Shown here in pieces: positions 1 to 38,881 of a stretch of 38,881 nucleotides of DNA. Positions within the stretch are counted from its first letter, which is position 1. Each line of letters starts with the position of its first letter. The notes under the pieces are model-generated. The model was not told the origin of the DNA. It saw nothing but the letters and a program-made list of their open reading frames with translations, and ran no database searches. Source of the stretch: a virus; the IMG/VR virus record IMGVR_UViG_3300025030_000254, positions 1 through 38,881 of that record. One strand, 5' to 3'. The translations under genes were made by a program, and so were the position numbers.

Positions 1-754
1 CCAAACCAAGATAGTGAGCGTAAGCAGCGATAGGGAATCCATCAGGGGATAATTGCTGAATATAAACAGATAGTGACGATTCAGGGTGTTTGTCATTAAA
101 TAATTTAAAAGCAGTTAAAGCTTCCTGGAAGCCTTTACGAGGCGGGTTTTCCTTGTTAGCCGCTACCATAGTGAAATGAAAAGAATTTGGTGGTACCCCA
201 TACCGCTTTCTTAATTCTTGTTTATTAGATAAAGGTTTAAATACACTAGTATCAATAGCTTCAGGAATCATAGTAGAAGCAAAACCAGCTTCCAGCATAG
301 TTTCATGTCCAAATTTGGAGAAGGTTATTAGTTTGTAAGCATAACGGATTCTTTCGAGAATAGATACTGGAGCTGGAGTTTTATCTACCGGATAGTAAGG
401 TATCCAGTATTTCAGTTTTCCTAAATGGTTAGGATCAAGAGTAGGTATATCCTGCATAGTAAATATGACATTAGCTTTCCAATCTAAGCCGTGAGCAATC
501 AAAGCATCCCCACCATAAGGATCAGCTATCTTTGGATAAATCTTTAATCCATCTAATTCTATTGGATGCCCTTCTAAACCAAAGAAAGCAATGGCTGCCA
601 CAGGCCAACCATCTGCTACCAATCTTGATAATAGTGATTTAGTGAAAGTACCATAACCACTGTATGAGTATGGAGAGTTTGAACTCCACAGGATCCTTAA
701 ATCTCTACGTTTTACAGGACTGGCTGTTGAATTGGTTTGTTTTCCAGATACCAC
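1..754 (-). CDS. Glycosyltransferase family 4-like, C-terminus beyond the window
   Basis: The reading frame is open from a GTG at 754 to base 1 and has no stop in the window. After a polar start it reads LRILWSSNSPYSYSGYGTFT, the opening strand and glycine turn of a GT-B glycosyltransferase, followed by alternating hydrophobic strands and 'FSKFGHETMLEAGF' near the middle, as in GT4 enzymes. An AGGAG site (766-762) lies 7 bases before the GTG and decides the start, so the gene overlaps the preceding SDR gene by 43 bases. The nucleotide-sugar-binding C-terminal half is missing here. Together with the neighbouring SDR and GT8-like genes it probably modifies a glycan of host or virion. Family call is good; donor and acceptor are unknown. 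Confidence 0.8.
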   Translation of the reverse strand, partial: MVSGKQTNSTASPVKRRDLRILWSSNSPYSYSGYGTFTKSLLSRLVADGWPVAAIAFFGLEGHPIELDGLKIYPKIADPYGGDALIAHGLDWKANVIFTMQDIPTLDPNHLGKLKYWIPYYPVDKTPAPVSILERIRYAYKLITFSKFGHETMLEAGFASTMIPEAIDTSVFKPLSNKQELRKRYGVPPNSFHFTMVAANKENPPRKGFQEALTAFKLFNDKHPESSLSVYIQQLSPDGFPIAAYAHYLGL

Positions 755-1614
755 TCTATCACTCCTTTCATAGTAGTTTTATTCACAAACGTAGTTGGTT
801 TCCAACTTGTTAAGCTAGTAATCTTGTCTATGTCCCCGTGAAGCTCTATTACTTCTCCTGGACGTGCTTCTACATGGGTTATTGGTACTTTGAAGTAATC
901 GGCGATAAGATTAGCTATTTCTAGTATTGTTAGGGATTCTCCCGATGCTACATTGAAAATTGAATTATCCCAATCTTTTAACTCCCATATAGCACTACAA
1001 ACATCTTGGATATACACGTAATCTCTTTTCTGTAATCCCGTACCGTATACAGTTAATGGTTGCTTATTCATACCTTGATTTATAAGTCTAGGTATTAGCT
1101 TTTCCACACTTTGTCCAGGGCCCCAGAAATTGAAAGGCCTTACGATGACAGTATCAGCACCTTGAGTTAAAGTTTCCATCCGACAAAGTCTATCAGCTGC
1201 CAGTTTAGTTACAGCGTAAATACCAGCCTGAGCGTTTAGAGGATGATCTTCGTCCATAGGTTTTCCAGGGAAAGCATCAGAACCATAAACTTCGCTAGTG
1301 GAAATGTATATCAATTTCACTTTATGTTTCTCACAAGCCTTGATTACATGAAGAGCGCCTTTAACATTAGTGTCAACAAAGTTAAGTTGGTCTTCTAGAT
1401 CTCCGTGTAAAGAAAAGTCTACGTGGGTTTGGGCAGCACAATGTACAACATAGTCCTGTCCTTTAATTACCTTTTTTATCTGCTCATAATCTCTAATATC
1501 AATGCCAGTTCTTCTTGAAGCAATTGATACCTCAACTTCTGGATGATTTCTTCTAACCCATTGATATAAATTTGTACCTAAAAATCCTGTACCACCTGTA
1601 ATTAGTATCCTCAT
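712..1614 (-). CDS. NAD(P)-dependent sugar-nucleotide epimerase/dehydratase (extended SDR)
   Basis: The 300-residue protein has the full extended-SDR layout. A Rossmann nucleotide loop GGTGFLG lies at residues 7-13, the catalytic serine region STSEVYG at 105-111 and the YxxxK pair at Tyr133/Lys137. It ends in a C-terminal sugar-nucleotide domain with 'RDYVYIQDV'. The motifs resemble dTDP-glucose 4,6-dehydratases and UDP-glucose/galacturonate epimerases, but the exact substrate cannot be told. Its ATG at 1614 overlaps the stop of the small gene upstream (ATGA), and its 3' end overlaps the GT4 gene, which implies translational coupling inside a glycan operon. It likely makes a donor sugar for the adjacent glycosyltransferases. 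Confidence 0.88.
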   Translation of the reverse strand: MRILITGGTGFLGTNLYQWVRRNHPEVEVSIASRRTGIDIRDYEQIKKVIKGQDYVVHCAAQTHVDFSLHGDLEDQLNFVDTNVKGALHVIKACEKHKVKLIYISTSEVYGSDAFPGKPMDEDHPLNAQAGIYAVTKLAADRLCRMETLTQGADTVIVRPFNFWGPGQSVEKLIPRLINQGMNKQPLTVYGTGLQKRDYVYIQDVCSAIWELKDWDNSIFNVASGESLTILEIANLIADYFKVPITHVEARPGEVIELHGDIDKITSLTSWKPTTFVNKTTMKGVIEWYLENKPIQQPVL

Positions 1615-1754
1615 ATTATTATGCCTAGATGTATTGTTACAGTATAAAAATATATATTAATAGCTATACAGTTTTCGGACTTAGTCCAAGAAATATTAAA
1701 TCCTAATGATAAACCTACATCTTCCATAGAGTATTTTCTTAAATGAAATTTCAT
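1611..1754 (-). CDS. Small beta-rich protein, 47 residues
   Basis: This short frame exactly fills the gap between the GT8-like and SDR genes. Its ATG overlaps the upstream stop and its TGA overlaps the downstream ATG, both as ATGA. That double 4-base overlap is the main evidence that it is real. The protein begins MKFHLRKYSMEDVG and then alternates polar and hydrophobic residues (NIYFYTVTIHLGIII) in a pattern of one or two beta strands or a weak membrane segment. I do not recognise a family and assign no function. Confidence 0.65.
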   Translation of the reverse strand: MKFHLRKYSMEDVGLSLGFNISWTKSENCIAINIYFYTVTIHLGIII

Positions 1755-2503
1755 GGTTTAACTAAAGTATCAATATACTTCGTAACCTCCTCTGGGAATA
1801 TTAGATTATATTTCATCTTATCTGGTGCTTGATGACCCCCAGCCCATTGATATGCAACAATCTGTTTATCTTGATCTGTAGGCCATTCATCATTTTTAGG
1901 TAGGATTATTTTGCCATCTTTTAGTATTGTATTCGGGGTATATTGTTTAGCGACTAATCCGTGCCATTTATCAGAATTGTCTAGAAATTTAACTTTGTAG
2001 GGACCACCTAACTCGTTGTTGAAATAGAAAACGATGATGTTCAATAAATCCTGTTCTTTGAATTGAAAGGAATTAAAATGATCCGAATAACAAAGTTTAA
2101 ACCAGTTATGCACAAATTGTTCACTTTTCATTACCACAAACCCTGCGTTCACATAGGCCAAAGGGTGAATATCTACGACAGATACTGGATAAGTTTTCAT
2201 TTCCTTAGGATTGGAATTATTTACCACCGCCATGTCATAATCCCCCTCCCATATATGGTCTAAGTTACCTAGTATTAAAGAATCTGCATCCAGTTTACAT
2301 ACTTCTGTATATCCTTGTTCAAACAGCTTTTTAGCAAAGTATGGTGTGGCCCTGTAAAGAATCATTGGATCATTAGACTGTTTAATGTCGTTTTCACCAA
2401 AAAGAATAAAGTCAGTATCTTTGTCGAATTTCCGTAGACTATTCTTTAGCATTTCAAACATTTGAATATACGAGCCTGTGGCTATACTAAAAAAACATCT
2501 CAT
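1751..2503 (-). CDS. GT8-like glycosyltransferase (GT-A fold)
   Basis: The 250-residue protein has the marks of the GT8 (glycogenin/LgtC-like) group. A metal-binding DxD sits in KLDADSLI (Asp72, Asp74), NAGF follows at 119-122, EQDLLN at 150-155, and a late His in AGGHQAPDK. These enzymes move a sugar from a nucleotide donor with retention of configuration, using Mn2+. It has no signal peptide or membrane span. It overlaps the genes on both sides by 4 bases. Sugar and acceptor are unknown; virion or host-surface glycan modification is an inference from context. Confidence 0.8.
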   Translation of the reverse strand: MRCFFSIATGSYIQMFEMLKNSLRKFDKDTDFILFGENDIKQSNDPMILYRATPYFAKKLFEQGYTEVCKLDADSLILGNLDHIWEGDYDMAVVNNSNPKEMKTYPVSVVDIHPLAYVNAGFVVMKSEQFVHNWFKLCYSDHFNSFQFKEQDLLNIIVFYFNNELGGPYKVKFLDNSDKWHGLVAKQYTPNTILKDGKIILPKNDEWPTDQDKQIVAYQWAGGHQAPDKMKYNLIFPEEVTKYIDTLVKP

Positions 2504-2796
2504 CTTATATTTCCTTTCACTAAGTCCAACATTTGCTTTTGCATTTTTAATTGAGTCATCTGCATATCTTGGCTAAGTTCGTGGCTACTATTAGACATAT
2601 GATGTTCGTAAGCTTCAGTTATACGATAATGTTTTTTCTTTATCATTTCCTTAGCTTTGTTAATTGCTTCCTTTTCGTTAGAAGCGACTACATCAATGGT
2701 AACAACTTCCCATAATCTACCTTCTTCACCAATCATCTTCTCATAGCCTTGAACTTTGTAATGCCAATGGAGATCAGAAAATGGATCGTTTTTCAT
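2500..2796 (-). CDS. Small alpha/beta protein, unknown function
   Basis: The 98-residue protein overlaps the genes on both sides by 4 bases, so it is very likely translated. An N-terminal WHYKVQGYEKM, a strand 'VVTIDVVASNEKEAINKAKE' and a basic helix resemble small ferredoxin-like domains of phage accessory proteins. The tail is rich in Met and Gln and probably helical. No family is recognised. Because it lies between groEL and a glycosyltransferase, a link with either is possible but unsupported. Confidence 0.75.
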   Translation of the reverse strand: MKNDPFSDLHWHYKVQGYEKMIGEEGRLWEVVTIDVVASNEKEAINKAKEMIKKKHYRITEAYEHHMSNSSHELSQDMQMTQLKMQKQMLDLVKGNIR

Positions 2797-4397
2797 TTAT
2801 TTAAATCCTCTGGCGTATCAGTAATAAGCACATCAGTTGTAATTATCATCGAAGCTATACTTACAGCATTTTGCAAAGCACTTCTAGTAACAAGGACTGG
2901 ATCAATGATTCCTACTTTTATTAAATCCTTAACTTGTCCATCTAAAACATCAATGCCATAAGGATAGGACTTTCCAACTAACTTTTGCAGGGCTTCTCCA
3001 TAATCTATCCCCGCATTTTCCACTAATTTCTTAAAGGGAGCTTTCAAAGAGGTCAGTAATATCCTTCTCCCAACTGAAAACCCTTCCTGGGGCATTTCAG
3101 GAGCTTCCGAAGCTAGATTTAGCAATGTAATTTCTCCACCAGCCACAATTCCTTCATCTATTGCCGCTTTTGTCGCCGCTACTGCATCTATTACCCTTTC
3201 CTTTTTTTCTTTCATCTCTAGCTCACTAGCGGCACCAACATTTATAACTGCTATAGATCCTTGTAATCTAGCCAATCTTTCACCCTTGATCTCTTTATCA
3301 AAATCATTAGTAACTATTTTAAGTTGTCCTCGTAAATCAGATATTCTTTTGGCAACTTCCTTCTTGTCCCCTTTACCATTTAATATAATAGTCCTATCTC
3401 TATTAGTAACCACTTTATCTGCTCTACCAAGTTCTTCAGCTTTTACGGAAGCAATTTCTCTTCCAGAATCTCCTAGTATAGTTTTTGCACCTACTAATAT
3501 AGCCAAATCTTCTAACTCCTCAATTCTCCTAACTCCGAAAGCAGGAGCTTGAATAGCAGATACGTTAATTAGACCTCTAATTCTATTTGCTACCAAAGTT
3601 GCCATCGCCTCATCTACCACCCCACCTGCAATAATCACTAAATCCTTGCTACCTGTTTCTTTGGTAAAGTTCTCAAGAAACGGAAGTATCTCGTAGGAAT
3701 ATTTAATTTCTCTATCAGTAAGTAAGATGTAAGGGTTAGTCGTGACAGCTTCATTTCTTTCTTGATCTGTAACAAAATATGAAGATAAGTAGCCTCTATC
3801 TATTTCTATACCCTGCTTATAGTCAATATTAGTTTCTAGTGTTTTACCCTCTTCAACTGTAATTACTCCATCTTTACCTACTTTAATTAAGGCTTCTGCC
3901 ACTAATCTTCCCACTTCTGGATCGGCAGCTGATATAGTAGCTATCTGTTCTTTTTCTTTATCAGTTGATATTTTTGTTACAAGTTTTTCTAGTTCAACTA
4001 TAATAAATTTAGCACTTTGTTCTATCTCCTGCTTAACCTGCATAGGATTTACTCCTGCTTGAATTACTTTGTGAGCTTCTTTGATAATAGCTTGGGCTAA
4101 TATAGTTGAAGTAGTTGTACCATCTCCTGCTACTTGATTAGTTTTTAAAGCCGCACTTTTAATAAGTCTAGCTCCCATATCTTCGTGAACATCTTCTAAA
4201 TTAATTGATTTAGCTACACTCACACCATCGTGAAGAATAGTTGGTGGTACATCATAGTTTGCTGTTATATCTACCGCTACATTTCTTCCTCTAGGGCCTA
4301 AAGTAGAACCTACTGCCTCAGCTACAATATCTATACCTTTAAGTAACTTTTCTCTAGCTTCCGTATTAAACTTAATTAGCTTTGTATACTTAGCCAT
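2793..4397 (-). CDS. groEL: Chaperonin GroEL (group I, 60 kDa)
   Basis: The 534-residue protein is a full-length group I chaperonin, against 548 in E. coli. STLGPRGRNV (31-40), the catalytic aspartate region HDGVSVAK (Asp57) and the phosphate loop GDGTTT (91-96) are all present. So is the C-terminal equatorial stretch ending in DVLITDTPE. The usual GGM-repeat tail is absent, and the otherwise conserved triple glycine late in the protein reads AGGEIT. In bacteria it forms double rings that fold proteins with GroES and ATP. It overlaps groES by 8 bases and the next gene by 4. Sitting among phage glycan genes next to virion genes, it probably folds phage proteins or supplements the host chaperonin. 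A host-derived origin is an inference. Confidence 0.97.
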   Translation of the reverse strand: MAKYTKLIKFNTEAREKLLKGIDIVAEAVGSTLGPRGRNVAVDITANYDVPPTILHDGVSVAKSINLEDVHEDMGARLIKSAALKTNQVAGDGTTTSTILAQAIIKEAHKVIQAGVNPMQVKQEIEQSAKFIIVELEKLVTKISTDKEKEQIATISAADPEVGRLVAEALIKVGKDGVITVEEGKTLETNIDYKQGIEIDRGYLSSYFVTDQERNEAVTTNPYILLTDREIKYSYEILPFLENFTKETGSKDLVIIAGGVVDEAMATLVANRIRGLINVSAIQAPAFGVRRIEELEDLAILVGAKTILGDSGREIASVKAEELGRADKVVTNRDRTIILNGKGDKKEVAKRISDLRGQLKIVTNDFDKEIKGERLARLQGSIAVINVGAASELEMKEKKERVIDAVAATKAAIDEGIVAGGEITLLNLASEAPEMPQEGFSVGRRILLTSLKAPFKKLVENAGIDYGEALQKLVGKSYPYGIDVLDGQVKDLIKVGIIDPVLVTRSALQNAVSIASMIITTDVLITDTPEDLNK

Positions 4398-4647
4398 AGT
4401 AACCCATTAGTTCATCAAACTTAACTAATTTTAATTCCTTACCACCTTCCCCAACATCCTGGCCACCCCATCTTTTAAAGATAACAATACGGCCAACCTT
4501 AACTGGTGATGCTTCTGAAACTTCAATAACTTTACCCTTAGCAGGTTTTTCTTTGGAACTTTCAGGTTCCACAAGTCCAGACTCTCTTACGCCTTGCTTT
4601 TCTGTAATTTCTACTAGAACATAACCTGGAAAGGGTTTAAGTTTCAT
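4390..4647 (-). CDS. groES: Co-chaperonin GroES (10 kDa)
   Basis: The 85-residue length fits GroES (about 95). PFPGYVLVEI opens the beta barrel, a mobile loop (SGLVEP) lies near residues 23-28, and the EKPAKGKVIEVSE stretch matches the conserved KPxxGxVxxVG. GroES caps the GroEL cavity through its mobile loop. The gene precedes groEL with an 8-base overlap, the normal order, and itself overlaps the upstream FkbM gene by 4 bases. The roof hairpin region is short. Confidence 0.92.
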   Translation of the reverse strand: MKLKPFPGYVLVEITEKQGVRESGLVEPESSKEKPAKGKVIEVSEASPVKVGRIVIFKRWGGQDVGEGGKELKLVKFDELMGYYG

Positions 4648-5267
4648 TTATTTCTCCTACCCATAAAAAGATGCCCACCATAAGCATAATATCTAAAACC
4701 ATTATCTTCTATAATTTCTTTCAAGCTATCCTGATGATCCTCACCTATAATACATTCTATCTTAGGTGCTACCTTCTTAAAAGATTCATCCATAAATATT
4801 TCTTTTTCGCTACCTTCCACATCTATTTTCAATATATCTATTTTGTTAATCTTATTAGTATTAATAAAGTCTTTAAGACTTACTGATTTAATTTTTATCA
4901 TTTTCTCTCCACTATAGTCAGTAATACTTTTATCTAACAAAGTACTACCGCCAGCACTTGTAGCATGAAATACTCTTGATCCGCCATTTGCTGAAATTGC
5001 TTTGTTATATATCTTTATAACTTTATTTAAGTCATATTTCTTAATTCGTTTCTTCAATATTGCAAAAGGGGTTGGGTCTGGCTCAAAAGCATATATCTTT
5101 TTAGCAAAGTTAAGACAGTAAAAAGAAAACTCCCCTTCATAAGCTCCTAGATCAAATATAGTAAGCTTTGGGCAAGCCCCTTTATATATCTCAGCTACAA
5201 AGATTTCATCCAAAAACCTTTGTTTACTATCCAACAATTCAGCATACAATTCCAATATTTTACTCAC
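4644..5267 (-). CDS. FkbM-family methyltransferase (first)
   Basis: The 207-residue protein is a class I SAM-dependent methyltransferase of the FkbM type. The SAM loop is FDLGAYEGEF (38-47), the acidic strand is FEPDP (61-65), and the FkbM signature KIDVEGSEKE falls at 147-156. These enzymes usually O-methylate sugars or polyketides. Start and stop overlap the neighbours by 1 and 4 bases. It is about 25% identical by eye to the next FkbM protein, sharing the signatures only. A role in methylating phage-encoded or host glycans fits the surrounding glycosyltransferases. Confidence 0.87.
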   Translation of the reverse strand: MSKILELYAELLDSKQRFLDEIFVAEIYKGACPKLTIFDLGAYEGEFSFYCLNFAKKIYAFEPDPTPFAILKKRIKKYDLNKVIKIYNKAISANGGSRVFHATSAGGSTLLDKSITDYSGEKMIKIKSVSLKDFINTNKINKIDILKIDVEGSEKEIFMDESFKKVAPKIECIIGEDHQDSLKEIIEDNGFRYYAYGGHLFMGRRNK

Positions 5268-5950
5268 TAAACTTTCACTCCTATATTTTTACTTCCTGGT
5301 TTTTTAGCTACGAATAACTGTGCATCTCCAGGAATTGTTTCTACAATAAACCCATTTTGTTTAAAAGCGTCTATTAACTGATTAGGGTGTCTACCAGACC
5401 ATCCGTGGGTTTCACCAACAACTGCGTCTACTTTATCTGATACTTTAGCAAATCCACTACTAGATACTACTTCTACTTCCGTTCCTTCAATATCTAATTT
5501 TAGTAAATGACAATGCTCAATCTTTTCATCTTCAAATAGTTTGTCTAAGGATATAGTTTGTACCTTCTCAGGAGGAGTACCGTCCGATACAGCTTGATGC
5601 AAGCTATACATTGTTTTATTAGGGTTGTGCCAAAGATCGTAGGTTTTATCATTATCAATAAACAAGGCTTTACGAATTGCTTTAACATTATTTAATTGGT
5701 TTACTTTAATCATTTCTGATAAAGCATTAAAATGGGTAAGAGAAGGTTCTACAGAGTAAACCTGCTTAGCATATTTAGAAGCATATAGCGTAAAAACACC
5801 AATGTTAGCTCCAATGTCTAATACAACAGCATCTTTAACTTTCTCTAGATAGGGTTCATAGATACGATCTTTATATATCTCACTAAACTGGTGACCAAGA
5901 TAGTAGTTCTCGAAGTCTCCGTACCAAAATATGCCTTGTAACTTTTCCAT
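5267..5950 (-). CDS. FkbM-family methyltransferase (second)
   Basis: The 227-residue protein has LDIGANIGVF (44-53), VEPS (67-70) and LKLDIEGTEVE (150-160), the SAM loop and FkbM signature. The N-terminal 40 residues (YGDFENYYLGHQF) are typical of phage and capsule FkbM proteins. It heads the operon of region 1. No Shine-Dalgarno sequence precedes the ATG: the ten bases before it are T/A only and follow straight after a strong hairpin (5961-5986). Translation may thus depend on a leaderless or structured start. The reaction is probably O-methylation of a sugar; the substrate is unknown. Confidence 0.87.
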   Translation of the reverse strand: MEKLQGIFWYGDFENYYLGHQFSEIYKDRIYEPYLEKVKDAVVLDIGANIGVFTLYASKYAKQVYSVEPSLTHFNALSEMIKVNQLNNVKAIRKALFIDNDKTYDLWHNPNKTMYSLHQAVSDGTPPEKVQTISLDKLFEDEKIEHCHLLKLDIEGTEVEVVSSSGFAKVSDKVDAVVGETHGWSGRHPNQLIDAFKQNGFIVETIPGDAQLFVAKKPGSKNIGVKV

Positions 5951-5960
5951 AAATTAAAAA

Positions 5961-6024
5961 GGATGTACTTCCGAGGAAATACATCCATTTCAGGATACAT
6001 AGCCCCTCGGAAAGCTATATATCC
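5961..6024 (-). terminator. Tandem hairpins with complementary loops; second is an intrinsic terminator
   Basis: Read on the minus strand, the first hairpin (6024-5993) has 11-base arms with one G-U pair. The second (5986-5961) has GGATGTA/TACATCC arms, extendable inward to a CTCG tetraloop, and is followed by TTTTTAATTT. That makes it a good intrinsic terminator for the virion operon. The loop of the first contains TTCCGAGG and the loop region of the second contains CCTCGGAA, perfect 8-base complements, so the two could kiss and change termination. The terminator ends 10 bases before the FkbM start codon. Confidence 0.7.
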
Positions 6025-6054
6025 AAATTAGCAGACTACCTATCATTCTGTCAA

Positions 6055-6753
6055 CTAGACTCTTTGCGGTAAATCTGCGTTAATTGCGTAATTCTCTGGG
6101 TTAAACGTTGGTTTCACCCACGCTGTTAACGAGTAACTGCCAGCTAAATCTGCTGGCGAAGCTACCGCACTCATTGGAACATTAACAAAGGCAGCGATAG
6201 TACCACCATTAACTGTCTGTGCTCCAGTAGCATTGGTTTGAGTTAACAACTTTACATCAGTTGTGCCACCTATTCTTACTGGTAGCCCGAATAATGCAGT
6301 TGTTCCACTAGTTCCAATACCAAGGGTTGCTGTACCATTCGCTCCTGCGAAGGTACCAAAAGTAACAGTACCAGTTGTGTAATGAGCAAATACTTTACTA
6401 CCTGCAACAGTTCCACCATTATCGGCTGATCCAAAACCAAATGACTCAGATATAACTGAACCAAATTGGTCTCGACCAGTAACGGCTAAAGTACCCGCCA
6501 TTCCAACTGATGAACCTGTGATAGCAAATTCAAGGTTTCTTGGGTAATCAAGAATAGCGTTAGTAACTGTTACAGCCTTAACATCAGCAGTACCTGATTT
6601 TCTAGTTCCAATCCAAGAATTTGAAACGCTTGGATTAATTACGTTATAGACAACGTAACTATCTATTTCATCAGGCGTAATTGCCCCGACTGGCGGTGCT
6701 GTACCGTCTTGTCCGAATCTTAATGCTGGGTTGTATTTCTTTAATCCTGACAT
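6055..6753 (-). CDS. Virion structural protein, Gly/Thr-rich (head decoration candidate)
   Basis: The 232-residue protein is low in charge and rich in Gly, Thr, Ala and Val, with repeated GT dipeptides (for example GTATLGIGTSGT). It has the alternating pattern of a beta-sandwich. The first 60 residues are more ordinary (MSGLKKYNPALRFGQDG). It is the last gene of the virion operon, two small genes downstream of the major capsid protein, where head decoration or stabilising proteins often lie. No clear ribosome site lies within 15 bases of the ATG; an AGGAGGTGG lies about 25 bases upstream. It is not matched to a known family. Confidence 0.7.
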   Translation of the reverse strand: MSGLKKYNPALRFGQDGTAPPVGAITPDEIDSYVVYNVINPSVSNSWIGTRKSGTADVKAVTVTNAILDYPRNLEFAITGSSVGMAGTLAVTGRDQFGSVISESFGFGSADNGGTVAGSKVFAHYTTGTVTFGTFAGANGTATLGIGTSGTTALFGLPVRIGGTTDVKLLTQTNATGAQTVNGGTIAAFVNVPMSAVASPADLAGSYSLTAWVKPTFNPENYAINADLPQRV

Positions 6754-6756
6754 AAT

Positions 6757-6900
6757 TTATTTATTGTATTGTCCACCTCCTAGCCATCGTATAAGAATTA
6801 TCCTTTGTTTAGTAGTAATTCCAATCAAATTACAAAGTTGTTTAAAAGTAAGCCTAGTGTCATGCCTCCTTTTTCTGGTGTTCTGGTAATTTCGTGGCAT
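6757..6900 (-). CDS. Small basic protein, 47 residues, overlapping its neighbour
   Basis: This short frame overlaps the end of the upstream gene by 41 bases and stops 3 bases before the next ATG. Its ATG has GGAGAG five bases upstream. The product is basic (MPRNYQNTRKRRHDTR) and continues FKQLCNLIGITTKQRIILI, which looks like a helix-turn-helix or a short amphipathic helix. Filling the whole gap and having its own ribosome site argue that it is translated. Function unknown. Confidence 0.6.
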   Translation of the reverse strand: MPRNYQNTRKRRHDTRLTFKQLCNLIGITTKQRIILIRWLGGGQYNK

Positions 6901-7198
6901 TCAGGCTCTCCGCTAATTTATCAATTACTTCTTTTCCTTTTAAATACATGGAGTAATCTTTGCCAAAAAACTTAATTGGATCAGATTCACCACCACGATC
7001 TACATTTTTCAAGTATTTACTAGCGGCCCAAGTTCTTTCTTTTAACTGTTCCCCGAACTCTCTTTCCTTTTGCTTACGTAATTTATCTGTTTTTCTAATT
7101 GTATTTTCAATTACCTGTCTGTTCTTTTCAGCAGAAAATCCAGGATCCCCTTCTGGGTTCTGTTCTAAATATTGCCAATCTTTACGATGTAATTTCAT
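6860..7198 (-). CDS. Small charged helical protein, unknown
   Basis: The 112-residue protein is rich in Lys and Glu and mostly helical (NTIRKTDKLRKQKEREFGEQ). It lies directly behind the major capsid gene. Its ATG is the last three bases of a long hairpin stem (7196-7268) and has no Shine-Dalgarno site; the bases before it are C-rich. This suggests its synthesis is gated by RNA folding. A head-assembly accessory role is plausible from position only. Confidence 0.7.
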   Translation of the reverse strand: MKLHRKDWQYLEQNPEGDPGFSAEKNRQVIENTIRKTDKLRKQKEREFGEQLKERTWAASKYLKNVDRGGESDPIKFFGKDYSMYLKGKEVIDKLAESLNATKLPEHQKKEA

Positions 7199-7268
7199 CG
7201 GGGAGGGCTTAGCAGTGAAAGGCGACCCACAAATATATTGTGAAATTACCGCTAAGTCTCCCCCGATG
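7196..7268 (-). promoter_or_regulatory. Long hairpin that pairs the start codon of the following gene
   Basis: On the minus strand the arm 7268-7251 pairs with 7213-7196 over 18 positions, 15 of them Watson-Crick, one G-U and two mismatched. The inner sequence holds a second perfect hairpin (CACAA/TTGTG, 7242-7228). The 3' arm ends in CCTCCCCGATG, whose ATG starts the 112-residue gene. Location between capsid gene and this gene suggests reduced or regulated translation, or an RNase processing site. Confidence 0.65.
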
Positions 7269-7350
7269 AGTGCTTTGATACGGTCTTCCCTAGTTTATTG
7301 ATTCACTTCAGGTTTCCGTTCACGATGCCCAAAGCACCCAAAAAGCACCT

Positions 7351-8595
7351 TTAGCCTGTCTTCTGAGTCAACCTCGCATTAGCAGCTGGTGCTAAACACA
7401 AGGCATTAACAAACCAAACCATTCCAGCCTGGTATTTAATCGTGTTTTGAAGTCTCAGTAGATTACCTCCCTGTGGATCTTCAAGCCAATCCATATCTCC
7501 TACCTGACAAATTGTCCAGGTATCAAGATTGACGAAGACACATTCTCCATCAGGTACATCGTAGTCTAGGAACACTCCAACTCTCCCTGCACCTGCAGCA
7601 AAGGAAAGTCCAGTCCAACCTCCCAATAGATCGGTTTCATTGACTTCTCGCCTCATTGCTGTCAAGAGATCTCCATACTTTCGGTAAAGAGTTTTGTTGA
7701 CAAGAATAATGAATTGATTGTCCATCTCAGCATATTCTTTAGCCGCAATGTATATATTTTCCATGCGGGTAAGAGTCAATGCTTCAGATACGGAACCAAA
7801 TTGAGGAGTCCATCCAGTAGTACTTCTAGCTAATCCTGCATAGGTACTTGTTCCAGTAGATGAGGATAGAGCTAATCTAAGACCCTGAATTTCTTGGGTA
7901 CCAGCAGCGTTACCTGAACCATCTTCGATATATACTGAATCGCTACCTACACTTGCTGTTGCACCTGTAAGTTGAACAGAAGTGCCAGTTAAAGCGGAGA
8001 CAGTACCATCGGCTACACCTGCAGTACCAATACCAAGTATTTGCCCTGCGGCAAGATATTTGATAGGGTCAATATCTCCATTTACGGAACCATACCAGTC
8101 AATACTTCGACCATCATCTAATCCAGAATCGGGCCTCATTACTGAAAACTCAGTACCTGAAACTGATCCTAAAACCTGAGAGACTACACCTACACCATCG
8201 CTGTAATGCTGTCTGTTGACATGACGAGCAAAGTCGTCAGCAAGAGTTTTGGTTTGAGCTGTTAGAGCGTTTTCTACGGCTAGGTCTCCTTGGGACGCAT
8301 CGATAGCCAACTTAGAAATATCCAAAGCACCGGTTACAATCTTTGGAGAAACTGTACCTCGAGAGGTAGATCTTCCAGACGCAGCATTTAAGTTTGCATT
8401 GTCATTTGCCAAGTTGGTAACCCCACCATGTCGAGTAGTATATACTGGGGCAATGAACTCATTATTGATGCGATCAACACCAGCATTTCGTTTCATCTGA
8501 TCAAGAAGTATGGTTTTCTTTGGAAAGTTGTTCCTTATATAAGGAAGCAATATTTCTTTCAAAGCGGCCGTATAGTTACTTAATAGTAAAGCCAT
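7351..8595 (-). CDS. Major capsid protein (HK97-like fold)
   Basis: The 414-residue protein has the size, position after the scaffold gene, and sequence shape of an HK97-type major capsid protein. An N-terminal helical region comes first, then a middle domain containing an inserted Gly/Thr/Ser-rich stretch (about 185-250). A long alpha region (SEALTLTRMENIYIAAKEYA) and the C-terminal strands (MDWLEDPQGGNLLRLQ) follow. A strong GGGGGGTG site precedes the ATG. The GT-rich insert may be a surface loop. No matching search was possible, so the call rests on order and composition. Confidence 0.82.
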   Translation of the reverse strand: MALLLSNYTAALKEILLPYIRNNFPKKTILLDQMKRNAGVDRINNEFIAPVYTTRHGGVTNLANDNANLNAASGRSTSRGTVSPKIVTGALDISKLAIDASQGDLAVENALTAQTKTLADDFARHVNRQHYSDGVGVVSQVLGSVSGTEFSVMRPDSGLDDGRSIDWYGSVNGDIDPIKYLAAGQILGIGTAGVADGTVSALTGTSVQLTGATASVGSDSVYIEDGSGNAAGTQEIQGLRLALSSSTGTSTYAGLARSTTGWTPQFGSVSEALTLTRMENIYIAAKEYAEMDNQFIILVNKTLYRKYGDLLTAMRREVNETDLLGGWTGLSFAAGAGRVGVFLDYDVPDGECVFVNLDTWTICQVGDMDWLEDPQGGNLLRLQNTIKYQAGMVWFVNALCLAPAANARLTQKTG

Positions 8596-8612
8596 ATATT
8601 ATTCACCCCCCT

Positions 8613-9320
8613 TCAAGCATTTTCTGATCCTTCAGCTCGTTTCATATATGAACGAAGCTGACTTCTTAAGTCTTCAAGGTTTGAAGGTACTTTAGACTCA
8701 GGCACTTTTGTTTCTCCTGCTGTTGATATACTCTGAGTTTTCAATCCTTCTGGTTTTATAGTTTTCAGTTTCTTTTCTTTCCATTGATCTAGTTCTTCCT
8801 CGTACATCAACTTATACGCTGTTTCAGGATTTTTAATACCATTATCAGCCATATAGTTTAATAAGTTATCTTGATCAGGAACTGGTTTACCTTCTTCTTT
8901 AGTCGTTTCTGTAAGTCTATTTATATCTTCCTCTAACTTAACTGCTCCTATACGACTATCAATGTAGTTATTTATATCCTCTACTGTTACCAATCCTAAT
9001 TCTTTTGCTTGTTTAAGTGCTTGAGTTTTTACTTCTTCTTGTGAACCCGCTTCAGGAACTTTAGGTTGTTCAAGAGACTGTAGTTTTTCTTCTAATTCCT
9101 TTAGCTTTTGCTGAGACTTTGTGTATTCAGGCCAATATTTAGATATTGGTCTATCATACTTTTCCTCAGCCTCTTGAGCAATTTTTCCTAATTTAATTAG
9201 GTTATCCAGTTCTACTTGTGTATATTCTGTATCACCTAGTTTAACTTTTTCAGGTTCTTGTTCAGGTTCTACTTTTTCTTCTGAAGCTTCTGGTTCCTTC
9301 AGAAATTCTTCATCTGCCAT
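8613..9320 (-). CDS. Capsid scaffolding protein
   Basis: From the ATG at 9320 the protein has 235 residues, is strongly acidic at the N-terminus (EEFLKEPEASEEKVEPEQEP), coiled-coil in the middle and basic at the end (LRSYMKRAEG). This is the standard make-up of a phage scaffold that templates the procapsid and binds the coat protein by its basic C-terminus. It directly precedes the major capsid gene. An AAGGGTGG site lies ten bases before this ATG; earlier GTG and ATG codons at 9332-9326 are alternatives. Confidence 0.8.
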   Translation of the reverse strand: MADEEFLKEPEASEEKVEPEQEPEKVKLGDTEYTQVELDNLIKLGKIAQEAEEKYDRPISKYWPEYTKSQQKLKELEEKLQSLEQPKVPEAGSQEEVKTQALKQAKELGLVTVEDINNYIDSRIGAVKLEEDINRLTETTKEEGKPVPDQDNLLNYMADNGIKNPETAYKLMYEEELDQWKEKKLKTIKPEGLKTQSISTAGETKVPESKVPSNLEDLRSQLRSYMKRAEGSENA

Positions 9321-9387
9321 TCTCATCACCACCCTTCAAGTTGTTCCGAGTACTAGTCAGAAGATGTTGTAAAGGTTACCAAACAAA

Positions 9388-9413
9388 AAGACCAACCTTT
9401 TTTGGCTGGTCTT
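9388..9413. terminator. Bidirectional intrinsic terminator
   Basis: AAGACCAACC pairs with GGCTGGTCTT (one mismatch) around a T6 loop. A T-run follows on both strands: TTTTTGTTT on the minus strand and CTTCTTTTTT on the plus strand. It separates the DNRLRE gene from the scaffold and capsid genes, so read-through at this point may set capsid gene expression. Confidence 0.85.
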
Positions 9414-9480
9414 CTTTTTTCCAGTTTTGGTGAGTCTTTTTATCTCACTAAGCAATTATACACACGCAATATTTATATTG

Positions 9481-10131
9481 TCAAATACCAGCTCCTGTAG
9501 ATGCTCGATATGACATAAAAGCAGGGGATGTAGTTCCTGCTACCGAACCATAATCAATTATTAATTTTGGATTTTGTCCGACTCCAGTTCGAGAATACCA
9601 ACTTACTTTGTGTGTTTCCGCAGGGTTCTCATTATCATTATGGAGTAATAAAGAAACAATACCGCTACGATTGGCAAGAGCATCTGTACCAAATGCTTCC
9701 AATCCCGTAATCATGGAAGTTCCTATCTGAGTATCAGTAAATTGCACAGGGGTTAATGTGCCTGCGGTTCCTCCTGGGTCAAAATCCCCACCGGCAGTAG
9801 TCCAATTAGTTGTTCCGTCATATTTTACCCAAGTTACTCCTGTTTCTACCCAAGTACTTGGTCTGGTACAACGATAAACAGAAGCCACTACCGGTGTACC
9901 CGTAATAGTAGTTTTGTGCCTATAAAAACCAACACTATTTATGACATTCGTTCCTATGGAACTAATATCAAAATTACTTAAAGCTCGTATCCAACTTGAT
10001 TTACCTACAGTAATAGTTATCCCTACTTGAACCATTTCATTAGTACCATAATTAGTAGTTGATCCGGCACCAATGCCTTCCATCCAAGCATCAGCAGTCG
10101 CTACAAAAGAGCCTAAAGTTCCTACAGCCAT
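9481..10131 (-). CDS. DNRLRE-domain virion protein
   Basis: The 216-residue protein has the DNRLRE domain pattern: ADAWMEGIGAGSTTNYG near the start, a 'RALSNFDISSI' strand, then VYRCTRPSTWVETGVTWVKY and a C-terminal KLIIDYGS. DNRLRE domains are beta-sandwiches found in bacterial surface proteins and phage virions, usually tied to carbohydrate binding. It may be a capsid or tail decoration that binds host glycan. It shares its stop and start junction with the acetyltransferase-like gene by one base. Confidence 0.75.
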   Translation of the reverse strand: MAVGTLGSFVATADAWMEGIGAGSTTNYGTNEMVQVGITITVGKSSWIRALSNFDISSIGTNVINSVGFYRHKTTITGTPVVASVYRCTRPSTWVETGVTWVKYDGTTNWTTAGGDFDPGGTAGTLTPVQFTDTQIGTSMITGLEAFGTDALANRSGIVSLLLHNDNENPAETHKVSWYSRTGVGQNPKLIIDYGSVAGTTSPAFMSYRASTGAGI

Positions 10132-10625
10132 TAGATAACTCCTTTTACTTGGGTTAAAGCATCTTCCAAATCAACGTGGACTTCCCATTCATTATCGCCT
10201 TCGCCTAAATTCACTCCTCTAACTATTGGCTTAATATTAAAAGTTTTCTTTAAAGTACCAATTAAAGTTTTGTTTCTAATAGTAAATACTCCTTTTGTCA
10301 TACCTTGTGCTAAAGCATCTTCAATACAAGCAACAATCAATTTATAGTAAGTTGAAAAGGAACCTGTAGGATTAAGTAGGGTATTACAAAAATTGCCTTG
10401 TTCAGTAACAATACACATTAGTTCTGCTTCATCACCTTCGGTTGGCTTCATCCAAACCGCACCACCGATTATTTTACCATTATCATCTTTGGCAATATGA
10501 ATGTGGGTACAATCCTGGTCAACTGTCTTTGCTTCAATATCGGTAATATTAGTTAAATTTGGGATTGTCTTTAAAAGATTAATTATTTCTTCCCTATCCG
10601 AAGATTGGAACTTATCAATTATCAT
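10131..10625 (-). CDS. GNAT-like N-acetyltransferase fold protein
   Basis: The 164-residue protein follows the GNAT layout: helix DREEIINLLKTI, strands around 'HIHIAKDDNGKIIGGAVWM', a central strand ELMCIVTEQG, and a helix YYKLIVACIEDALAQGMTKG. The acetyl-CoA loop (Q/RxxGxG/A) is not clear, so activity is uncertain. Phages often carry GNAT-like proteins among virion genes with unknown targets. It overlaps the next upstream gene by 4 bases. Confidence 0.65.
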   Translation of the reverse strand: MIIDKFQSSDREEIINLLKTIPNLTNITDIEAKTVDQDCTHIHIAKDDNGKIIGGAVWMKPTEGDEAELMCIVTEQGNFCNTLLNPTGSFSTYYKLIVACIEDALAQGMTKGVFTIRNKTLIGTLKKTFNIKPIVRGVNLGEGDNEWEVHVDLEDALTQVKGVI

Positions 10626-11017
10626 ACACCTTGCCAGTATCTAACTTGGAGCCAAGCAGTACCAGCTCCTCCCATCCAGTAGGATAATGTACCATTAGTA
10701 CCACTTGGAATTACTGGATCAAACCTATCTGTTAAACCTCCGCCTGCTATGAAATTACCTCTAGCTAAAACACCAGCACCAGTAGTACCCCCAACACCTA
10801 TATTAGTAATAGCACAATCTACTGTTCCAGCGTGGACAATAATCTGAACTCCAGATACATATTGTTTAGTGCCAGCACCGCTTGCAGCTATTAATGTACC
10901 CCAGACTGCCGCACCTGTTGTACCTAAAGTACCATAAGCCGTGCCTGTTTGGACAGGTACAGAGCTAACGCTAATAGTACCTTCAACATTTTGTGAAGAT
11001 TCACGTTGATCTGCCAT
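10622..11017 (-). CDS. Gly/Thr-rich virion decoration protein
   Basis: The 131-residue protein begins MADQRESSQNVEGTI and is dominated by GT, GTG and GGT motifs with hydrophobic strands (QYVSGVQIIVHAG), ending in LQVRYWQGV. It looks like a small beta-sandwich capsid protein. Its first four residues match those of the next upstream structural gene. It has its own promoter: an extended -10 inside a 17-base palindrome ends nine bases before the ATG, and there is no Shine-Dalgarno site. Confidence 0.65.
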   Translation of the reverse strand: MADQRESSQNVEGTISVSSVPVQTGTAYGTLGTTGAAVWGTLIAASGAGTKQYVSGVQIIVHAGTVDCAITNIGVGGTTGAGVLARGNFIAGGGLTDRFDPVIPSGTNGTLSYWMGGAGTAWLQVRYWQGV

Positions 11018-11024
11018 TGTGGAC

Positions 11025-11041
11025 TAATTATACCATAATTA
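11025..11041 (-). promoter_or_regulatory. Extended -10 promoter inside a palindrome
   Basis: The minus strand reads TGG-TATAAT, an extended -10, at 11035-11027. It is embedded in TAATTAT-ACC-ATAATTA (11025-11041), a perfect 7-base-arm inverted repeat. No good -35 is seen. Start codon of the next gene lies at 11017, so the transcript would have almost no leader. Confidence 0.55.
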
Positions 11042-11083
11042 ATGGTGGTGTAGGTTTATATAACCTCTTGTCAATAGGCAGTT

Positions 11084-12046
11084 CTATATCTCGTCCCAAA
11101 ATGCGGTTGCGTACACGTCTGCAGCCAGAGCGTTATCCATATTAGTTATAACTGCTCGGAATTTAGCTGTGCCAGTACTTACTTGGGTAAAGTATGTATC
11201 AGTAGGAGCATTCCAATAGACTGTAGGATTAGCCGCTGAAGAAAATACGACCCCCGCTGTTCCAATTGTTCCTCCCGTATCCTCAATCCTTTGTACTTCT
11301 CCCCTTATAGGTACAGAAGAAGACATCAAAACTGACTGTAGTTGTCCTGTTTTAGCATTCGTTATAGCTGTAAAAGAAATAGTAGCTAGTGCCGCTGCTG
11401 CTAGTGCTGCGGAAGTTTGGTAACTAAATTTTGGAGATGAAGCTCCAGGATAGTTACTAACTGTAACTGTACCGCCAGCTATATTGGATATTTCCTTAAC
11501 AGTACCTGCGTTAGTTACAGATCCTAAGTTAGTAACAGTTCCTAATCCAACCGCTGTACCTACGCTTGTTACAGTACCAGATACCAAATTTCCTAAAGTT
11601 CCACCAGTAATTGTACCAGAAGCTACTGCCGCAATAGTACCAGTTACAATATTATTTACTACTCCTACAGTACCAAGAGTATTTTGTGTACCAGCGACAA
11701 TGGAATTAACAACGCCAACCGTTCCTAATGTTTGTTGAGTTCCTGTAGATATATTGACATAAGTACCTGCTGAAGCACCACTTACTTGAACCGTACCACC
11801 TACTCCTATAATCGAACCAATAGTTCCACCTACAATATTGGTAATTTCTTTTACTGTACCTGCATTTGTAAGTGACCCTACATTGCTTAATGTACCAGCC
11901 CCAAGTACTGTACCAACAGTACCTAACGTGTTTTGGGTACCAGCTGCGAAAGAGGAAACTAAAGTAACAGTACCATTATTTATATTGGTTACTACATCAC
12001 CTGCGGTTTTAGTTTTTACTGGTAATGGCGTATATTGATCTGCCAA
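11084..12046 (-). CDS. Long Gly-Thr-Val repeat virion protein
   Basis: The 320-residue protein is a repeat structure. From residue 20 to about 200 it is built of short units such as GTQNTLGTVGVVNNIV and NAGTVKEI.NI.GGTV, several nearly identical, which would suit a beta-solenoid fibre or lattice. The C-terminal 110 residues form an ordinary beta domain (SVPIRGEVQRIEDTGG). Translation starts at TTG (12046) with AAGGAGG four bases upstream. It is a probable fibre or capsid decoration; at the DNA level the repeats are rich in GGTAC. Confidence 0.7.
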   Translation of the reverse strand: MADQYTPLPVKTKTAGDVVTNINNGTVTLVSSFAAGTQNTLGTVGTVLGAGTLSNVGSLTNAGTVKEITNIVGGTIGSIIGVGGTVQVSGASAGTYVNISTGTQQTLGTVGVVNSIVAGTQNTLGTVGVVNNIVTGTIAAVASGTITGGTLGNLVSGTVTSVGTAVGLGTVTNLGSVTNAGTVKEISNIAGGTVTVSNYPGASSPKFSYQTSAALAAAALATISFTAITNAKTGQLQSVLMSSSVPIRGEVQRIEDTGGTIGTAGVVFSSAANPTVYWNAPTDTYFTQVSTGTAKFRAVITNMDNALAADVYATAFWDEI

Positions 12047-12066
12047 ATTACCTCCTTAAATAATAA

Positions 12067-12085
12067 AAGACGCTTTGAGCGTCTT
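12067..12085 (-). terminator. Intrinsic terminator between virion genes
   Basis: AAGACGC-TCAAA-GCGTCTT on the minus strand is a perfect 7-base stem, followed by TTATTATTT. It lies between the coiled-coil gene and the Gly-Thr repeat gene and ends just before the latter's ribosome site, so it may lower expression of downstream decoration genes. Confidence 0.75.
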
Positions 12086-12132
12086 CTATTTTACGTTCTT
12101 TGGCAAGCTTTTATCTTGCTAATTAAATTCTA

Positions 12133-12354
12133 TTACTCTTGCTTTTGTTTGTCAACTGTTTCTTTTAACTTCTTTACTGCGTTATCTAAATTAGCTACCT
12201 CTTTTTTAGTAGCTTCAATATTATCGTAAATACGTAATTTTTCATCTTCCACTTCTAATATACGTAATTCTGCCCTTCGCAAATTAAGGTTCATAGCATC
12301 ACGTTCAACTTCTAATCTCTTTAACTCTACTTGCAAGTTTGGTTTTTGATCCAT
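12133..12354 (-). CDS. Small coiled-coil protein
   Basis: All 73 residues form a continuous heptad-like helix rich in Glu, Lys, Leu and Asn (VELKRLEVERDAMNLNLRRA onward), without cysteine or membrane span. Its ATG shares one base with the stop of the upstream structural gene. Such proteins between decoration genes can be assembly chaperones or trimeric fibre stalks; there is no evidence to choose. Confidence 0.7.
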   Translation of the reverse strand: MDQKPNLQVELKRLEVERDAMNLNLRRAELRILEVEDEKLRIYDNIEATKKEVANLDNAVKKLKETVDKQKQE

Positions 12355-12905
12355 TATTCACCAAGAATCTGACCCTCAAAGGTTTGAGAGTCCCCATTTT
12401 CATTTTGTACTTTTAATATTACTGCTGTTGAAGAAGGTATTGTCATAGGGTTTGGTAAAACCACCTGAGCTACCTTATCAGCAATGTTAGTTCTATAAAA
12501 ATAGGTTATAGTACCAACACCAATTTCTAAAGTAAAGTAGCCTTGACCTGATCCTGTAGCTAAAAATCCTCGCAACTTAAAAGCTGTTCCTGCCGTGTAA
12601 TTTACAATCGTCCCTACTGCTTCAGAAACTAAAGTACCACTGGTACCATAAGTATTAACCGCAGGAGCAACAGTCTGTTCTGCTGTGAAAGTACCAGCTT
12701 CAAGAACATTCAAAGTTCCGCCAGTTAAAACCTGAGCGGTAGTTCCTGCTGGCCCTAGGTTGTAAACGTACTGAGCACCTGTACTCGAATCAGCTCTGCC
12801 TTGTACTACATCTTCAGTACCAACTGCCGCAGTACCAGAGGTACCCGCTACATAAGTAGTAGTTTGGAACTGATTTTCGTCTTGTCTAGCGTTCTGAGTT
12901 GCCAT
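12354..12905 (-). CDS. Gly/Thr-rich structural protein
   Basis: The 183-residue protein has a first half full of GT units (TYVAGTSGTAAVGTEDVV) and a C-terminal beta-sandwich (FKLRGFLATGSGQGYFTLE, ending FEGQILGE). It belongs to the same compositional set as the other virion proteins of this operon. One base separates it from the upstream gene's stop. It may be a head decoration or fibre component. Confidence 0.65.
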   Translation of the reverse strand: MATQNARQDENQFQTTTYVAGTSGTAAVGTEDVVQGRADSSTGAQYVYNLGPAGTTAQVLTGGTLNVLEAGTFTAEQTVAPAVNTYGTSGTLVSEAVGTIVNYTAGTAFKLRGFLATGSGQGYFTLEIGVGTITYFYRTNIADKVAQVVLPNPMTIPSSTAVILKVQNENGDSQTFEGQILGE

Positions 12906-12906
12906 T

Positions 12907-13173
12907 TCATTTCAATCCCTTTTTCAAGTCCTTCATAGATTGCTGAGGCCCTTTAACTTCTGGTTTTGGTAGTTCTACAGGTTCAATTTCTTCAATTTTA
13001 CGTATAAACAAAACCCTTCTAGTGGTGTTACCATAAGGCTCCATTACTTCAGCTTCAAGGCCGTTTATCTTCAAAAATTCAGCAAATTTAGCCTCAAATT
13101 GATATAAATGAGAAAAAGTCTCACTTGGATCAAATATTATAGTTTGTTCAATAAAAGCTACTGGTTTTGCCAT
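12907..13173 (-). CDS. Small alpha/beta protein in virion operon
   Basis: The 88-residue protein has a compact first 60 residues (AFIEQTIIFDPSETFSH, then a helix and RRVLFIRKIEEIEP) and a proline/lysine-rich tail. Position directly after the portal and a 49-codon gene suggests a head-completion accessory. I do not recognise the family. Confidence 0.65.
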   Translation of the reverse strand: MAKPVAFIEQTIIFDPSETFSHLYQFEAKFAEFLKINGLEAEVMEPYGNTTRRVLFIRKIEEIEPVELPKPEVKGPQQSMKDLKKGLK

Positions 13174-13174
13174 A

Positions 13175-13324
13175 TTATTTACTTCTAGCCATCTCTATAG
13201 ACTCCTTACTATAAGTACCATATTTCTTTTTTTTCTTACTATGTTTTCCATGAGCCCATTTCTTAGCTATTTCTGGGTGTTTTGACCACATAAACCTTCT
13301 CTGTGCCTCAGACTGAAATGGCAT
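13175..13324 (-). CDS. Small basic 'SEAQRRFMW' phage protein
   Basis: This 49-codon gene starts one base after the portal stop, with AAAGGAGGTG in the portal's last codons as its ribosome site, and ends one base before the next ATG. The product begins MPFQSEAQRRFMWSKHPEIA and goes on AKKWAHG before a lysine run. Short proteins opening with S-E-x-Q-R-R-F/Y and 'HPEIAKxW' are common next to phage portal and terminase genes. Their function is unknown to me; RNA or DNA binding by the basic tail is a guess. Confidence 0.8.
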   Translation of the reverse strand: MPFQSEAQRRFMWSKHPEIAKKWAHGKHSKKKKKYGTYSKESIEMARSK

Positions 13325-13325
13325 A

Positions 13326-15296
13326 TCAGTCACCTCCTTTTTGAATATCTGCTAAAGCTTCGGCAGTAGCCACTTTACCTTCCTGAACTCTTTGTTCAGG
13401 TGAAGAAACTGCTCCTGTATCTTGCATTACTTCCGCCATAGCTGTCTTCATTTGTTGAATTTGGTTTTCCTGTATCTGGCTACTGGAAACACCTTGCTCT
13501 AAAGCCTCCATAATCTCTTGGGTAACACCAAATCCGTACAAATCCATCAGTTTCCTTATAAATATTTGAGTAAATTCTGGACTGAGTAACCCAATATTGG
13601 CAATTTGCACAATGAAATCTCCCAATTCCTTTGCAGCTGCCTTCTGTCCTTCCTTGGTGTAACCCAGTCCAGATTCAACTTGAACATCTACCCTATAATC
13701 CTTACCCAGGGGTACAACTTCTCCTGGTGTCTCCACACCTAAGGCTTGTCTTTTATCCAAAGCTGTTGCTCCTATTATATCAAAATATTGAGGTTCACCT
13801 TTTTCAAGGTAATATGACGTTTGAGGATTAACAAAATACCTATCTGCTAAGTCAAAAAACTTCTCAGTGACCCTCTTAACTGTATTTTTCAACCTTCTGG
13901 AAGAAATTACTAGGTTTGCGTACTCACTTTCTTTAATTGTTTCCAAAGCGGCATTACTCCTAACCCCTGTTGGCACCTTTCCTAGAATACTGGTTGATAC
14001 ACCCTGTTCTTCAATTAAATTAGTGAGAAGATTCATAAAATTAAAGACAAAATTAGGCATATTAGCAATCTGAGCTTGAACAGGCGGTGTAGCCTGATAT
14101 TCTATAATTTGACCACCTGCGGTATTGTTAATATCAAACTGTTCCCCCTGTCTTTTCATCCAAGCCCCTGTTACCATAGTATGAATGTATCTTTCCAGCC
14201 TCGAAACTACCAAATCCAATGATTTATTTGAAGGAATAAATCTTTCTATCATAGGAACTTGGTAAAGCGGCCCTGGTTCAAATCTGAAATCAACTAAAGG
14301 ATAGTCAGGAAGGTCAACATACTCATCTAATACCCCGATATTACCTTCCACAAAACCATGACGCATAACCACATCACCTGTTTCTTTACCCTGCAATATC
14401 TCACCGCCATCTTTTTGTCTACGTATCCTAGCTGAATTATCTTCATTTAAATATTCTTTAATAAAATATTCCTTTTCGGTTACAGTCGCTACCGATTCTG
14501 GATTAGACATACCACCATGTCTAGCTTTCATATAACTTTCTTTTATCTCACTTGAAGCATGGCGGTTATCAGGACTAATTTTATCTACCTGGCTAGGATC
14601 AAATCTTTCATCTGCTTTAATTTCTGATATAGTTCTGCGTTGAGTCTTAATAACAAAAGGACTATCGCTAAGTTCAGTAACACTTCCCATTACATAAACA
14701 TCAAAAGCATCAAAAACTTGAGTTCTTATCTGTTCTCTAACAGCATCAGGCCATATCTGCATAAAGGAAATACCATGCTTTGCGGCTAGTATCACCATTA
14801 AAGATAACTTTTCACTTACATCCTGTTTCCTAAACTCCTCCTCTACCCAATGACCTGATAATTTAGCTACAAGCTTAGCCCCTTTAACCGCTTCTTGGTA
14901 TTCTGGGTTTGGGCCTTCCACCATTTCACCTGTTTCTGGATCTGGGGCCATGACAGGAGGATAAGCGCCAACGTTTATTTTTTCTGGGTAGATAACAGGT
15001 ATTGGATCTTGGCTAAGTAAAAGGTTAGCCATACCCCTAATTTGTTTGCTAGATTTGGGAATAGCCCGAAGGGGATTATAAATAGTGCTTCGATCCGATA
15101 AATCAATTATTTTATTTTGCTGTCTGCTTAGATAGCGAAAGTGGAAACCATCATCAAAAAAATTATTATCATACCATCGTCTCTCAAATGATCTACGGGC
15201 ATCCCTAGCACTAGTCATTAAATCATCTACCGTAGCTCCTATCTGGACGCTGTCTTGCCTATTTGTAGAATAGATACCCACTAAACTTTTAGCCAT
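13326..15296 (-). CDS. Portal protein
   Basis: The 656-residue protein has the size and pattern of a podovirus-type portal: an N-terminal helical wing (DARRSFERRWYDNNFFDDG), a stem region with SGLSN-like 'LEEQGVSTSILGKVPTGVRS', and a long C-terminal helix 'EYANLVISSRRLKNTVKRV'. The end is Gln-rich coiled coil (QIQENQIQQMKTAMAEV). Twelve copies would form the channel through which DNA is packaged and ejected. It lies downstream of the terminase, with two small genes between, and shares one base with the preceding gene. Confidence 0.88.
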   Translation of the reverse strand: MAKSLVGIYSTNRQDSVQIGATVDDLMTSARDARRSFERRWYDNNFFDDGFHFRYLSRQQNKIIDLSDRSTIYNPLRAIPKSSKQIRGMANLLLSQDPIPVIYPEKINVGAYPPVMAPDPETGEMVEGPNPEYQEAVKGAKLVAKLSGHWVEEEFRKQDVSEKLSLMVILAAKHGISFMQIWPDAVREQIRTQVFDAFDVYVMGSVTELSDSPFVIKTQRRTISEIKADERFDPSQVDKISPDNRHASSEIKESYMKARHGGMSNPESVATVTEKEYFIKEYLNEDNSARIRRQKDGGEILQGKETGDVVMRHGFVEGNIGVLDEYVDLPDYPLVDFRFEPGPLYQVPMIERFIPSNKSLDLVVSRLERYIHTMVTGAWMKRQGEQFDINNTAGGQIIEYQATPPVQAQIANMPNFVFNFMNLLTNLIEEQGVSTSILGKVPTGVRSNAALETIKESEYANLVISSRRLKNTVKRVTEKFFDLADRYFVNPQTSYYLEKGEPQYFDIIGATALDKRQALGVETPGEVVPLGKDYRVDVQVESGLGYTKEGQKAAAKELGDFIVQIANIGLLSPEFTQIFIRKLMDLYGFGVTQEIMEALEQGVSSSQIQENQIQQMKTAMAEVMQDTGAVSSPEQRVQEGKVATAEALADIQKGGD

Positions 15297-15571
15297 TAGC
15301 CAATCTCCTTACCAATAACTTTCTCCATAAACTCATCATCGTTAAGTTCTGACTCAGGTATTAGATCAGGCTCTTTGGGTATTTCTGCTTTGATTGGTCT
15401 AACTTTTTCAGTCAATTCCAAATCCCTAAGTTCTGTAGCTGATTTAGAAATTAAAGCGTTTATTAACTTAGTCTTTTCTTTATTAGTCTCTCTTACATAG
15501 AACGCATGATAACCCAATATTGCCAGAATTATTAAACCTAATATAATAAATGTAATTATTGTATTATCCAT
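15296..15571 (-). CDS. Single-span membrane protein with acidic tail
   Basis: Residues 5-22 (IITFIILGLIILAILGYH) form a membrane helix; the remaining 65 residues are charged and Pro-rich (PIKAEIPKEPDLIPESE). It overlaps the upstream gene by 16 bases and the portal by one. Its place between terminase and portal genes is odd for a membrane protein. Function is unknown. Confidence 0.7.
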   Translation of the reverse strand: MDNTIITFIILGLIILAILGYHAFYVRETNKEKTKLINALISKSATELRDLELTEKVRPIKAEIPKEPDLIPESELNDDEFMEKVIGKEIG

Positions 15572-16032
15572 CTCGCTTTGTAATATTTCTCAAATGGATT
15601 AGGAATGAAAAATTCCCCCACACCATAAACCAATTTTTCAGGATGCTCAAAGAACCGATACTTCCTGCCTATAAAAGTAACTTTAATAGGTACATCTCCA
15701 AATTTGTAAGTAAAACCATTTTCCGTAAATTCAGCCTCTGGTGGAGCAAATGATTTTAATGTAGATAAAACTTCTGGGGTTATGTAACGTTTTTCCAAAC
15801 CAAACTCTAATCCATTGCCTGAAAAGTCAACATTCTCTTTTATCGCTTTACCAATACCACCTAAGGATAAGTAAAGGTGTTGGGTAAGGCAACGAGACAT
15901 CAGATCATCAAAGTCATATAATGCCGCCAAGGCTTCAACTTGACTAATTGAAGTCTGACCACTCTTGCCATTCCCTAGCTTCGACTGTATCTTCATACTG
16001 GCTTGCTTTGAGTCTATCATAATGTTTACCAA
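15556..16032 (-). CDS. Unknown protein between terminase and portal
   Basis: The open frame runs from 16032, overlapping the terminase end by 89 bases, which is unusually long. The start is therefore uncertain: ATG codons at 16032, 16020 and 15996 all lie in the overlap, and none has a clear ribosome site. Conserved-looking parts are ALYDFDDLMSRCLTQHLYLS, IKENVDFSGNGLEFG and IPNPFEKYYKARW. The order of strands and acidic residues is faintly like nucleotidyltransferase-fold proteins, but no catalytic triad can be shown. Function unknown. Confidence 0.65.
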   Translation of the reverse strand: MVNIMIDSKQASMKIQSKLGNGKSGQTSISQVEALAALYDFDDLMSRCLTQHLYLSLGGIGKAIKENVDFSGNGLEFGLEKRYITPEVLSTLKSFAPPEAEFTENGFTYKFGDVPIKVTFIGRKYRFFEHPEKLVYGVGEFFIPNPFEKYYKARWIIQ

Positions 16033-17275
16033 TTAACCCTCTTGGCTTAACTATACTCTCCCGATACAATGGTTGCAACTTATATACTGCTAAGGCGTGA
16101 GAGATAACAATGTCATCAAAGTACTCCTCTCCCTGCGGTGCTCCATAATGTACTTTACCAGTCTCTCCTATCTTGTAAGTAAAGTACTCAAATTCTTTCT
16201 GTGTTTGTTCTAATGGTAACATACGTATCCTCTTTTGTTCAATCCAAATACTTAACTTTTCAATTAACTCTTTCTTGGTAGTTTCAGTTATTTTAAATGG
16301 CTCTACAGGAACACCATCTCTTAGGAGATCATCACAGATCGGATCTCCAATTCCAGTCGCATCAATAACACACAATGCTTTATTGTAGTGCTCTGATAAC
16401 GCTTTGATTTTTTTCTTTTGAAAACCCCATTCCAAACTTCTAAATCTATCCTGATAGACCTGGGTATTAATGGCAGTATCGTAAACGGTCAAAACCGTAA
16501 AGTCCCTCAATTTAGCCAAGTCAGCCCCAATTATATATAAATGATTATCCTTAGGTTCATGCGGCGTAGAAGTCATAATCTCTTTGACACCCCTAAAAAC
16601 ACTCCCTTCCCCCTCCAACCAAGCACATTCCCATTCCTGTTGGTAAAAGTTTTCACTCATTGATTTTCTAGCTTCTTCCAATTCATTAGCAGGTATTACT
16701 CCTGACTCCGAAGCCCTCATAATGGAACTTTTCCATTCTGGATTATCACCACCGCCTCTAAGGAAAAACTTGTATAGATGATTCTTACCACGAGGTGTAC
16801 CAATAAACCAACCCCAACCATCGTTGGCCCTGAGTATTGGTTCCACCACTTGCCAGGCTTCAAATTTCATAGTGGCAAACTCATCCATAATTACCCCTTT
16901 ACAATCAGCTCCACGCAAAGTGTCCGGATCATCTGCCCCTTTAAGCTGTATGTAGGATCCATTATGGAAGTAGCAAACTAGTTCCTGCTCATTTTTCTTT
17001 TTAATAAGCTCTGGGGGAATTATCCTAAACAACATATTAGGATCACGCCATACCGCATCCTTAGCTTCGGAGTACGTAGGAAAAATGTGCCAATAGGCTC
17101 CAACTCGGTACTGGCTTTGTTTTATGAGTTCCGTCACAGCCGTAGTGGTTTTTCTGGCACGCCGATGCCACACTAAAACTTTGAACCGCTGAGGAGACTG
17201 AAGTACGGCTCTTTGATGTGGATACATTTCCTCCCAATTCGGAAAAGGGATTGTCTGTCGTTGTTGTGTTTCCAA
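15944..17275 (-). CDS. terL: Terminase large subunit
   Basis: The 443-residue protein has both terminase domains. The ATPase has a Walker A variant WHRRARKTT (36-44, Lys42), Walker B GVIMDEF (Asp131, Glu132) and a coupling FIGTPRG (158-164). The RNase H-like nuclease has IIGADLAKLRDFT (Asp252), CVIDATG (Asp305) and EYFDDIV (Asp387/388). It drives DNA into the prohead through the portal and cuts concatemers. The start is TTG at 17275, seven bases after a perfect TATAAT, without a Shine-Dalgarno site, so a leaderless mRNA is likely. In-frame ATG at residue 17 is an alternative but would cost part of the adenine-binding region. Confidence 0.95.
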   Translation of the reverse strand: METQQRQTIPFPNWEEMYPHQRAVLQSPQRFKVLVWHRRARKTTTAVTELIKQSQYRVGAYWHIFPTYSEAKDAVWRDPNMLFRIIPPELIKKKNEQELVCYFHNGSYIQLKGADDPDTLRGADCKGVIMDEFATMKFEAWQVVEPILRANDGWGWFIGTPRGKNHLYKFFLRGGGDNPEWKSSIMRASESGVIPANELEEARKSMSENFYQQEWECAWLEGEGSVFRGVKEIMTSTPHEPKDNHLYIIGADLAKLRDFTVLTVYDTAINTQVYQDRFRSLEWGFQKKKIKALSEHYNKALCVIDATGIGDPICDDLLRDGVPVEPFKITETTKKELIEKLSIWIEQKRIRMLPLEQTQKEFEYFTYKIGETGKVHYGAPQGEEYFDDIVISHALAVYKLQPLYRESIVKPRGLIGKHYDRLKASQYEDTVEAREWQEWSDFN

Positions 17276-17282
17276 TAACTAG

Positions 17283-17312
17283 ATTATACCCATAATCAAG
17301 TTACTATTGCAA
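17283..17312 (-). promoter_or_regulatory. Promoter of the terminase and virion operon
   Basis: TTGCAA (17312-17307), an 18-base spacer and a perfect TATAAT (17288-17283) lie on the minus strand. The predicted start point falls on or within two bases of the TTG start codon of terL. The GC-rich pentamer array ends just upstream of the -35. Confidence 0.7.
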
Positions 17313-17313
17313 C

Positions 17314-17393
17314 CTAGCCTAGCCTTGCCTTGCCTCGCCTGGCCTTGCCTTGCCTCGCCTGGCCCTGCCTCGCCCTGCCATGCCACGAATAGA
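17314..17393 (-). repeat. GC-rich degenerate pentamer array A
   Basis: On the minus strand the array reads as about 14 tandem units of the form GGCNN (GGCAA, GGCGA, GGCCA, GGCTA). It opens with ATTCGTGGCA right behind the stop of the upstream gene and runs up to the terL promoter. GC content is far above the surroundings. GG tracts recur every five bases, which permits two-quartet G-quadruplexes on this strand. A second copy lies at 17951-18028. Confidence 0.85.
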
Positions 17394-17398
17394 TCTAC

Positions 17399-17938
17399 TT
17401 AGACTTTCTTGGTTTTAAGTATTTCCTTTAATTGAGTCAACTCTTCGAGAGTAAACTCAGCTGCATCTAACGCCCGCTTTCCTGCCATAGCCGCATACTG
17501 AGTAGCAACTCCAGCCCGATCTACTTTCTGGTTAAGAACATTGGCAATCTCCTGGTTGTGCATCAAGAAGTTACTTAGAGTAGTTTTTTGGTCAGGAGTC
17601 AATACAGCAGTGTCAATATGAGTCGCTATAAAGGTAGATTGTTTAATCTGTCGCTTTGACCTTGTTTTATGAGCATCTGCTCCTTTATACATTTCTACCC
17701 CTTCCACTATTCTGTACCCTTCGTTTGGCGCTACTTCTAACATCCTGTTTTTCTTGACCATTAGTTCTTTGTTAGCCCGATAGATGTAATGTCGACTGTT
17801 ATCAACTTCCTTGCCAATGGCTTCTCCAATCTCCTCATAAGTAACCAAGTCTCCCAACTCTTTGTCAACAATATAATCATAGAGCATTTCCCAATACGCC
17901 TTTTCATTCTTTGGTTTGAACATTGTGTTTGTTGTCAT
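17399..17938 (-). CDS. Winged-helix-like DNA-binding protein
   Basis: The ATG at 17938, with GGAG and a five-base spacer, is preferred; a longer frame begins inside the repeat array. The 179-residue protein has an N-terminal winged-helix pattern: LVTYEEIGEAIG, a recognition helix with NSRHYIYRANKELM, then wing residues 'RMLEVAPNEGYRIVEG'. A basic linker (HKTRSKRQIKQ) and a helical C-terminal half follow. It lies between two pentamer arrays, next to terL. It may regulate the late promoter or take part in DNA packaging. The other small-terminase candidate is at 19650-20087, which I favour. Confidence 0.7.
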   Translation of the reverse strand: MTTNTMFKPKNEKAYWEMLYDYIVDKELGDLVTYEEIGEAIGKEVDNSRHYIYRANKELMVKKNRMLEVAPNEGYRIVEGVEMYKGADAHKTRSKRQIKQSTFIATHIDTAVLTPDQKTTLSNFLMHNQEIANVLNQKVDRAGVATQYAAMAGKRALDAAEFTLEELTQLKEILKTKKV

Positions 17939-17950
17939 AATTTCTCCATT

Positions 17951-18028
17951 TAACCTCGCCTTGCCTCGCCTTGCCATGCCACGCCCTGCCAGGCCCTGCC
18001 TCGCCTTGCCCGGCCAGGCCTTGCCACG
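17951..18028 (-). repeat. GC-rich degenerate pentamer array B
   Basis: This second array of about 14 GGCNN units has the same entry sequence as array A (ATTCGTGGCA on the minus strand) and again sits directly behind a stop codon. It ends 13 bases before the next start codon, GGAG lying in between, so it forms the intergenic spacer and 5' leader of the winged-helix gene. Confidence 0.85.
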
Positions 18029-18030
18029 AA

Positions 18031-18612
18031 TTACTCAAAGGTAACGACATTAAAGGTACCAAATATGCCAGGCTTTTTAGGCGCTGACGGCCTCCAATCA
18101 CCAATACCAGCCGATTCACCCGCCGAGACCAAAAGAGCTTTTATATCCTCTTTGGTTAAGTCGTCGTTCTTTGTCATAACTTCAAACTCCAATTCCCAGC
18201 CTATTGGCAGTTGGGTACGAGAACGGTCTACTCTACGGCCCGTAACAACAGCTCCGCACACATAAATCCAATCATTGGCTTTGATGTCTTCAAGAGTAAT
18301 TTCTTTTAATTTACCATCTATCTTACACTTAATTGGAGGTTCAAACGGGGAAATTATTAGAGTGGAGTTAACAATTCTGGACAATGCAACTTTCCCTTTT
18401 TTTTGTCCTTTAGAACCGTCGTAGATAGAAGCCTTGATATTAGCAGCCGGAATGACAACTTCACCCGCCTCGTTAACATAAGTGCCTTTAACCCACTCAT
18501 CAGTGTAAGACAATCCAAAAGTTTTTCTAGTAGGGACCTCACTGACTGTGGCAACGGTATACTTGTGGAGAAGAAGGGGTTGATTTCCTTTAATTTTAAC
18601 TCTGTACTGCAT
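18031..18612 (-). CDS. Phage protein with RAMP/Cas7-like sequence features
   Basis: The 193-residue protein begins with a strand and 'IKGNQPLLLHKY', has VVIPAANIKASIYDGSKG at about 52-69, and ends in a glycine-rich GIGDWRPSAPKKPGIFGTF. The 'IPAxxxKxxxxxGxK' and late Gly-rich loop are the features seen in RAMP-fold (Cas7-like) proteins. Phages carry a widespread family of this shape whose role is not settled. It is the first gene behind a strong operator-bearing promoter and has a good AAAGGAGGTG site. Nucleic-acid binding is my best guess; no CRISPR genes are nearby. Confidence 0.7.
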   Translation of the reverse strand: MQYRVKIKGNQPLLLHKYTVATVSEVPTRKTFGLSYTDEWVKGTYVNEAGEVVIPAANIKASIYDGSKGQKKGKVALSRIVNSTLIISPFEPPIKCKIDGKLKEITLEDIKANDWIYVCGAVVTGRRVDRSRTQLPIGWELEFEVMTKNDDLTKEDIKALLVSAGESAGIGDWRPSAPKKPGIFGTFNVVTFE

Positions 18613-18642
18613 CTATTTCTTCACCTCCTTTCGGATATAATA

Positions 18643-18668
18643 TTAGTATAATAGTATTATTATACTAA
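18643..18668. promoter_or_regulatory. 26-base palindromic operator
   Basis: TTAGTATAAT and ATTATACTAA are perfect 10-base arms around AGTATT. The palindrome covers the -10 box and probable start point of the promoter at 18659-18688, so a bound repressor would block RNA polymerase. Candidate repressors are the ribbon-helix-helix or other small DNA-binding proteins encoded just upstream. Confidence 0.75.
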
Positions 18669-18688
18669 TTTGTTAAGGGGGTTGTCAA
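18659..18688 (-). promoter_or_regulatory. Consensus sigma70-type promoter
   Basis: Perfect TTGACA (18688-18683) and perfect TATAAT (18664-18659) are 18 bases apart on the minus strand. It should transcribe the RAMP-like gene, the winged-helix gene and possibly the terminase genes. Confidence 0.85.
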
Positions 18689-18727
18689 GCGACATCCAAA
18701 ATCGTGCTTAAGTTTGTTTATTTGAAG

Positions 18728-18889
18728 CTAAAGTTTTTGTTTTGGTCTGTCCCATCCTTTTAAGTAACCCACCAATTCCTCAAACTCCTCTTGAGGAAGC
18801 TTTAGTTGATTCATCTTCCAAGGAGATATCAACCCTTCAGTGGTGACTGATTTCTTAGCTAATTCTACCAAGCGTATTTTATCCATCAT
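18728..18889 (-). CDS. Small acidic protein, 53 residues
   Basis: The ATG at 18889 overlaps the upstream stop (ATGA) and has AAAGGAGG two bases further upstream. The protein reads MMDKIRLVELAKKSVTTEGL, then SPWKMNQLKLPQEEFEELVG and a short tail. It is helical and soluble. A partner of the coupled ribbon-helix-helix protein is possible; no family is recognised. Confidence 0.7.
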   Translation of the reverse strand: MMDKIRLVELAKKSVTTEGLISPWKMNQLKLPQEEFEELVGYLKGWDRPKQKL

Positions 18890-19170
18890 TTACCTCCTTT
18901 AGGTGTATTCTTAACTTGTGAGTCTTTGGAGATAGGGTGGAAGCCTGTATCTTTCAATGTGTTTTCCACTTTCAAATCCTCCACCATCTCTGCACGTTTA
19001 ATTTCTATATCTTTATTGCTAGATATCTTACCCTCTACAATAGAATTTTTTATATTTGGGGAGATTAACTGCCTTATAATTTCAGAATAGCTGCAATACT
19101 TATTTATGGCTTGAGAGCGAATCCAATCGAACTGCTCTTCCTCTAAATTAATTAATAATCTGCGCTTCAT
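18886..19170 (-). CDS. Ribbon-helix-helix transcriptional regulator
   Basis: From the ATG at 19170 the protein has 94 residues. The first 40 fit the ribbon-helix-helix fold: strand RRLLINLEEE, helix QFDWIRSQAINKY and helix 'SYSEIIRQLI'. The remaining half is charged and probably flexible. An earlier in-frame start at 19188 would lie upstream of the -10 box and can be rejected. The mRNA should be leaderless. Two 13-base direct repeats over its promoter (19185-19214) are likely its own operators, so it is probably autoregulated. Confidence 0.78.
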   Translation of the reverse strand: MKRRLLINLEEEQFDWIRSQAINKYCSYSEIIRQLISPNIKNSIVEGKISSNKDIEIKRAEMVEDLKVENTLKDTGFHPISKDSQVKNTPKGGK

Positions 19171-19176
19171 AAGATA

Positions 19177-19205
19177 ACTATATATCAAGATATATTAGAT
19201 GTCAA
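19177..19205 (-). promoter_or_regulatory. Promoter with direct-repeat operators
   Basis: TTGACA (19205-19200), a 17-base spacer and TATAGT (19182-19177) precede the ATG at 19170 by six bases. The 13-mer TCAAGATATATTA occurs at 19185-19197 and again at 19202-19214, with a 17-base period. The first lies in an imperfect palindrome ATATATC-AA-GATATAT (19180-19195). Confidence 0.75.
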
Positions 19206-19256
19206 GATATATTATTATTCTGTGGATATTTTGGCTAAGTGTGCCCATATTGTATA

Positions 19257-19267
19257 GGGGTACCCCC
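19257..19267. promoter_or_regulatory. GGGGTACCCC palindrome
   Basis: A short perfect GC palindrome stands out in AT-rich spacer between two small regulator genes. A weak TTGTCC/TATACA promoter-like pair flanks it on the minus strand. It could be an operator; nothing else supports it. Confidence 0.35.
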
Positions 19268-19316
19268 TCGACTGGACAACCCATTCACTTTTACATTCAG
19301 AACGAAGCGATTAGAT

Positions 19317-19562
19317 TTAATCTTGATTGAGCTTAGAAGATAAGCGAAGTTTACGTCTATTCTTCCAGTCCATTCTACCTTTAGCTATGGCTAGGTGATA
19401 GGACTGTCTAACAGTACGTGTAAGCTTATCAGCGGCCAACCTACGTTGTATCTGCCTAACTGTTACATCTAGGTGTAAAGCATCCTTTATCTCTTGTGCA
19501 GACGCTCCTAACTGGTACATTAACTTAACTTGCTCATAATCCTTTAACCATAGTTTTATCAT
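19317..19562 (-). CDS. Small helix-turn-helix protein
   Basis: The 81-residue protein has a homeodomain-like helix-turn-helix: DYEQVKLMYQLGASAQEIKD, then VTVRQIQRRLAADKL as the recognition helix, and a basic tail (RMDWKNRRKLRLSS). It resembles resolvase/transposase-type HTH heads without a catalytic domain. Its ATG lies six bases after a perfect TATAAT, so the transcript is probably leaderless. It is likely a regulator of this control region. Confidence 0.75.
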   Translation of the reverse strand: MIKLWLKDYEQVKLMYQLGASAQEIKDALHLDVTVRQIQRRLAADKLTRTVRQSYHLAIAKGRMDWKNRRKLRLSSKLNQD

Positions 19563-19568
19563 AAATAG

Positions 19569-19597
19569 ATTATACGACTATAAACTAGCCTTGTCAA
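19569..19597 (-). promoter_or_regulatory. Consensus promoter with TATRCGAC repeats
   Basis: Perfect TTGACA (19597-19592), 17-base spacer and perfect TATAAT (19574-19569) end six bases before the ATG. The motif TAT(A/G)CGAC occurs at 19571, 19604 and 19633, spaced by 33 and 29 bases, about three helical turns, on the same face of the helix. These look like operator sites. Confidence 0.8.
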
Positions 19598-19649
19598 GAA
19601 CTATATACGACGTAACGTAGAACAATAACCATTATGCGACGTAGTGAAC

Positions 19650-20087
19650 CTAGCTAGGTTTAGTAGCCTTAGTAGGTATAGCCTTATGAGGCTGTGTAAG
19701 GGACTGAGGAGGGAGATAACCACCTGACATATCTAACTGCACTGTTACTGGTTGATTACCTTCGTTGATTTGCTTAGACGTTTCTACATAGCCATGATTA
19801 GCAGCTAATATGAACCGTGCCATGCTTGGGTCGTACTTACGTTTGATACCATTTTGTACTAACATTTGTTCTTGAACATATTTTAGATAATCTACTGCTT
19901 CCCTAAACTTATTATTACCTTGCGAATAGAACTCTATCTTCCTTACATTAATACTTAGCTTATAACATATCTCTTTTATGAAAGGTAGTTTGTCTATCTC
20001 TTGACACTCGTTAACATAAGTCTTTATTAACTCTGGCCATTCTTTACGATAAGAACTCGGTCTACCTAGCTTCTTTGGTCTTGCCAT
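19650..20087 (-). CDS. Probable terminase small subunit
   Basis: The 145-residue protein has a basic head (MARPKKLGRPSSYRKEW) and an HTH-like helix set (FIKEICYKLSINVRKIEFY). A helix with YVQEQMLVQNGI and the late motif MARFILAANHGYVET follow. The motif corresponds to the 'a.f.LknnfGw' ending of gp3-type phage terminase small subunits. These bind the packaging site and recruit TerL. The gene heads the leftward region that leads to terL, although five genes lie between. A leaderless promoter precedes it. An alternative is a general DNA-binding regulator. Confidence 0.7.
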   Translation of the reverse strand: MARPKKLGRPSSYRKEWPELIKTYVNECQEIDKLPFIKEICYKLSINVRKIEFYSQGNNKFREAVDYLKYVQEQMLVQNGIKRKYDPSMARFILAANHGYVETSKQINEGNQPVTVQLDMSGGYLPPQSLTQPHKAIPTKATKPS

Positions 20088-20093
20088 GCTTCA

Positions 20094-20123
20094 ATTATAC
20101 TACTTTAAATCAAGTTATTTCAA
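20094..20123 (-). promoter_or_regulatory. Leaderless promoter of the small terminase gene
   Basis: TTGAAA (20123-20118), 18-base spacer and perfect TATAAT (20099-20094) end six bases before the ATG at 20087. Confidence 0.7.
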
Positions 20124-20206
20124 ATTAGCTTCAAGTAATATAAGAACTTGTATGAATAGTGTTGTTATATCAATCTATTTATATCTTTTTGAGGCTAGTA
20201 AAATAC

Positions 20207-20236
20207 TTGACATACTTATACAAGGGGTTGTATGAT
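20207..20236 (+). promoter_or_regulatory. Rightward promoter with inverted repeat
   Basis: TTGACA (20207-20212), an 18-base spacer and TATGAT (20231-20236) lie on the plus strand, divergent from the small-terminase promoter. ATACAA-GGGG-TTGTAT (20218-20233) is an inverted repeat across spacer and -10, a likely operator. It is the only clear rightward promoter in the window. Confidence 0.75.
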
Positions 20237-20242
20237 GTAATT

Positions 20243-20421
20243 GTACATTAAGTTAAAGACTAAGGTTCCTTGACTGGGTAGGATTAAATCAGCCCGTAAC
20301 TGACAAGCCTTAAATTAGGTAGAGTTGAATTAGACTCTTTAAATGTAATGCGGTCGGTCGCTAGGTTAGAAACCCAAGACGGTGTATAACGCCTTACGAA
20401 TAACATTATTCAATTAAAAAA
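20243..20421 (+). ncRNA. Candidate structured leader RNA
   Basis: About 180 bases without a gene follow the rightward promoter. CATTA and TTAAAGA (20246-20259) pair with TCTTTAA and TAATG (20336-20350), enclosing a domain. Inside, AAGG and CTTG (262-265, 269-272 of 20xxx) pair with the continuous CAAGCCTT (20304-20311). GGG/CCC (20276-20278, 20293-20295) and GAT/ATC with a TAA loop are nested within. AGAGT/ACTCT forms a side hairpin. A second part has GGTT-AGA-AACC (20364-20374) and GGTG-TATAA-CGCC (20381-20393). It could be a cis-regulator of the following zinc-ribbon gene or an independent RNA. The remaining spacer 20124-20206 shows nothing. Confidence 0.55.
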
Positions 20422-20541
20422 ATGATCTGCAAAAAATGTAAGAAAAAAACTCAGCGGTTGGATTTAGGTTGGGTAGCGAGGGTTTGCGAGAATCCTAATT
20501 GTATGTTAGAAGGGATACCTGTGTTTAGAATTAAATTGTAA
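20422..20541 (+). CDS. Tiny zinc-ribbon protein, 39 residues
   Basis: The protein has CKKC (residues 3-6) and CENPNC near 22-27, the two knuckles of a minimal zinc ribbon, with a basic KKKTQRL between. It is similar to the C2C2 ribbon of phage Com-like translational regulators in size and order. The start ATG has no Shine-Dalgarno site, and it follows the structured region. A role in binding its own leader RNA is attractive but unproven. Confidence 0.65.
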   Translation: MICKKCKKKTQRLDLGWVARVCENPNCMLEGIPVFRIKL

Positions 20542-20558
20542 GATTATTCTGGCTATAT

Positions 20559-20741
20559 ATGGATAAAGAAACAGAAAAGTGGCTTAAACATAATCATATA
20601 TCTAAAAGGAAAGAACTCACAATCAAAGAAGCAGGAAGTTTAGGTGGTAAGGCTACCTTAAAGAAACACGGCAAAGAATACTTTAAAGAATTAATTAGGA
20701 GACGCTGGGGTAAAAAGAAAATCAACGCCTCAAAGAAATAA
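20559..20741 (+). CDS. KGG-like small basic protein
   Basis: The 60-residue protein contains AGSLGGKATLKKHGKEYFKE, matching the GGxATxxKHGxxxF pattern of KGG/GsiB-like stress repeats, and ends in a basic RRRWGKKK. The first 20 bases of the gene are identical to those of the gene at 26828-27157 (both encode MDKETEK). The stop overlaps the convergent transketolase gene by 20 bases. Function in phages is not known. Confidence 0.72.
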   Translation: MDKETEKWLKHNHISKRKELTIKEAGSLGGKATLKKHGKEYFKELIRRRWGKKKINASKK

Positions 20742-21198
20742 AATCCGGATGATTGCTTTCTACCATATGGGCAACATGTGTCTTTATTTCATTTTCCTTA
20801 TTAGGCCAATATGTGTGTATATTTGGTAACGTATCCAATATACATTTTGCATCTTCTGACCAATGGCTAATACCATCATGTGCATAATCTTTATCTCTAC
20901 CATTCGCTACCAATTTTACCGGTATTTTTTCATGGTTGATATATGTGCGTAGTGTTTCAAATGGCCTGTATATCAAAAATGGTGTAATACTATATACAAA
21001 AGTTATTTTACCTTCTAAAGCTAAACCTACTGCAATATCCAAACCTGCTTGCTCGGCTGCACCAGGGTTTAAATATCTATTTGGAAAATAATCCCTAATT
21101 TCATCAAACGCACCATAGCCTAGATCAAAACAAATACACCATATATTTTTGTTTGCTTTCATTTGATTATACAGTGCACTTACAAATTCTTTTCTCAT
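20722..21198 (-). CDS. Transketolase-like C-terminal subunit, short form
   Basis: The 158-residue protein is the pyrimidine-binding domain of a split transketolase. GAAEQAGLDIAVGLA (46-60) carries the glutamate (Glu49) that activates thiamine diphosphate. ITPFLIYRPFETLR (71-84) and HDGISHWSEDA (107-117) are also family marks. Usual C-terminal subunits are about 310 residues; the third domain is missing here and the gene ends in FISLRR. It overlaps the N-terminal subunit gene by 4 bases. Together they should move two-carbon units between sugar phosphates. In this operon the useful product would be sedoheptulose-7-phosphate, or another ketose for the glycan. Confidence 0.82.
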   Translation of the reverse strand: MRKEFVSALYNQMKANKNIWCICFDLGYGAFDEIRDYFPNRYLNPGAAEQAGLDIAVGLALEGKITFVYSITPFLIYRPFETLRTYINHEKIPVKLVANGRDKDYAHDGISHWSEDAKCILDTLPNIHTYWPNKENEIKTHVAHMVESNHPDFISLRR

Positions 21199-21830
21199 TG
21201 TAGTTTCTCCATAATTAATTTATATTCTTTCTCATTCATCACTTTATAGTGGGCTTCTTGAGGTTCTTTAAGAATAGGCATAAGTAAATTGAAATTAGTT
21301 TCTCTAACATTTATATAATCAATATGGTTTACAATCCACCGTGTGAACTTATCCGGTTGTTTGTAGGCAGACCAATTATTCCAATTAATATATACTTTTA
21401 GATTTTTTAATGACAATCCATTTTGTATTCTTAACGCTTCCCAAACGCTACCTTCCGCACACTCCCCATCAGACATTAAACAGTAAACATTTTTATTAGG
21501 TCGTGCAAATGCCATCCCAAGAGCAATCCCAATCCCATGACCAAGACTCCCAGTAGAGCAATCAAGACTACATAAACTACACCTATCAGGATGCACTCCA
21601 TGATGTCTAAAAATATCTTCAGCATTTCTACCTCCATATTTTTCTAATACTACATATAATGCTAACCCTGCATGACCTGAGCTAAGTATAAACTTTTCGT
21701 TTGGTTTCTTAATTTTAAATATGTCATCAATAATATCTACCGAAGTCAAACAAGATCCTAAATGAGATAGTTTATTTCTGTATGAAATATCAATTATTCG
21801 TCTTTTTAAGTCTTTGTTCAATATGTCCAT
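21195..21830 (-). CDS. Transketolase-like N-terminal subunit
   Basis: The 211-residue protein is the diphosphate-binding domain. LSHLGSCL (21-28), SSGHAGLALY (50-59), CSTGSLGHGIGIALGMA (91-107) and the metal/TPP motif SDGECAEGSVWEA (120-132) with Asn151/152 are in place. About 60 residues of the usual 270 are lacking at the C-terminal side. The start at 21830 overlaps the SDR gene by 41 bases. It works with the short C-terminal subunit. Split transketolases of this kind are frequent in bacterial surface-polysaccharide clusters. Confidence 0.86.
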   Translation of the reverse strand: MDILNKDLKRRIIDISYRNKLSHLGSCLTSVDIIDDIFKIKKPNEKFILSSGHAGLALYVVLEKYGGRNAEDIFRHHGVHPDRCSLCSLDCSTGSLGHGIGIALGMAFARPNKNVYCLMSDGECAEGSVWEALRIQNGLSLKNLKVYINWNNWSAYKQPDKFTRWIVNHIDYINVRETNFNLLMPILKEPQEAHYKVMNEKEYKLIMEKLQ

Positions 21831-22590
21831 AAGTCTTTCTTAAACCTTCTTGAATGTTTGTTTTAGCATAGTTAAAGAAAGGTATTTCATAACTACGCTT
21901 AGTGCCTTTTTTAACTATAACCTTTCTGCCTGCTATAGCTTGCAATCTTCTGGCAATCTCTCTATTCCATCGTCTTTTGCCTGTGCCAATACCAATTGAT
22001 TGTCCTTTTAATTTAGCAGATTCTTTCAAAGCGACTAATAACCCATCTATAAAATCATCTACATATATCCAATCATGGCTAACATCAGTTACAGTAATGG
22101 ATTTACCTTCTGATATTCTCTTACTAATTGAAGGGATGAATCTAAACTCTTTTTCTTTTTCACCATAAACAGAGTATGGTCTGATATTTATAACAGGCAA
22201 ATCATACTTTCTCACAAAAGACCTAACTAAATACTCACCACTAGATTTAGTTGACCCATAAAATGTATTTGATTCGAGATTATGTTTCGTGGTAGAAATG
22301 TTAGCAAACCCTTTATATGGTAGGTATCTAGTAGCCCACAATAAATTGAAAGTACCAACTACGTTAGCTTTAAATGTTTTGTACTCAGATAACTGGAAGT
22401 AGTGATTCCCGTAGGCGGCTAGATGGATAACATATTCAGGATTTATTTTAGTAATATATTTTCTTAAACTTTTAGGTTTATCTAATTTATTTCTTTTTAG
22501 TCTGGTAACCTTATGCCCTAATTGTTCCAAACGAGCTACCAAGTGAGAACCGATGAAGCCATGACTTCCTGTAATTAAATACTGTGCCAA
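21790..22590 (-). CDS. NAD(P)-dependent sugar-nucleotide SDR in the heptose operon
   Basis: The 266-residue extended SDR has GSHGFIG (8-14), IHLAAYG (55-61), Ser/Thr at 99-101 and the YxxxK pair Tyr111/Lys115, then NIRPYSVYG. It starts at TTG (22590), eight bases after GGGAGG. Given kinase and nucleotidyltransferase genes for heptose, it could be a GDP-heptose dehydratase, epimerase or reductase, making a modified or 6-deoxy heptose. The substrate is inferred only from the neighbours. Confidence 0.82.
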   Translation of the reverse strand: MAQYLITGSHGFIGSHLVARLEQLGHKVTRLKRNKLDKPKSLRKYITKINPEYVIHLAAYGNHYFQLSEYKTFKANVVGTFNLLWATRYLPYKGFANISTTKHNLESNTFYGSTKSSGEYLVRSFVRKYDLPVINIRPYSVYGEKEKEFRFIPSISKRISEGKSITVTDVSHDWIYVDDFIDGLLVALKESAKLKGQSIGIGTGKRRWNREIARRLQAIAGRKVIVKKGTKRSYEIPFFNYAKTNIQEGLRKTYGHIEQRLKKTNN

Positions 22591-22783
22591 GATTATTGCC
22601 TCCCTTCTTTATATATATTGGTTCACTGCAATGATCACAAACTACCGTAAAAGAATCACCTATTATTCTGGTGATGCCATTATGAAACCGGAGAACTAAA
22701 AAATGTCCTTGATTATCTATTTCACCTAATACATTTATCTTACCTTCCGTTTCACATGAAGGACACCTAATTAAGTTTTTCAT
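22511..22783 (-). CDS. Zinc-ribbon protein in the heptose operon
   Basis: The 90-residue protein has CPSC at 8-11 and CDHC at 49-52, a four-cysteine zinc ribbon with a beta-hairpin between (HFLVLRFHNGITRIIG). It overlaps both neighbours, by 17 and 80 bases, so some C-terminal residues are dual-coded with the SDR start. Similar zinc-ribbon proteins are common in phage operons; no function is known. Confidence 0.65.
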   Translation of the reverse strand: MKNLIRCPSCETEGKINVLGEIDNQGHFLVLRFHNGITRIIGDSFTVVCDHCSEPIYIKKGGNNLGTVFNYRKSWLHRFSLGSSFGTIRA

Positions 22784-23432
22784 AGAATATCTGAGCCCTT
22801 CTTAATCCTTTAGGTGTACCTATATCCCAGTATAGTTCGTCTTGGAAAGATAAAGTTACTGAAGGCGGCACCTTATTTAATGCTTTAAAAAGATCATTAA
22901 TCATAAAAGGCACATCATCTGGAATGTAATTTAATACTGATTTACTAAATATATAAGTACCGCCATTATCAAACTCATCTTGGTGAGTAAAAACAGTTGC
23001 CTTTGAGTTCATCAACTCATGTCCTTTCAATAACTTAGCTATATTAATATTACTAACAGTATCACCATTACAAACAATGAAAGGATCAGATAACCAAGTA
23101 CTAATTCTTTTTAAAGCCCCTGCTGTACCCATATCTATCTTTTGTATATCATAGCTTATTCTTTTCTCAATCAAAGGTAATATCTTTTCGGGTTTATACA
23201 GTAAAGAAGCACAAATTATCTTAATACCATTATTATTTAAGTTATCAATTATATAATTAATGACAGGTTTACCTGCTACTTCTAGTATTACTTTCGGGTT
23301 TTGATCTGTTAAAGGTAGGAGCCTTTTACCCCTCCCCCCTGCTAATATAACTGCCCTGATGTCTTTTGTATTTAATTGGTAGTATTGAGGATTTTGGTTT
23401 CTAACCCGTTCCAACATATTGAAAAGTCCCAT
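22767..23432 (-). CDS. hddC: Nucleotidyltransferase, probable heptose-1-phosphate guanylyltransferase
   Basis: The 221-residue protein has the nucleotidyltransferase signature AVILAGGRGKRLLPLT (27-42) with Lys47. CNGDT at 121-125 and WDIGTP at 202-207 follow. The size and place after a GHMP kinase and GmhA fit HddC of the GDP-D-glycero-D-manno-heptose pathway rather than a larger glucose enzyme. Residues 1-26 overlap the kinase gene by 61 bases; a shorter start is possible. Guanylyl versus other nucleotide specificity is inferred from operon context. Confidence 0.78.
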   Translation of the reverse strand: MGLFNMLERVRNQNPQYYQLNTKDIRAVILAGGRGKRLLPLTDQNPKVILEVAGKPVINYIIDNLNNNGIKIICASLLYKPEKILPLIEKRISYDIQKIDMGTAGALKRISTWLSDPFIVCNGDTVSNINIAKLLKGHELMNSKATVFTHQDEFDNGGTYIFSKSVLNYIPDDVPFMINDLFKALNKVPPSVTLSFQDELYWDIGTPKGLRRAQIFYEKLN

Positions 23433-24367
23433 TGAGTTAGCCCCTCGTTGTTCATTTTAGTTATAAATTCTTCTTTATGATTTGGTTTAACTATATATAT
23501 CATAAAACCACCACCGCCAGCACCACACAACTTACCACCTAAAGCACCATTCTTTTTTGCTTTCTCATATAGACTATTTATCCATGGTTCACTTACTCCT
23601 TTATTTGATCTTTGTTTGACCCGCCATGATCTATCTAATAAATGGCCCACTTTTTCAATATCACCTTGACCAATAGGTTCCATGCTTTTTATAGCTATCT
23701 GCTTTATCTCATTAAGTCTCTGTATTTGTTCAGGTTTTAATGTTCGTAATCCTTCTTGTATCTTAGGATTTACTCTATTCTTGCCAATATATAAAAGCAC
23801 TAGGGAAGGAAATATTTTATCTATAAAATTAGTACCTAAAGGCGTTACATTCACAGACTCTTTATTAAATTCAAATACATTAACACCACCATAGGTAGAT
23901 GCATATTGATCTTGTCTACCTCCAAATAGACCAATCTTATTTACTTCTATATGCCAAGCCTGTTCAGCAATCTCACCCTTATCCATACTTAATCCTAAAG
24001 ATTTACGAATGGCTCCCACTGTAGCCACAGCTCCTGCTGCTGATGCTCCCATACCAGATTCTAAGGGCAGATCAGAAATACTATCAAATCTAACGTGGTG
24101 CATATTACCCATCTTCACAAACCTACTGTTATCTTTACTTGCATTAAATTCATCAAATATTTTGTGCATGAAATTAATATCACCACTCGGAGGAATATTA
24201 TTTAAGCTTTTCTTAACTACATCTTTTTCAGTATAGATAGTAATATGTTGCCTTAAATTGATAGCCAAACTAACTACTAACCCACCAAAACCCATAAAGT
24301 AGCTATCCATATCAGTTCCACCTCCGAATAAACTTATCCGTGTTGGGGCATGAGATTCAACTATCAT
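23372..24367 (-). CDS. hddA: GHMP kinase, probable D-glycero-D-manno-heptose-7-phosphate kinase
   Basis: The 331-residue length fits HddA (about 340). RISLFGGGTD (10-19) opens the substrate region, LPLESGMGASAAGA (100-113) is the ATP loop, GRQDQYA is at 150-156, and KLCGAGGGGF (279-288) is motif 3. HddA adds phosphate to C1 of D-glycero-D-manno-heptose 7-phosphate. The gene overlaps gmhA by 4 bases. Related GHMP kinases act on fucose or other sugars, but the GmhA neighbour supports heptose. Confidence 0.85.
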   Translation of the reverse strand: MIVESHAPTRISLFGGGTDMDSYFMGFGGLVVSLAINLRQHITIYTEKDVVKKSLNNIPPSGDINFMHKIFDEFNASKDNSRFVKMGNMHHVRFDSISDLPLESGMGASAAGAVATVGAIRKSLGLSMDKGEIAEQAWHIEVNKIGLFGGRQDQYASTYGGVNVFEFNKESVNVTPLGTNFIDKIFPSLVLLYIGKNRVNPKIQEGLRTLKPEQIQRLNEIKQIAIKSMEPIGQGDIEKVGHLLDRSWRVKQRSNKGVSEPWINSLYEKAKKNGALGGKLCGAGGGGFMIYIVKPNHKEEFITKMNNEGLTQWDFSICWNGLETKILNTTN

Positions 24368-24807
24368 TCAAACTCCTTTTCTACTTCTTCAACTACATCG
24401 TGCATAAGTTTTAATTGATAATTTTGTATATCACCAACGTCTTTTCCCTTCCTAGGCCACTCCAACACTTGAACACCTTTAGATTTAGCTACTTGAATTG
24501 CATAATTCACATTAGATGATTTACCGCTAGTAGATAAGGTAATTAAAAGATCACCTTTATTAGCTAATGCAGATAGAGGACGAGAAAAAACAAATTTGAA
24601 TCCAAAATCATTACCAATAGCGGTAATTAAACCAGGATCATTCAAAGCAATAGCAGGTAATGATCTTCTTTCTTTCTTATATTTACCTAGAAATTCATTA
24701 GCAAAATGTGAGGCTTGAGTAGAACTGCCTCCATTACCACAGATAAAAACTTTATTGCCTTTTTTAAATACTTCAACTATGTTACGAGCTATAGTTTTGA
24801 CAGCCAT
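24364..24807 (-). CDS. gmhA: Sedoheptulose-7-phosphate isomerase
   Basis: The 147-residue SIS-domain protein carries the GmhA hallmarks: CGNGGSSTQASHFANEF (23-39, with His34 and catalytic-type Glu38), LPAIALNDPGLITAIGNDFG, STSGKSSNV (92-100), and the late His136 expected for the metal site. The E. coli enzyme has 192 residues; here about 35 are lost from the N-terminal helix region and a few from the end. It turns sedoheptulose-7-phosphate into D-glycero-D-manno-heptose 7-phosphate. It starts the carbohydrate operon, downstream of a terminator. Confidence 0.88.
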   Translation of the reverse strand: MAVKTIARNIVEVFKKGNKVFICGNGGSSTQASHFANEFLGKYKKERRSLPAIALNDPGLITAIGNDFGFKFVFSRPLSALANKGDLLITLSTSGKSSNVNYAIQVAKSKGVQVLEWPRKGKDVGDIQNYQLKLMHDVVEEVEKEFE

Positions 24808-24862
24808 ATCGTCTATCTTCTGTTTGTTTATATTATCACTTTATATTTTTAAAAACAAATTT

Positions 24863-24905
24863 GGCGGGAGAAGCTATCCGTCCATAACTTCTCCCTGACC
24901 CCGCC
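24863..24905 (-). terminator. Intrinsic terminator ahead of gmhA
   Basis: GGGAGAAG (minus 24895-24888) pairs with CTTCTCCC (24873-24866) with an inner TAT/ATA. An alternative outer GGCGG/CCGCC pairing is possible. AAATTTGTTTTTA follows. It ends the upstream zinc-ribbon transcript. Confidence 0.75.
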
Positions 24906-24908
24906 ATA

Positions 24909-24971
24909 AGTAATGACCTTCTTTCGACTGGTGGTGCTGGCGGCAGGGGCGGGGAAAGAAGGCCAGTTACT
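24909..24971 (-). other. GC-looped hairpin behind the zinc-ribbon gene
   Basis: CCTTCTTTC (minus 24962-24954 side) pairs perfectly with GAAAGAAGG (24925-24917), extended by AGTAA/TTACT with bulges. The loop of about 28 bases is almost all C and G on one strand. With the adjoining terminator it makes a 110-base non-coding, folded stretch of higher GC content than the genes around. Confidence 0.6.
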
Positions 24972-24987
24972 CCCACAAGATAAAGGA

Positions 24988-25137
24988 TCACCTCACTTCC
25001 TCCACGACCTCCTCGGCTTCGCTGCCGCAAGATAGACACCGCCATTTTCTATACGTTGCGTCTGGCCTATTCCCAAAGACGCAAAGCATCAGATCGTGGC
25101 AGCGTGGACAACGCTTTGACCCTTTTGAGCTGGTCAT
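24988..25137 (-). CDS. Small zinc-ribbon protein
   Basis: The ATG at 25137 overlaps the upstream stop as TGATG, which decides the start against longer frames. The 49-residue protein has CPRC and CLSC knuckles separated by a basic loop (ATYRKWR), then an acidic tail EEVVEEVR. It is one of several four-cysteine ribbons in this phage. Role unknown. Confidence 0.7.
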   Translation of the reverse strand: MTSSKGSKRCPRCHDLMLCVFGNRPDATYRKWRCLSCGSEAEEVVEEVR

Positions 25138-25328
25138 CAGGACAACCAGTACTTGACCAGAATATGGGCTGGCGTAACCACGAAAGACCGATTCTGACAT
25201 TCAATGGTGACTTCCACCCTAGCCTTGGGATCTTTCGTCATCATCTTTTGTATCCTTCCTAATTCTTCCTGTTCCAGTAACAAGAAGGCAATCCCTCGTT
25301 GGGTGAGAAGAGCACAGTCTATAAGCAC
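25137..25328 (-). CDS. Small alpha/beta protein, GTG start
   Basis: A GTG at 25328 has GGGAGGT eight bases upstream. The 63-residue product (LLTQRGIAFLLLEQEELGRI, then VTIECQNRSFVVTPAH) is compact with a helix and two strands. It is translationally coupled to the zinc-ribbon gene. Family not recognised. Confidence 0.65.
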   Translation of the reverse strand: MLIDCALLTQRGIAFLLLEQEELGRIQKMMTKDPKARVEVTIECQNRSFVVTPAHILVKYWLS

Positions 25329-25361
25329 TGGAACCTACCTCCCTTGAATTAAATCTCTCGT

Positions 25362-25520
25362 TTAAAAAGCAAAACCTTTTTCGTTACCACATTTATTACA
25401 AAGCCAGTATTCACCGCTGACCTCGTCAAAAGTATCTACATACGTTTCGTATTCAAAACCATCTCTATCACTCTCCCTTACTTTACCACAAATATCGCAC
25501 TTAGTTAGGCTTGTCTTCAT
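25362..25520 (-). CDS. Small zinc-ribbon protein, 52 residues
   Basis: CDIC at residues 8-11 and CNKC at about 42-45 form a zinc ribbon, with an acidic middle (DTFDEVSGEYW). AGGAG lies ten bases before the ATG. Unknown role. Confidence 0.7.
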   Translation of the reverse strand: MKTSLTKCDICGKVRESDRDGFEYETYVDTFDEVSGEYWLCNKCGNEKGFAF

Positions 25521-25668
25521 GTTCTAGTATGCTCCTAAGATACTCGCCAAGCTTACCAGAATATATAATACTCCTATCACTAATAAATATGCCACGAGAA
25601 TCAATCCGCCTACGCTCAATATCACGAATAAGATTGTCGATACCAGTCCGTTTAGTTTGTCGAACCAT
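25501..25668 (-). CDS. Alternative frame, 55 residues, overlapping the membrane peptide
   Basis: A second open frame covers almost the same bases as the membrane peptide. It reads MVRQTKRTGIDNLIRDIERR and ends YLRSILEHEDKPN, an ordinary soluble composition, and overlaps the next gene start by 20 bases. Its ATG lies nine bases behind the same GAGGT site. Either this or the membrane peptide, or both, may be real. Confidence 0.4.
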   Translation of the reverse strand: MVRQTKRTGIDNLIRDIERRRIDSRGIFISDRSIIYSGKLGEYLRSILEHEDKPN

Positions 25669-25673
25669 TTCAT
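25524..25673 (-). CDS. Small membrane protein behind the lysozyme gene
   Basis: The ATG overlaps the lysozyme stop (ATGA) and has GAGGT four bases upstream. After MKWFDKLNGLV the 49-residue protein is one or two membrane helices (ILFVILSVGGLILVAYLL onward). Directly coupled to a muralytic enzyme, it may be a holin or a partner of it. The alternative frame at 25501-25668 makes this uncertain. Confidence 0.58.
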   Translation of the reverse strand: MKWFDKLNGLVSTILFVILSVGGLILVAYLLVIGVLYILVSLASILGAY

Positions 25674-26221
25674 AAATACCTCAGATAGTTCCCATTATTG
25701 TATTGCGTCCAATGCCCCCAACCACCTTTAAGATATTTTTCATAGTAAGCATATCTAATATTTTGAGCTGGGTCAAATATCCGTACTCCGTGAAGTTGCA
25801 TAAGGCCATAATCAAAAGTGGGGCTAACAGCATTGGGGTTACAACTACTCTCACTTGCCGCTATGGCCATAGCTACATCAACATTCCAATCGTATCTAAG
25901 AAATAGCGGTCTATACTGCTCACACTTAGAAGATACGTTAGAGAAGGTCTGAGGGGCTGGTGGGGTGTGTTTTACCAAAGGCATAGCCTTTACCTTCTTA
26001 ATTGCTGGAGGCTTCTTTTCTACTGCCTCGGCTAACTTAACCTCTTGAATTTTCTTATCTTCAAGCTCTTTTATTAAGTTGTTTTTTTCTTGTTCCAGTC
26101 TACTTACTTTACCCTCATTTTCCGTTTGCATCGAACCATTAACTGCCAACACCAGAACAAGTAAGGCTATGGCTGAGTAAAAGAGTAGCTCAAACCACTT
26201 AGCCTTTTGTTTATTTGGCAT
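25670..26221 (-). CDS. Membrane-anchored lysozyme / lytic transglycosylase
   Basis: The 183-residue protein has a membrane helix at 10-27 and a coiled-coil and Pro/Lys linker to about residue 95. The lysozyme-like domain that follows has MAIAASESSCNPNAVSP with Glu124, then DYGLMQLHG and a C-terminal GGWGHWTQYNNGNYL. The layout is that of a goose-type/SLT enzyme that cleaves the peptidoglycan glycan strand, possibly tethered in the membrane until released. There is no Shine-Dalgarno site: the ATG sits two bases behind a perfect hairpin in a long structured leader. Confidence 0.82.
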   Translation of the reverse strand: MPNKQKAKWFELLFYSAIALLVLVLAVNGSMQTENEGKVSRLEQEKNNLIKELEDKKIQEVKLAEAVEKKPPAIKKVKAMPLVKHTPPAPQTFSNVSSKCEQYRPLFLRYDWNVDVAMAIAASESSCNPNAVSPTFDYGLMQLHGVRIFDPAQNIRYAYYEKYLKGGWGHWTQYNNGNYLRYL

Positions 26222-26356
26222 AATCAGGGAATAAATCCCTGAGAATCCCCCACCACTGAAGGCAGCACCTGCCCTATACTACCAACATTTGGTGTGGCAG
26301 GGGAGTCTCAGGTTATGAAAGGGAGTGGGCTTCTCTCACAACCTGATTTTACCACT
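26222..26356 (-). promoter_or_regulatory. Folded 5' leader of the lysozyme gene
   Basis: About 135 bases separate the promoter from the ATG. TCAGGTT/AACCTGA (26346-26340 with 26314-26308) forms a first hairpin. GAGACTCCCC pairs with GGGGATTCTC across an inner GGCAG-CAC-CTGCC-type hairpin. TCAGGGA-TTTAT-TCCCTGA (26242-26224) is a perfect hairpin ending two bases before the ATG. The fold may delay lysozyme translation. Confidence 0.6.
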
Positions 26357-26357
26357 T

Positions 26358-26394
26358 GGGTATATTATACCCCTCTTGTTAAATTACTTGTCAA
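26358..26394 (-). promoter_or_regulatory. Lysozyme promoter with palindrome over the -10
   Basis: TTGACA (26394-26389), a 19-base spacer and TATAAT (26369-26364) are followed by the leader. GGGTATA-T-TATACCC (26358-26372) is a perfect palindrome centred on the -10 and a likely operator. Confidence 0.68.
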
Positions 26395-26440
26395 GTTTAT
26401 CCTTTTCCTTGAGGTAGTCTATAATTTTATTTATCTTGGG

Positions 26441-26656
26441 TTATTTCACATTAACTACTTCTTTGAAATCCCTTAATTTAGATTCCCAAAGAATCTCTGA
26501 CACTCTACCAACCACCTCATATTCTTCTAGGTTTGGGTAGTTTTCACTACTCCCCTGACCTAAATCTTCTTTTATAATGTGCCAAACCTTGTGATTGCCT
26601 TTGTCTGGGTCTTTTTTATCTACTGCGGTTACATAGCTTTCAATTGTTAATTTCAT
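26441..26656 (-). CDS. Small acidic protein, unknown
   Basis: The 71-residue protein is charged (VDKKDPDKGNHKVWHIIKED, then NLEEYEVVGRVSEI) with a helix at the end. A strong AAAGGAGGTG site precedes the ATG. It is the last gene of a small accessory operon. No family recognised. Confidence 0.65.
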   Translation of the reverse strand: MKLTIESYVTAVDKKDPDKGNHKVWHIIKEDLGQGSSENYPNLEEYEVVGRVSEILWESKLRDFKEVVNVK

Positions 26657-26663
26657 AATTTAT

Positions 26664-26831
26664 TCACCTCCTTTCACCCCTTTTGTTTCTAAAAAATTTA
26701 TTTATATCTTTGACTGAATCAAAAAAATAAAATTGGTTAGTTCCAGTCTCATCACCTATTCTACTCAAAACATACGAATTTATACCCACTACCCTAAGCC
26801 ACCAACCTTGAACTTCTGGTATTAGTTTCAT
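26664..26831 (-). CDS. Small protein, 55 residues
   Basis: The ATG at 26831 overlaps the upstream stop (ATGA) with AAGGAGGGG just before it and is chosen over an earlier start at 26885. The protein (MKLIPEVQGWWLRVVGINSY, then FYFFDSVKDINKFF and a basic end) is alpha/beta. Unknown. Confidence 0.65.
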   Translation of the reverse strand: MKLIPEVQGWWLRVVGINSYVLSRIGDETGTNQFYFFDSVKDINKFFRNKRGERR

Positions 26832-27157
26832 TTCCCCTCCTTCTGTTCTAGGGATTGTAAGAAGTTTTTCAATTCTACAAAGCACTTCTTATGCGTAATT
26901 CCATTGTTGTAAGCCCATATCTCTACCTCCTCCAAAGCCTCTTCCCTCCCAGCTTGGTAGGCTTTTGCTTCTACTTTTGAGACAAAGGATTTTATTTCTT
27001 TTACATTGTCTGGGCTTCTGCTATACATACCTTTTCCAAATTTAGCTTTTGCTACCATAGCACTTTTATTTGTAGGGTGTTTTTCTAATTCCCCATAACC
27101 TAAAAAATAATCGTGCGTAAACTTTTTATCAAATTCTTTTTCTGTTTCTTTATCCAT
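26828..27157 (-). CDS. Small helical protein sharing its first seven residues with another gene
   Basis: The 109-residue protein (MDKETEKEFDKKFTHDYFLG, ending LKNFLQSLEQKEGK) is helical and contains a KAYQAGREEALEEVEIW segment like those of other small phage proteins here. The first 20 bases and the AGATTATT just upstream are the same as at 20559. It lies directly behind two folded RNA elements. Function unknown. Confidence 0.68.
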   Translation of the reverse strand: MDKETEKEFDKKFTHDYFLGYGELEKHPTNKSAMVAKAKFGKGMYSRSPDNVKEIKSFVSKVEAKAYQAGREEALEEVEIWAYNNGITHKKCFVELKNFLQSLEQKEGK

Positions 27158-27178
27158 AATAATCTTAGGTTTGTACTT

Positions 27179-27321
27179 TAATATGCTGGGGGCAAGGATT
27201 TGTTAGCCTTAAGACGTCTCTCGGGCATATCTCACCTTGCAGCAGCCCTAGGAAGGGGACACGGGCTTACTCTCATTTCACCCCACGCAGCTTTACCCTA
27301 TTCAGCCACCCCAGCATATTA
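27179..27321 (-). ncRNA. Candidate structured RNA 1, closed by a perfect 13-base stem
   Basis: TAATATGCTGGGG at the 5' end (minus 27321-27309) pairs perfectly with CCCCAGCATATTA at the 3' end (27191-27179). The enclosed 117 bases hold further pairings: GGGG/CCCC, GGGC/GCCC and CAAGG/CCTTG. No open frame covers it. The element ends 21 bases before the ATG at 27157, so it may be a 5' regulator or an independent RNA. It does not match tRNA, tmRNA, SRP or RNase P patterns that I know. Confidence 0.65.
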
Positions 27322-27355
27322 GATTGTTAACCTTCTATCCTTCGTCTTAATCACT

Positions 27356-27430
27356 TAGAAAGGGTTGGCGGGTGCTATCTTCTTGGGGTTGATAACGAAC
27401 AAATGGATGTTTGTAGACCAACCCTTTCTA
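27356..27430 (-). ncRNA. Candidate structured RNA 2, three-way junction
   Basis: TAGAAAGGGTTGG (minus 27430-27418) pairs perfectly with CCAACCCTTTCTA (27368-27356) as a 13-base stem. Within the 49-base interior, ACAAA/TTTGT and TTATC/GATAG form two hairpins, giving a compact three-way junction of 75 bases. It lies 35 bases upstream of RNA 1 in the same direction and behind a membrane-protein gene. Confidence 0.65.
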
Positions 27431-27453
27431 GGTAGATCCCTCTCACTTTCCGC

Positions 27454-27657
27454 CTATTTAATCTCCTCTTTAGTTTCGTAAAGAAGCGAACAGCTTACCT
27501 TATTTTTTATACACACGTTCACTTCTTCTTTTGTATCTCTCGGTACTGGCATGAGTACGTAGTTTTTGTTAAACCACACTCCGCCATAGGTAATTATTCC
27601 CAGTAACAGAACAATTACGCCTAAAAGTACGATCTCTCTAACTTTTGGCAGGTTCAT
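27454..27657 (-). CDS. Single-span membrane protein
   Basis: Residues 9-28 (IVLLGVIVLLLGIITYGGVW) form a membrane helix, followed by a 38-residue outer part with two cysteines (NVCIKNKVSCSLL), perhaps disulphide-bonded. The two folded RNAs follow its stop. Unknown; a lysis or exclusion role is possible. Confidence 0.62.
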   Translation of the reverse strand: MNLPKVREIVLLGVIVLLLGIITYGGVWFNKNYVLMPVPRDTKEEVNVCIKNKVSCSLLYETKEEIK

Positions 27658-27674
27658 TTTTTATCACGCTCCCT

Positions 27675-28373
27675 TCAATTTATTTCTTCTAACTCTTTTA
27701 CTCTGTTTTTAAACCACTTTTCAATATCGTTCAAAAATGCTGACTCTGCTGCTGACCATGCTGCTGACCTTGCTGCTGACTCTGCTGACCATGCTACTGA
27801 CCTTGCTGCTGACCATGCTACTGACCTTGCTGCTGACCATGCTGCTGACTCTGCTGACCATGCTGCTGACCATGCTACTGACTCTGCTGACCATGCTGCT
27901 GACCATGCTACTGACCTTGCTGCTGACTCTGCTGACCATGCTGCTGACCTTACTGCATCTCGGTTCTTCTTGGTGTCTTTGAATAGAACCTTCTTGGCTG
28001 CTTCTATAGCTTCTCTTGGTCTTTTATCGTTTGGAAACTCTTTCTCAAAGTTAGATAGTACTTTCTCGGCGGCATAGATAGCTAGAGACAAACTGTCTTT
28101 CCTAGTCCACTTCCAAGCCTTGACTATCTTCATGCTTTCGTTACAGGTTTTATCTTCATCGTCTAATTTCTTTCCTTTAGTTTCTACCTCTGCAAGAACT
28201 TCTCCTTGAATATAAGAAGAGGCATAATACATGGTTGGTGAGCAATGATAACCTGTTTCGCAAAGTTTAAGTTCGCCTTCCCAAGTTTTCCATTCACCTA
28301 TCGTCCACTTTTCGTTTCCGTTTTCAGAAACTATGTTTTTACCTTGTAATCTTAAAAACTTAAATTGTTTCAT
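27675..28373 (-). CDS. Phage protein with Ala-Trp-Ser repeat helix
   Basis: The 232-residue protein has a folded N-terminal half: FKFLRLQGKNIVSENGNEKW, then ELKLCETGYHCSPTMYYASS. The C-x(5)-H/C pattern is that of a widespread phage domain with unknown function. From about residue 142 to 213 it consists of SAAW, SAAR, SVAW and SAE units, giving a long Ala-rich amphipathic helix with Trp every seventh or eighth residue. The ATG overlaps the upstream stop (ATGA). The repeat DNA is listed separately. Repeat number probably varies among relatives. Confidence 0.75.
   Translation of the reverse strand: MKQFKFLRLQGKNIVSENGNEKWTIGEWKTWEGELKLCETGYHCSPTMYYASSYIQGEVLAEVETKGKKLDDEDKTCNESMKIVKAWKWTRKDSLSLAIYAAEKVLSNFEKEFPNDKRPREAIEAAKKVLFKDTKKNRDAVRSAAWSAESAARSVAWSAAWSAESVAWSAAWSAESAAWSAARSVAWSAARSVAWSAESAARSAAWSAAESAFLNDIEKWFKNRVKELEEIN
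27740..27955 (-). repeat. Coding minisatellite (Ala-Trp-Ser repeat)
   Basis: Short blocks such as GCTGCTGACCATGCTGCTGACC recur on the plus strand with 9-12 base units over about 215 bases. The minus-strand reading gives SAAW/SAE/SVAW units. Because units are multiples of three, slippage changes length without breaking the frame. Confidence 0.9.
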
Positions 28374-28492
28374 GTAAGTAAAATATAAATAGTAGTCAGT
28401 ATCGGTATTCCCAGGATTATTCCTAACATTAGGTAGTGGTTGTCTTTTGGGTTAGGGTTAAATTTTATATTGCTTTCGTGTTTGTAGTTCAT
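28370..28492 (-). CDS. Small membrane peptide, 40 residues
   Basis: The start overlaps the upstream stop as TGATG and the stop overlaps the next ATG. After a polar head (MNYKHESNIKFNPNPKDN) comes one membrane helix (YLMLGIILGIPILTTIYILL). These overlaps argue for a real gene. Unknown function. Confidence 0.65.
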   Translation of the reverse strand: MNYKHESNIKFNPNPKDNHYLMLGIILGIPILTTIYILLT

Positions 28493-28623
28493 CAGCATTT
28501 ACCTCCAACTGTATCGCTAGGTATAGTAACTTGACAGGTTGTATTCTTGCCCAGCTCATTAAACAAGGCTAAGACTCCTAAGATTAGTAATATTGTCGTG
28601 ACAATGGCAACTTTATTTTTCAT
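28492..28623 (-). CDS. Small secreted or membrane-anchored peptide, 43 residues
   Basis: Residues 5-21 are hydrophobic (VAIVTTILLILGVLALF). The outer part has two cysteines (TTCQVTIPSD, then GGKC). It could be an anchored peptide or a small lipoprotein-like spanin, but there is no clear lipobox. It overlaps the genes on both sides. Confidence 0.62.
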   Translation of the reverse strand: MKNKVAIVTTILLILGVLALFNELGKNTTCQVTIPSDTVGGKC

Positions 28624-29095
28624 TCTCTAGTATCTCCCTGTAGACTTTCCTTTTTTCTTCTTTCCAATCCTTATAGAAATCATCGTTTAAGTGGAAGAAG
28701 TCCAGCCATTGCCATAGGTTACCTGTCTCAACCGCCTGCATTGGACTCATGCCCTCTGATCTATAATCTGAGGAGATAATACTTAAACTCTTGTTGTATT
28801 CCTTGTACGCCCACTCACGGCGTTTGGGAGGGCGATATTCGTCTTCCTCAGCAGATTCTACTTTATCCAACTTTTTCTGGGCCTCATGCTTTTGTTTATT
28901 AGTATAATCCCCCTCCTCCAATTCTTCTTCAAATAATTCATCAACAGAATCAACTTCATCAGTAGCTGGAGCCGTTTCTTTGCAAGAGAAATTAGGACAA
29001 CCATAAAAAGCATTGTATCTTTTACCTGTCTTTTTACTAACACCAGAAGGAATTAACTTCATTGGCAGATCATGTACTTCACATTTAACAGTCAT
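28613..29095 (-). CDS. Zinc-finger protein (topoisomerase-type C4 ribbon) with acidic tail
   Basis: The start at 29095 has GGGAG seven bases upstream and is preferred over 29134, which overlaps the preceding gene. The 160-residue protein begins VKCEVHDLPMKLIPSG and continues to NAFYGCPNFSCKE, the Cx(n)Gx(F/Y)xGCxxxxxC ribbon of topoisomerase zinc fingers. A highly acidic linker and a helical C-terminal domain follow. It may bind single-stranded DNA or a partner enzyme. Confidence 0.7.
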   Translation of the reverse strand: MTVKCEVHDLPMKLIPSGVSKKTGKRYNAFYGCPNFSCKETAPATDEVDSVDELFEEELEEGDYTNKQKHEAQKKLDKVESAEEDEYRPPKRREWAYKEYNKSLSIISSDYRSEGMSPMQAVETGNLWQWLDFFHLNDDFYKDWKEEKRKVYREILENEK

Positions 29096-29096
29096 A

Positions 29097-29363
29097 CTAT
29101 TTCTCCCATATTGTATTAACTTGTGCTTTAGCATACTCTATGCCGTCAGCATAGCCTTGTTTATAATCCTTTCTGTTAACACTATCTTTACCGTATTGGA
29201 ATCCTTCGGTGAAAGCCTCAGTCATTAACATCTTAGTGGGATTATCTATTCCATTAAAAGTGTCTCTTAGCTTATGATCCATAATTTTGGTGTGGAAATC
29301 AAAGATTCTATCCACAGGCTTTTGGCTAACATGAAAAGCGTAATCTTCAGTTGTATCTATCAT
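29097..29363 (-). CDS. Small protein, 88 residues
   Basis: The protein (YAFHVSQKPVDRIFDFHTKI, then EGFQYGKDSVNRKDYKQGYA) contains repeated YxxGxxDG-like helical stretches as in small phage proteins. It overlaps the upstream gene by 17 bases. No function assigned. Confidence 0.65.
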   Translation of the reverse strand: MIDTTEDYAFHVSQKPVDRIFDFHTKIMDHKLRDTFNGIDNPTKMLMTEAFTEGFQYGKDSVNRKDYKQGYADGIEYAKAQVNTIWEK

Positions 29364-29532
29364 TTAATGCTTCCACCCTTCCTTCACCCCAATCTTTTAA
29401 AAAAGCATTATACCGATTTAATAGAATTGATATAGCTTGCAATCCTTCAATAGTGTCAATCTTGTCTTCATTCATGTGTCTATTTAATATCGCTATTGCT
29501 TCTATATACTTGTGTCCGTTATCATTAATCAT
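29347..29532 (-). CDS. Small helical protein, 61 residues
   Basis: The protein is a pair of helices (KYIEAIAILNRHMNED, then DTIEGLQAISILLNRYNAFL). It overlaps the genes on both sides. No family is recognised. Confidence 0.6.
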   Translation of the reverse strand: MINDNGHKYIEAIAILNRHMNEDKIDTIEGLQAISILLNRYNAFLKDWGEGRVEALNDRYN

Positions 29533-29650
29533 TTTCAGCGTCCTTTAACCCCACACAATAAGAACAGTCGCAATCGTGGTCGATCTGCACATTGATTTTG
29601 CAGTTGTCGCAGTAAGGGCCTTCGTTTTCGTCTTCTTGGGTTGTTGGCAT
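29525..29650 (-). CDS. Tiny cysteine-rich protein, 41 residues
   Basis: The protein has CDNC and CDCSYC in an acidic context (MPTTQEDENEGPYCDNCKIN), a likely zinc knuckle pair. Its stop overlaps the next gene by 8 bases. An open frame of 60 codons in another frame covers the same bases but has low-complexity Thr/Lys composition, so I prefer this one. No clear ribosome site. Confidence 0.58.
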   Translation of the reverse strand: MPTTQEDENEGPYCDNCKINVQIDHDCDCSYCVGLKDAEND

Positions 29651-29763
29651 ATAGCTAGAGCAGTTATTAGTGGGAACTTTCCCTGTTGTGATCCCGATCC
29701 CCTCCAGCTATCTGACAAAAACGCCACCGGTGTCTAACCTTCCTTGAGTACCCTATCACATAG

Positions 29764-29922
29764 TTACTTTTTTGTCAATACCCCAATTTTAATATATTTG
29801 GAAATCGTCTGGCGTGATATATCTACATCAGGGCGTTTACTAATTACCTTTAACTTAATACCGAGATCAAGAAAAGATTGAATCTTGGAAACCATATCAG
29901 GGGTCATTTTTAGATAGGCCAT
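29764..29922 (-). CDS. Small helix-turn-helix regulator, leaderless
   Basis: The 52-residue protein has helices MTPDMVSKIQSFLDLGIKLK and 'RPDVDISRQTISKYIKIG', the second with a recognition-helix pattern (SRQTISKYI). Its ATG lies five bases after a perfect TATAAT, so the mRNA should be leaderless. A perfect palindrome over that -10 box is its likely own operator. Probably an autoregulated repressor. Confidence 0.75.
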   Translation of the reverse strand: MAYLKMTPDMVSKIQSFLDLGIKLKVISKRPDVDISRQTISKYIKIGVLTKK

Positions 29923-29923
29923 A

Positions 29924-29957
29924 GCATATTATATGCACAGGGTTACATATTTGTCAA
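29924..29957 (-). promoter_or_regulatory. Consensus promoter with GCATAT palindrome
   Basis: TTGACA (29957-29952), 18-base spacer and TATAAT (29933-29928). GCATAT-T-ATATGC (29924-29936) is a perfect palindrome centred on the -10 box. Confidence 0.8.
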
Positions 29958-29958
29958 G

Positions 29959-30324
29959 TCAAACGAACAGGGTTTTTTGTCCTTCGATATTTTTGTTTTT
30001 CTTCTGAGTAAGGTCGCCTTTAAAATCAACATAATACCAGTAAAGCCAGAAGGGGTTGTCTTTCCACAAACCTACCTGCTTCTGGCGTTTTCCTAAAGCC
30101 TTCCACCTGATAGGGTTTTCATTTAAGATGATACTAGGAAACTCTGGGAACACAACTTCTAAGTGTTTACCCTTGCTAATTACATAATCAATTATCTTTT
30201 CCCTGATTCCAAACTTAAATTTAAACCCACGTTCCGGCATAGTTTTATAGATTCGGAATCGGTAATGATCTGCGATTGGTAGTAGAGGTTGATTGCCAAT
30301 TTTAATTATCGTGTTAGACAACAT
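29959..30324 (-). CDS. Basic protein of unknown function
   Basis: The frame encodes up to 121 residues, basic and aromatic (YRFRIYKTMPERGFKFKFGI, then PFWLYWYYVDFKGDL). The start is uncertain: a TTGACA (30332-30327) and GATAAT (30310-30305) with 16-base spacer overlie the first codons. Either the ATG at 30324 serves the longer transcript from 30420, or a later codon is used. No family is recognised; a nucleic-acid-binding or small-enzyme role is possible. Confidence 0.65.
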   Translation of the reverse strand: MLSNTIIKIGNQPLLPIADHYRFRIYKTMPERGFKFKFGIREKIIDYVISKGKHLEVVFPEFPSIILNENPIRWKALGKRQKQVGLWKDNPFWLYWYYVDFKGDLTQKKNKNIEGQKTLFV

Positions 30325-30407
30325 TTTGTCAAGTTCTTAACTTTTAAACAATTGGGAATCATATACTATAAACTTACTCTGCGGTGACATATAGTTAACT
30401 CTCATCC

Positions 30408-30448
30408 CTCTTATAAGAGATTGTATTGTTTGAAAAAACGGCTGTCAA
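30408..30448 (-). promoter_or_regulatory. Promoter followed by a 12-base palindrome
   Basis: TTGACA (30448-30443), 17-base spacer and TACAAT (30425-30420). CTCTTATAAGAG (30408-30419) directly follows, over the start point. The leader of about 85 bases contains a 22-codon frame (ATG at 30405) behind AGAGGG, which may be a leader peptide. Confidence 0.65.
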
Positions 30449-30473
30449 GATAGAATCGAAAATGAACATTTAG

Positions 30474-30737
30474 TTATAGTCGTTTGGTATAAAAAGGTAC
30501 GTTTACACTATCAAGTTTACGATGACAACCACCACAAAACCCAACATAGTTGTCTATATTTCTCTTGTGTTCCTTGCCCGATCTTAATGCCCACTCTATA
30601 TTCCAGCGTTTTACTTCTCTACCTTTCCACGTATGGGTACTATACGATCCTACTTTTCCACAGTCCTCACACTTAGAAGGATTCCCATAATGTCGTCTTA
30701 GCCATTGGTGTACTTTTTCGTACTGATAACCATTCAT
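30474..30737 (-). CDS. HNH-like endonuclease, small
   Basis: The ATG at 30737 is six bases behind an extended -10 (TGT-TATACT), which favours it over the earlier frame start at 30797. The 87-residue protein has CEDCG (23-27) and CGGCHRKLD (68-76) zinc knuckles around RWNIEWALRSG and NIDNYVGF, the shape of a phage HNH domain. The first His of the core is not obvious, so activity is uncertain. Such genes are often free-standing homing endonucleases or packaging nucleases. Confidence 0.75.
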   Translation of the reverse strand: MNGYQYEKVHQWLRRHYGNPSKCEDCGKVGSYSTHTWKGREVKRWNIEWALRSGKEHKRNIDNYVGFCGGCHRKLDSVNVPFYTKRL

Positions 30738-30743
30738 AAGGTA

Positions 30744-30752
30744 AGTATAACA
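30744..30752 (-). promoter_or_regulatory. Extended -10 of the HNH gene
   Basis: TGT-TATACT on the minus strand ends six bases before the ATG at 30737; the -35 is weak. It has the same spacing as the other leaderless promoters. Confidence 0.55.
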
Positions 30753-30800
30753 TAAAGTGGGTGTGTGTTTGATAGGTTTAGCCTCGGTGTTAGGCACAAC

Positions 30801-30834
30801 AAAAAAGAGGCAACCCCTTGTTTGAGATTGCCTC
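30801..30834 (-). terminator. Intrinsic terminator
   Basis: GAGGCAA (minus 30834-30828) pairs with TTGCCTC (30813-30807) and is followed by TTTTTT. It ends the lysis transcript after the small acidic gene. Confidence 0.85.
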
Positions 30835-30847
30835 CCTAAGTGTGCTA

Positions 30848-30931
30848 CTATTCAGCTGCGGCTTCTTCCTTCTTAGCTTCTTCAGCTGGAGTTTCTTCGC
30901 TAGCCTCTTTTACTTTTTCTTCATCATCCAT
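30848..30931 (-). CDS. Tiny acidic peptide, 27 residues
   Basis: MDDEEKVKEASEETPAEE, then AKKEEAAAE: almost only Glu, Lys and Ala. AGAGGTG lies six bases before the ATG, and terminators flank it on both sides. Helical acidic peptides of this kind are found in phages, without known role. Confidence 0.65.
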   Translation of the reverse strand: MDDEEKVKEASEETPAEEAKKEEAAAE

Positions 30932-30985
30932 AGTTATCACCTCTTTCTATTCTCTCTATATTTTATTAAATAATGCCGAAAAAGC

Positions 30986-31027
30986 AATAGCCCCCTAGTA
31001 CAACAGGTGGGAAACTAAGGGGCTATT
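30986..31027 (-). terminator. Intrinsic terminator behind the holin-like gene
   Basis: AATAGCCCC pairs with GGGGCTATT, extended by TAGT/ACTA after one mismatch; GCTTTTTC follows on the minus strand. Confidence 0.82.
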
Positions 31028-31038
31028 AGCTCCGACGT

Positions 31039-31254
31039 CTACTTTGACGATACCTTCCCAGCTACAGTGATAATTCCTGAAGCTAGAAGTCCGTTTAAGG
31101 CTCCATTTACTAAATCTGCGTCTTGGTAGGCTGCGTAAAGCACACCAAGCACAGCTGCTACGATAATAACCACTATTCCTTCTACTCTAGGAATACCTAG
31201 TTTTTTGATTGCTTCTACTACCGCTATAATTGCACCAGTTACCAGTGGATCCAT
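31039..31254 (-). CDS. Holin-like membrane protein
   Basis: The 71-residue protein has three hydrophobic stretches: VTGAIIAVVEAI, EGIVVIIVAAVLGVLYAA and 'LNGLLASGIITVAG', with a short Lys end. This is the pattern of small phage holins that open the membrane to let the endolysin out. It sits two genes behind an endolysin gene and 31 bases after a coiled-coil gene. Confidence 0.72.
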   Translation of the reverse strand: MDPLVTGAIIAVVEAIKKLGIPRVEGIVVIIVAAVLGVLYAAYQDADLVNGALNGLLASGIITVAGKVSSK

Positions 31255-31422
31255 TTATTTATCACCACCATCCTTAGTTAAATGATTAAACTTTCCATAT
31301 TTCTTCCTCCAGGTATTTATTTCCTTTACAAGATTTTCTATTCGACTTGATTGTTTGTTGATATGTGCCTTTAACCTTTCAACTAAAGCGGCATTTTCGT
31401 TTACTTGATTCGTAGTTTCCAT
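31255..31422 (-). CDS. Small coiled-coil protein in the lysis cassette
   Basis: The 55-residue protein is one helix (VNENAALVERLKAHINKQSS, then RIENLVKEINTWRKKYG). It overlaps the endolysin by 22 bases and its stop directly precedes the holin ATG. A holin or endolysin partner is possible. Start is not certain as the AGG site is too close. Confidence 0.6.
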   Translation of the reverse strand: METTNQVNENAALVERLKAHINKQSSRIENLVKEINTWRKKYGKFNHLTKDGGDK

Positions 31423-31997
31423 CCTATTTGTATAAGTCCTGGGTTCTTAGGCAAAGAAGGGTATTTGGTTTTATTCAAATTAATTAGCTTTAGAATAGAC
31501 ACCTTTTTGGCGTTGGATATTTTGGATAGGGTATCACCTGCCTTAACAACGTAATAAACCCTTGACGGGGCTTTGGCGGGCTTAGGGCCTGTGGTTTTAT
31601 CAGGGTTTAGCCATTTAGTAGTTCCTTTGGTAGATTCGGTGTAATGCAGATGGCTGCCAGCATTAGGGTTCCACCAGCTAGGTTTAGGTAGTACATAACC
31701 GCTATTACCACTTAGGGCAATTATCTGACCTTTCTTAACCATTGTGCCAGCCTTAACCAAGAACTTATCAAGATGGGCTGACCAGCCTTGAAACTTCAAT
31801 CCGCTATAGGAAACCACGCAATAGTTGCCAAAGTCTTGTCCTTTAGGGTTGATACCGTTTTTAATTAGTTTGCCTGGGAATCTGGCTTTAACTGGGGTTC
31901 TTTTAGGAGCAAGATAATCTATCCCTGGATGGTTTAAAGAAAACCGACGACTGCTAGCGACTGGTTTAGCTAATACTTCTGTAGATATTAGAGCCAT
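31401..31997 (-). CDS. Endolysin: M23 metallopeptidase with LysM domain
   Basis: The 198-residue protein joins an M23 peptidase and a LysM motif. Zinc ligands are His23 and Asp27 (HPGIDY), His118 in SHLHYTE (116-122), and His75 (AHLDKF) is also typical. The LysM starts at about 146 (YYVVKAGDTLSKISN) and ends at the C-terminus. M23 enzymes cut peptide cross-links; LysM binds N-acetylglucosamine chains. No signal peptide is seen, so holin-dependent release is expected. With the lysozyme at 25670-26221 the phage has two wall-cleaving activities. Confidence 0.9.
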   Translation of the reverse strand: MALISTEVLAKPVASSRRFSLNHPGIDYLAPKRTPVKARFPGKLIKNGINPKGQDFGNYCVVSYSGLKFQGWSAHLDKFLVKAGTMVKKGQIIALSGNSGYVLPKPSWWNPNAGSHLHYTESTKGTTKWLNPDKTTGPKPAKAPSRVYYVVKAGDTLSKISNAKKVSILKLINLNKTKYPSLPKNPGLIQIGWKLRIK

Positions 31998-32014
31998 TGA
32001 TTATATTATACCAC

Positions 32015-32233
32015 TTATATCAATAACCTAGAAATTATAACCCCCATAATTACCGCCCCTACATTGACGGCGGTTAAAACGTTTATTCTCGTCTTTAAGC
32101 TAGCCATAGATTCGTGGAGATGGGGAACATCATTAGTAAGTAGTCTATCCAATTTCCTATCCAACTCACCGTAGTTTTTTTCTAACTGTTCTATTCGGTA
32201 TAGTTGGGTTCCGTTAATAATCTTTGGTATCAT
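32015..32233 (-). CDS. C-tail-anchored coiled-coil membrane protein
   Basis: The 72-residue protein is helical (QLYRIEQLEKNYGELDRKL) and ends in a membrane helix (VLTAVNVGAVIMGVIISRLL). It overlaps the large internal-virion gene by 4 bases. Such proteins occur in lysis cassettes as holin-type proteins or in virion channel complexes. Confidence 0.65.
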   Translation of the reverse strand: MIPKIINGTQLYRIEQLEKNYGELDRKLDRLLTNDVPHLHESMASLKTRINVLTAVNVGAVIMGVIISRLLI

Positions 32234-33951
32234 TGACCCCCTAACATTTGCATTAAATCTGTCTGTGCTGTAGGTTCCATACCTGGCATTGATGTTTGTG
32301 GTGGTTGTGCGTTGTTTAGTAACTGTTTAAGTACTTGTAACTTAGTACGTGCTACTGGGTCTGTATCGGATAACTTCGGTATGTATAGGTTAGCTAGTTC
32401 AAAATCTTTATCTGAAATCCTCGCTCCTTGATAAGCACGAAGAACATTAAGTTTAAGAATAGTATATTTCTGATTTAAACCAATTACCTTATTTGGGAGG
32501 CCAGCTCCTCCTAAAACACCAACTTGAAATTCATAAAGTCTCCCTTGAGCTGGCCCAAAACCTAGTTTATCATTGCTTGCTATACTATTCATAGTATCGT
32601 TTGCTTTACTTAAAAACTCATCGGAAGCACCAGGTTTAGCTTGTCCTAAACTTTGAGATTTATACGCATCTTCTATTTTTGAAGCTTCTTTAGGTTCAAG
32701 TAAAATATGGGCTAGTGATACCATGTCTGGAGTAATATTGACACCTTGTGATATACTTTGGTCAAATGAAGATGGTACTTGTTCTCCTGTTACTTGCCCC
32801 GTTTGTCCTGCTTGGCTTGGTAATTGCATTAAATCTTCTGGTGTGGCTTCTGGGAAAACTTCACCTCCCGTGGCTTCTTGTGGAAGAAAAGGTAAACGAG
32901 GAGCAATTTGGGAAATAGCTCTACCAGCAGGTACTTGTCCAGCAATTTCTGCTCCTGTTTGTAGACCTCTACCTAATACATCAGCTCCAGTTTGAACTGC
33001 ACCCATACCAGGAACATTTATACCTAAAAACGGTAGCCTAAGACTAGACTTAGCCCCTTGTAGTAAGGGTCCTTCAGCAGCAGCAAATAAATGCCCTTGT
33101 TGAGTAATTAGGTCAGCAACTTCTTCCGATGTATTTGCTACCGATTCTCTTAACCCTTTCCAAACAGCTTGGTTCACTTCTTTAACAGCTCTTGAACCCC
33201 CAGTTTTAAAACCATCATCACCAAATTGAGATAGTGTTTTAAGTAATACTTGAGGATCAACTTTATTTTTACTAACTATATTAGATAGTTTACCTAAAGC
33301 TACACCTACTGGTTTTTCATAAGCAGGATCAGCTGCAAAACCTTCTAATTGTTTAAGAATAGGATTCAATACTTCATCAACATTAATAGCTTTCTTTGGA
33401 ACTACCTCTGCAATTCGGTTCCCTAGTTTTGATACTAAAGGTTCAAGGGCATCTCTCTTAGCAGTAGCTGATCCTGCTTTAGTCAAGTTCTGAACAGTTT
33501 TAAGTACATCAGCTTCTTTAAGAGCGCCGCCTAATACTTTTGAGCCTTTACCTAAACTGCCTGGGGTAACTCCAGTAGCAAATTTCTGTAAACCAGCACC
33601 AATACTTTCAAGACCACCCTTACTTGCCGCCCTACCACCTAAACCTAAAAATCTGCCCAACATACCTCCTAGACCTCCAAAGGCAGCTTCAGCTGCTATT
33701 CCTCTCACATTAGATTTACCTGTTAATTTCTGTTCTACAGCTTCACCAATACCAGAACCAACAGCTCCACCAACAGGGCCGCCAAAAGGTAAACCTAGTA
33801 GACCTCCAAGTATAGGAAGTATATTAAACTTTTCTATGAAATTTTGTTTTGGTTCACTAGAAGTTTGGCTATCTGCTAAGGTAGCCTTACCAAAATCCAT
33901 TCCCTTTAAAGCTCTTGCTAGTGCTCTTCTTCTTTTTTCATCATCCGTCAT
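32230..33951 (-). CDS. Large internal virion / DNA-ejection protein candidate
   Basis: The 573-residue protein has a hydrophobic Gly-rich zone at 45-110 (ILPILGGLLGLPFGGPVGG onward), like the membrane-active parts of podovirus ejection proteins. Helical and Gln/Gly-rich regions follow, with 'SQISQGV' and a long C-terminal helix set. It lies between tail and lysis genes. Insertion into the host envelope during ejection is an inference from composition and place. Confidence 0.65.
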   Translation of the reverse strand: MTDDEKRRRALARALKGMDFGKATLADSQTSSEPKQNFIEKFNILPILGGLLGLPFGGPVGGAVGSGIGEAVEQKLTGKSNVRGIAAEAAFGGLGGMLGRFLGLGGRAASKGGLESIGAGLQKFATGVTPGSLGKGSKVLGGALKEADVLKTVQNLTKAGSATAKRDALEPLVSKLGNRIAEVVPKKAINVDEVLNPILKQLEGFAADPAYEKPVGVALGKLSNIVSKNKVDPQVLLKTLSQFGDDGFKTGGSRAVKEVNQAVWKGLRESVANTSEEVADLITQQGHLFAAAEGPLLQGAKSSLRLPFLGINVPGMGAVQTGADVLGRGLQTGAEIAGQVPAGRAISQIAPRLPFLPQEATGGEVFPEATPEDLMQLPSQAGQTGQVTGEQVPSSFDQSISQGVNITPDMVSLAHILLEPKEASKIEDAYKSQSLGQAKPGASDEFLSKANDTMNSIASNDKLGFGPAQGRLYEFQVGVLGGAGLPNKVIGLNQKYTILKLNVLRAYQGARISDKDFELANLYIPKLSDTDPVARTKLQVLKQLLNNAQPPQTSMPGMEPTAQTDLMQMLGGQ

Positions 33952-34745
33952 TACTTTCCTCCAAATAAAGCTCCACTTGAGCTATAACCGTAACCACTCA
34001 TAGGATTGAAATTTAAATTTCCTAGGTTTAATTGTTGTTTAGCGTAATTTGCCTGTCCTTGACTAAGAAGTTTATCTACATAAGGATTGCCAGTTGATTT
34101 AACCTTTGGTTTAGGTTTAGGTTTAGCTTTGGTTGTAACTTTAGCTTTAGTGGTTGTACTTCCTTGTAGTAGTTTAAGAAAATCAGCAGCTGTTAATCCT
34201 CCACTAGCAGCTGCACTAGAAGCAGCCTTTATTTGGTTAGCTCTATCCTTCTCCGCCTGTCTTGCCTGAAAGTTTCGTTGGTTGATAGCTTGTTGAGCTT
34301 GAAATTGTCTATCCAAAGCAGATTGATAACCTCCATACTTTGTTCCATATAAAGATAAGGCACTACTTATACCGCTTTGCAAGGCTCCTGTTCTCACTCC
34401 TGCTATCCTAGTCATCAGGTCAGCTACTGATTGTTCCCTCTCGGCTGCTGTTTGGGATAGAAGCCCTGAATACTCTCTACGTATGGGATTTAGTTTTTCT
34501 TCCATAGTCTGACCAAATACTCCAGAGGATAAAGGTATTCCCCTAGCTCCAAATTCTCTTGATGTAACCTGTTGTTGCCCTGATATAGCTGCTTGCTGAT
34601 TACCTGTAATTTGATCTAATACACTTTGATACCTTTGAAGCAAAGGAGCTTTCTCACCCTGCATAGCTTTAATAGTAGGAGCTACCGCTTTGGTGGATTG
34701 CCCTTGTGTGTTTTTTAGTATGGCACTATAGTTTGGTGCTGGCAT
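33951..34745 (-). CDS. Internal virion protein candidate with basic Pro-Lys tail
   Basis: The 264-residue protein is rich in Gln, Ala and Ser (QVTSREFGARGIPLSSGVFG; DRQFQAQQAINQRNFQARQA), with a KPKPKPKVK tract at about 207 and a Gly/Tyr/Ser-rich end. These features fit ejection or internal head proteins. It shares one base with the next gene and has its own promoter and AGGA site. Confidence 0.65.
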   Translation of the reverse strand: MPAPNYSAILKNTQGQSTKAVAPTIKAMQGEKAPLLQRYQSVLDQITGNQQAAISGQQQVTSREFGARGIPLSSGVFGQTMEEKLNPIRREYSGLLSQTAAEREQSVADLMTRIAGVRTGALQSGISSALSLYGTKYGGYQSALDRQFQAQQAINQRNFQARQAEKDRANQIKAASSAAASGGLTAADFLKLLQGSTTTKAKVTTKAKPKPKPKVKSTGNPYVDKLLSQGQANYAKQQLNLGNLNFNPMSGYGYSSSGALFGGK

Positions 34746-34763
34746 AATGTATTCCTAACTTAA

Positions 34764-34792
34764 ATTGTATTTCACCTTCCACCACTTGTCAA
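34764..34792 (-). promoter_or_regulatory. Promoter ahead of the internal virion genes
   Basis: TTGACA (34792-34787), 17-base spacer and TACAAT (34769-34764) on the minus strand; an 18-base leader with AGGA precedes the ATG at 34745. Confidence 0.7.
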
Positions 34793-34796
34793 CTAA

Positions 34797-35540
34797 TTAT
34801 AATCCCCTATTGGCAAATATTGTATATTTAAAATCATACGCTGCCGTTTCTAATCCTGGAAAAGCTCTTACTATTAAAGCATCGCTTGTTGACCAAGCAT
34901 ATAAATTTCTACCATCAGTAACAAAAAAAGGTGTATTAAGATATTTAGTTTCAGTAGTTTTCTTAGCCCAAACCATGAAAGCAGGAGTGAAACCAAGTGT
35001 GTGTGTAACTGTACCTAAAACGCCACCGCCTGTTGCATCAAGTACTGCGGTTCCTTGAGAATATATTTTCAAAGAAGGTAGATCAGAGGCAAAGATATAA
35101 TCTTCAATGTAACCAGAATTAACATCTTTACCTGCCTTTGATACTCTCATTCCATAAGTATCCTTATTAGGAATTGTAGTTTGGGTACTCTGTTCGTTAA
35201 CAGTATCTCCAAAAATATAATAGTAGTAACTTCGATTAGTGGCAGCATTAGTCATTAATGTAAGGTTAGTATCATTAACGTACCCAGTGAAGTTGTTACT
35301 ATTAGAATCAGCATTAGCATTTTTATTTAAAGAAAAAGCAGTGTCAGTTCCCAAATCCATAAAGGCCATAAATTGAGGTGTGAAATTCATTCCATGAGCA
35401 ATAGTGATAGTACCATTATTAGTTCCTGCACCTTCGGTTGCTATCTTTAAGGCATTATAGTCAGAATGAGTAACAAAATCCTCTATTGCAGTAGAAGTAA
35501 TACTTGTTCCTTCTTTACTTACTTTTATTCCGTAACTCAT
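34797..35540 (-). CDS. Two-module tail protein
   Basis: The 247-residue protein holds two copies of a module of about 120 residues. Copy one starts YGIKVSKEG, copy two YGMRVSKAG at residue 129. Both go on with a lKI, a G-rich turn, a T-I-x-H-x-x-x-F/P strand, and end with an aromatic YY.IF/TIF. The same module forms the next upstream protein. A fibre or appendage with repeated receptor-binding domains is likely. Confidence 0.68.
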   Translation of the reverse strand: MSYGIKVSKEGTSITSTAIEDFVTHSDYNALKIATEGAGTNNGTITIAHGMNFTPQFMAFMDLGTDTAFSLNKNANADSNSNNFTGYVNDTNLTLMTNAATNRSYYYYIFGDTVNEQSTQTTIPNKDTYGMRVSKAGKDVNSGYIEDYIFASDLPSLKIYSQGTAVLDATGGGVLGTVTHTLGFTPAFMVWAKKTTETKYLNTPFFVTDGRNLYAWSTSDALIVRAFPGLETAAYDFKYTIFANRGL

Positions 35541-35923
35541 AATGGATCATAGAATATATAATAATAATAATCATAAGTTCCAGCCTCACTAGCCTGAGAT
35601 CCTACTTTAGTGATATACAAATTACTTGTATCAACACTCATTGTCCATAAAGATATATTTGGTATTAAAGTTGGGTCTGCTTGGGACAGCAGAAAACGTT
35701 TATTAGTACCTGGCAACTCCTCCATATAAACTAGACAAAAAGGATCATAATCAAGATTGTGAGCTATTGTTATTGTAGGTGTATCACCTTGGCTTATTGT
35801 TACCGAATCACTACCAGAAGAATATACTTTAGGTACTGGATAAGAAGAATCTATTGATAACTTATCAACAGTAGCAGTACTTATATCATTCCCAACTTTA
35901 CTTACTTTTATTCCGTAACTCAT
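35537..35923 (-). CDS. Single-module tail protein, paralogue of the next gene
   Basis: The 128-residue protein is one copy of the YGIKVSK module. The first nine codons are identical in DNA to those of the neighbour at 35540. It overlaps the adjacent genes by 4 bases on each side. Function as for its neighbour. Confidence 0.68.
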   Translation of the reverse strand: MSYGIKVSKVGNDISTATVDKLSIDSSYPVPKVYSSGSDSVTISQGDTPTITIAHNLDYDPFCLVYMEELPGTNKRFLLSQADPTLIPNISLWTMSVDTSNLYITKVGSQASEAGTYDYYYYIFYDPL

Positions 35924-36183
35924 AGACTACCAATTATTATGCGGTCATTCGTTCCATCATTTATTATGATATTAATATTATTACCATCCAATCTAGCATA
36001 AGCTGAATTAGGAGCGTTTCCAATATTTATGGGACTACTAAAAAACCCTTTGTTTAGTTTATTGGCACTCACACCCTCAAAACGTGCATCAAATTCGGTA
36101 CTATTAGTGAAGTTACTTCTTAATGATAAACTATCATTACTTAGTAAATTATTGTTTAAGCCAATATCTGAATAGTCTTTCAT
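35920..36183 (-). CDS. Small virion-associated protein, 87 residues
   Basis: The protein is Asn- and Ser-rich (GLNNNLLSNDSLSLRSNFTN) with a C-terminal ARLDGNNINIIINDGTNDRI, a beta-hairpin like that of tail fibre end domains. It overlaps the hub gene by 4 bases. Unknown. Confidence 0.62.
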   Translation of the reverse strand: MKDYSDIGLNNNLLSNDSLSLRSNFTNSTEFDARFEGVSANKLNKGFFSSPINIGNAPNSAYARLDGNNINIIINDGTNDRIIIGSL

Positions 36184-37586
36184 CTTGACCTCACTAAATC
36201 AAAGTCTACAGAAAAACCATAAAAATTGTATCTAGCGGTTCTGGAATTATCATAGACTTTCCAGAAAAGTAATTTGCTTCTACTACCTTGAGGGAAATGA
36301 TAATTAACTACACCATCTTTTGAATCTCCCATATCAATCCAATTCTTTGTTGGTTTAGTGAAAGTATCAGACAAACCTACTTGTATTTTAGCTTGGGCTC
36401 CAGGATTAAAAGAAGCTGTCATCTCTCGCCAGTCTTTATCTATATTTGGAGTACTAGCATGAATAACACCTTCGATAACAGTTTCAATAGCAACGCCATT
36501 ATCACTTGTAACTGTACCTGCTACTTGATAACATTGAGCATCCGAAGCACCAAAGATTAATTGTTCATTGCCATTTATATCTTTAAAGGAAAGCCAGGCT
36601 GTAGGTCTATTAGCAAACTTGTAATTCCACCAATCATTATTTTGAAAGTCATACACTGCTATGGCATCAGCTATAGTTTCATCAGTTAAATCATCGGTTA
36701 CAGTACCAATAGTGCTATAGTATCTATATTGATGAGTAGTAGCAGGCATGGTATCAAAAGTGGTACCAATTATTCCCTCACCTACATCATTAAAAATTTG
36801 TCTATCAATAGCATTAGAAAGTAATTCTGGTTTATCACCCCCATATCCAAAGAAACCACGTCTATTTGGATAAATTCTAAAACCTTCTATGTTACCAATA
36901 GCTGAATTGGAAGTTGGCCCTAAATTAGTAGTTAAGTCTACAAGATCAAACTCATCAAAGCGAAACATTTTACCAGAGTTTTTAGTAGGAATAAGCCTGT
37001 TAGAACTCTTAAATAAAGATAATAGTTTACCTTCACCTGGTATCAATACTGAGGAAGAATCATTAGTCCAATCAGTTGGTGTTCCTATGTTAGACCAGAA
37101 AAGATTAGAAGCCGTGCCAGCCGCAAAGATACGCTGATGGTATTCTTCTAAAGCAACGGCTGGTGGTGAAGCTGTAGCTGGAGTAAAAGAAGTACCGTTA
37201 GTAGAAGTAAAAATACTGCCAACACCATCACTAACGCATAGTGTGTCTTCTAGAACAGTATGAGTTATAGTACCTGCTGAATTAAAAGTTCCATTACCTG
37301 TTATAGTCCAATCTCCAGTACCTTGTTGTGAAGAATATAGATTACCGCCAGCGAAAGCGTAATTCCAAAACTGGGTACCATTATTTCTTTCCCAATTGAA
37401 TAAACCTGCTACGGATGACCCGTTAGGCATAGTACCTAAGTAGGTAATGTAACCAGGTCTTTTTCTTTTAGCTCCAACAGGGAATGTTTCTACATTTACA
37501 GAACGAAGTAAATCACCCTCTTTATGAAGAAGTGGTTGTACTTTAAGGTTAATCCCACCAATATCATATACTTGTATCGTAGCCAT
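36180..37586 (-). CDS. Tail hub/nozzle-like protein, beta-propeller-type
   Basis: The 468-residue protein has repeated strand-turn blocks with W/F and G (LFNWERNNGTQFWNYAFAGG; YHQRIFAAGTASNLFWSN; WWNYKFANRPTAWLSF) as in beta-propellers. The first 50 residues (DIGGINLKVQPLLHKEGDLL onto KRKRPGY) match the start of podovirus tail nozzle or stabilising proteins. It follows the connector gene after three bases. Likely part of the short tail tube. Confidence 0.72.
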   Translation of the reverse strand: MATIQVYDIGGINLKVQPLLHKEGDLLRSVNVETFPVGAKRKRPGYITYLGTMPNGSSVAGLFNWERNNGTQFWNYAFAGGNLYSSQQGTGDWTITGNGTFNSAGTITHTVLEDTLCVSDGVGSIFTSTNGTSFTPATASPPAVALEEYHQRIFAAGTASNLFWSNIGTPTDWTNDSSSVLIPGEGKLLSLFKSSNRLIPTKNSGKMFRFDEFDLVDLTTNLGPTSNSAIGNIEGFRIYPNRRGFFGYGGDKPELLSNAIDRQIFNDVGEGIIGTTFDTMPATTHQYRYYSTIGTVTDDLTDETIADAIAVYDFQNNDWWNYKFANRPTAWLSFKDINGNEQLIFGASDAQCYQVAGTVTSDNGVAIETVIEGVIHASTPNIDKDWREMTASFNPGAQAKIQVGLSDTFTKPTKNWIDMGDSKDGVVNYHFPQGSRSKLLFWKVYDNSRTARYNFYGFSVDFDLVRSR

Positions 37587-37589
37587 AAT

Positions 37590-38750
37590 TTACCAAAATA
37601 GTTGATCATCTGCTGATGTTGGTTCCACGATGTCTATATATTCAACACCTGATTTATCTCTGCTACTAATCTCACTAACAAAGTTAGCTTTGGCAGATAA
37701 TGCCTCCCCTAGTTTATCCCGATACTCTCCTTGTTTATTATCTTTCAGGAAAGCCTGAGCCAAAGAATAATCAATAAAACTTCTGGTGTAAGGCCTTAAT
37801 GGTTGTGGCAATTCATCAGTTTCATTAACTAATTGAGTTCCAAATCTATAAAATGCTAACCTAGCCGTACCAGCCGATCCATCTGGTTTAACTTGTAATA
37901 CCGTATCTCCTTGCCAAGCATGGTAGGGATGAACACTACTAAATGTTTGGGATGGTAGAAAATCATTAATATTCATTTTTGTGCTTTGGTAGTAGTCAGT
38001 ACTATTAGTTGTTACCCAGACCCGTCTGACATCTTTGAAATCAACTGTCGTGACAGTTCCTAGTCCCGCAGTCCCAAACCCCACATCAACTGTACCTAGA
38101 GCGTAATCTTCATTAACCGCTATCAAAGCAGTTACCATCTCATCCTTCCATTCATTAACCCAATCATCTATTTGATCATCAGTAACAAAGGTTGAGTTCC
38201 ATAATTTACCTTTAATTCTATCTCTCATTCTAGCCAAAGAGTAGAAAGTAAATCCAGTTGGTGTAAGCCAATCACTCTGAGCTGTTTGCACTGCTAGAGC
38301 AGAGTTTCTAAATCTTGTTCTATAAGCATCTGTAGAGACTGCGGAAGTATCATCAAACTGGGTAAAAGCTACTTCATTGGAATAGTCCCAAGTATCGGGA
38401 GATATGGTAACAGTCCCGTCTGTCATTGGTGTAGCTGTTCCCGCTGTACCAGCCGATGATTTCTCAAAGACTACTTGATTCCATTTCAGGGCATAAACTG
38501 GAGTATCAGTGGGGTGTTCATATAAAGTAGTACCAGATAGGACAATCTGGGTTCCAGATGGAGCTGAAGCGTTGGCTAAGACTATCTCTGATTGATCTTG
38601 TCCAGAGTCACCAATCTGCATCCCCCAGTTAGCTTGGAACCCATTGGGATTTTTTATATAGATAGTACCAACGCCACTAGCTTGTCCTACCGCTAGTTGA
38701 GTTTTTGGCACATTATCTGTTCTTGGATTTTCTACTTTTATGAACGCCAT
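37590..38750 (-). CDS. Head-tail adaptor/connector protein
   Basis: The ATG at 38750, seven bases after the upstream stop, is preferred over a GTG at 38765. The 386-residue protein begins with a beta domain rich in GT units. It continues with MRDRIKGKLWNSTFVTDDQI and DDWVNEWKDEMVTAL, a helical segment typical of podovirus head-tail adaptors, and ends with a helical set (RPYTRSFIDYSLAQAF). It would join portal and nozzle. Confidence 0.7.
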   Translation of the reverse strand: MAFIKVENPRTDNVPKTQLAVGQASGVGTIYIKNPNGFQANWGMQIGDSGQDQSEIVLANASAPSGTQIVLSGTTLYEHPTDTPVYALKWNQVVFEKSSAGTAGTATPMTDGTVTISPDTWDYSNEVAFTQFDDTSAVSTDAYRTRFRNSALAVQTAQSDWLTPTGFTFYSLARMRDRIKGKLWNSTFVTDDQIDDWVNEWKDEMVTALIAVNEDYALGTVDVGFGTAGLGTVTTVDFKDVRRVWVTTNSTDYYQSTKMNINDFLPSQTFSSVHPYHAWQGDTVLQVKPDGSAGTARLAFYRFGTQLVNETDELPQPLRPYTRSFIDYSLAQAFLKDNKQGEYRDKLGEALSAKANFVSEISSRDKSGVEYIDIVEPTSADDQLFW

Positions 38751-38757
38751 ATTTTGA

Positions 38758-38881
38758 TTATACACCTACCTTTAACATATTCTTATTACTAATAAAGACA
38801 TTACCATATCCTGCTGGAGCTTCGGCAGGTTTATGATCTACCAAAAGCCAAGTAGTAGAAACAAGAGAGGCCACTGAGTCA
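38758..38881 (-). CDS. C-terminal end of an unrecognised gene (partial)
   Basis: Forty codons and a TAA stop are visible. The sequence (VASLVSTTWLLVDHKPAEAP, then YGNVFISNKN and MLKVGV) gives no family. The rest lies beyond the window end. Confidence 0.6.
   Translation of the reverse strand, partial: DSVASLVSTTWLLVDHKPAEAPAGYGNVFISNKNMLKVGV

Follow-up and report, generated by a model that had tools for sequence, protein, structure and literature searches.

The cI transcript that phage lambda makes from PRM is the classic leaderless phage mRNA, starting at the A of AUG, and a 2011 study of Thermus phage P23-45 reportedly found its middle and late mRNAs to be leaderless. Phage transcripts have been described as 'often leaderless' (PMC5312081), and the middle and late promoters of P23-45 belong to the extended -10 class (PMC7403470). 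Across bacteria, leaderless genes whose box lies some 12 bp ahead of the start are widespread (PMC3160421), and in Deinococcus-Thermus leaderless expression plays an important part (PMC12340547). In bacterial 'TA-led' genes a TANNNT box precedes the start codon by about 10 to 12 bp (Zheng et al. 2011, PMC3160421; PMC12340547).

The promoters described here resemble that of lambda cI in their predicted start at the A of AUG, but lambda has it at a single repressor gene, and this phage at the heads of several operons, with the two terminase genes among them. Unlike the P23-45 promoters, most of them also have -35 boxes, and a scan of the P23-45 genome gave no more than a slight signal at 6 nt. 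They are like bacterial TA-led genes in the position of the -10 box, in the absence of a Shine-Dalgarno (SD) site, and in being enriched before single genes and at the heads of operons. They differ in that the box is the consensus TATAAT, often joined by a perfect TTGACA, that genes with strong SD sites lie beside them, and that they belong to a phage genome, whereas the TA-led studies surveyed cellular genomes (PMC3160421, PMC12340547). These promoters are best read as giving leaderless transcription, or leaders of no more than about 3 nt, with a probability of about 0.85 on our sequence-level evidence. Leaderless initiation is a known mode, and here it recurs as a conserved trait of a single phage lineage; such promoters can front essential packaging genes and not repressors only, with evidence that is conserved across the lineage.

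The phage and its promoter geometry

The window analysed is the whole of a virus record with a GC content of 38%, and family searches that found the terminase small (TerS) and large (TerL) subunits, the portal, and the major capsid protein (MCP) identify it as an uncultured tailed phage.

Virus record IMGVR_UViG_3300025030_000254, 38,881 bases, almost all genes on the minus strand
13326-15296, portal, by family search
7351-8595, major capsid, by family search

Megablast of bases 15001-38881 against 50,697 phage records gave 0 matches, an Rfam scan likewise gave 0, and a tblastn search with the portal found no relative among phage records. Terminase, portal, and capsid do not place the phage in the P23-45 type, with the TerL of P23-45 a distant relative at only 28% identity, the portal finding no phage match, and the MCP matching Microbacterium phage Shocker only, at 25%. 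The lineage is not represented in phage databases, and a second virus record, IMGVR_UViG_3300025312_000339, contains this phage as well.

Upstream DNA was read base by base, with distance counted from the base after the final T of the -10 box to the base before the start codon. The sites and their genes are as follows.

17276..17312, minus strand, predicted TerL promoter: TTGCAA (17312-17307), 18 nt, TATAAT (17288-17283), CTAGTTA, start TTG at 17275
15944..17275, minus strand, TerL, terminase large subunit, TTG start (phrog_2, E 5e-36; Pfam Terminase_6N and Terminase_6C)
19171..19205, minus strand, predicted promoter of 19170: TTGACA-17-TATAGT, 6 nt to ATG
18886..19170, minus strand, 94-aa small protein, ribbon-helix-helix-like by eye (ORF reading)
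19563..19597, minus strand, predicted promoter of 19562: TTGACA-17-TATAAT, 6 nt to ATG, consensus 12/12
19317..19562, minus strand, 81-aa putative helix-turn-helix-like DNA-binding protein (weak; phrog_11420 'DNA binding protein', E 0.005)
20088..20123, minus strand, predicted TerS promoter: TTGAAA-18-TATAAT, 6 nt to ATG
19650..20087, minus strand, TerS, terminase small subunit of the gp3 type (Pfam GP3_package, E 2e-10; phrog_3064 terminase)
29923..29957, minus strand, predicted promoter of 29922: TTGACA-18-TATAAT, 5 nt to ATG
29764..29922, minus strand, 52-aa protein without assigned function (ORF)
30738..30752, minus strand, predicted promoter of 30737: extended -10 TGT-TATACT, 6 nt to ATG
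30474..30737, minus strand, 87-aa HNH-endonuclease-like protein (weak PHROG HNH endonuclease matches, E 4e-4 to 2e-3)
11018..11035, minus strand, predicted promoter of 11017: extended -10 TGG-TATAAT, 9 nt to ATG
10622..11017, minus strand, structural-module protein without known family, start backed by orthologue N-termini
31998..32013, minus strand, predicted promoter of 31997: TGG-TATAAT, 7 nt to ATG
31401..31997, minus strand, M23 peptidase with LysM domain (Pfam PF01551, E 2e-15; PF01476, E 1e-8)
38748..38762, minus strand, candidate promoter of 38750: TATAAT, 6 nt to an internal ATG, weak -35, AGGTG upstream of a longer GTG start

The first-pass annotation had named seven genes with a box 5 to 9 bases before the start and no SD site, and this holds at 7/7: a sigma-70-type -10 box ends 7, 6, 6, 6, 5, 6, and 9 nt before the starts at 17275, 19170, 19562, 20087, 29922, 30737, and 11017, respectively. 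The box is a perfect TATAAT in five of the seven, TATAGT at 19170, and TATACT at 30737. The 'several' genes credited with a perfect TTGACA prove to be three, with 17 to 18 nt spacing (19170, 19562, and 29922 only); 20087 has TTGAAA and 17275 has TTGCAA, and 11017 and 30737 are without a recognisable -35 and both have an extended -10 (TGn). The gene starting at 31997, absent from the earlier list, is a further member, again with an extended -10. In the last 20 nt before these seven starts and that at 31997, we found no SD site, the longest match to AAAGGAGGTGA being 2 to 4 nt, and SD sites are absent at the five units of the record that have a full leaderless promoter. An SD-free 6-nt discriminator is in part a consequence of the geometry itself.

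Each of the eight best sites has either a -35 with at least 4/6 matches or a TGn extended -10, and the seventh base after the box, where transcription usually starts (+1), is an A at every one of them but 29922. That base is the A of the ATG where the distance is 6 nt, and lies 1 to 3 bases upstream of the start codon for 17275, 31997, and 11017; for TerL, the spacing makes the A one base before the TTG the likely +1. The same phage also has ordinary strong promoters with leaders, at 18612 (46 nt, with AAAGGAGGTGA), 12046 (80 nt, with an SD site), 9332 (122 nt), 30324 (95 nt), and 26221 (142 nt). Because these strong leadered promoters, two with clear SD sites (18612 and 12046), stand alongside the others, the phage appears to use both leaderless and leadered modes.

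Spacing statistics and conservation

TATA-like words are expected by chance in AT-rich intergenic DNA, and the true transcription starts could then lie further upstream, with translation independent of SD sites (helped by S1, for example). The bare pattern TATAAT-N5-9-ATG, counted on both strands of the whole record, is indeed not unusual (7 found versus 5.0 expected); six of the seven lie on the coding strand, five of them at called ORF starts plus 38750, and one lies on the non-coding strand. This whole-record count was dropped as a significance test, being uninformative in AT-rich DNA. The count of box-to-start distances against shuffled sequence, a check that the first-pass annotation had proposed, gives a clear excess where genes begin: 6/65 gene starts have a perfect TATAAT at 5 to 9 nt versus 0.55 expected (0/1000 dinucleotide-preserving shuffles), a tenfold enrichment at true gene starts that argues against chance words. 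Gene starts were taken from a mechanical ORF caller using the longest frame, and only TerS, TerL, and 11017 have start codons backed by orthologues; longest-frame calling may miss or misplace a few leaderless starts, errors that would sooner dilute the signal than produce it.

The same spacing recurs in 81 related viral contigs, some of them partial, that were fetched by terminase and portal, near-duplicates being dropped only where the upstream DNA was identical. A perfect TATAAT at 5 to 9 nt precedes 18 of their 1,236 genes versus 5.3 expected (0/100 shuffles); by distance, the boxes gather in a single sharp peak, with 12 at 6 nt versus a mean of 1 to 2 beyond distance 10. Full promoters with both -35 and -10 number 16 at 6 nt versus ∼2.4 per position elsewhere. 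Since the peak falls exactly at 6 nt, the A of the ATG is the usual predicted +1. AT-richness would give no single-position peak; under the same procedure lambda, TP901-1, phi11, and Tunturi_4 have 0 exact boxes at 5 to 8 nt, and the AT-rich phi11 and TP901-1 show no peak. Together with the boxes conserved in orthologues (below), the single-spacing peak makes chance words highly unlikely as an explanation.

Conservation is seen at three genes. The TerS orthologue in contig L079 (protein 57% identical) has an identical GTAGTATAATTGAA and keeps the 6-nt spacing, and the DNA upstream has diverged. At 11017, the box-to-start sequence is TATAATTAGTCCACA-ATG here, TATAATTAATCCACA-ATG in L086, and TATAATTGATCT-ATG in L021, and the N-terminus MADQRESSQN is identical in L086 and reads MADQTESSQN in L021. 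For TerL it is TATAATCTAGTTA-TTG here, TAAAATCTACTTA-ATG in L006, and TATTCTTTAGTTA-TTG in L079; the -10 and discriminator are recognisable in both relatives, and in L079 the box itself has only 4/6 matches. A near-consensus box at 5 to 8 nt precedes 12/48 TerL orthologues (1.97 expected, 0/300 shuffles) and 3/9 TerS orthologues (0.39 expected), and none was found at 57 portal genes or at 20 members of the gene 9332 family. A TerS pattern scan of viral contigs found nothing. Many relatives have a TerL without such a box, several with an SD site instead, so the arrangement is recurrent at particular genes and not obligatory. The fetched relatives yielded no orthologue of 19170, 19562, 29922, or 31997, and the claim at these genes therefore draws on this record's sequence alone.

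The same orthologues bear on where translation begins. Mechanical ORF starts can overshoot, and in TerL GGGAGGAA is followed by an ATG at codon 17, so that the true start codons might lie downstream with SD sites of their own and the promoters might lead short 5′ untranslated regions. However, the orthologues of TerS, TerL, and 11017 conserve N-terminal residues from the predicted start on, and in TerL the conserved FPNW motif lies ahead of the ATG at codon 17, leaving downstream starts a most improbable account.

Functions of the predicted leaderless genes

The first-pass annotation had described DNA-binding proteins and terminase genes as plentiful in the set, which is fair, with TerL identified by Pfam and PHROGs and TerS by Pfam. 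Among the others, 30737 has weak HNH matches, 19562 a single weak PHROG match, on which its helix-turn-helix call is based, with no PDB match, and 19170, which was read by eye, has neither a family nor a PDB match.

It had also suggested that the set may be an early or regulatory class, and a distinct temporal class under a phage or host regulator would accord with several members being small and DNA-binding-like. The promoter of 19170, moreover, contains AATATATCTTGA twice, 17 nt apart, over the -35 and spacer (read directly from the sequence), and this 12-bp direct repeat is a putative operator. Phages usually express terminase, structural, and peptidase-type functions late, however, and the set includes TerS, TerL, the M23-LysM protein, and the structural-module gene 11017. 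Strong leadered promoters of the same consensus share the regions (18612, 12046, and 9332), and no common motif beyond the -35 and -10 was seen across the set, as judged by eye. A separate temporal class is thus unlikely, and the early or regulatory part of the earlier interpretation finds no support in such mixed functions (packaging, structural-module, M23-LysM, and DNA-binding-like); its leaderless part stands, upheld by the spacing statistics, the relatives, and conservation. Other genes in the modules concerned have leaders or are coupled in translation, and the feature common to the leaderless genes is their position heading a transcription unit.

Predicted initiation and the host

In the leaderless reading, these would be ordinary sigma-70-type promoters, read by the host RNA polymerase, with transcription starting on the A of the start codon or 1 to 3 bases before it; the mRNAs would be leaderless because the transcription start is placed there. 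We infer both the starts, from spacing, and the use of the host enzyme. The arrangement would head about eight transcription units, both terminase genes among them, and the genes downstream in those units use SD sites or overlap the preceding stop codon. Against this reading, TTG, with which TerL starts here, serves poorly as the start codon of leaderless messages in E. coli. A promoter near a gene could still fire weakly, and most of the mRNA could then stem from transcription that runs on from units upstream. The ribosome would bind the 5′-terminal start codon without SD pairing, in 70S-type initiation, by analogy with known leaderless genes (PMC3160421, PMC12340547).

The arrangement points to a connection with hosts in which leaderless mRNAs are in heavy use. 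Searches with the portal against GTDB genomes, and with portal and capsid profiles against 379 Patescibacteria genomes, found no true match. The sole portal hit, in L087 (Daviesbacteria), was rejected, since it covers 15 residues and falls within an ORF that looks, on reading, like a serine recombinase. In two Patescibacteria genomes, G168 and G200, a near-consensus -10 stands at 5 to 8 nt in 28/141 and 30/107 genes, respectively (summed over four distances, with a background of 5 to 7), and SD sites are few; other Patescibacteria genomes show little -10 signal. This signal is a lead on that phylum, the only one sampled, and not evidence for the host of this phage. We hold only tentatively, and with more doubt than belief, that leaderless expression is selected and recurrent for DNA-packaging genes, tuned to a largely leaderless host that may be a Patescibacteria lineage.

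The position of the box is a practical aid for correcting start codons in such phages. The weaker extra candidate at 38750 has its TATAAT 6 nt before an ATG that is internal to the longest reading of its ORF.

Putative regulatory sites and repeats

Gene 12046 is preceded by a strong promoter (12155-12127), and a hairpin followed by a T-run, resembling an intrinsic terminator, lies between the promoter and the gene start, at 12067-12085; a hairpin and T-run also occupy the equivalent position ahead of the gene 12046 orthologue in the related viral contigs L086 and L021. This arrangement suggests attenuation or antitermination at gene 12046. At 19177-19220, two copies of the direct repeat AATATATCTTGA, 17 nt apart, cover the -35 box and spacer of the promoter of gene 19170; the gene product has a ribbon-helix-helix-like appearance, and autoregulation is therefore plausible.

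Gene 17399-17977 is flanked by two arrays of a degenerate 5-base unit (17313-17384 and 17954-18028), CCTTG/CCTCG, or GGCAA/GGCGA in coding-strand form. One of the two is directly upstream of TerL (15944-17275, minus strand), and a short stretch resembling these arrays (GGGCAAGGCAAG) is also upstream of TerL in the related viral contig L063.

Start-codon signals and a possible prophage remnant in Patescibacteria

Several Patescibacteria loci (L100-L105 in genome G168, L111-L114 in G200, and L130 in G209) have a strong -10 signal 5 to 8 nt before start codons and few Shine-Dalgarno sites, which suggests widespread leaderless genes in these three genomes; other genomes in this phylum lack this pattern. 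In the Daviesbacteria contig L087, positions 6638-6835 match window gene 33951-34745 (67 residues, 36% identity), with an apparent tRNA-Leu and a serine-recombinase-like ORF nearby, as judged by reading the sequence. This region is perhaps a prophage remnant.

Sugar-metabolism-like genes and other features

Sugar-metabolism-like genes cluster at 20722-24807 and 712-1614 and include families of unknown function as well as the following:

24364-24807, SIS-domain protein
21790-22590, nucleotide-sugar epimerase
712-1614, further epimerase

A possible role for the cluster is to make sugar nucleotides used in modifying glycans or surfaces.

The long stretch at 20088-20721 has no clear minus-strand gene and no Rfam match; on the plus strand there are a promoter-like site (TTGACA-18-TATGAT, 20207-20236) and an ORF (20559-20741). 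Within ORF 27675-28373 is a 12/33-base tandem repeat of TGCTGACCATGC (27738-27956), with about 18 copies of the 12-mer.

Follow-up and report, generated by a model that had tools for sequence, protein, structure and literature searches.

Two elements fill an intercistronic spacer

The window analysed here is the whole of IMG/VR record IMGVR_UViG_3300025030_000254, a stretch of 38,881 nucleotides of viral DNA. Two elements, which we call RNA 1 and RNA 2, lie in a spacer between two small open reading frames (ORFs), and the neighbouring genes are all on the minus strand. The features of the locus are listed below.

27158–27453, minus strand, 296 nt: intercistronic spacer that holds RNA 1 and RNA 2.
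27356–27430, minus strand, 75 nt: RNA 2, with a perfect 13-bp closing stem, a predicted three-way junction and two inner hairpins.
27179–27321, minus strand (provisional), 143 nt: RNA 1, with a perfect 13-bp closing stem and an interior whose fold is at chance level.
27454–27657, minus strand: upstream ORF of 67 aa, 99% identical at the protein level in the relative L128.
26828–27157, minus strand: downstream ORF of 109 aa, whose first codons resemble those in the relative L105 (ATGGATAAAGAARCAGAAAAAGA).

Read along the minus strand, the order is the stop codon of the 67-aa ORF, 23 nt, RNA 2, 34 nt, RNA 1, 21 nt and the ATG of the 109-aa ORF. The two elements occupy nearly the whole spacer, with ~20 nt left free on each side. 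The stem arms are TAATATGCTGGGG (27179–27191) and CCCCAGCATATTA (27309–27321) for RNA 1, and TAGAAAGGGTTGG (27356–27368) and CCAACCCTTTCTA (27418–27430) for RNA 2. A stem search of the window bore out the sequence-only reading that two perfect 13-bp stems lie at these positions, 34 nt apart, and close elements of 143 and 75 nt. The same reading had placed no gene inside them; indeed, the RNA region holds no ORF of at least 50 aa, and its longest small ORF (40 aa, TTG start) is on the opposite, plus strand. No Shine-Dalgarno-like sequence is visible between RNA 1 and the start codon at 27157. RNA 1 has a G+C content of 52%, as against 38% for the genome, and its repeats run on imperfectly, to 25 nt at 80%.

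Just three stems in the window are perfect over at least 11 bp and have a loop of 20–180 nt. Two of these close RNA 1 and RNA 2, and the third is inside a coding gene (33321–33479). When the 296-nt spacer was shuffled 20,000 times with dinucleotide composition kept, one stem of at least 13 bp was found in 5 shuffles and two such stems in none. Given this rarity, both in the window and among shuffles, the stems of RNA 1 and RNA 2 are real and beyond chance.

Two other loci of the window deserve mention. The minus-strand ORF at 27675–28373 gives DUF7666 and Imm5-like matches and contains a long tract of WSA-type repeats; the TGCTGAC DNA repeats of this tract create spurious long ORFs in another frame as well as on the opposite strand. 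At 2793–4647 there is a phage-encoded chaperonin, with a Cpn60 (GroEL-like) ORF beside an 85-aa ORF that looks like GroES.

RNA 2 has a predicted structure inside its stem; the interior of RNA 1 folds at chance level

The z-score of the RNA 2 fold is −6.16 for the minus strand as against −3.71 for the plus strand, and the three-way junction that had been described for it is predicted on the minus strand. On its own, its 49-nt interior has a z-score of −2.91 on the minus strand, a value reached by 3 of 200 shuffles, as against −0.14 on the plus strand. Since this interior is structured on the coding strand only, it is independent evidence for an RNA of that strand. The folding models thus make RNA 2 a credible coding-strand (minus) RNA.

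RNA 1 as a whole has a z-score of −2.48. Taken alone, its 117-nt interior scores +1.15 (minus) and +1.42 (plus), with 176 and 187 of 200 shuffles, respectively, folding at least as well. Because the interior is no better than shuffles, the folding energy of RNA 1 comes from its closing stem, and the “several inner pairings” previously seen in it are at chance level. The description of both elements as folded RNAs is supported for RNA 2 and, in RNA 1, for the closing stem but not for the interior. The outermost pairs of both stems can be lengthened through G-U pairs on the plus strand only, so the assignment of RNA 1 to the minus strand is provisional. The entire spacer has z-scores of −1.5 (minus) and −2.6 (plus).

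No match to a known RNA class and no further copies found

The view that neither element belongs to a known RNA class withstood our searches. Rfam 15 gave no match at the gathering threshold across the window, and E-values of up to 10 gave only implausible sub-threshold matches on the RNA region. ARAGORN at default settings called neither a tRNA nor a tmRNA, with or without introns allowed; lowered thresholds gave implausible forced calls that were out of register with the stems. A tRNA-like RNA 1, built from an acceptor, a D-like hairpin and an adjoining stem, was considered and rejected, as it has no T-loop and ARAGORN with introns was empty at default settings. Neither inspection by eye nor Rfam revealed a likeness to twister, hammerhead, group I or group II RNAs.

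DNA similar to the RNA region was absent from 50,697 phage records and from 50 IMG/VR records that have the same portal protein or neighbouring gene; among 72,556 plasmids there was nothing similar apart from one chance match. The repeat pair of RNA 1, with a gap of 102–132 nt, is absent from GTDB species genomes, and the loop pattern of RNA 2 was not found in IMG/VR. RNA 1 and RNA 2 are therefore each present as a single copy among the collections searched, and with one copy of each there is no compensatory change to count.

The flanking genes are also sparsely represented. We found no relatives of the 109-aa ORF at 26828 in IMG/VR, and the ORF at 26441 has a relative only in L127, which is the same record as L105. 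The ORF at 27675 has relatives at eight loci, all of which lack the two RNAs. A scan of GTDB with a portal profile, tried as a means of finding the host, gave a sole match of 15 aa in a contig of a Candidatus Daviesbacteria metagenome-assembled genome (MAG) and was too weak to use. On that contig, MFCS01000006.1 (L142:6638–6879), the exact 15-aa portal stretch is beside a reversed fragment related to the ORF at 33951. The contig is apparently a mosaic or a misassembly, and is at most a weak hint of the host.

Two relatives differ at the same spacer

Two relatives are informative for this spacer, L128 (IMGVR 3300002460_000048) and L105 (IMGVR 3300002460_001159). L128 has the upstream 67-aa ORF, and across window positions 27440–27664 the two DNAs are 92.9% identical. 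Homology ends at 27440, ten bases short of the 13-bp stem of RNA 2. The L128 spacer, bounded by the same stop codon and the ATG of the following gene, instead contains an unrelated 54-nt hairpin (z-score −5.1). In L105 the neighbouring genes are syntenic, but RNA 1, RNA 2 and the upstream ORF are all missing. The content of the spacer thus varies in the manner of a cassette: L128 has a different structure there, and L105 has no structure.

Long closing stems recur across the lineage

In the window and 20 relatives, we counted 16 spacer stems of at least 11 bp that enclose 20–130 nt, whereas shuffles predict ~1.4 per strand. Furthermore, about half of the longer spacers of the window fold below a z-score of −2.5 on the gene strand; coding controls average −0.2. 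Two of the structured regions are leaders that are conserved in relatives.

Late leader: window 26222–26394 (RNA 26222–26360), minus strand; L128:7085–7245 and L105:10460–10632.
Early leader: window 20207–20318 (58-nt noncoding stretch 20255–20312), plus strand; L128:3137–3200.

The late leader lies between a promoter-like site and a lysis gene with an SLT domain. In the window and in L105 the promoter-like site consists of TTGACA, a 19-nt spacer and TATAAT. The three sequences of this leader show compensatory changes at two closing-stem pairs and at one more pair inside, and the loop GGGCAGG is invariant in all three; Rfam has no match for it. The early leader lies behind a TTGACA/TATGAT promoter-like site, and a closing stem with two inner hairpins is predicted. 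Its 58-nt stretch is 95% identical in L128. In a more distant relative, G035, it is an unrelated long-stem RNA (z-score −6.9) that separates a promoter-like site from an SLT lysis gene.

The motif GGGYAGG falls inside closing stems of at least 11 bp in 9 of its 211 occurrences, as compared with 0.37% of random positions; these amount to ~7 independent cases once homologues are collapsed. These elements differ in where the loop sits with respect to the closing stem. With the closing stem relaxed to 8 bp, GGGYAGG was no different from control 7-mers, so the association is limited to long closing stems. The link is no more than suggestive, since the motif was noticed first and tested afterwards and since the signal is lost with shorter stems. 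GGGYAGG is absent from both RNA 1 and RNA 2. The sequence AAUAGGGUAAAG in RNA 1 is only a near match, and it does not make RNA 1 a member because long stems show no association with GGGYAA (2 of 866). For the same reason, we attribute to chance the AAUAGGGYAA that RNA 1 has in common with a 13-bp-stem element of G050 (L131:8530–8613).

Several other structures were observed. Further long-stem elements with GGGYAGG occur in relatives (L046:163–232, L046:695–766, L047:863–934, L092:8825–8882, L108:2942–2985 and L071:2359–2457), mostly in spacers and with unrelated stem sequences. In G050, a tandem pair on the minus strand (L131:8525–8668), one member of which has a perfect 13-bp closing stem, closes a minus-strand gene run and faces a plus-strand gene. 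The window has another tandem long-stem pair at 7199–7350, minus strand, downstream of a 414-aa ORF (7351–8595). Tandem hairpins at 5951–6054, minus strand, have loops that are complementary over 8 nt (TTCCGAGG and CCTCGGAA), and a T run follows the second hairpin; this may be a kissing-loop terminator. At 24808–24987, minus strand, the loop CCCCGCC of a long hairpin is complementary to GGCGGGG just past the stem, possibly forming a large pseudoknot, and a second strong hairpin follows. Lastly, the minus-strand spacer at 17276–17398 is made of short GGC-rich near-repeats (GGCAGGGCGAGGCAGGGCCAGGC...) and has a z-score of −3.9.

Discussion

What might two long-stem elements do in the middle of an operon? 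We tentatively propose, with a probability of roughly 0.42, that RNA 1 and RNA 2 are cis-acting intercistronic structures on a polycistronic minus-strand operon mRNA. They lie between co-directional genes, as intercistronic stem-loops do, and their stems are beyond chance. The proposal is based on the stems filling the spacer, the coding-strand fold of RNA 2, the hairpin in L128 and the enrichment of stems in spacers of the lineage. We also count in its favour that no consensus sigma-70 promoter directly precedes RNA 2 or RNA 1, the closest perfect sigma-70-like promoter on the upstream side of the minus strand being at 29957–29928, ~2.5 kb from RNA 2, and that no U-tract terminator follows either element. 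Against it we count the absence of both elements from L105, the shuffle-level interior of RNA 1, the extension of the stems by G-U pairs on the plus strand only, and the failure to find a homologue of RNA 1 or RNA 2.

As cis-acting structures, the stems could be barriers to exonucleases or ribosomes, or they could be cleavage sites, and the flanking genes would thereby be expressed or degraded independently of each other. Cassette exchange would leave the primary sequence free to vary, which would account for the lack of homologues. RNA 1 would then be a long-range closing stem around a big loop that is either unstructured or bound by something.

The main rival, particularly for RNA 1, is a DNA-level origin, which we consider unlikely: the repeats would be the ends of a small MITE-like insert, or a palindrome for recombination or regulation, and folding would be a by-product. 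Such an origin fits a spacer that is non-homologous to both informative relatives, and it fits RNA 1 in particular, with its high G+C content, unstructured interior and imperfectly extended repeats. RNA 2 is less easily explained in this way, as only one of its strands has a structured interior. Moreover, there is no second copy in the window or in the records of the 50 relatives, the repeat pair of RNA 1 is absent from GTDB, and the edges show no target-site duplication. For the collections searched, we therefore rejected a MITE or other small mobile element; the missing copies do not, however, speak against a one-off insertion.

Slightly less likely than a DNA-level origin is a pair of independent small RNAs, possibly decoys or counter-defence RNAs, made from the operon transcript or from unrecognised promoters. 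Compact closed folds in a gene-free gap, one of them with a z-score of −6.2, would suit this idea, which the sequence-only reading had raised. Nonetheless, nothing indicates separate transcription: there is no promoter-like site directly upstream of either element and no terminator-like site behind, and conservation was not seen in phage, plasmid or relatives' records.

We think it very improbable that the elements are a processive antiterminator, in which tandem stem-loops of the nascent transcript let RNA polymerase pass later terminators. The put sequence of phage HK022 encodes such an RNA: about 70 nt long, it lies downstream of early promoters and has two stem-loops (PMC9378689). The tandem two-element layout and the size are close to those of put (PMC9378689), and structured leaders are found directly behind promoter-like sites in the same lineage. 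However, RNA 2 is far from the nearest strong promoter-like site (29957–29928), there is no terminator-like site between RNA 2 and the late leader, RNA 1 has no defined fold, and neither RNA 1 nor RNA 2 has sequence in common with the lineage's leaders.

A riboswitch-like leader for the gene that starts at 27157, also suggested earlier, has next to no likelihood and is unsupported: only proximity favours it, RNA 1 ending 21 nt ahead of a start codon with no visible Shine-Dalgarno-like sequence, whereas RNA 1 has no conserved core, conserving relative or sensible Rfam match even at E-values of up to 10, no alternative pairing or terminator was recognised, and the gene itself is an uncharacterised accessory ORF for which IMG/VR yielded no relative. 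Overall, both stems and the fold of RNA 2 have survived from the sequence-only reading, the interior of RNA 1 has not, and the functions it suggested are mostly unsupported.

By themselves, RNA 1 and RNA 2 are spacer structures without conservation. They pointed, however, to a lineage-wide pattern in uncultivated phages, that is, spacers enriched in long-stem RNAs, and to early and late leader RNAs that are conserved between phages sharing little else nearby. The interest of RNA 1 and RNA 2 is modest in itself and greater as a pointer to these conserved leaders. Should the leaders work on the host polymerase, they would add to the examples of RNA-only regulation in phages other than the lambdoid ones. 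A bolder idea, which we judge quite improbable, is that structured RNA is for the most part how this uncultivated lineage controls its transcription. The long-stem elements behind the early and late promoters and at the junctions of genes, several of which have a GGGYAGG loop, would then form one system, and RNA 2 and RNA 1 would be divergent, exchangeable parts of it that act on host polymerase or ribonucleases.

Comparison with known systems

Intercistronic stem-loops and processing hairpins are found in phage operons, an example being the RNase III sites of T7. RNA 1 and RNA 2 resemble these in having long stems between two genes of an operon, with ~20 nt free on each side of the pair, and RNA 2 is on the coding strand. 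They differ in being tandem elements whose stems close about 47–117 nt and are not tight hairpins. The early and late leaders of the lineage are similar in that they occur in spacers, mostly on the strand of the genes, and have a long closing stem around 34–50 nt that include inner hairpins; RNA 1 and RNA 2 differ in lacking the GGGYAGG loop.

The putL and putR elements of HK022, compared here by layout, are likewise a tandem pair in a phage transcript, and RNA 2 is of similar length. RNA 1 and RNA 2 differ from them in that they are not promoter-proximal, the inner fold of RNA 1 is unsupported and no terminator to pass was found. A put-like role suits the leaders at 26222–26394 and 20207–20318, which are promoter-proximal, better than it does the mid-operon RNA 1 and RNA 2.
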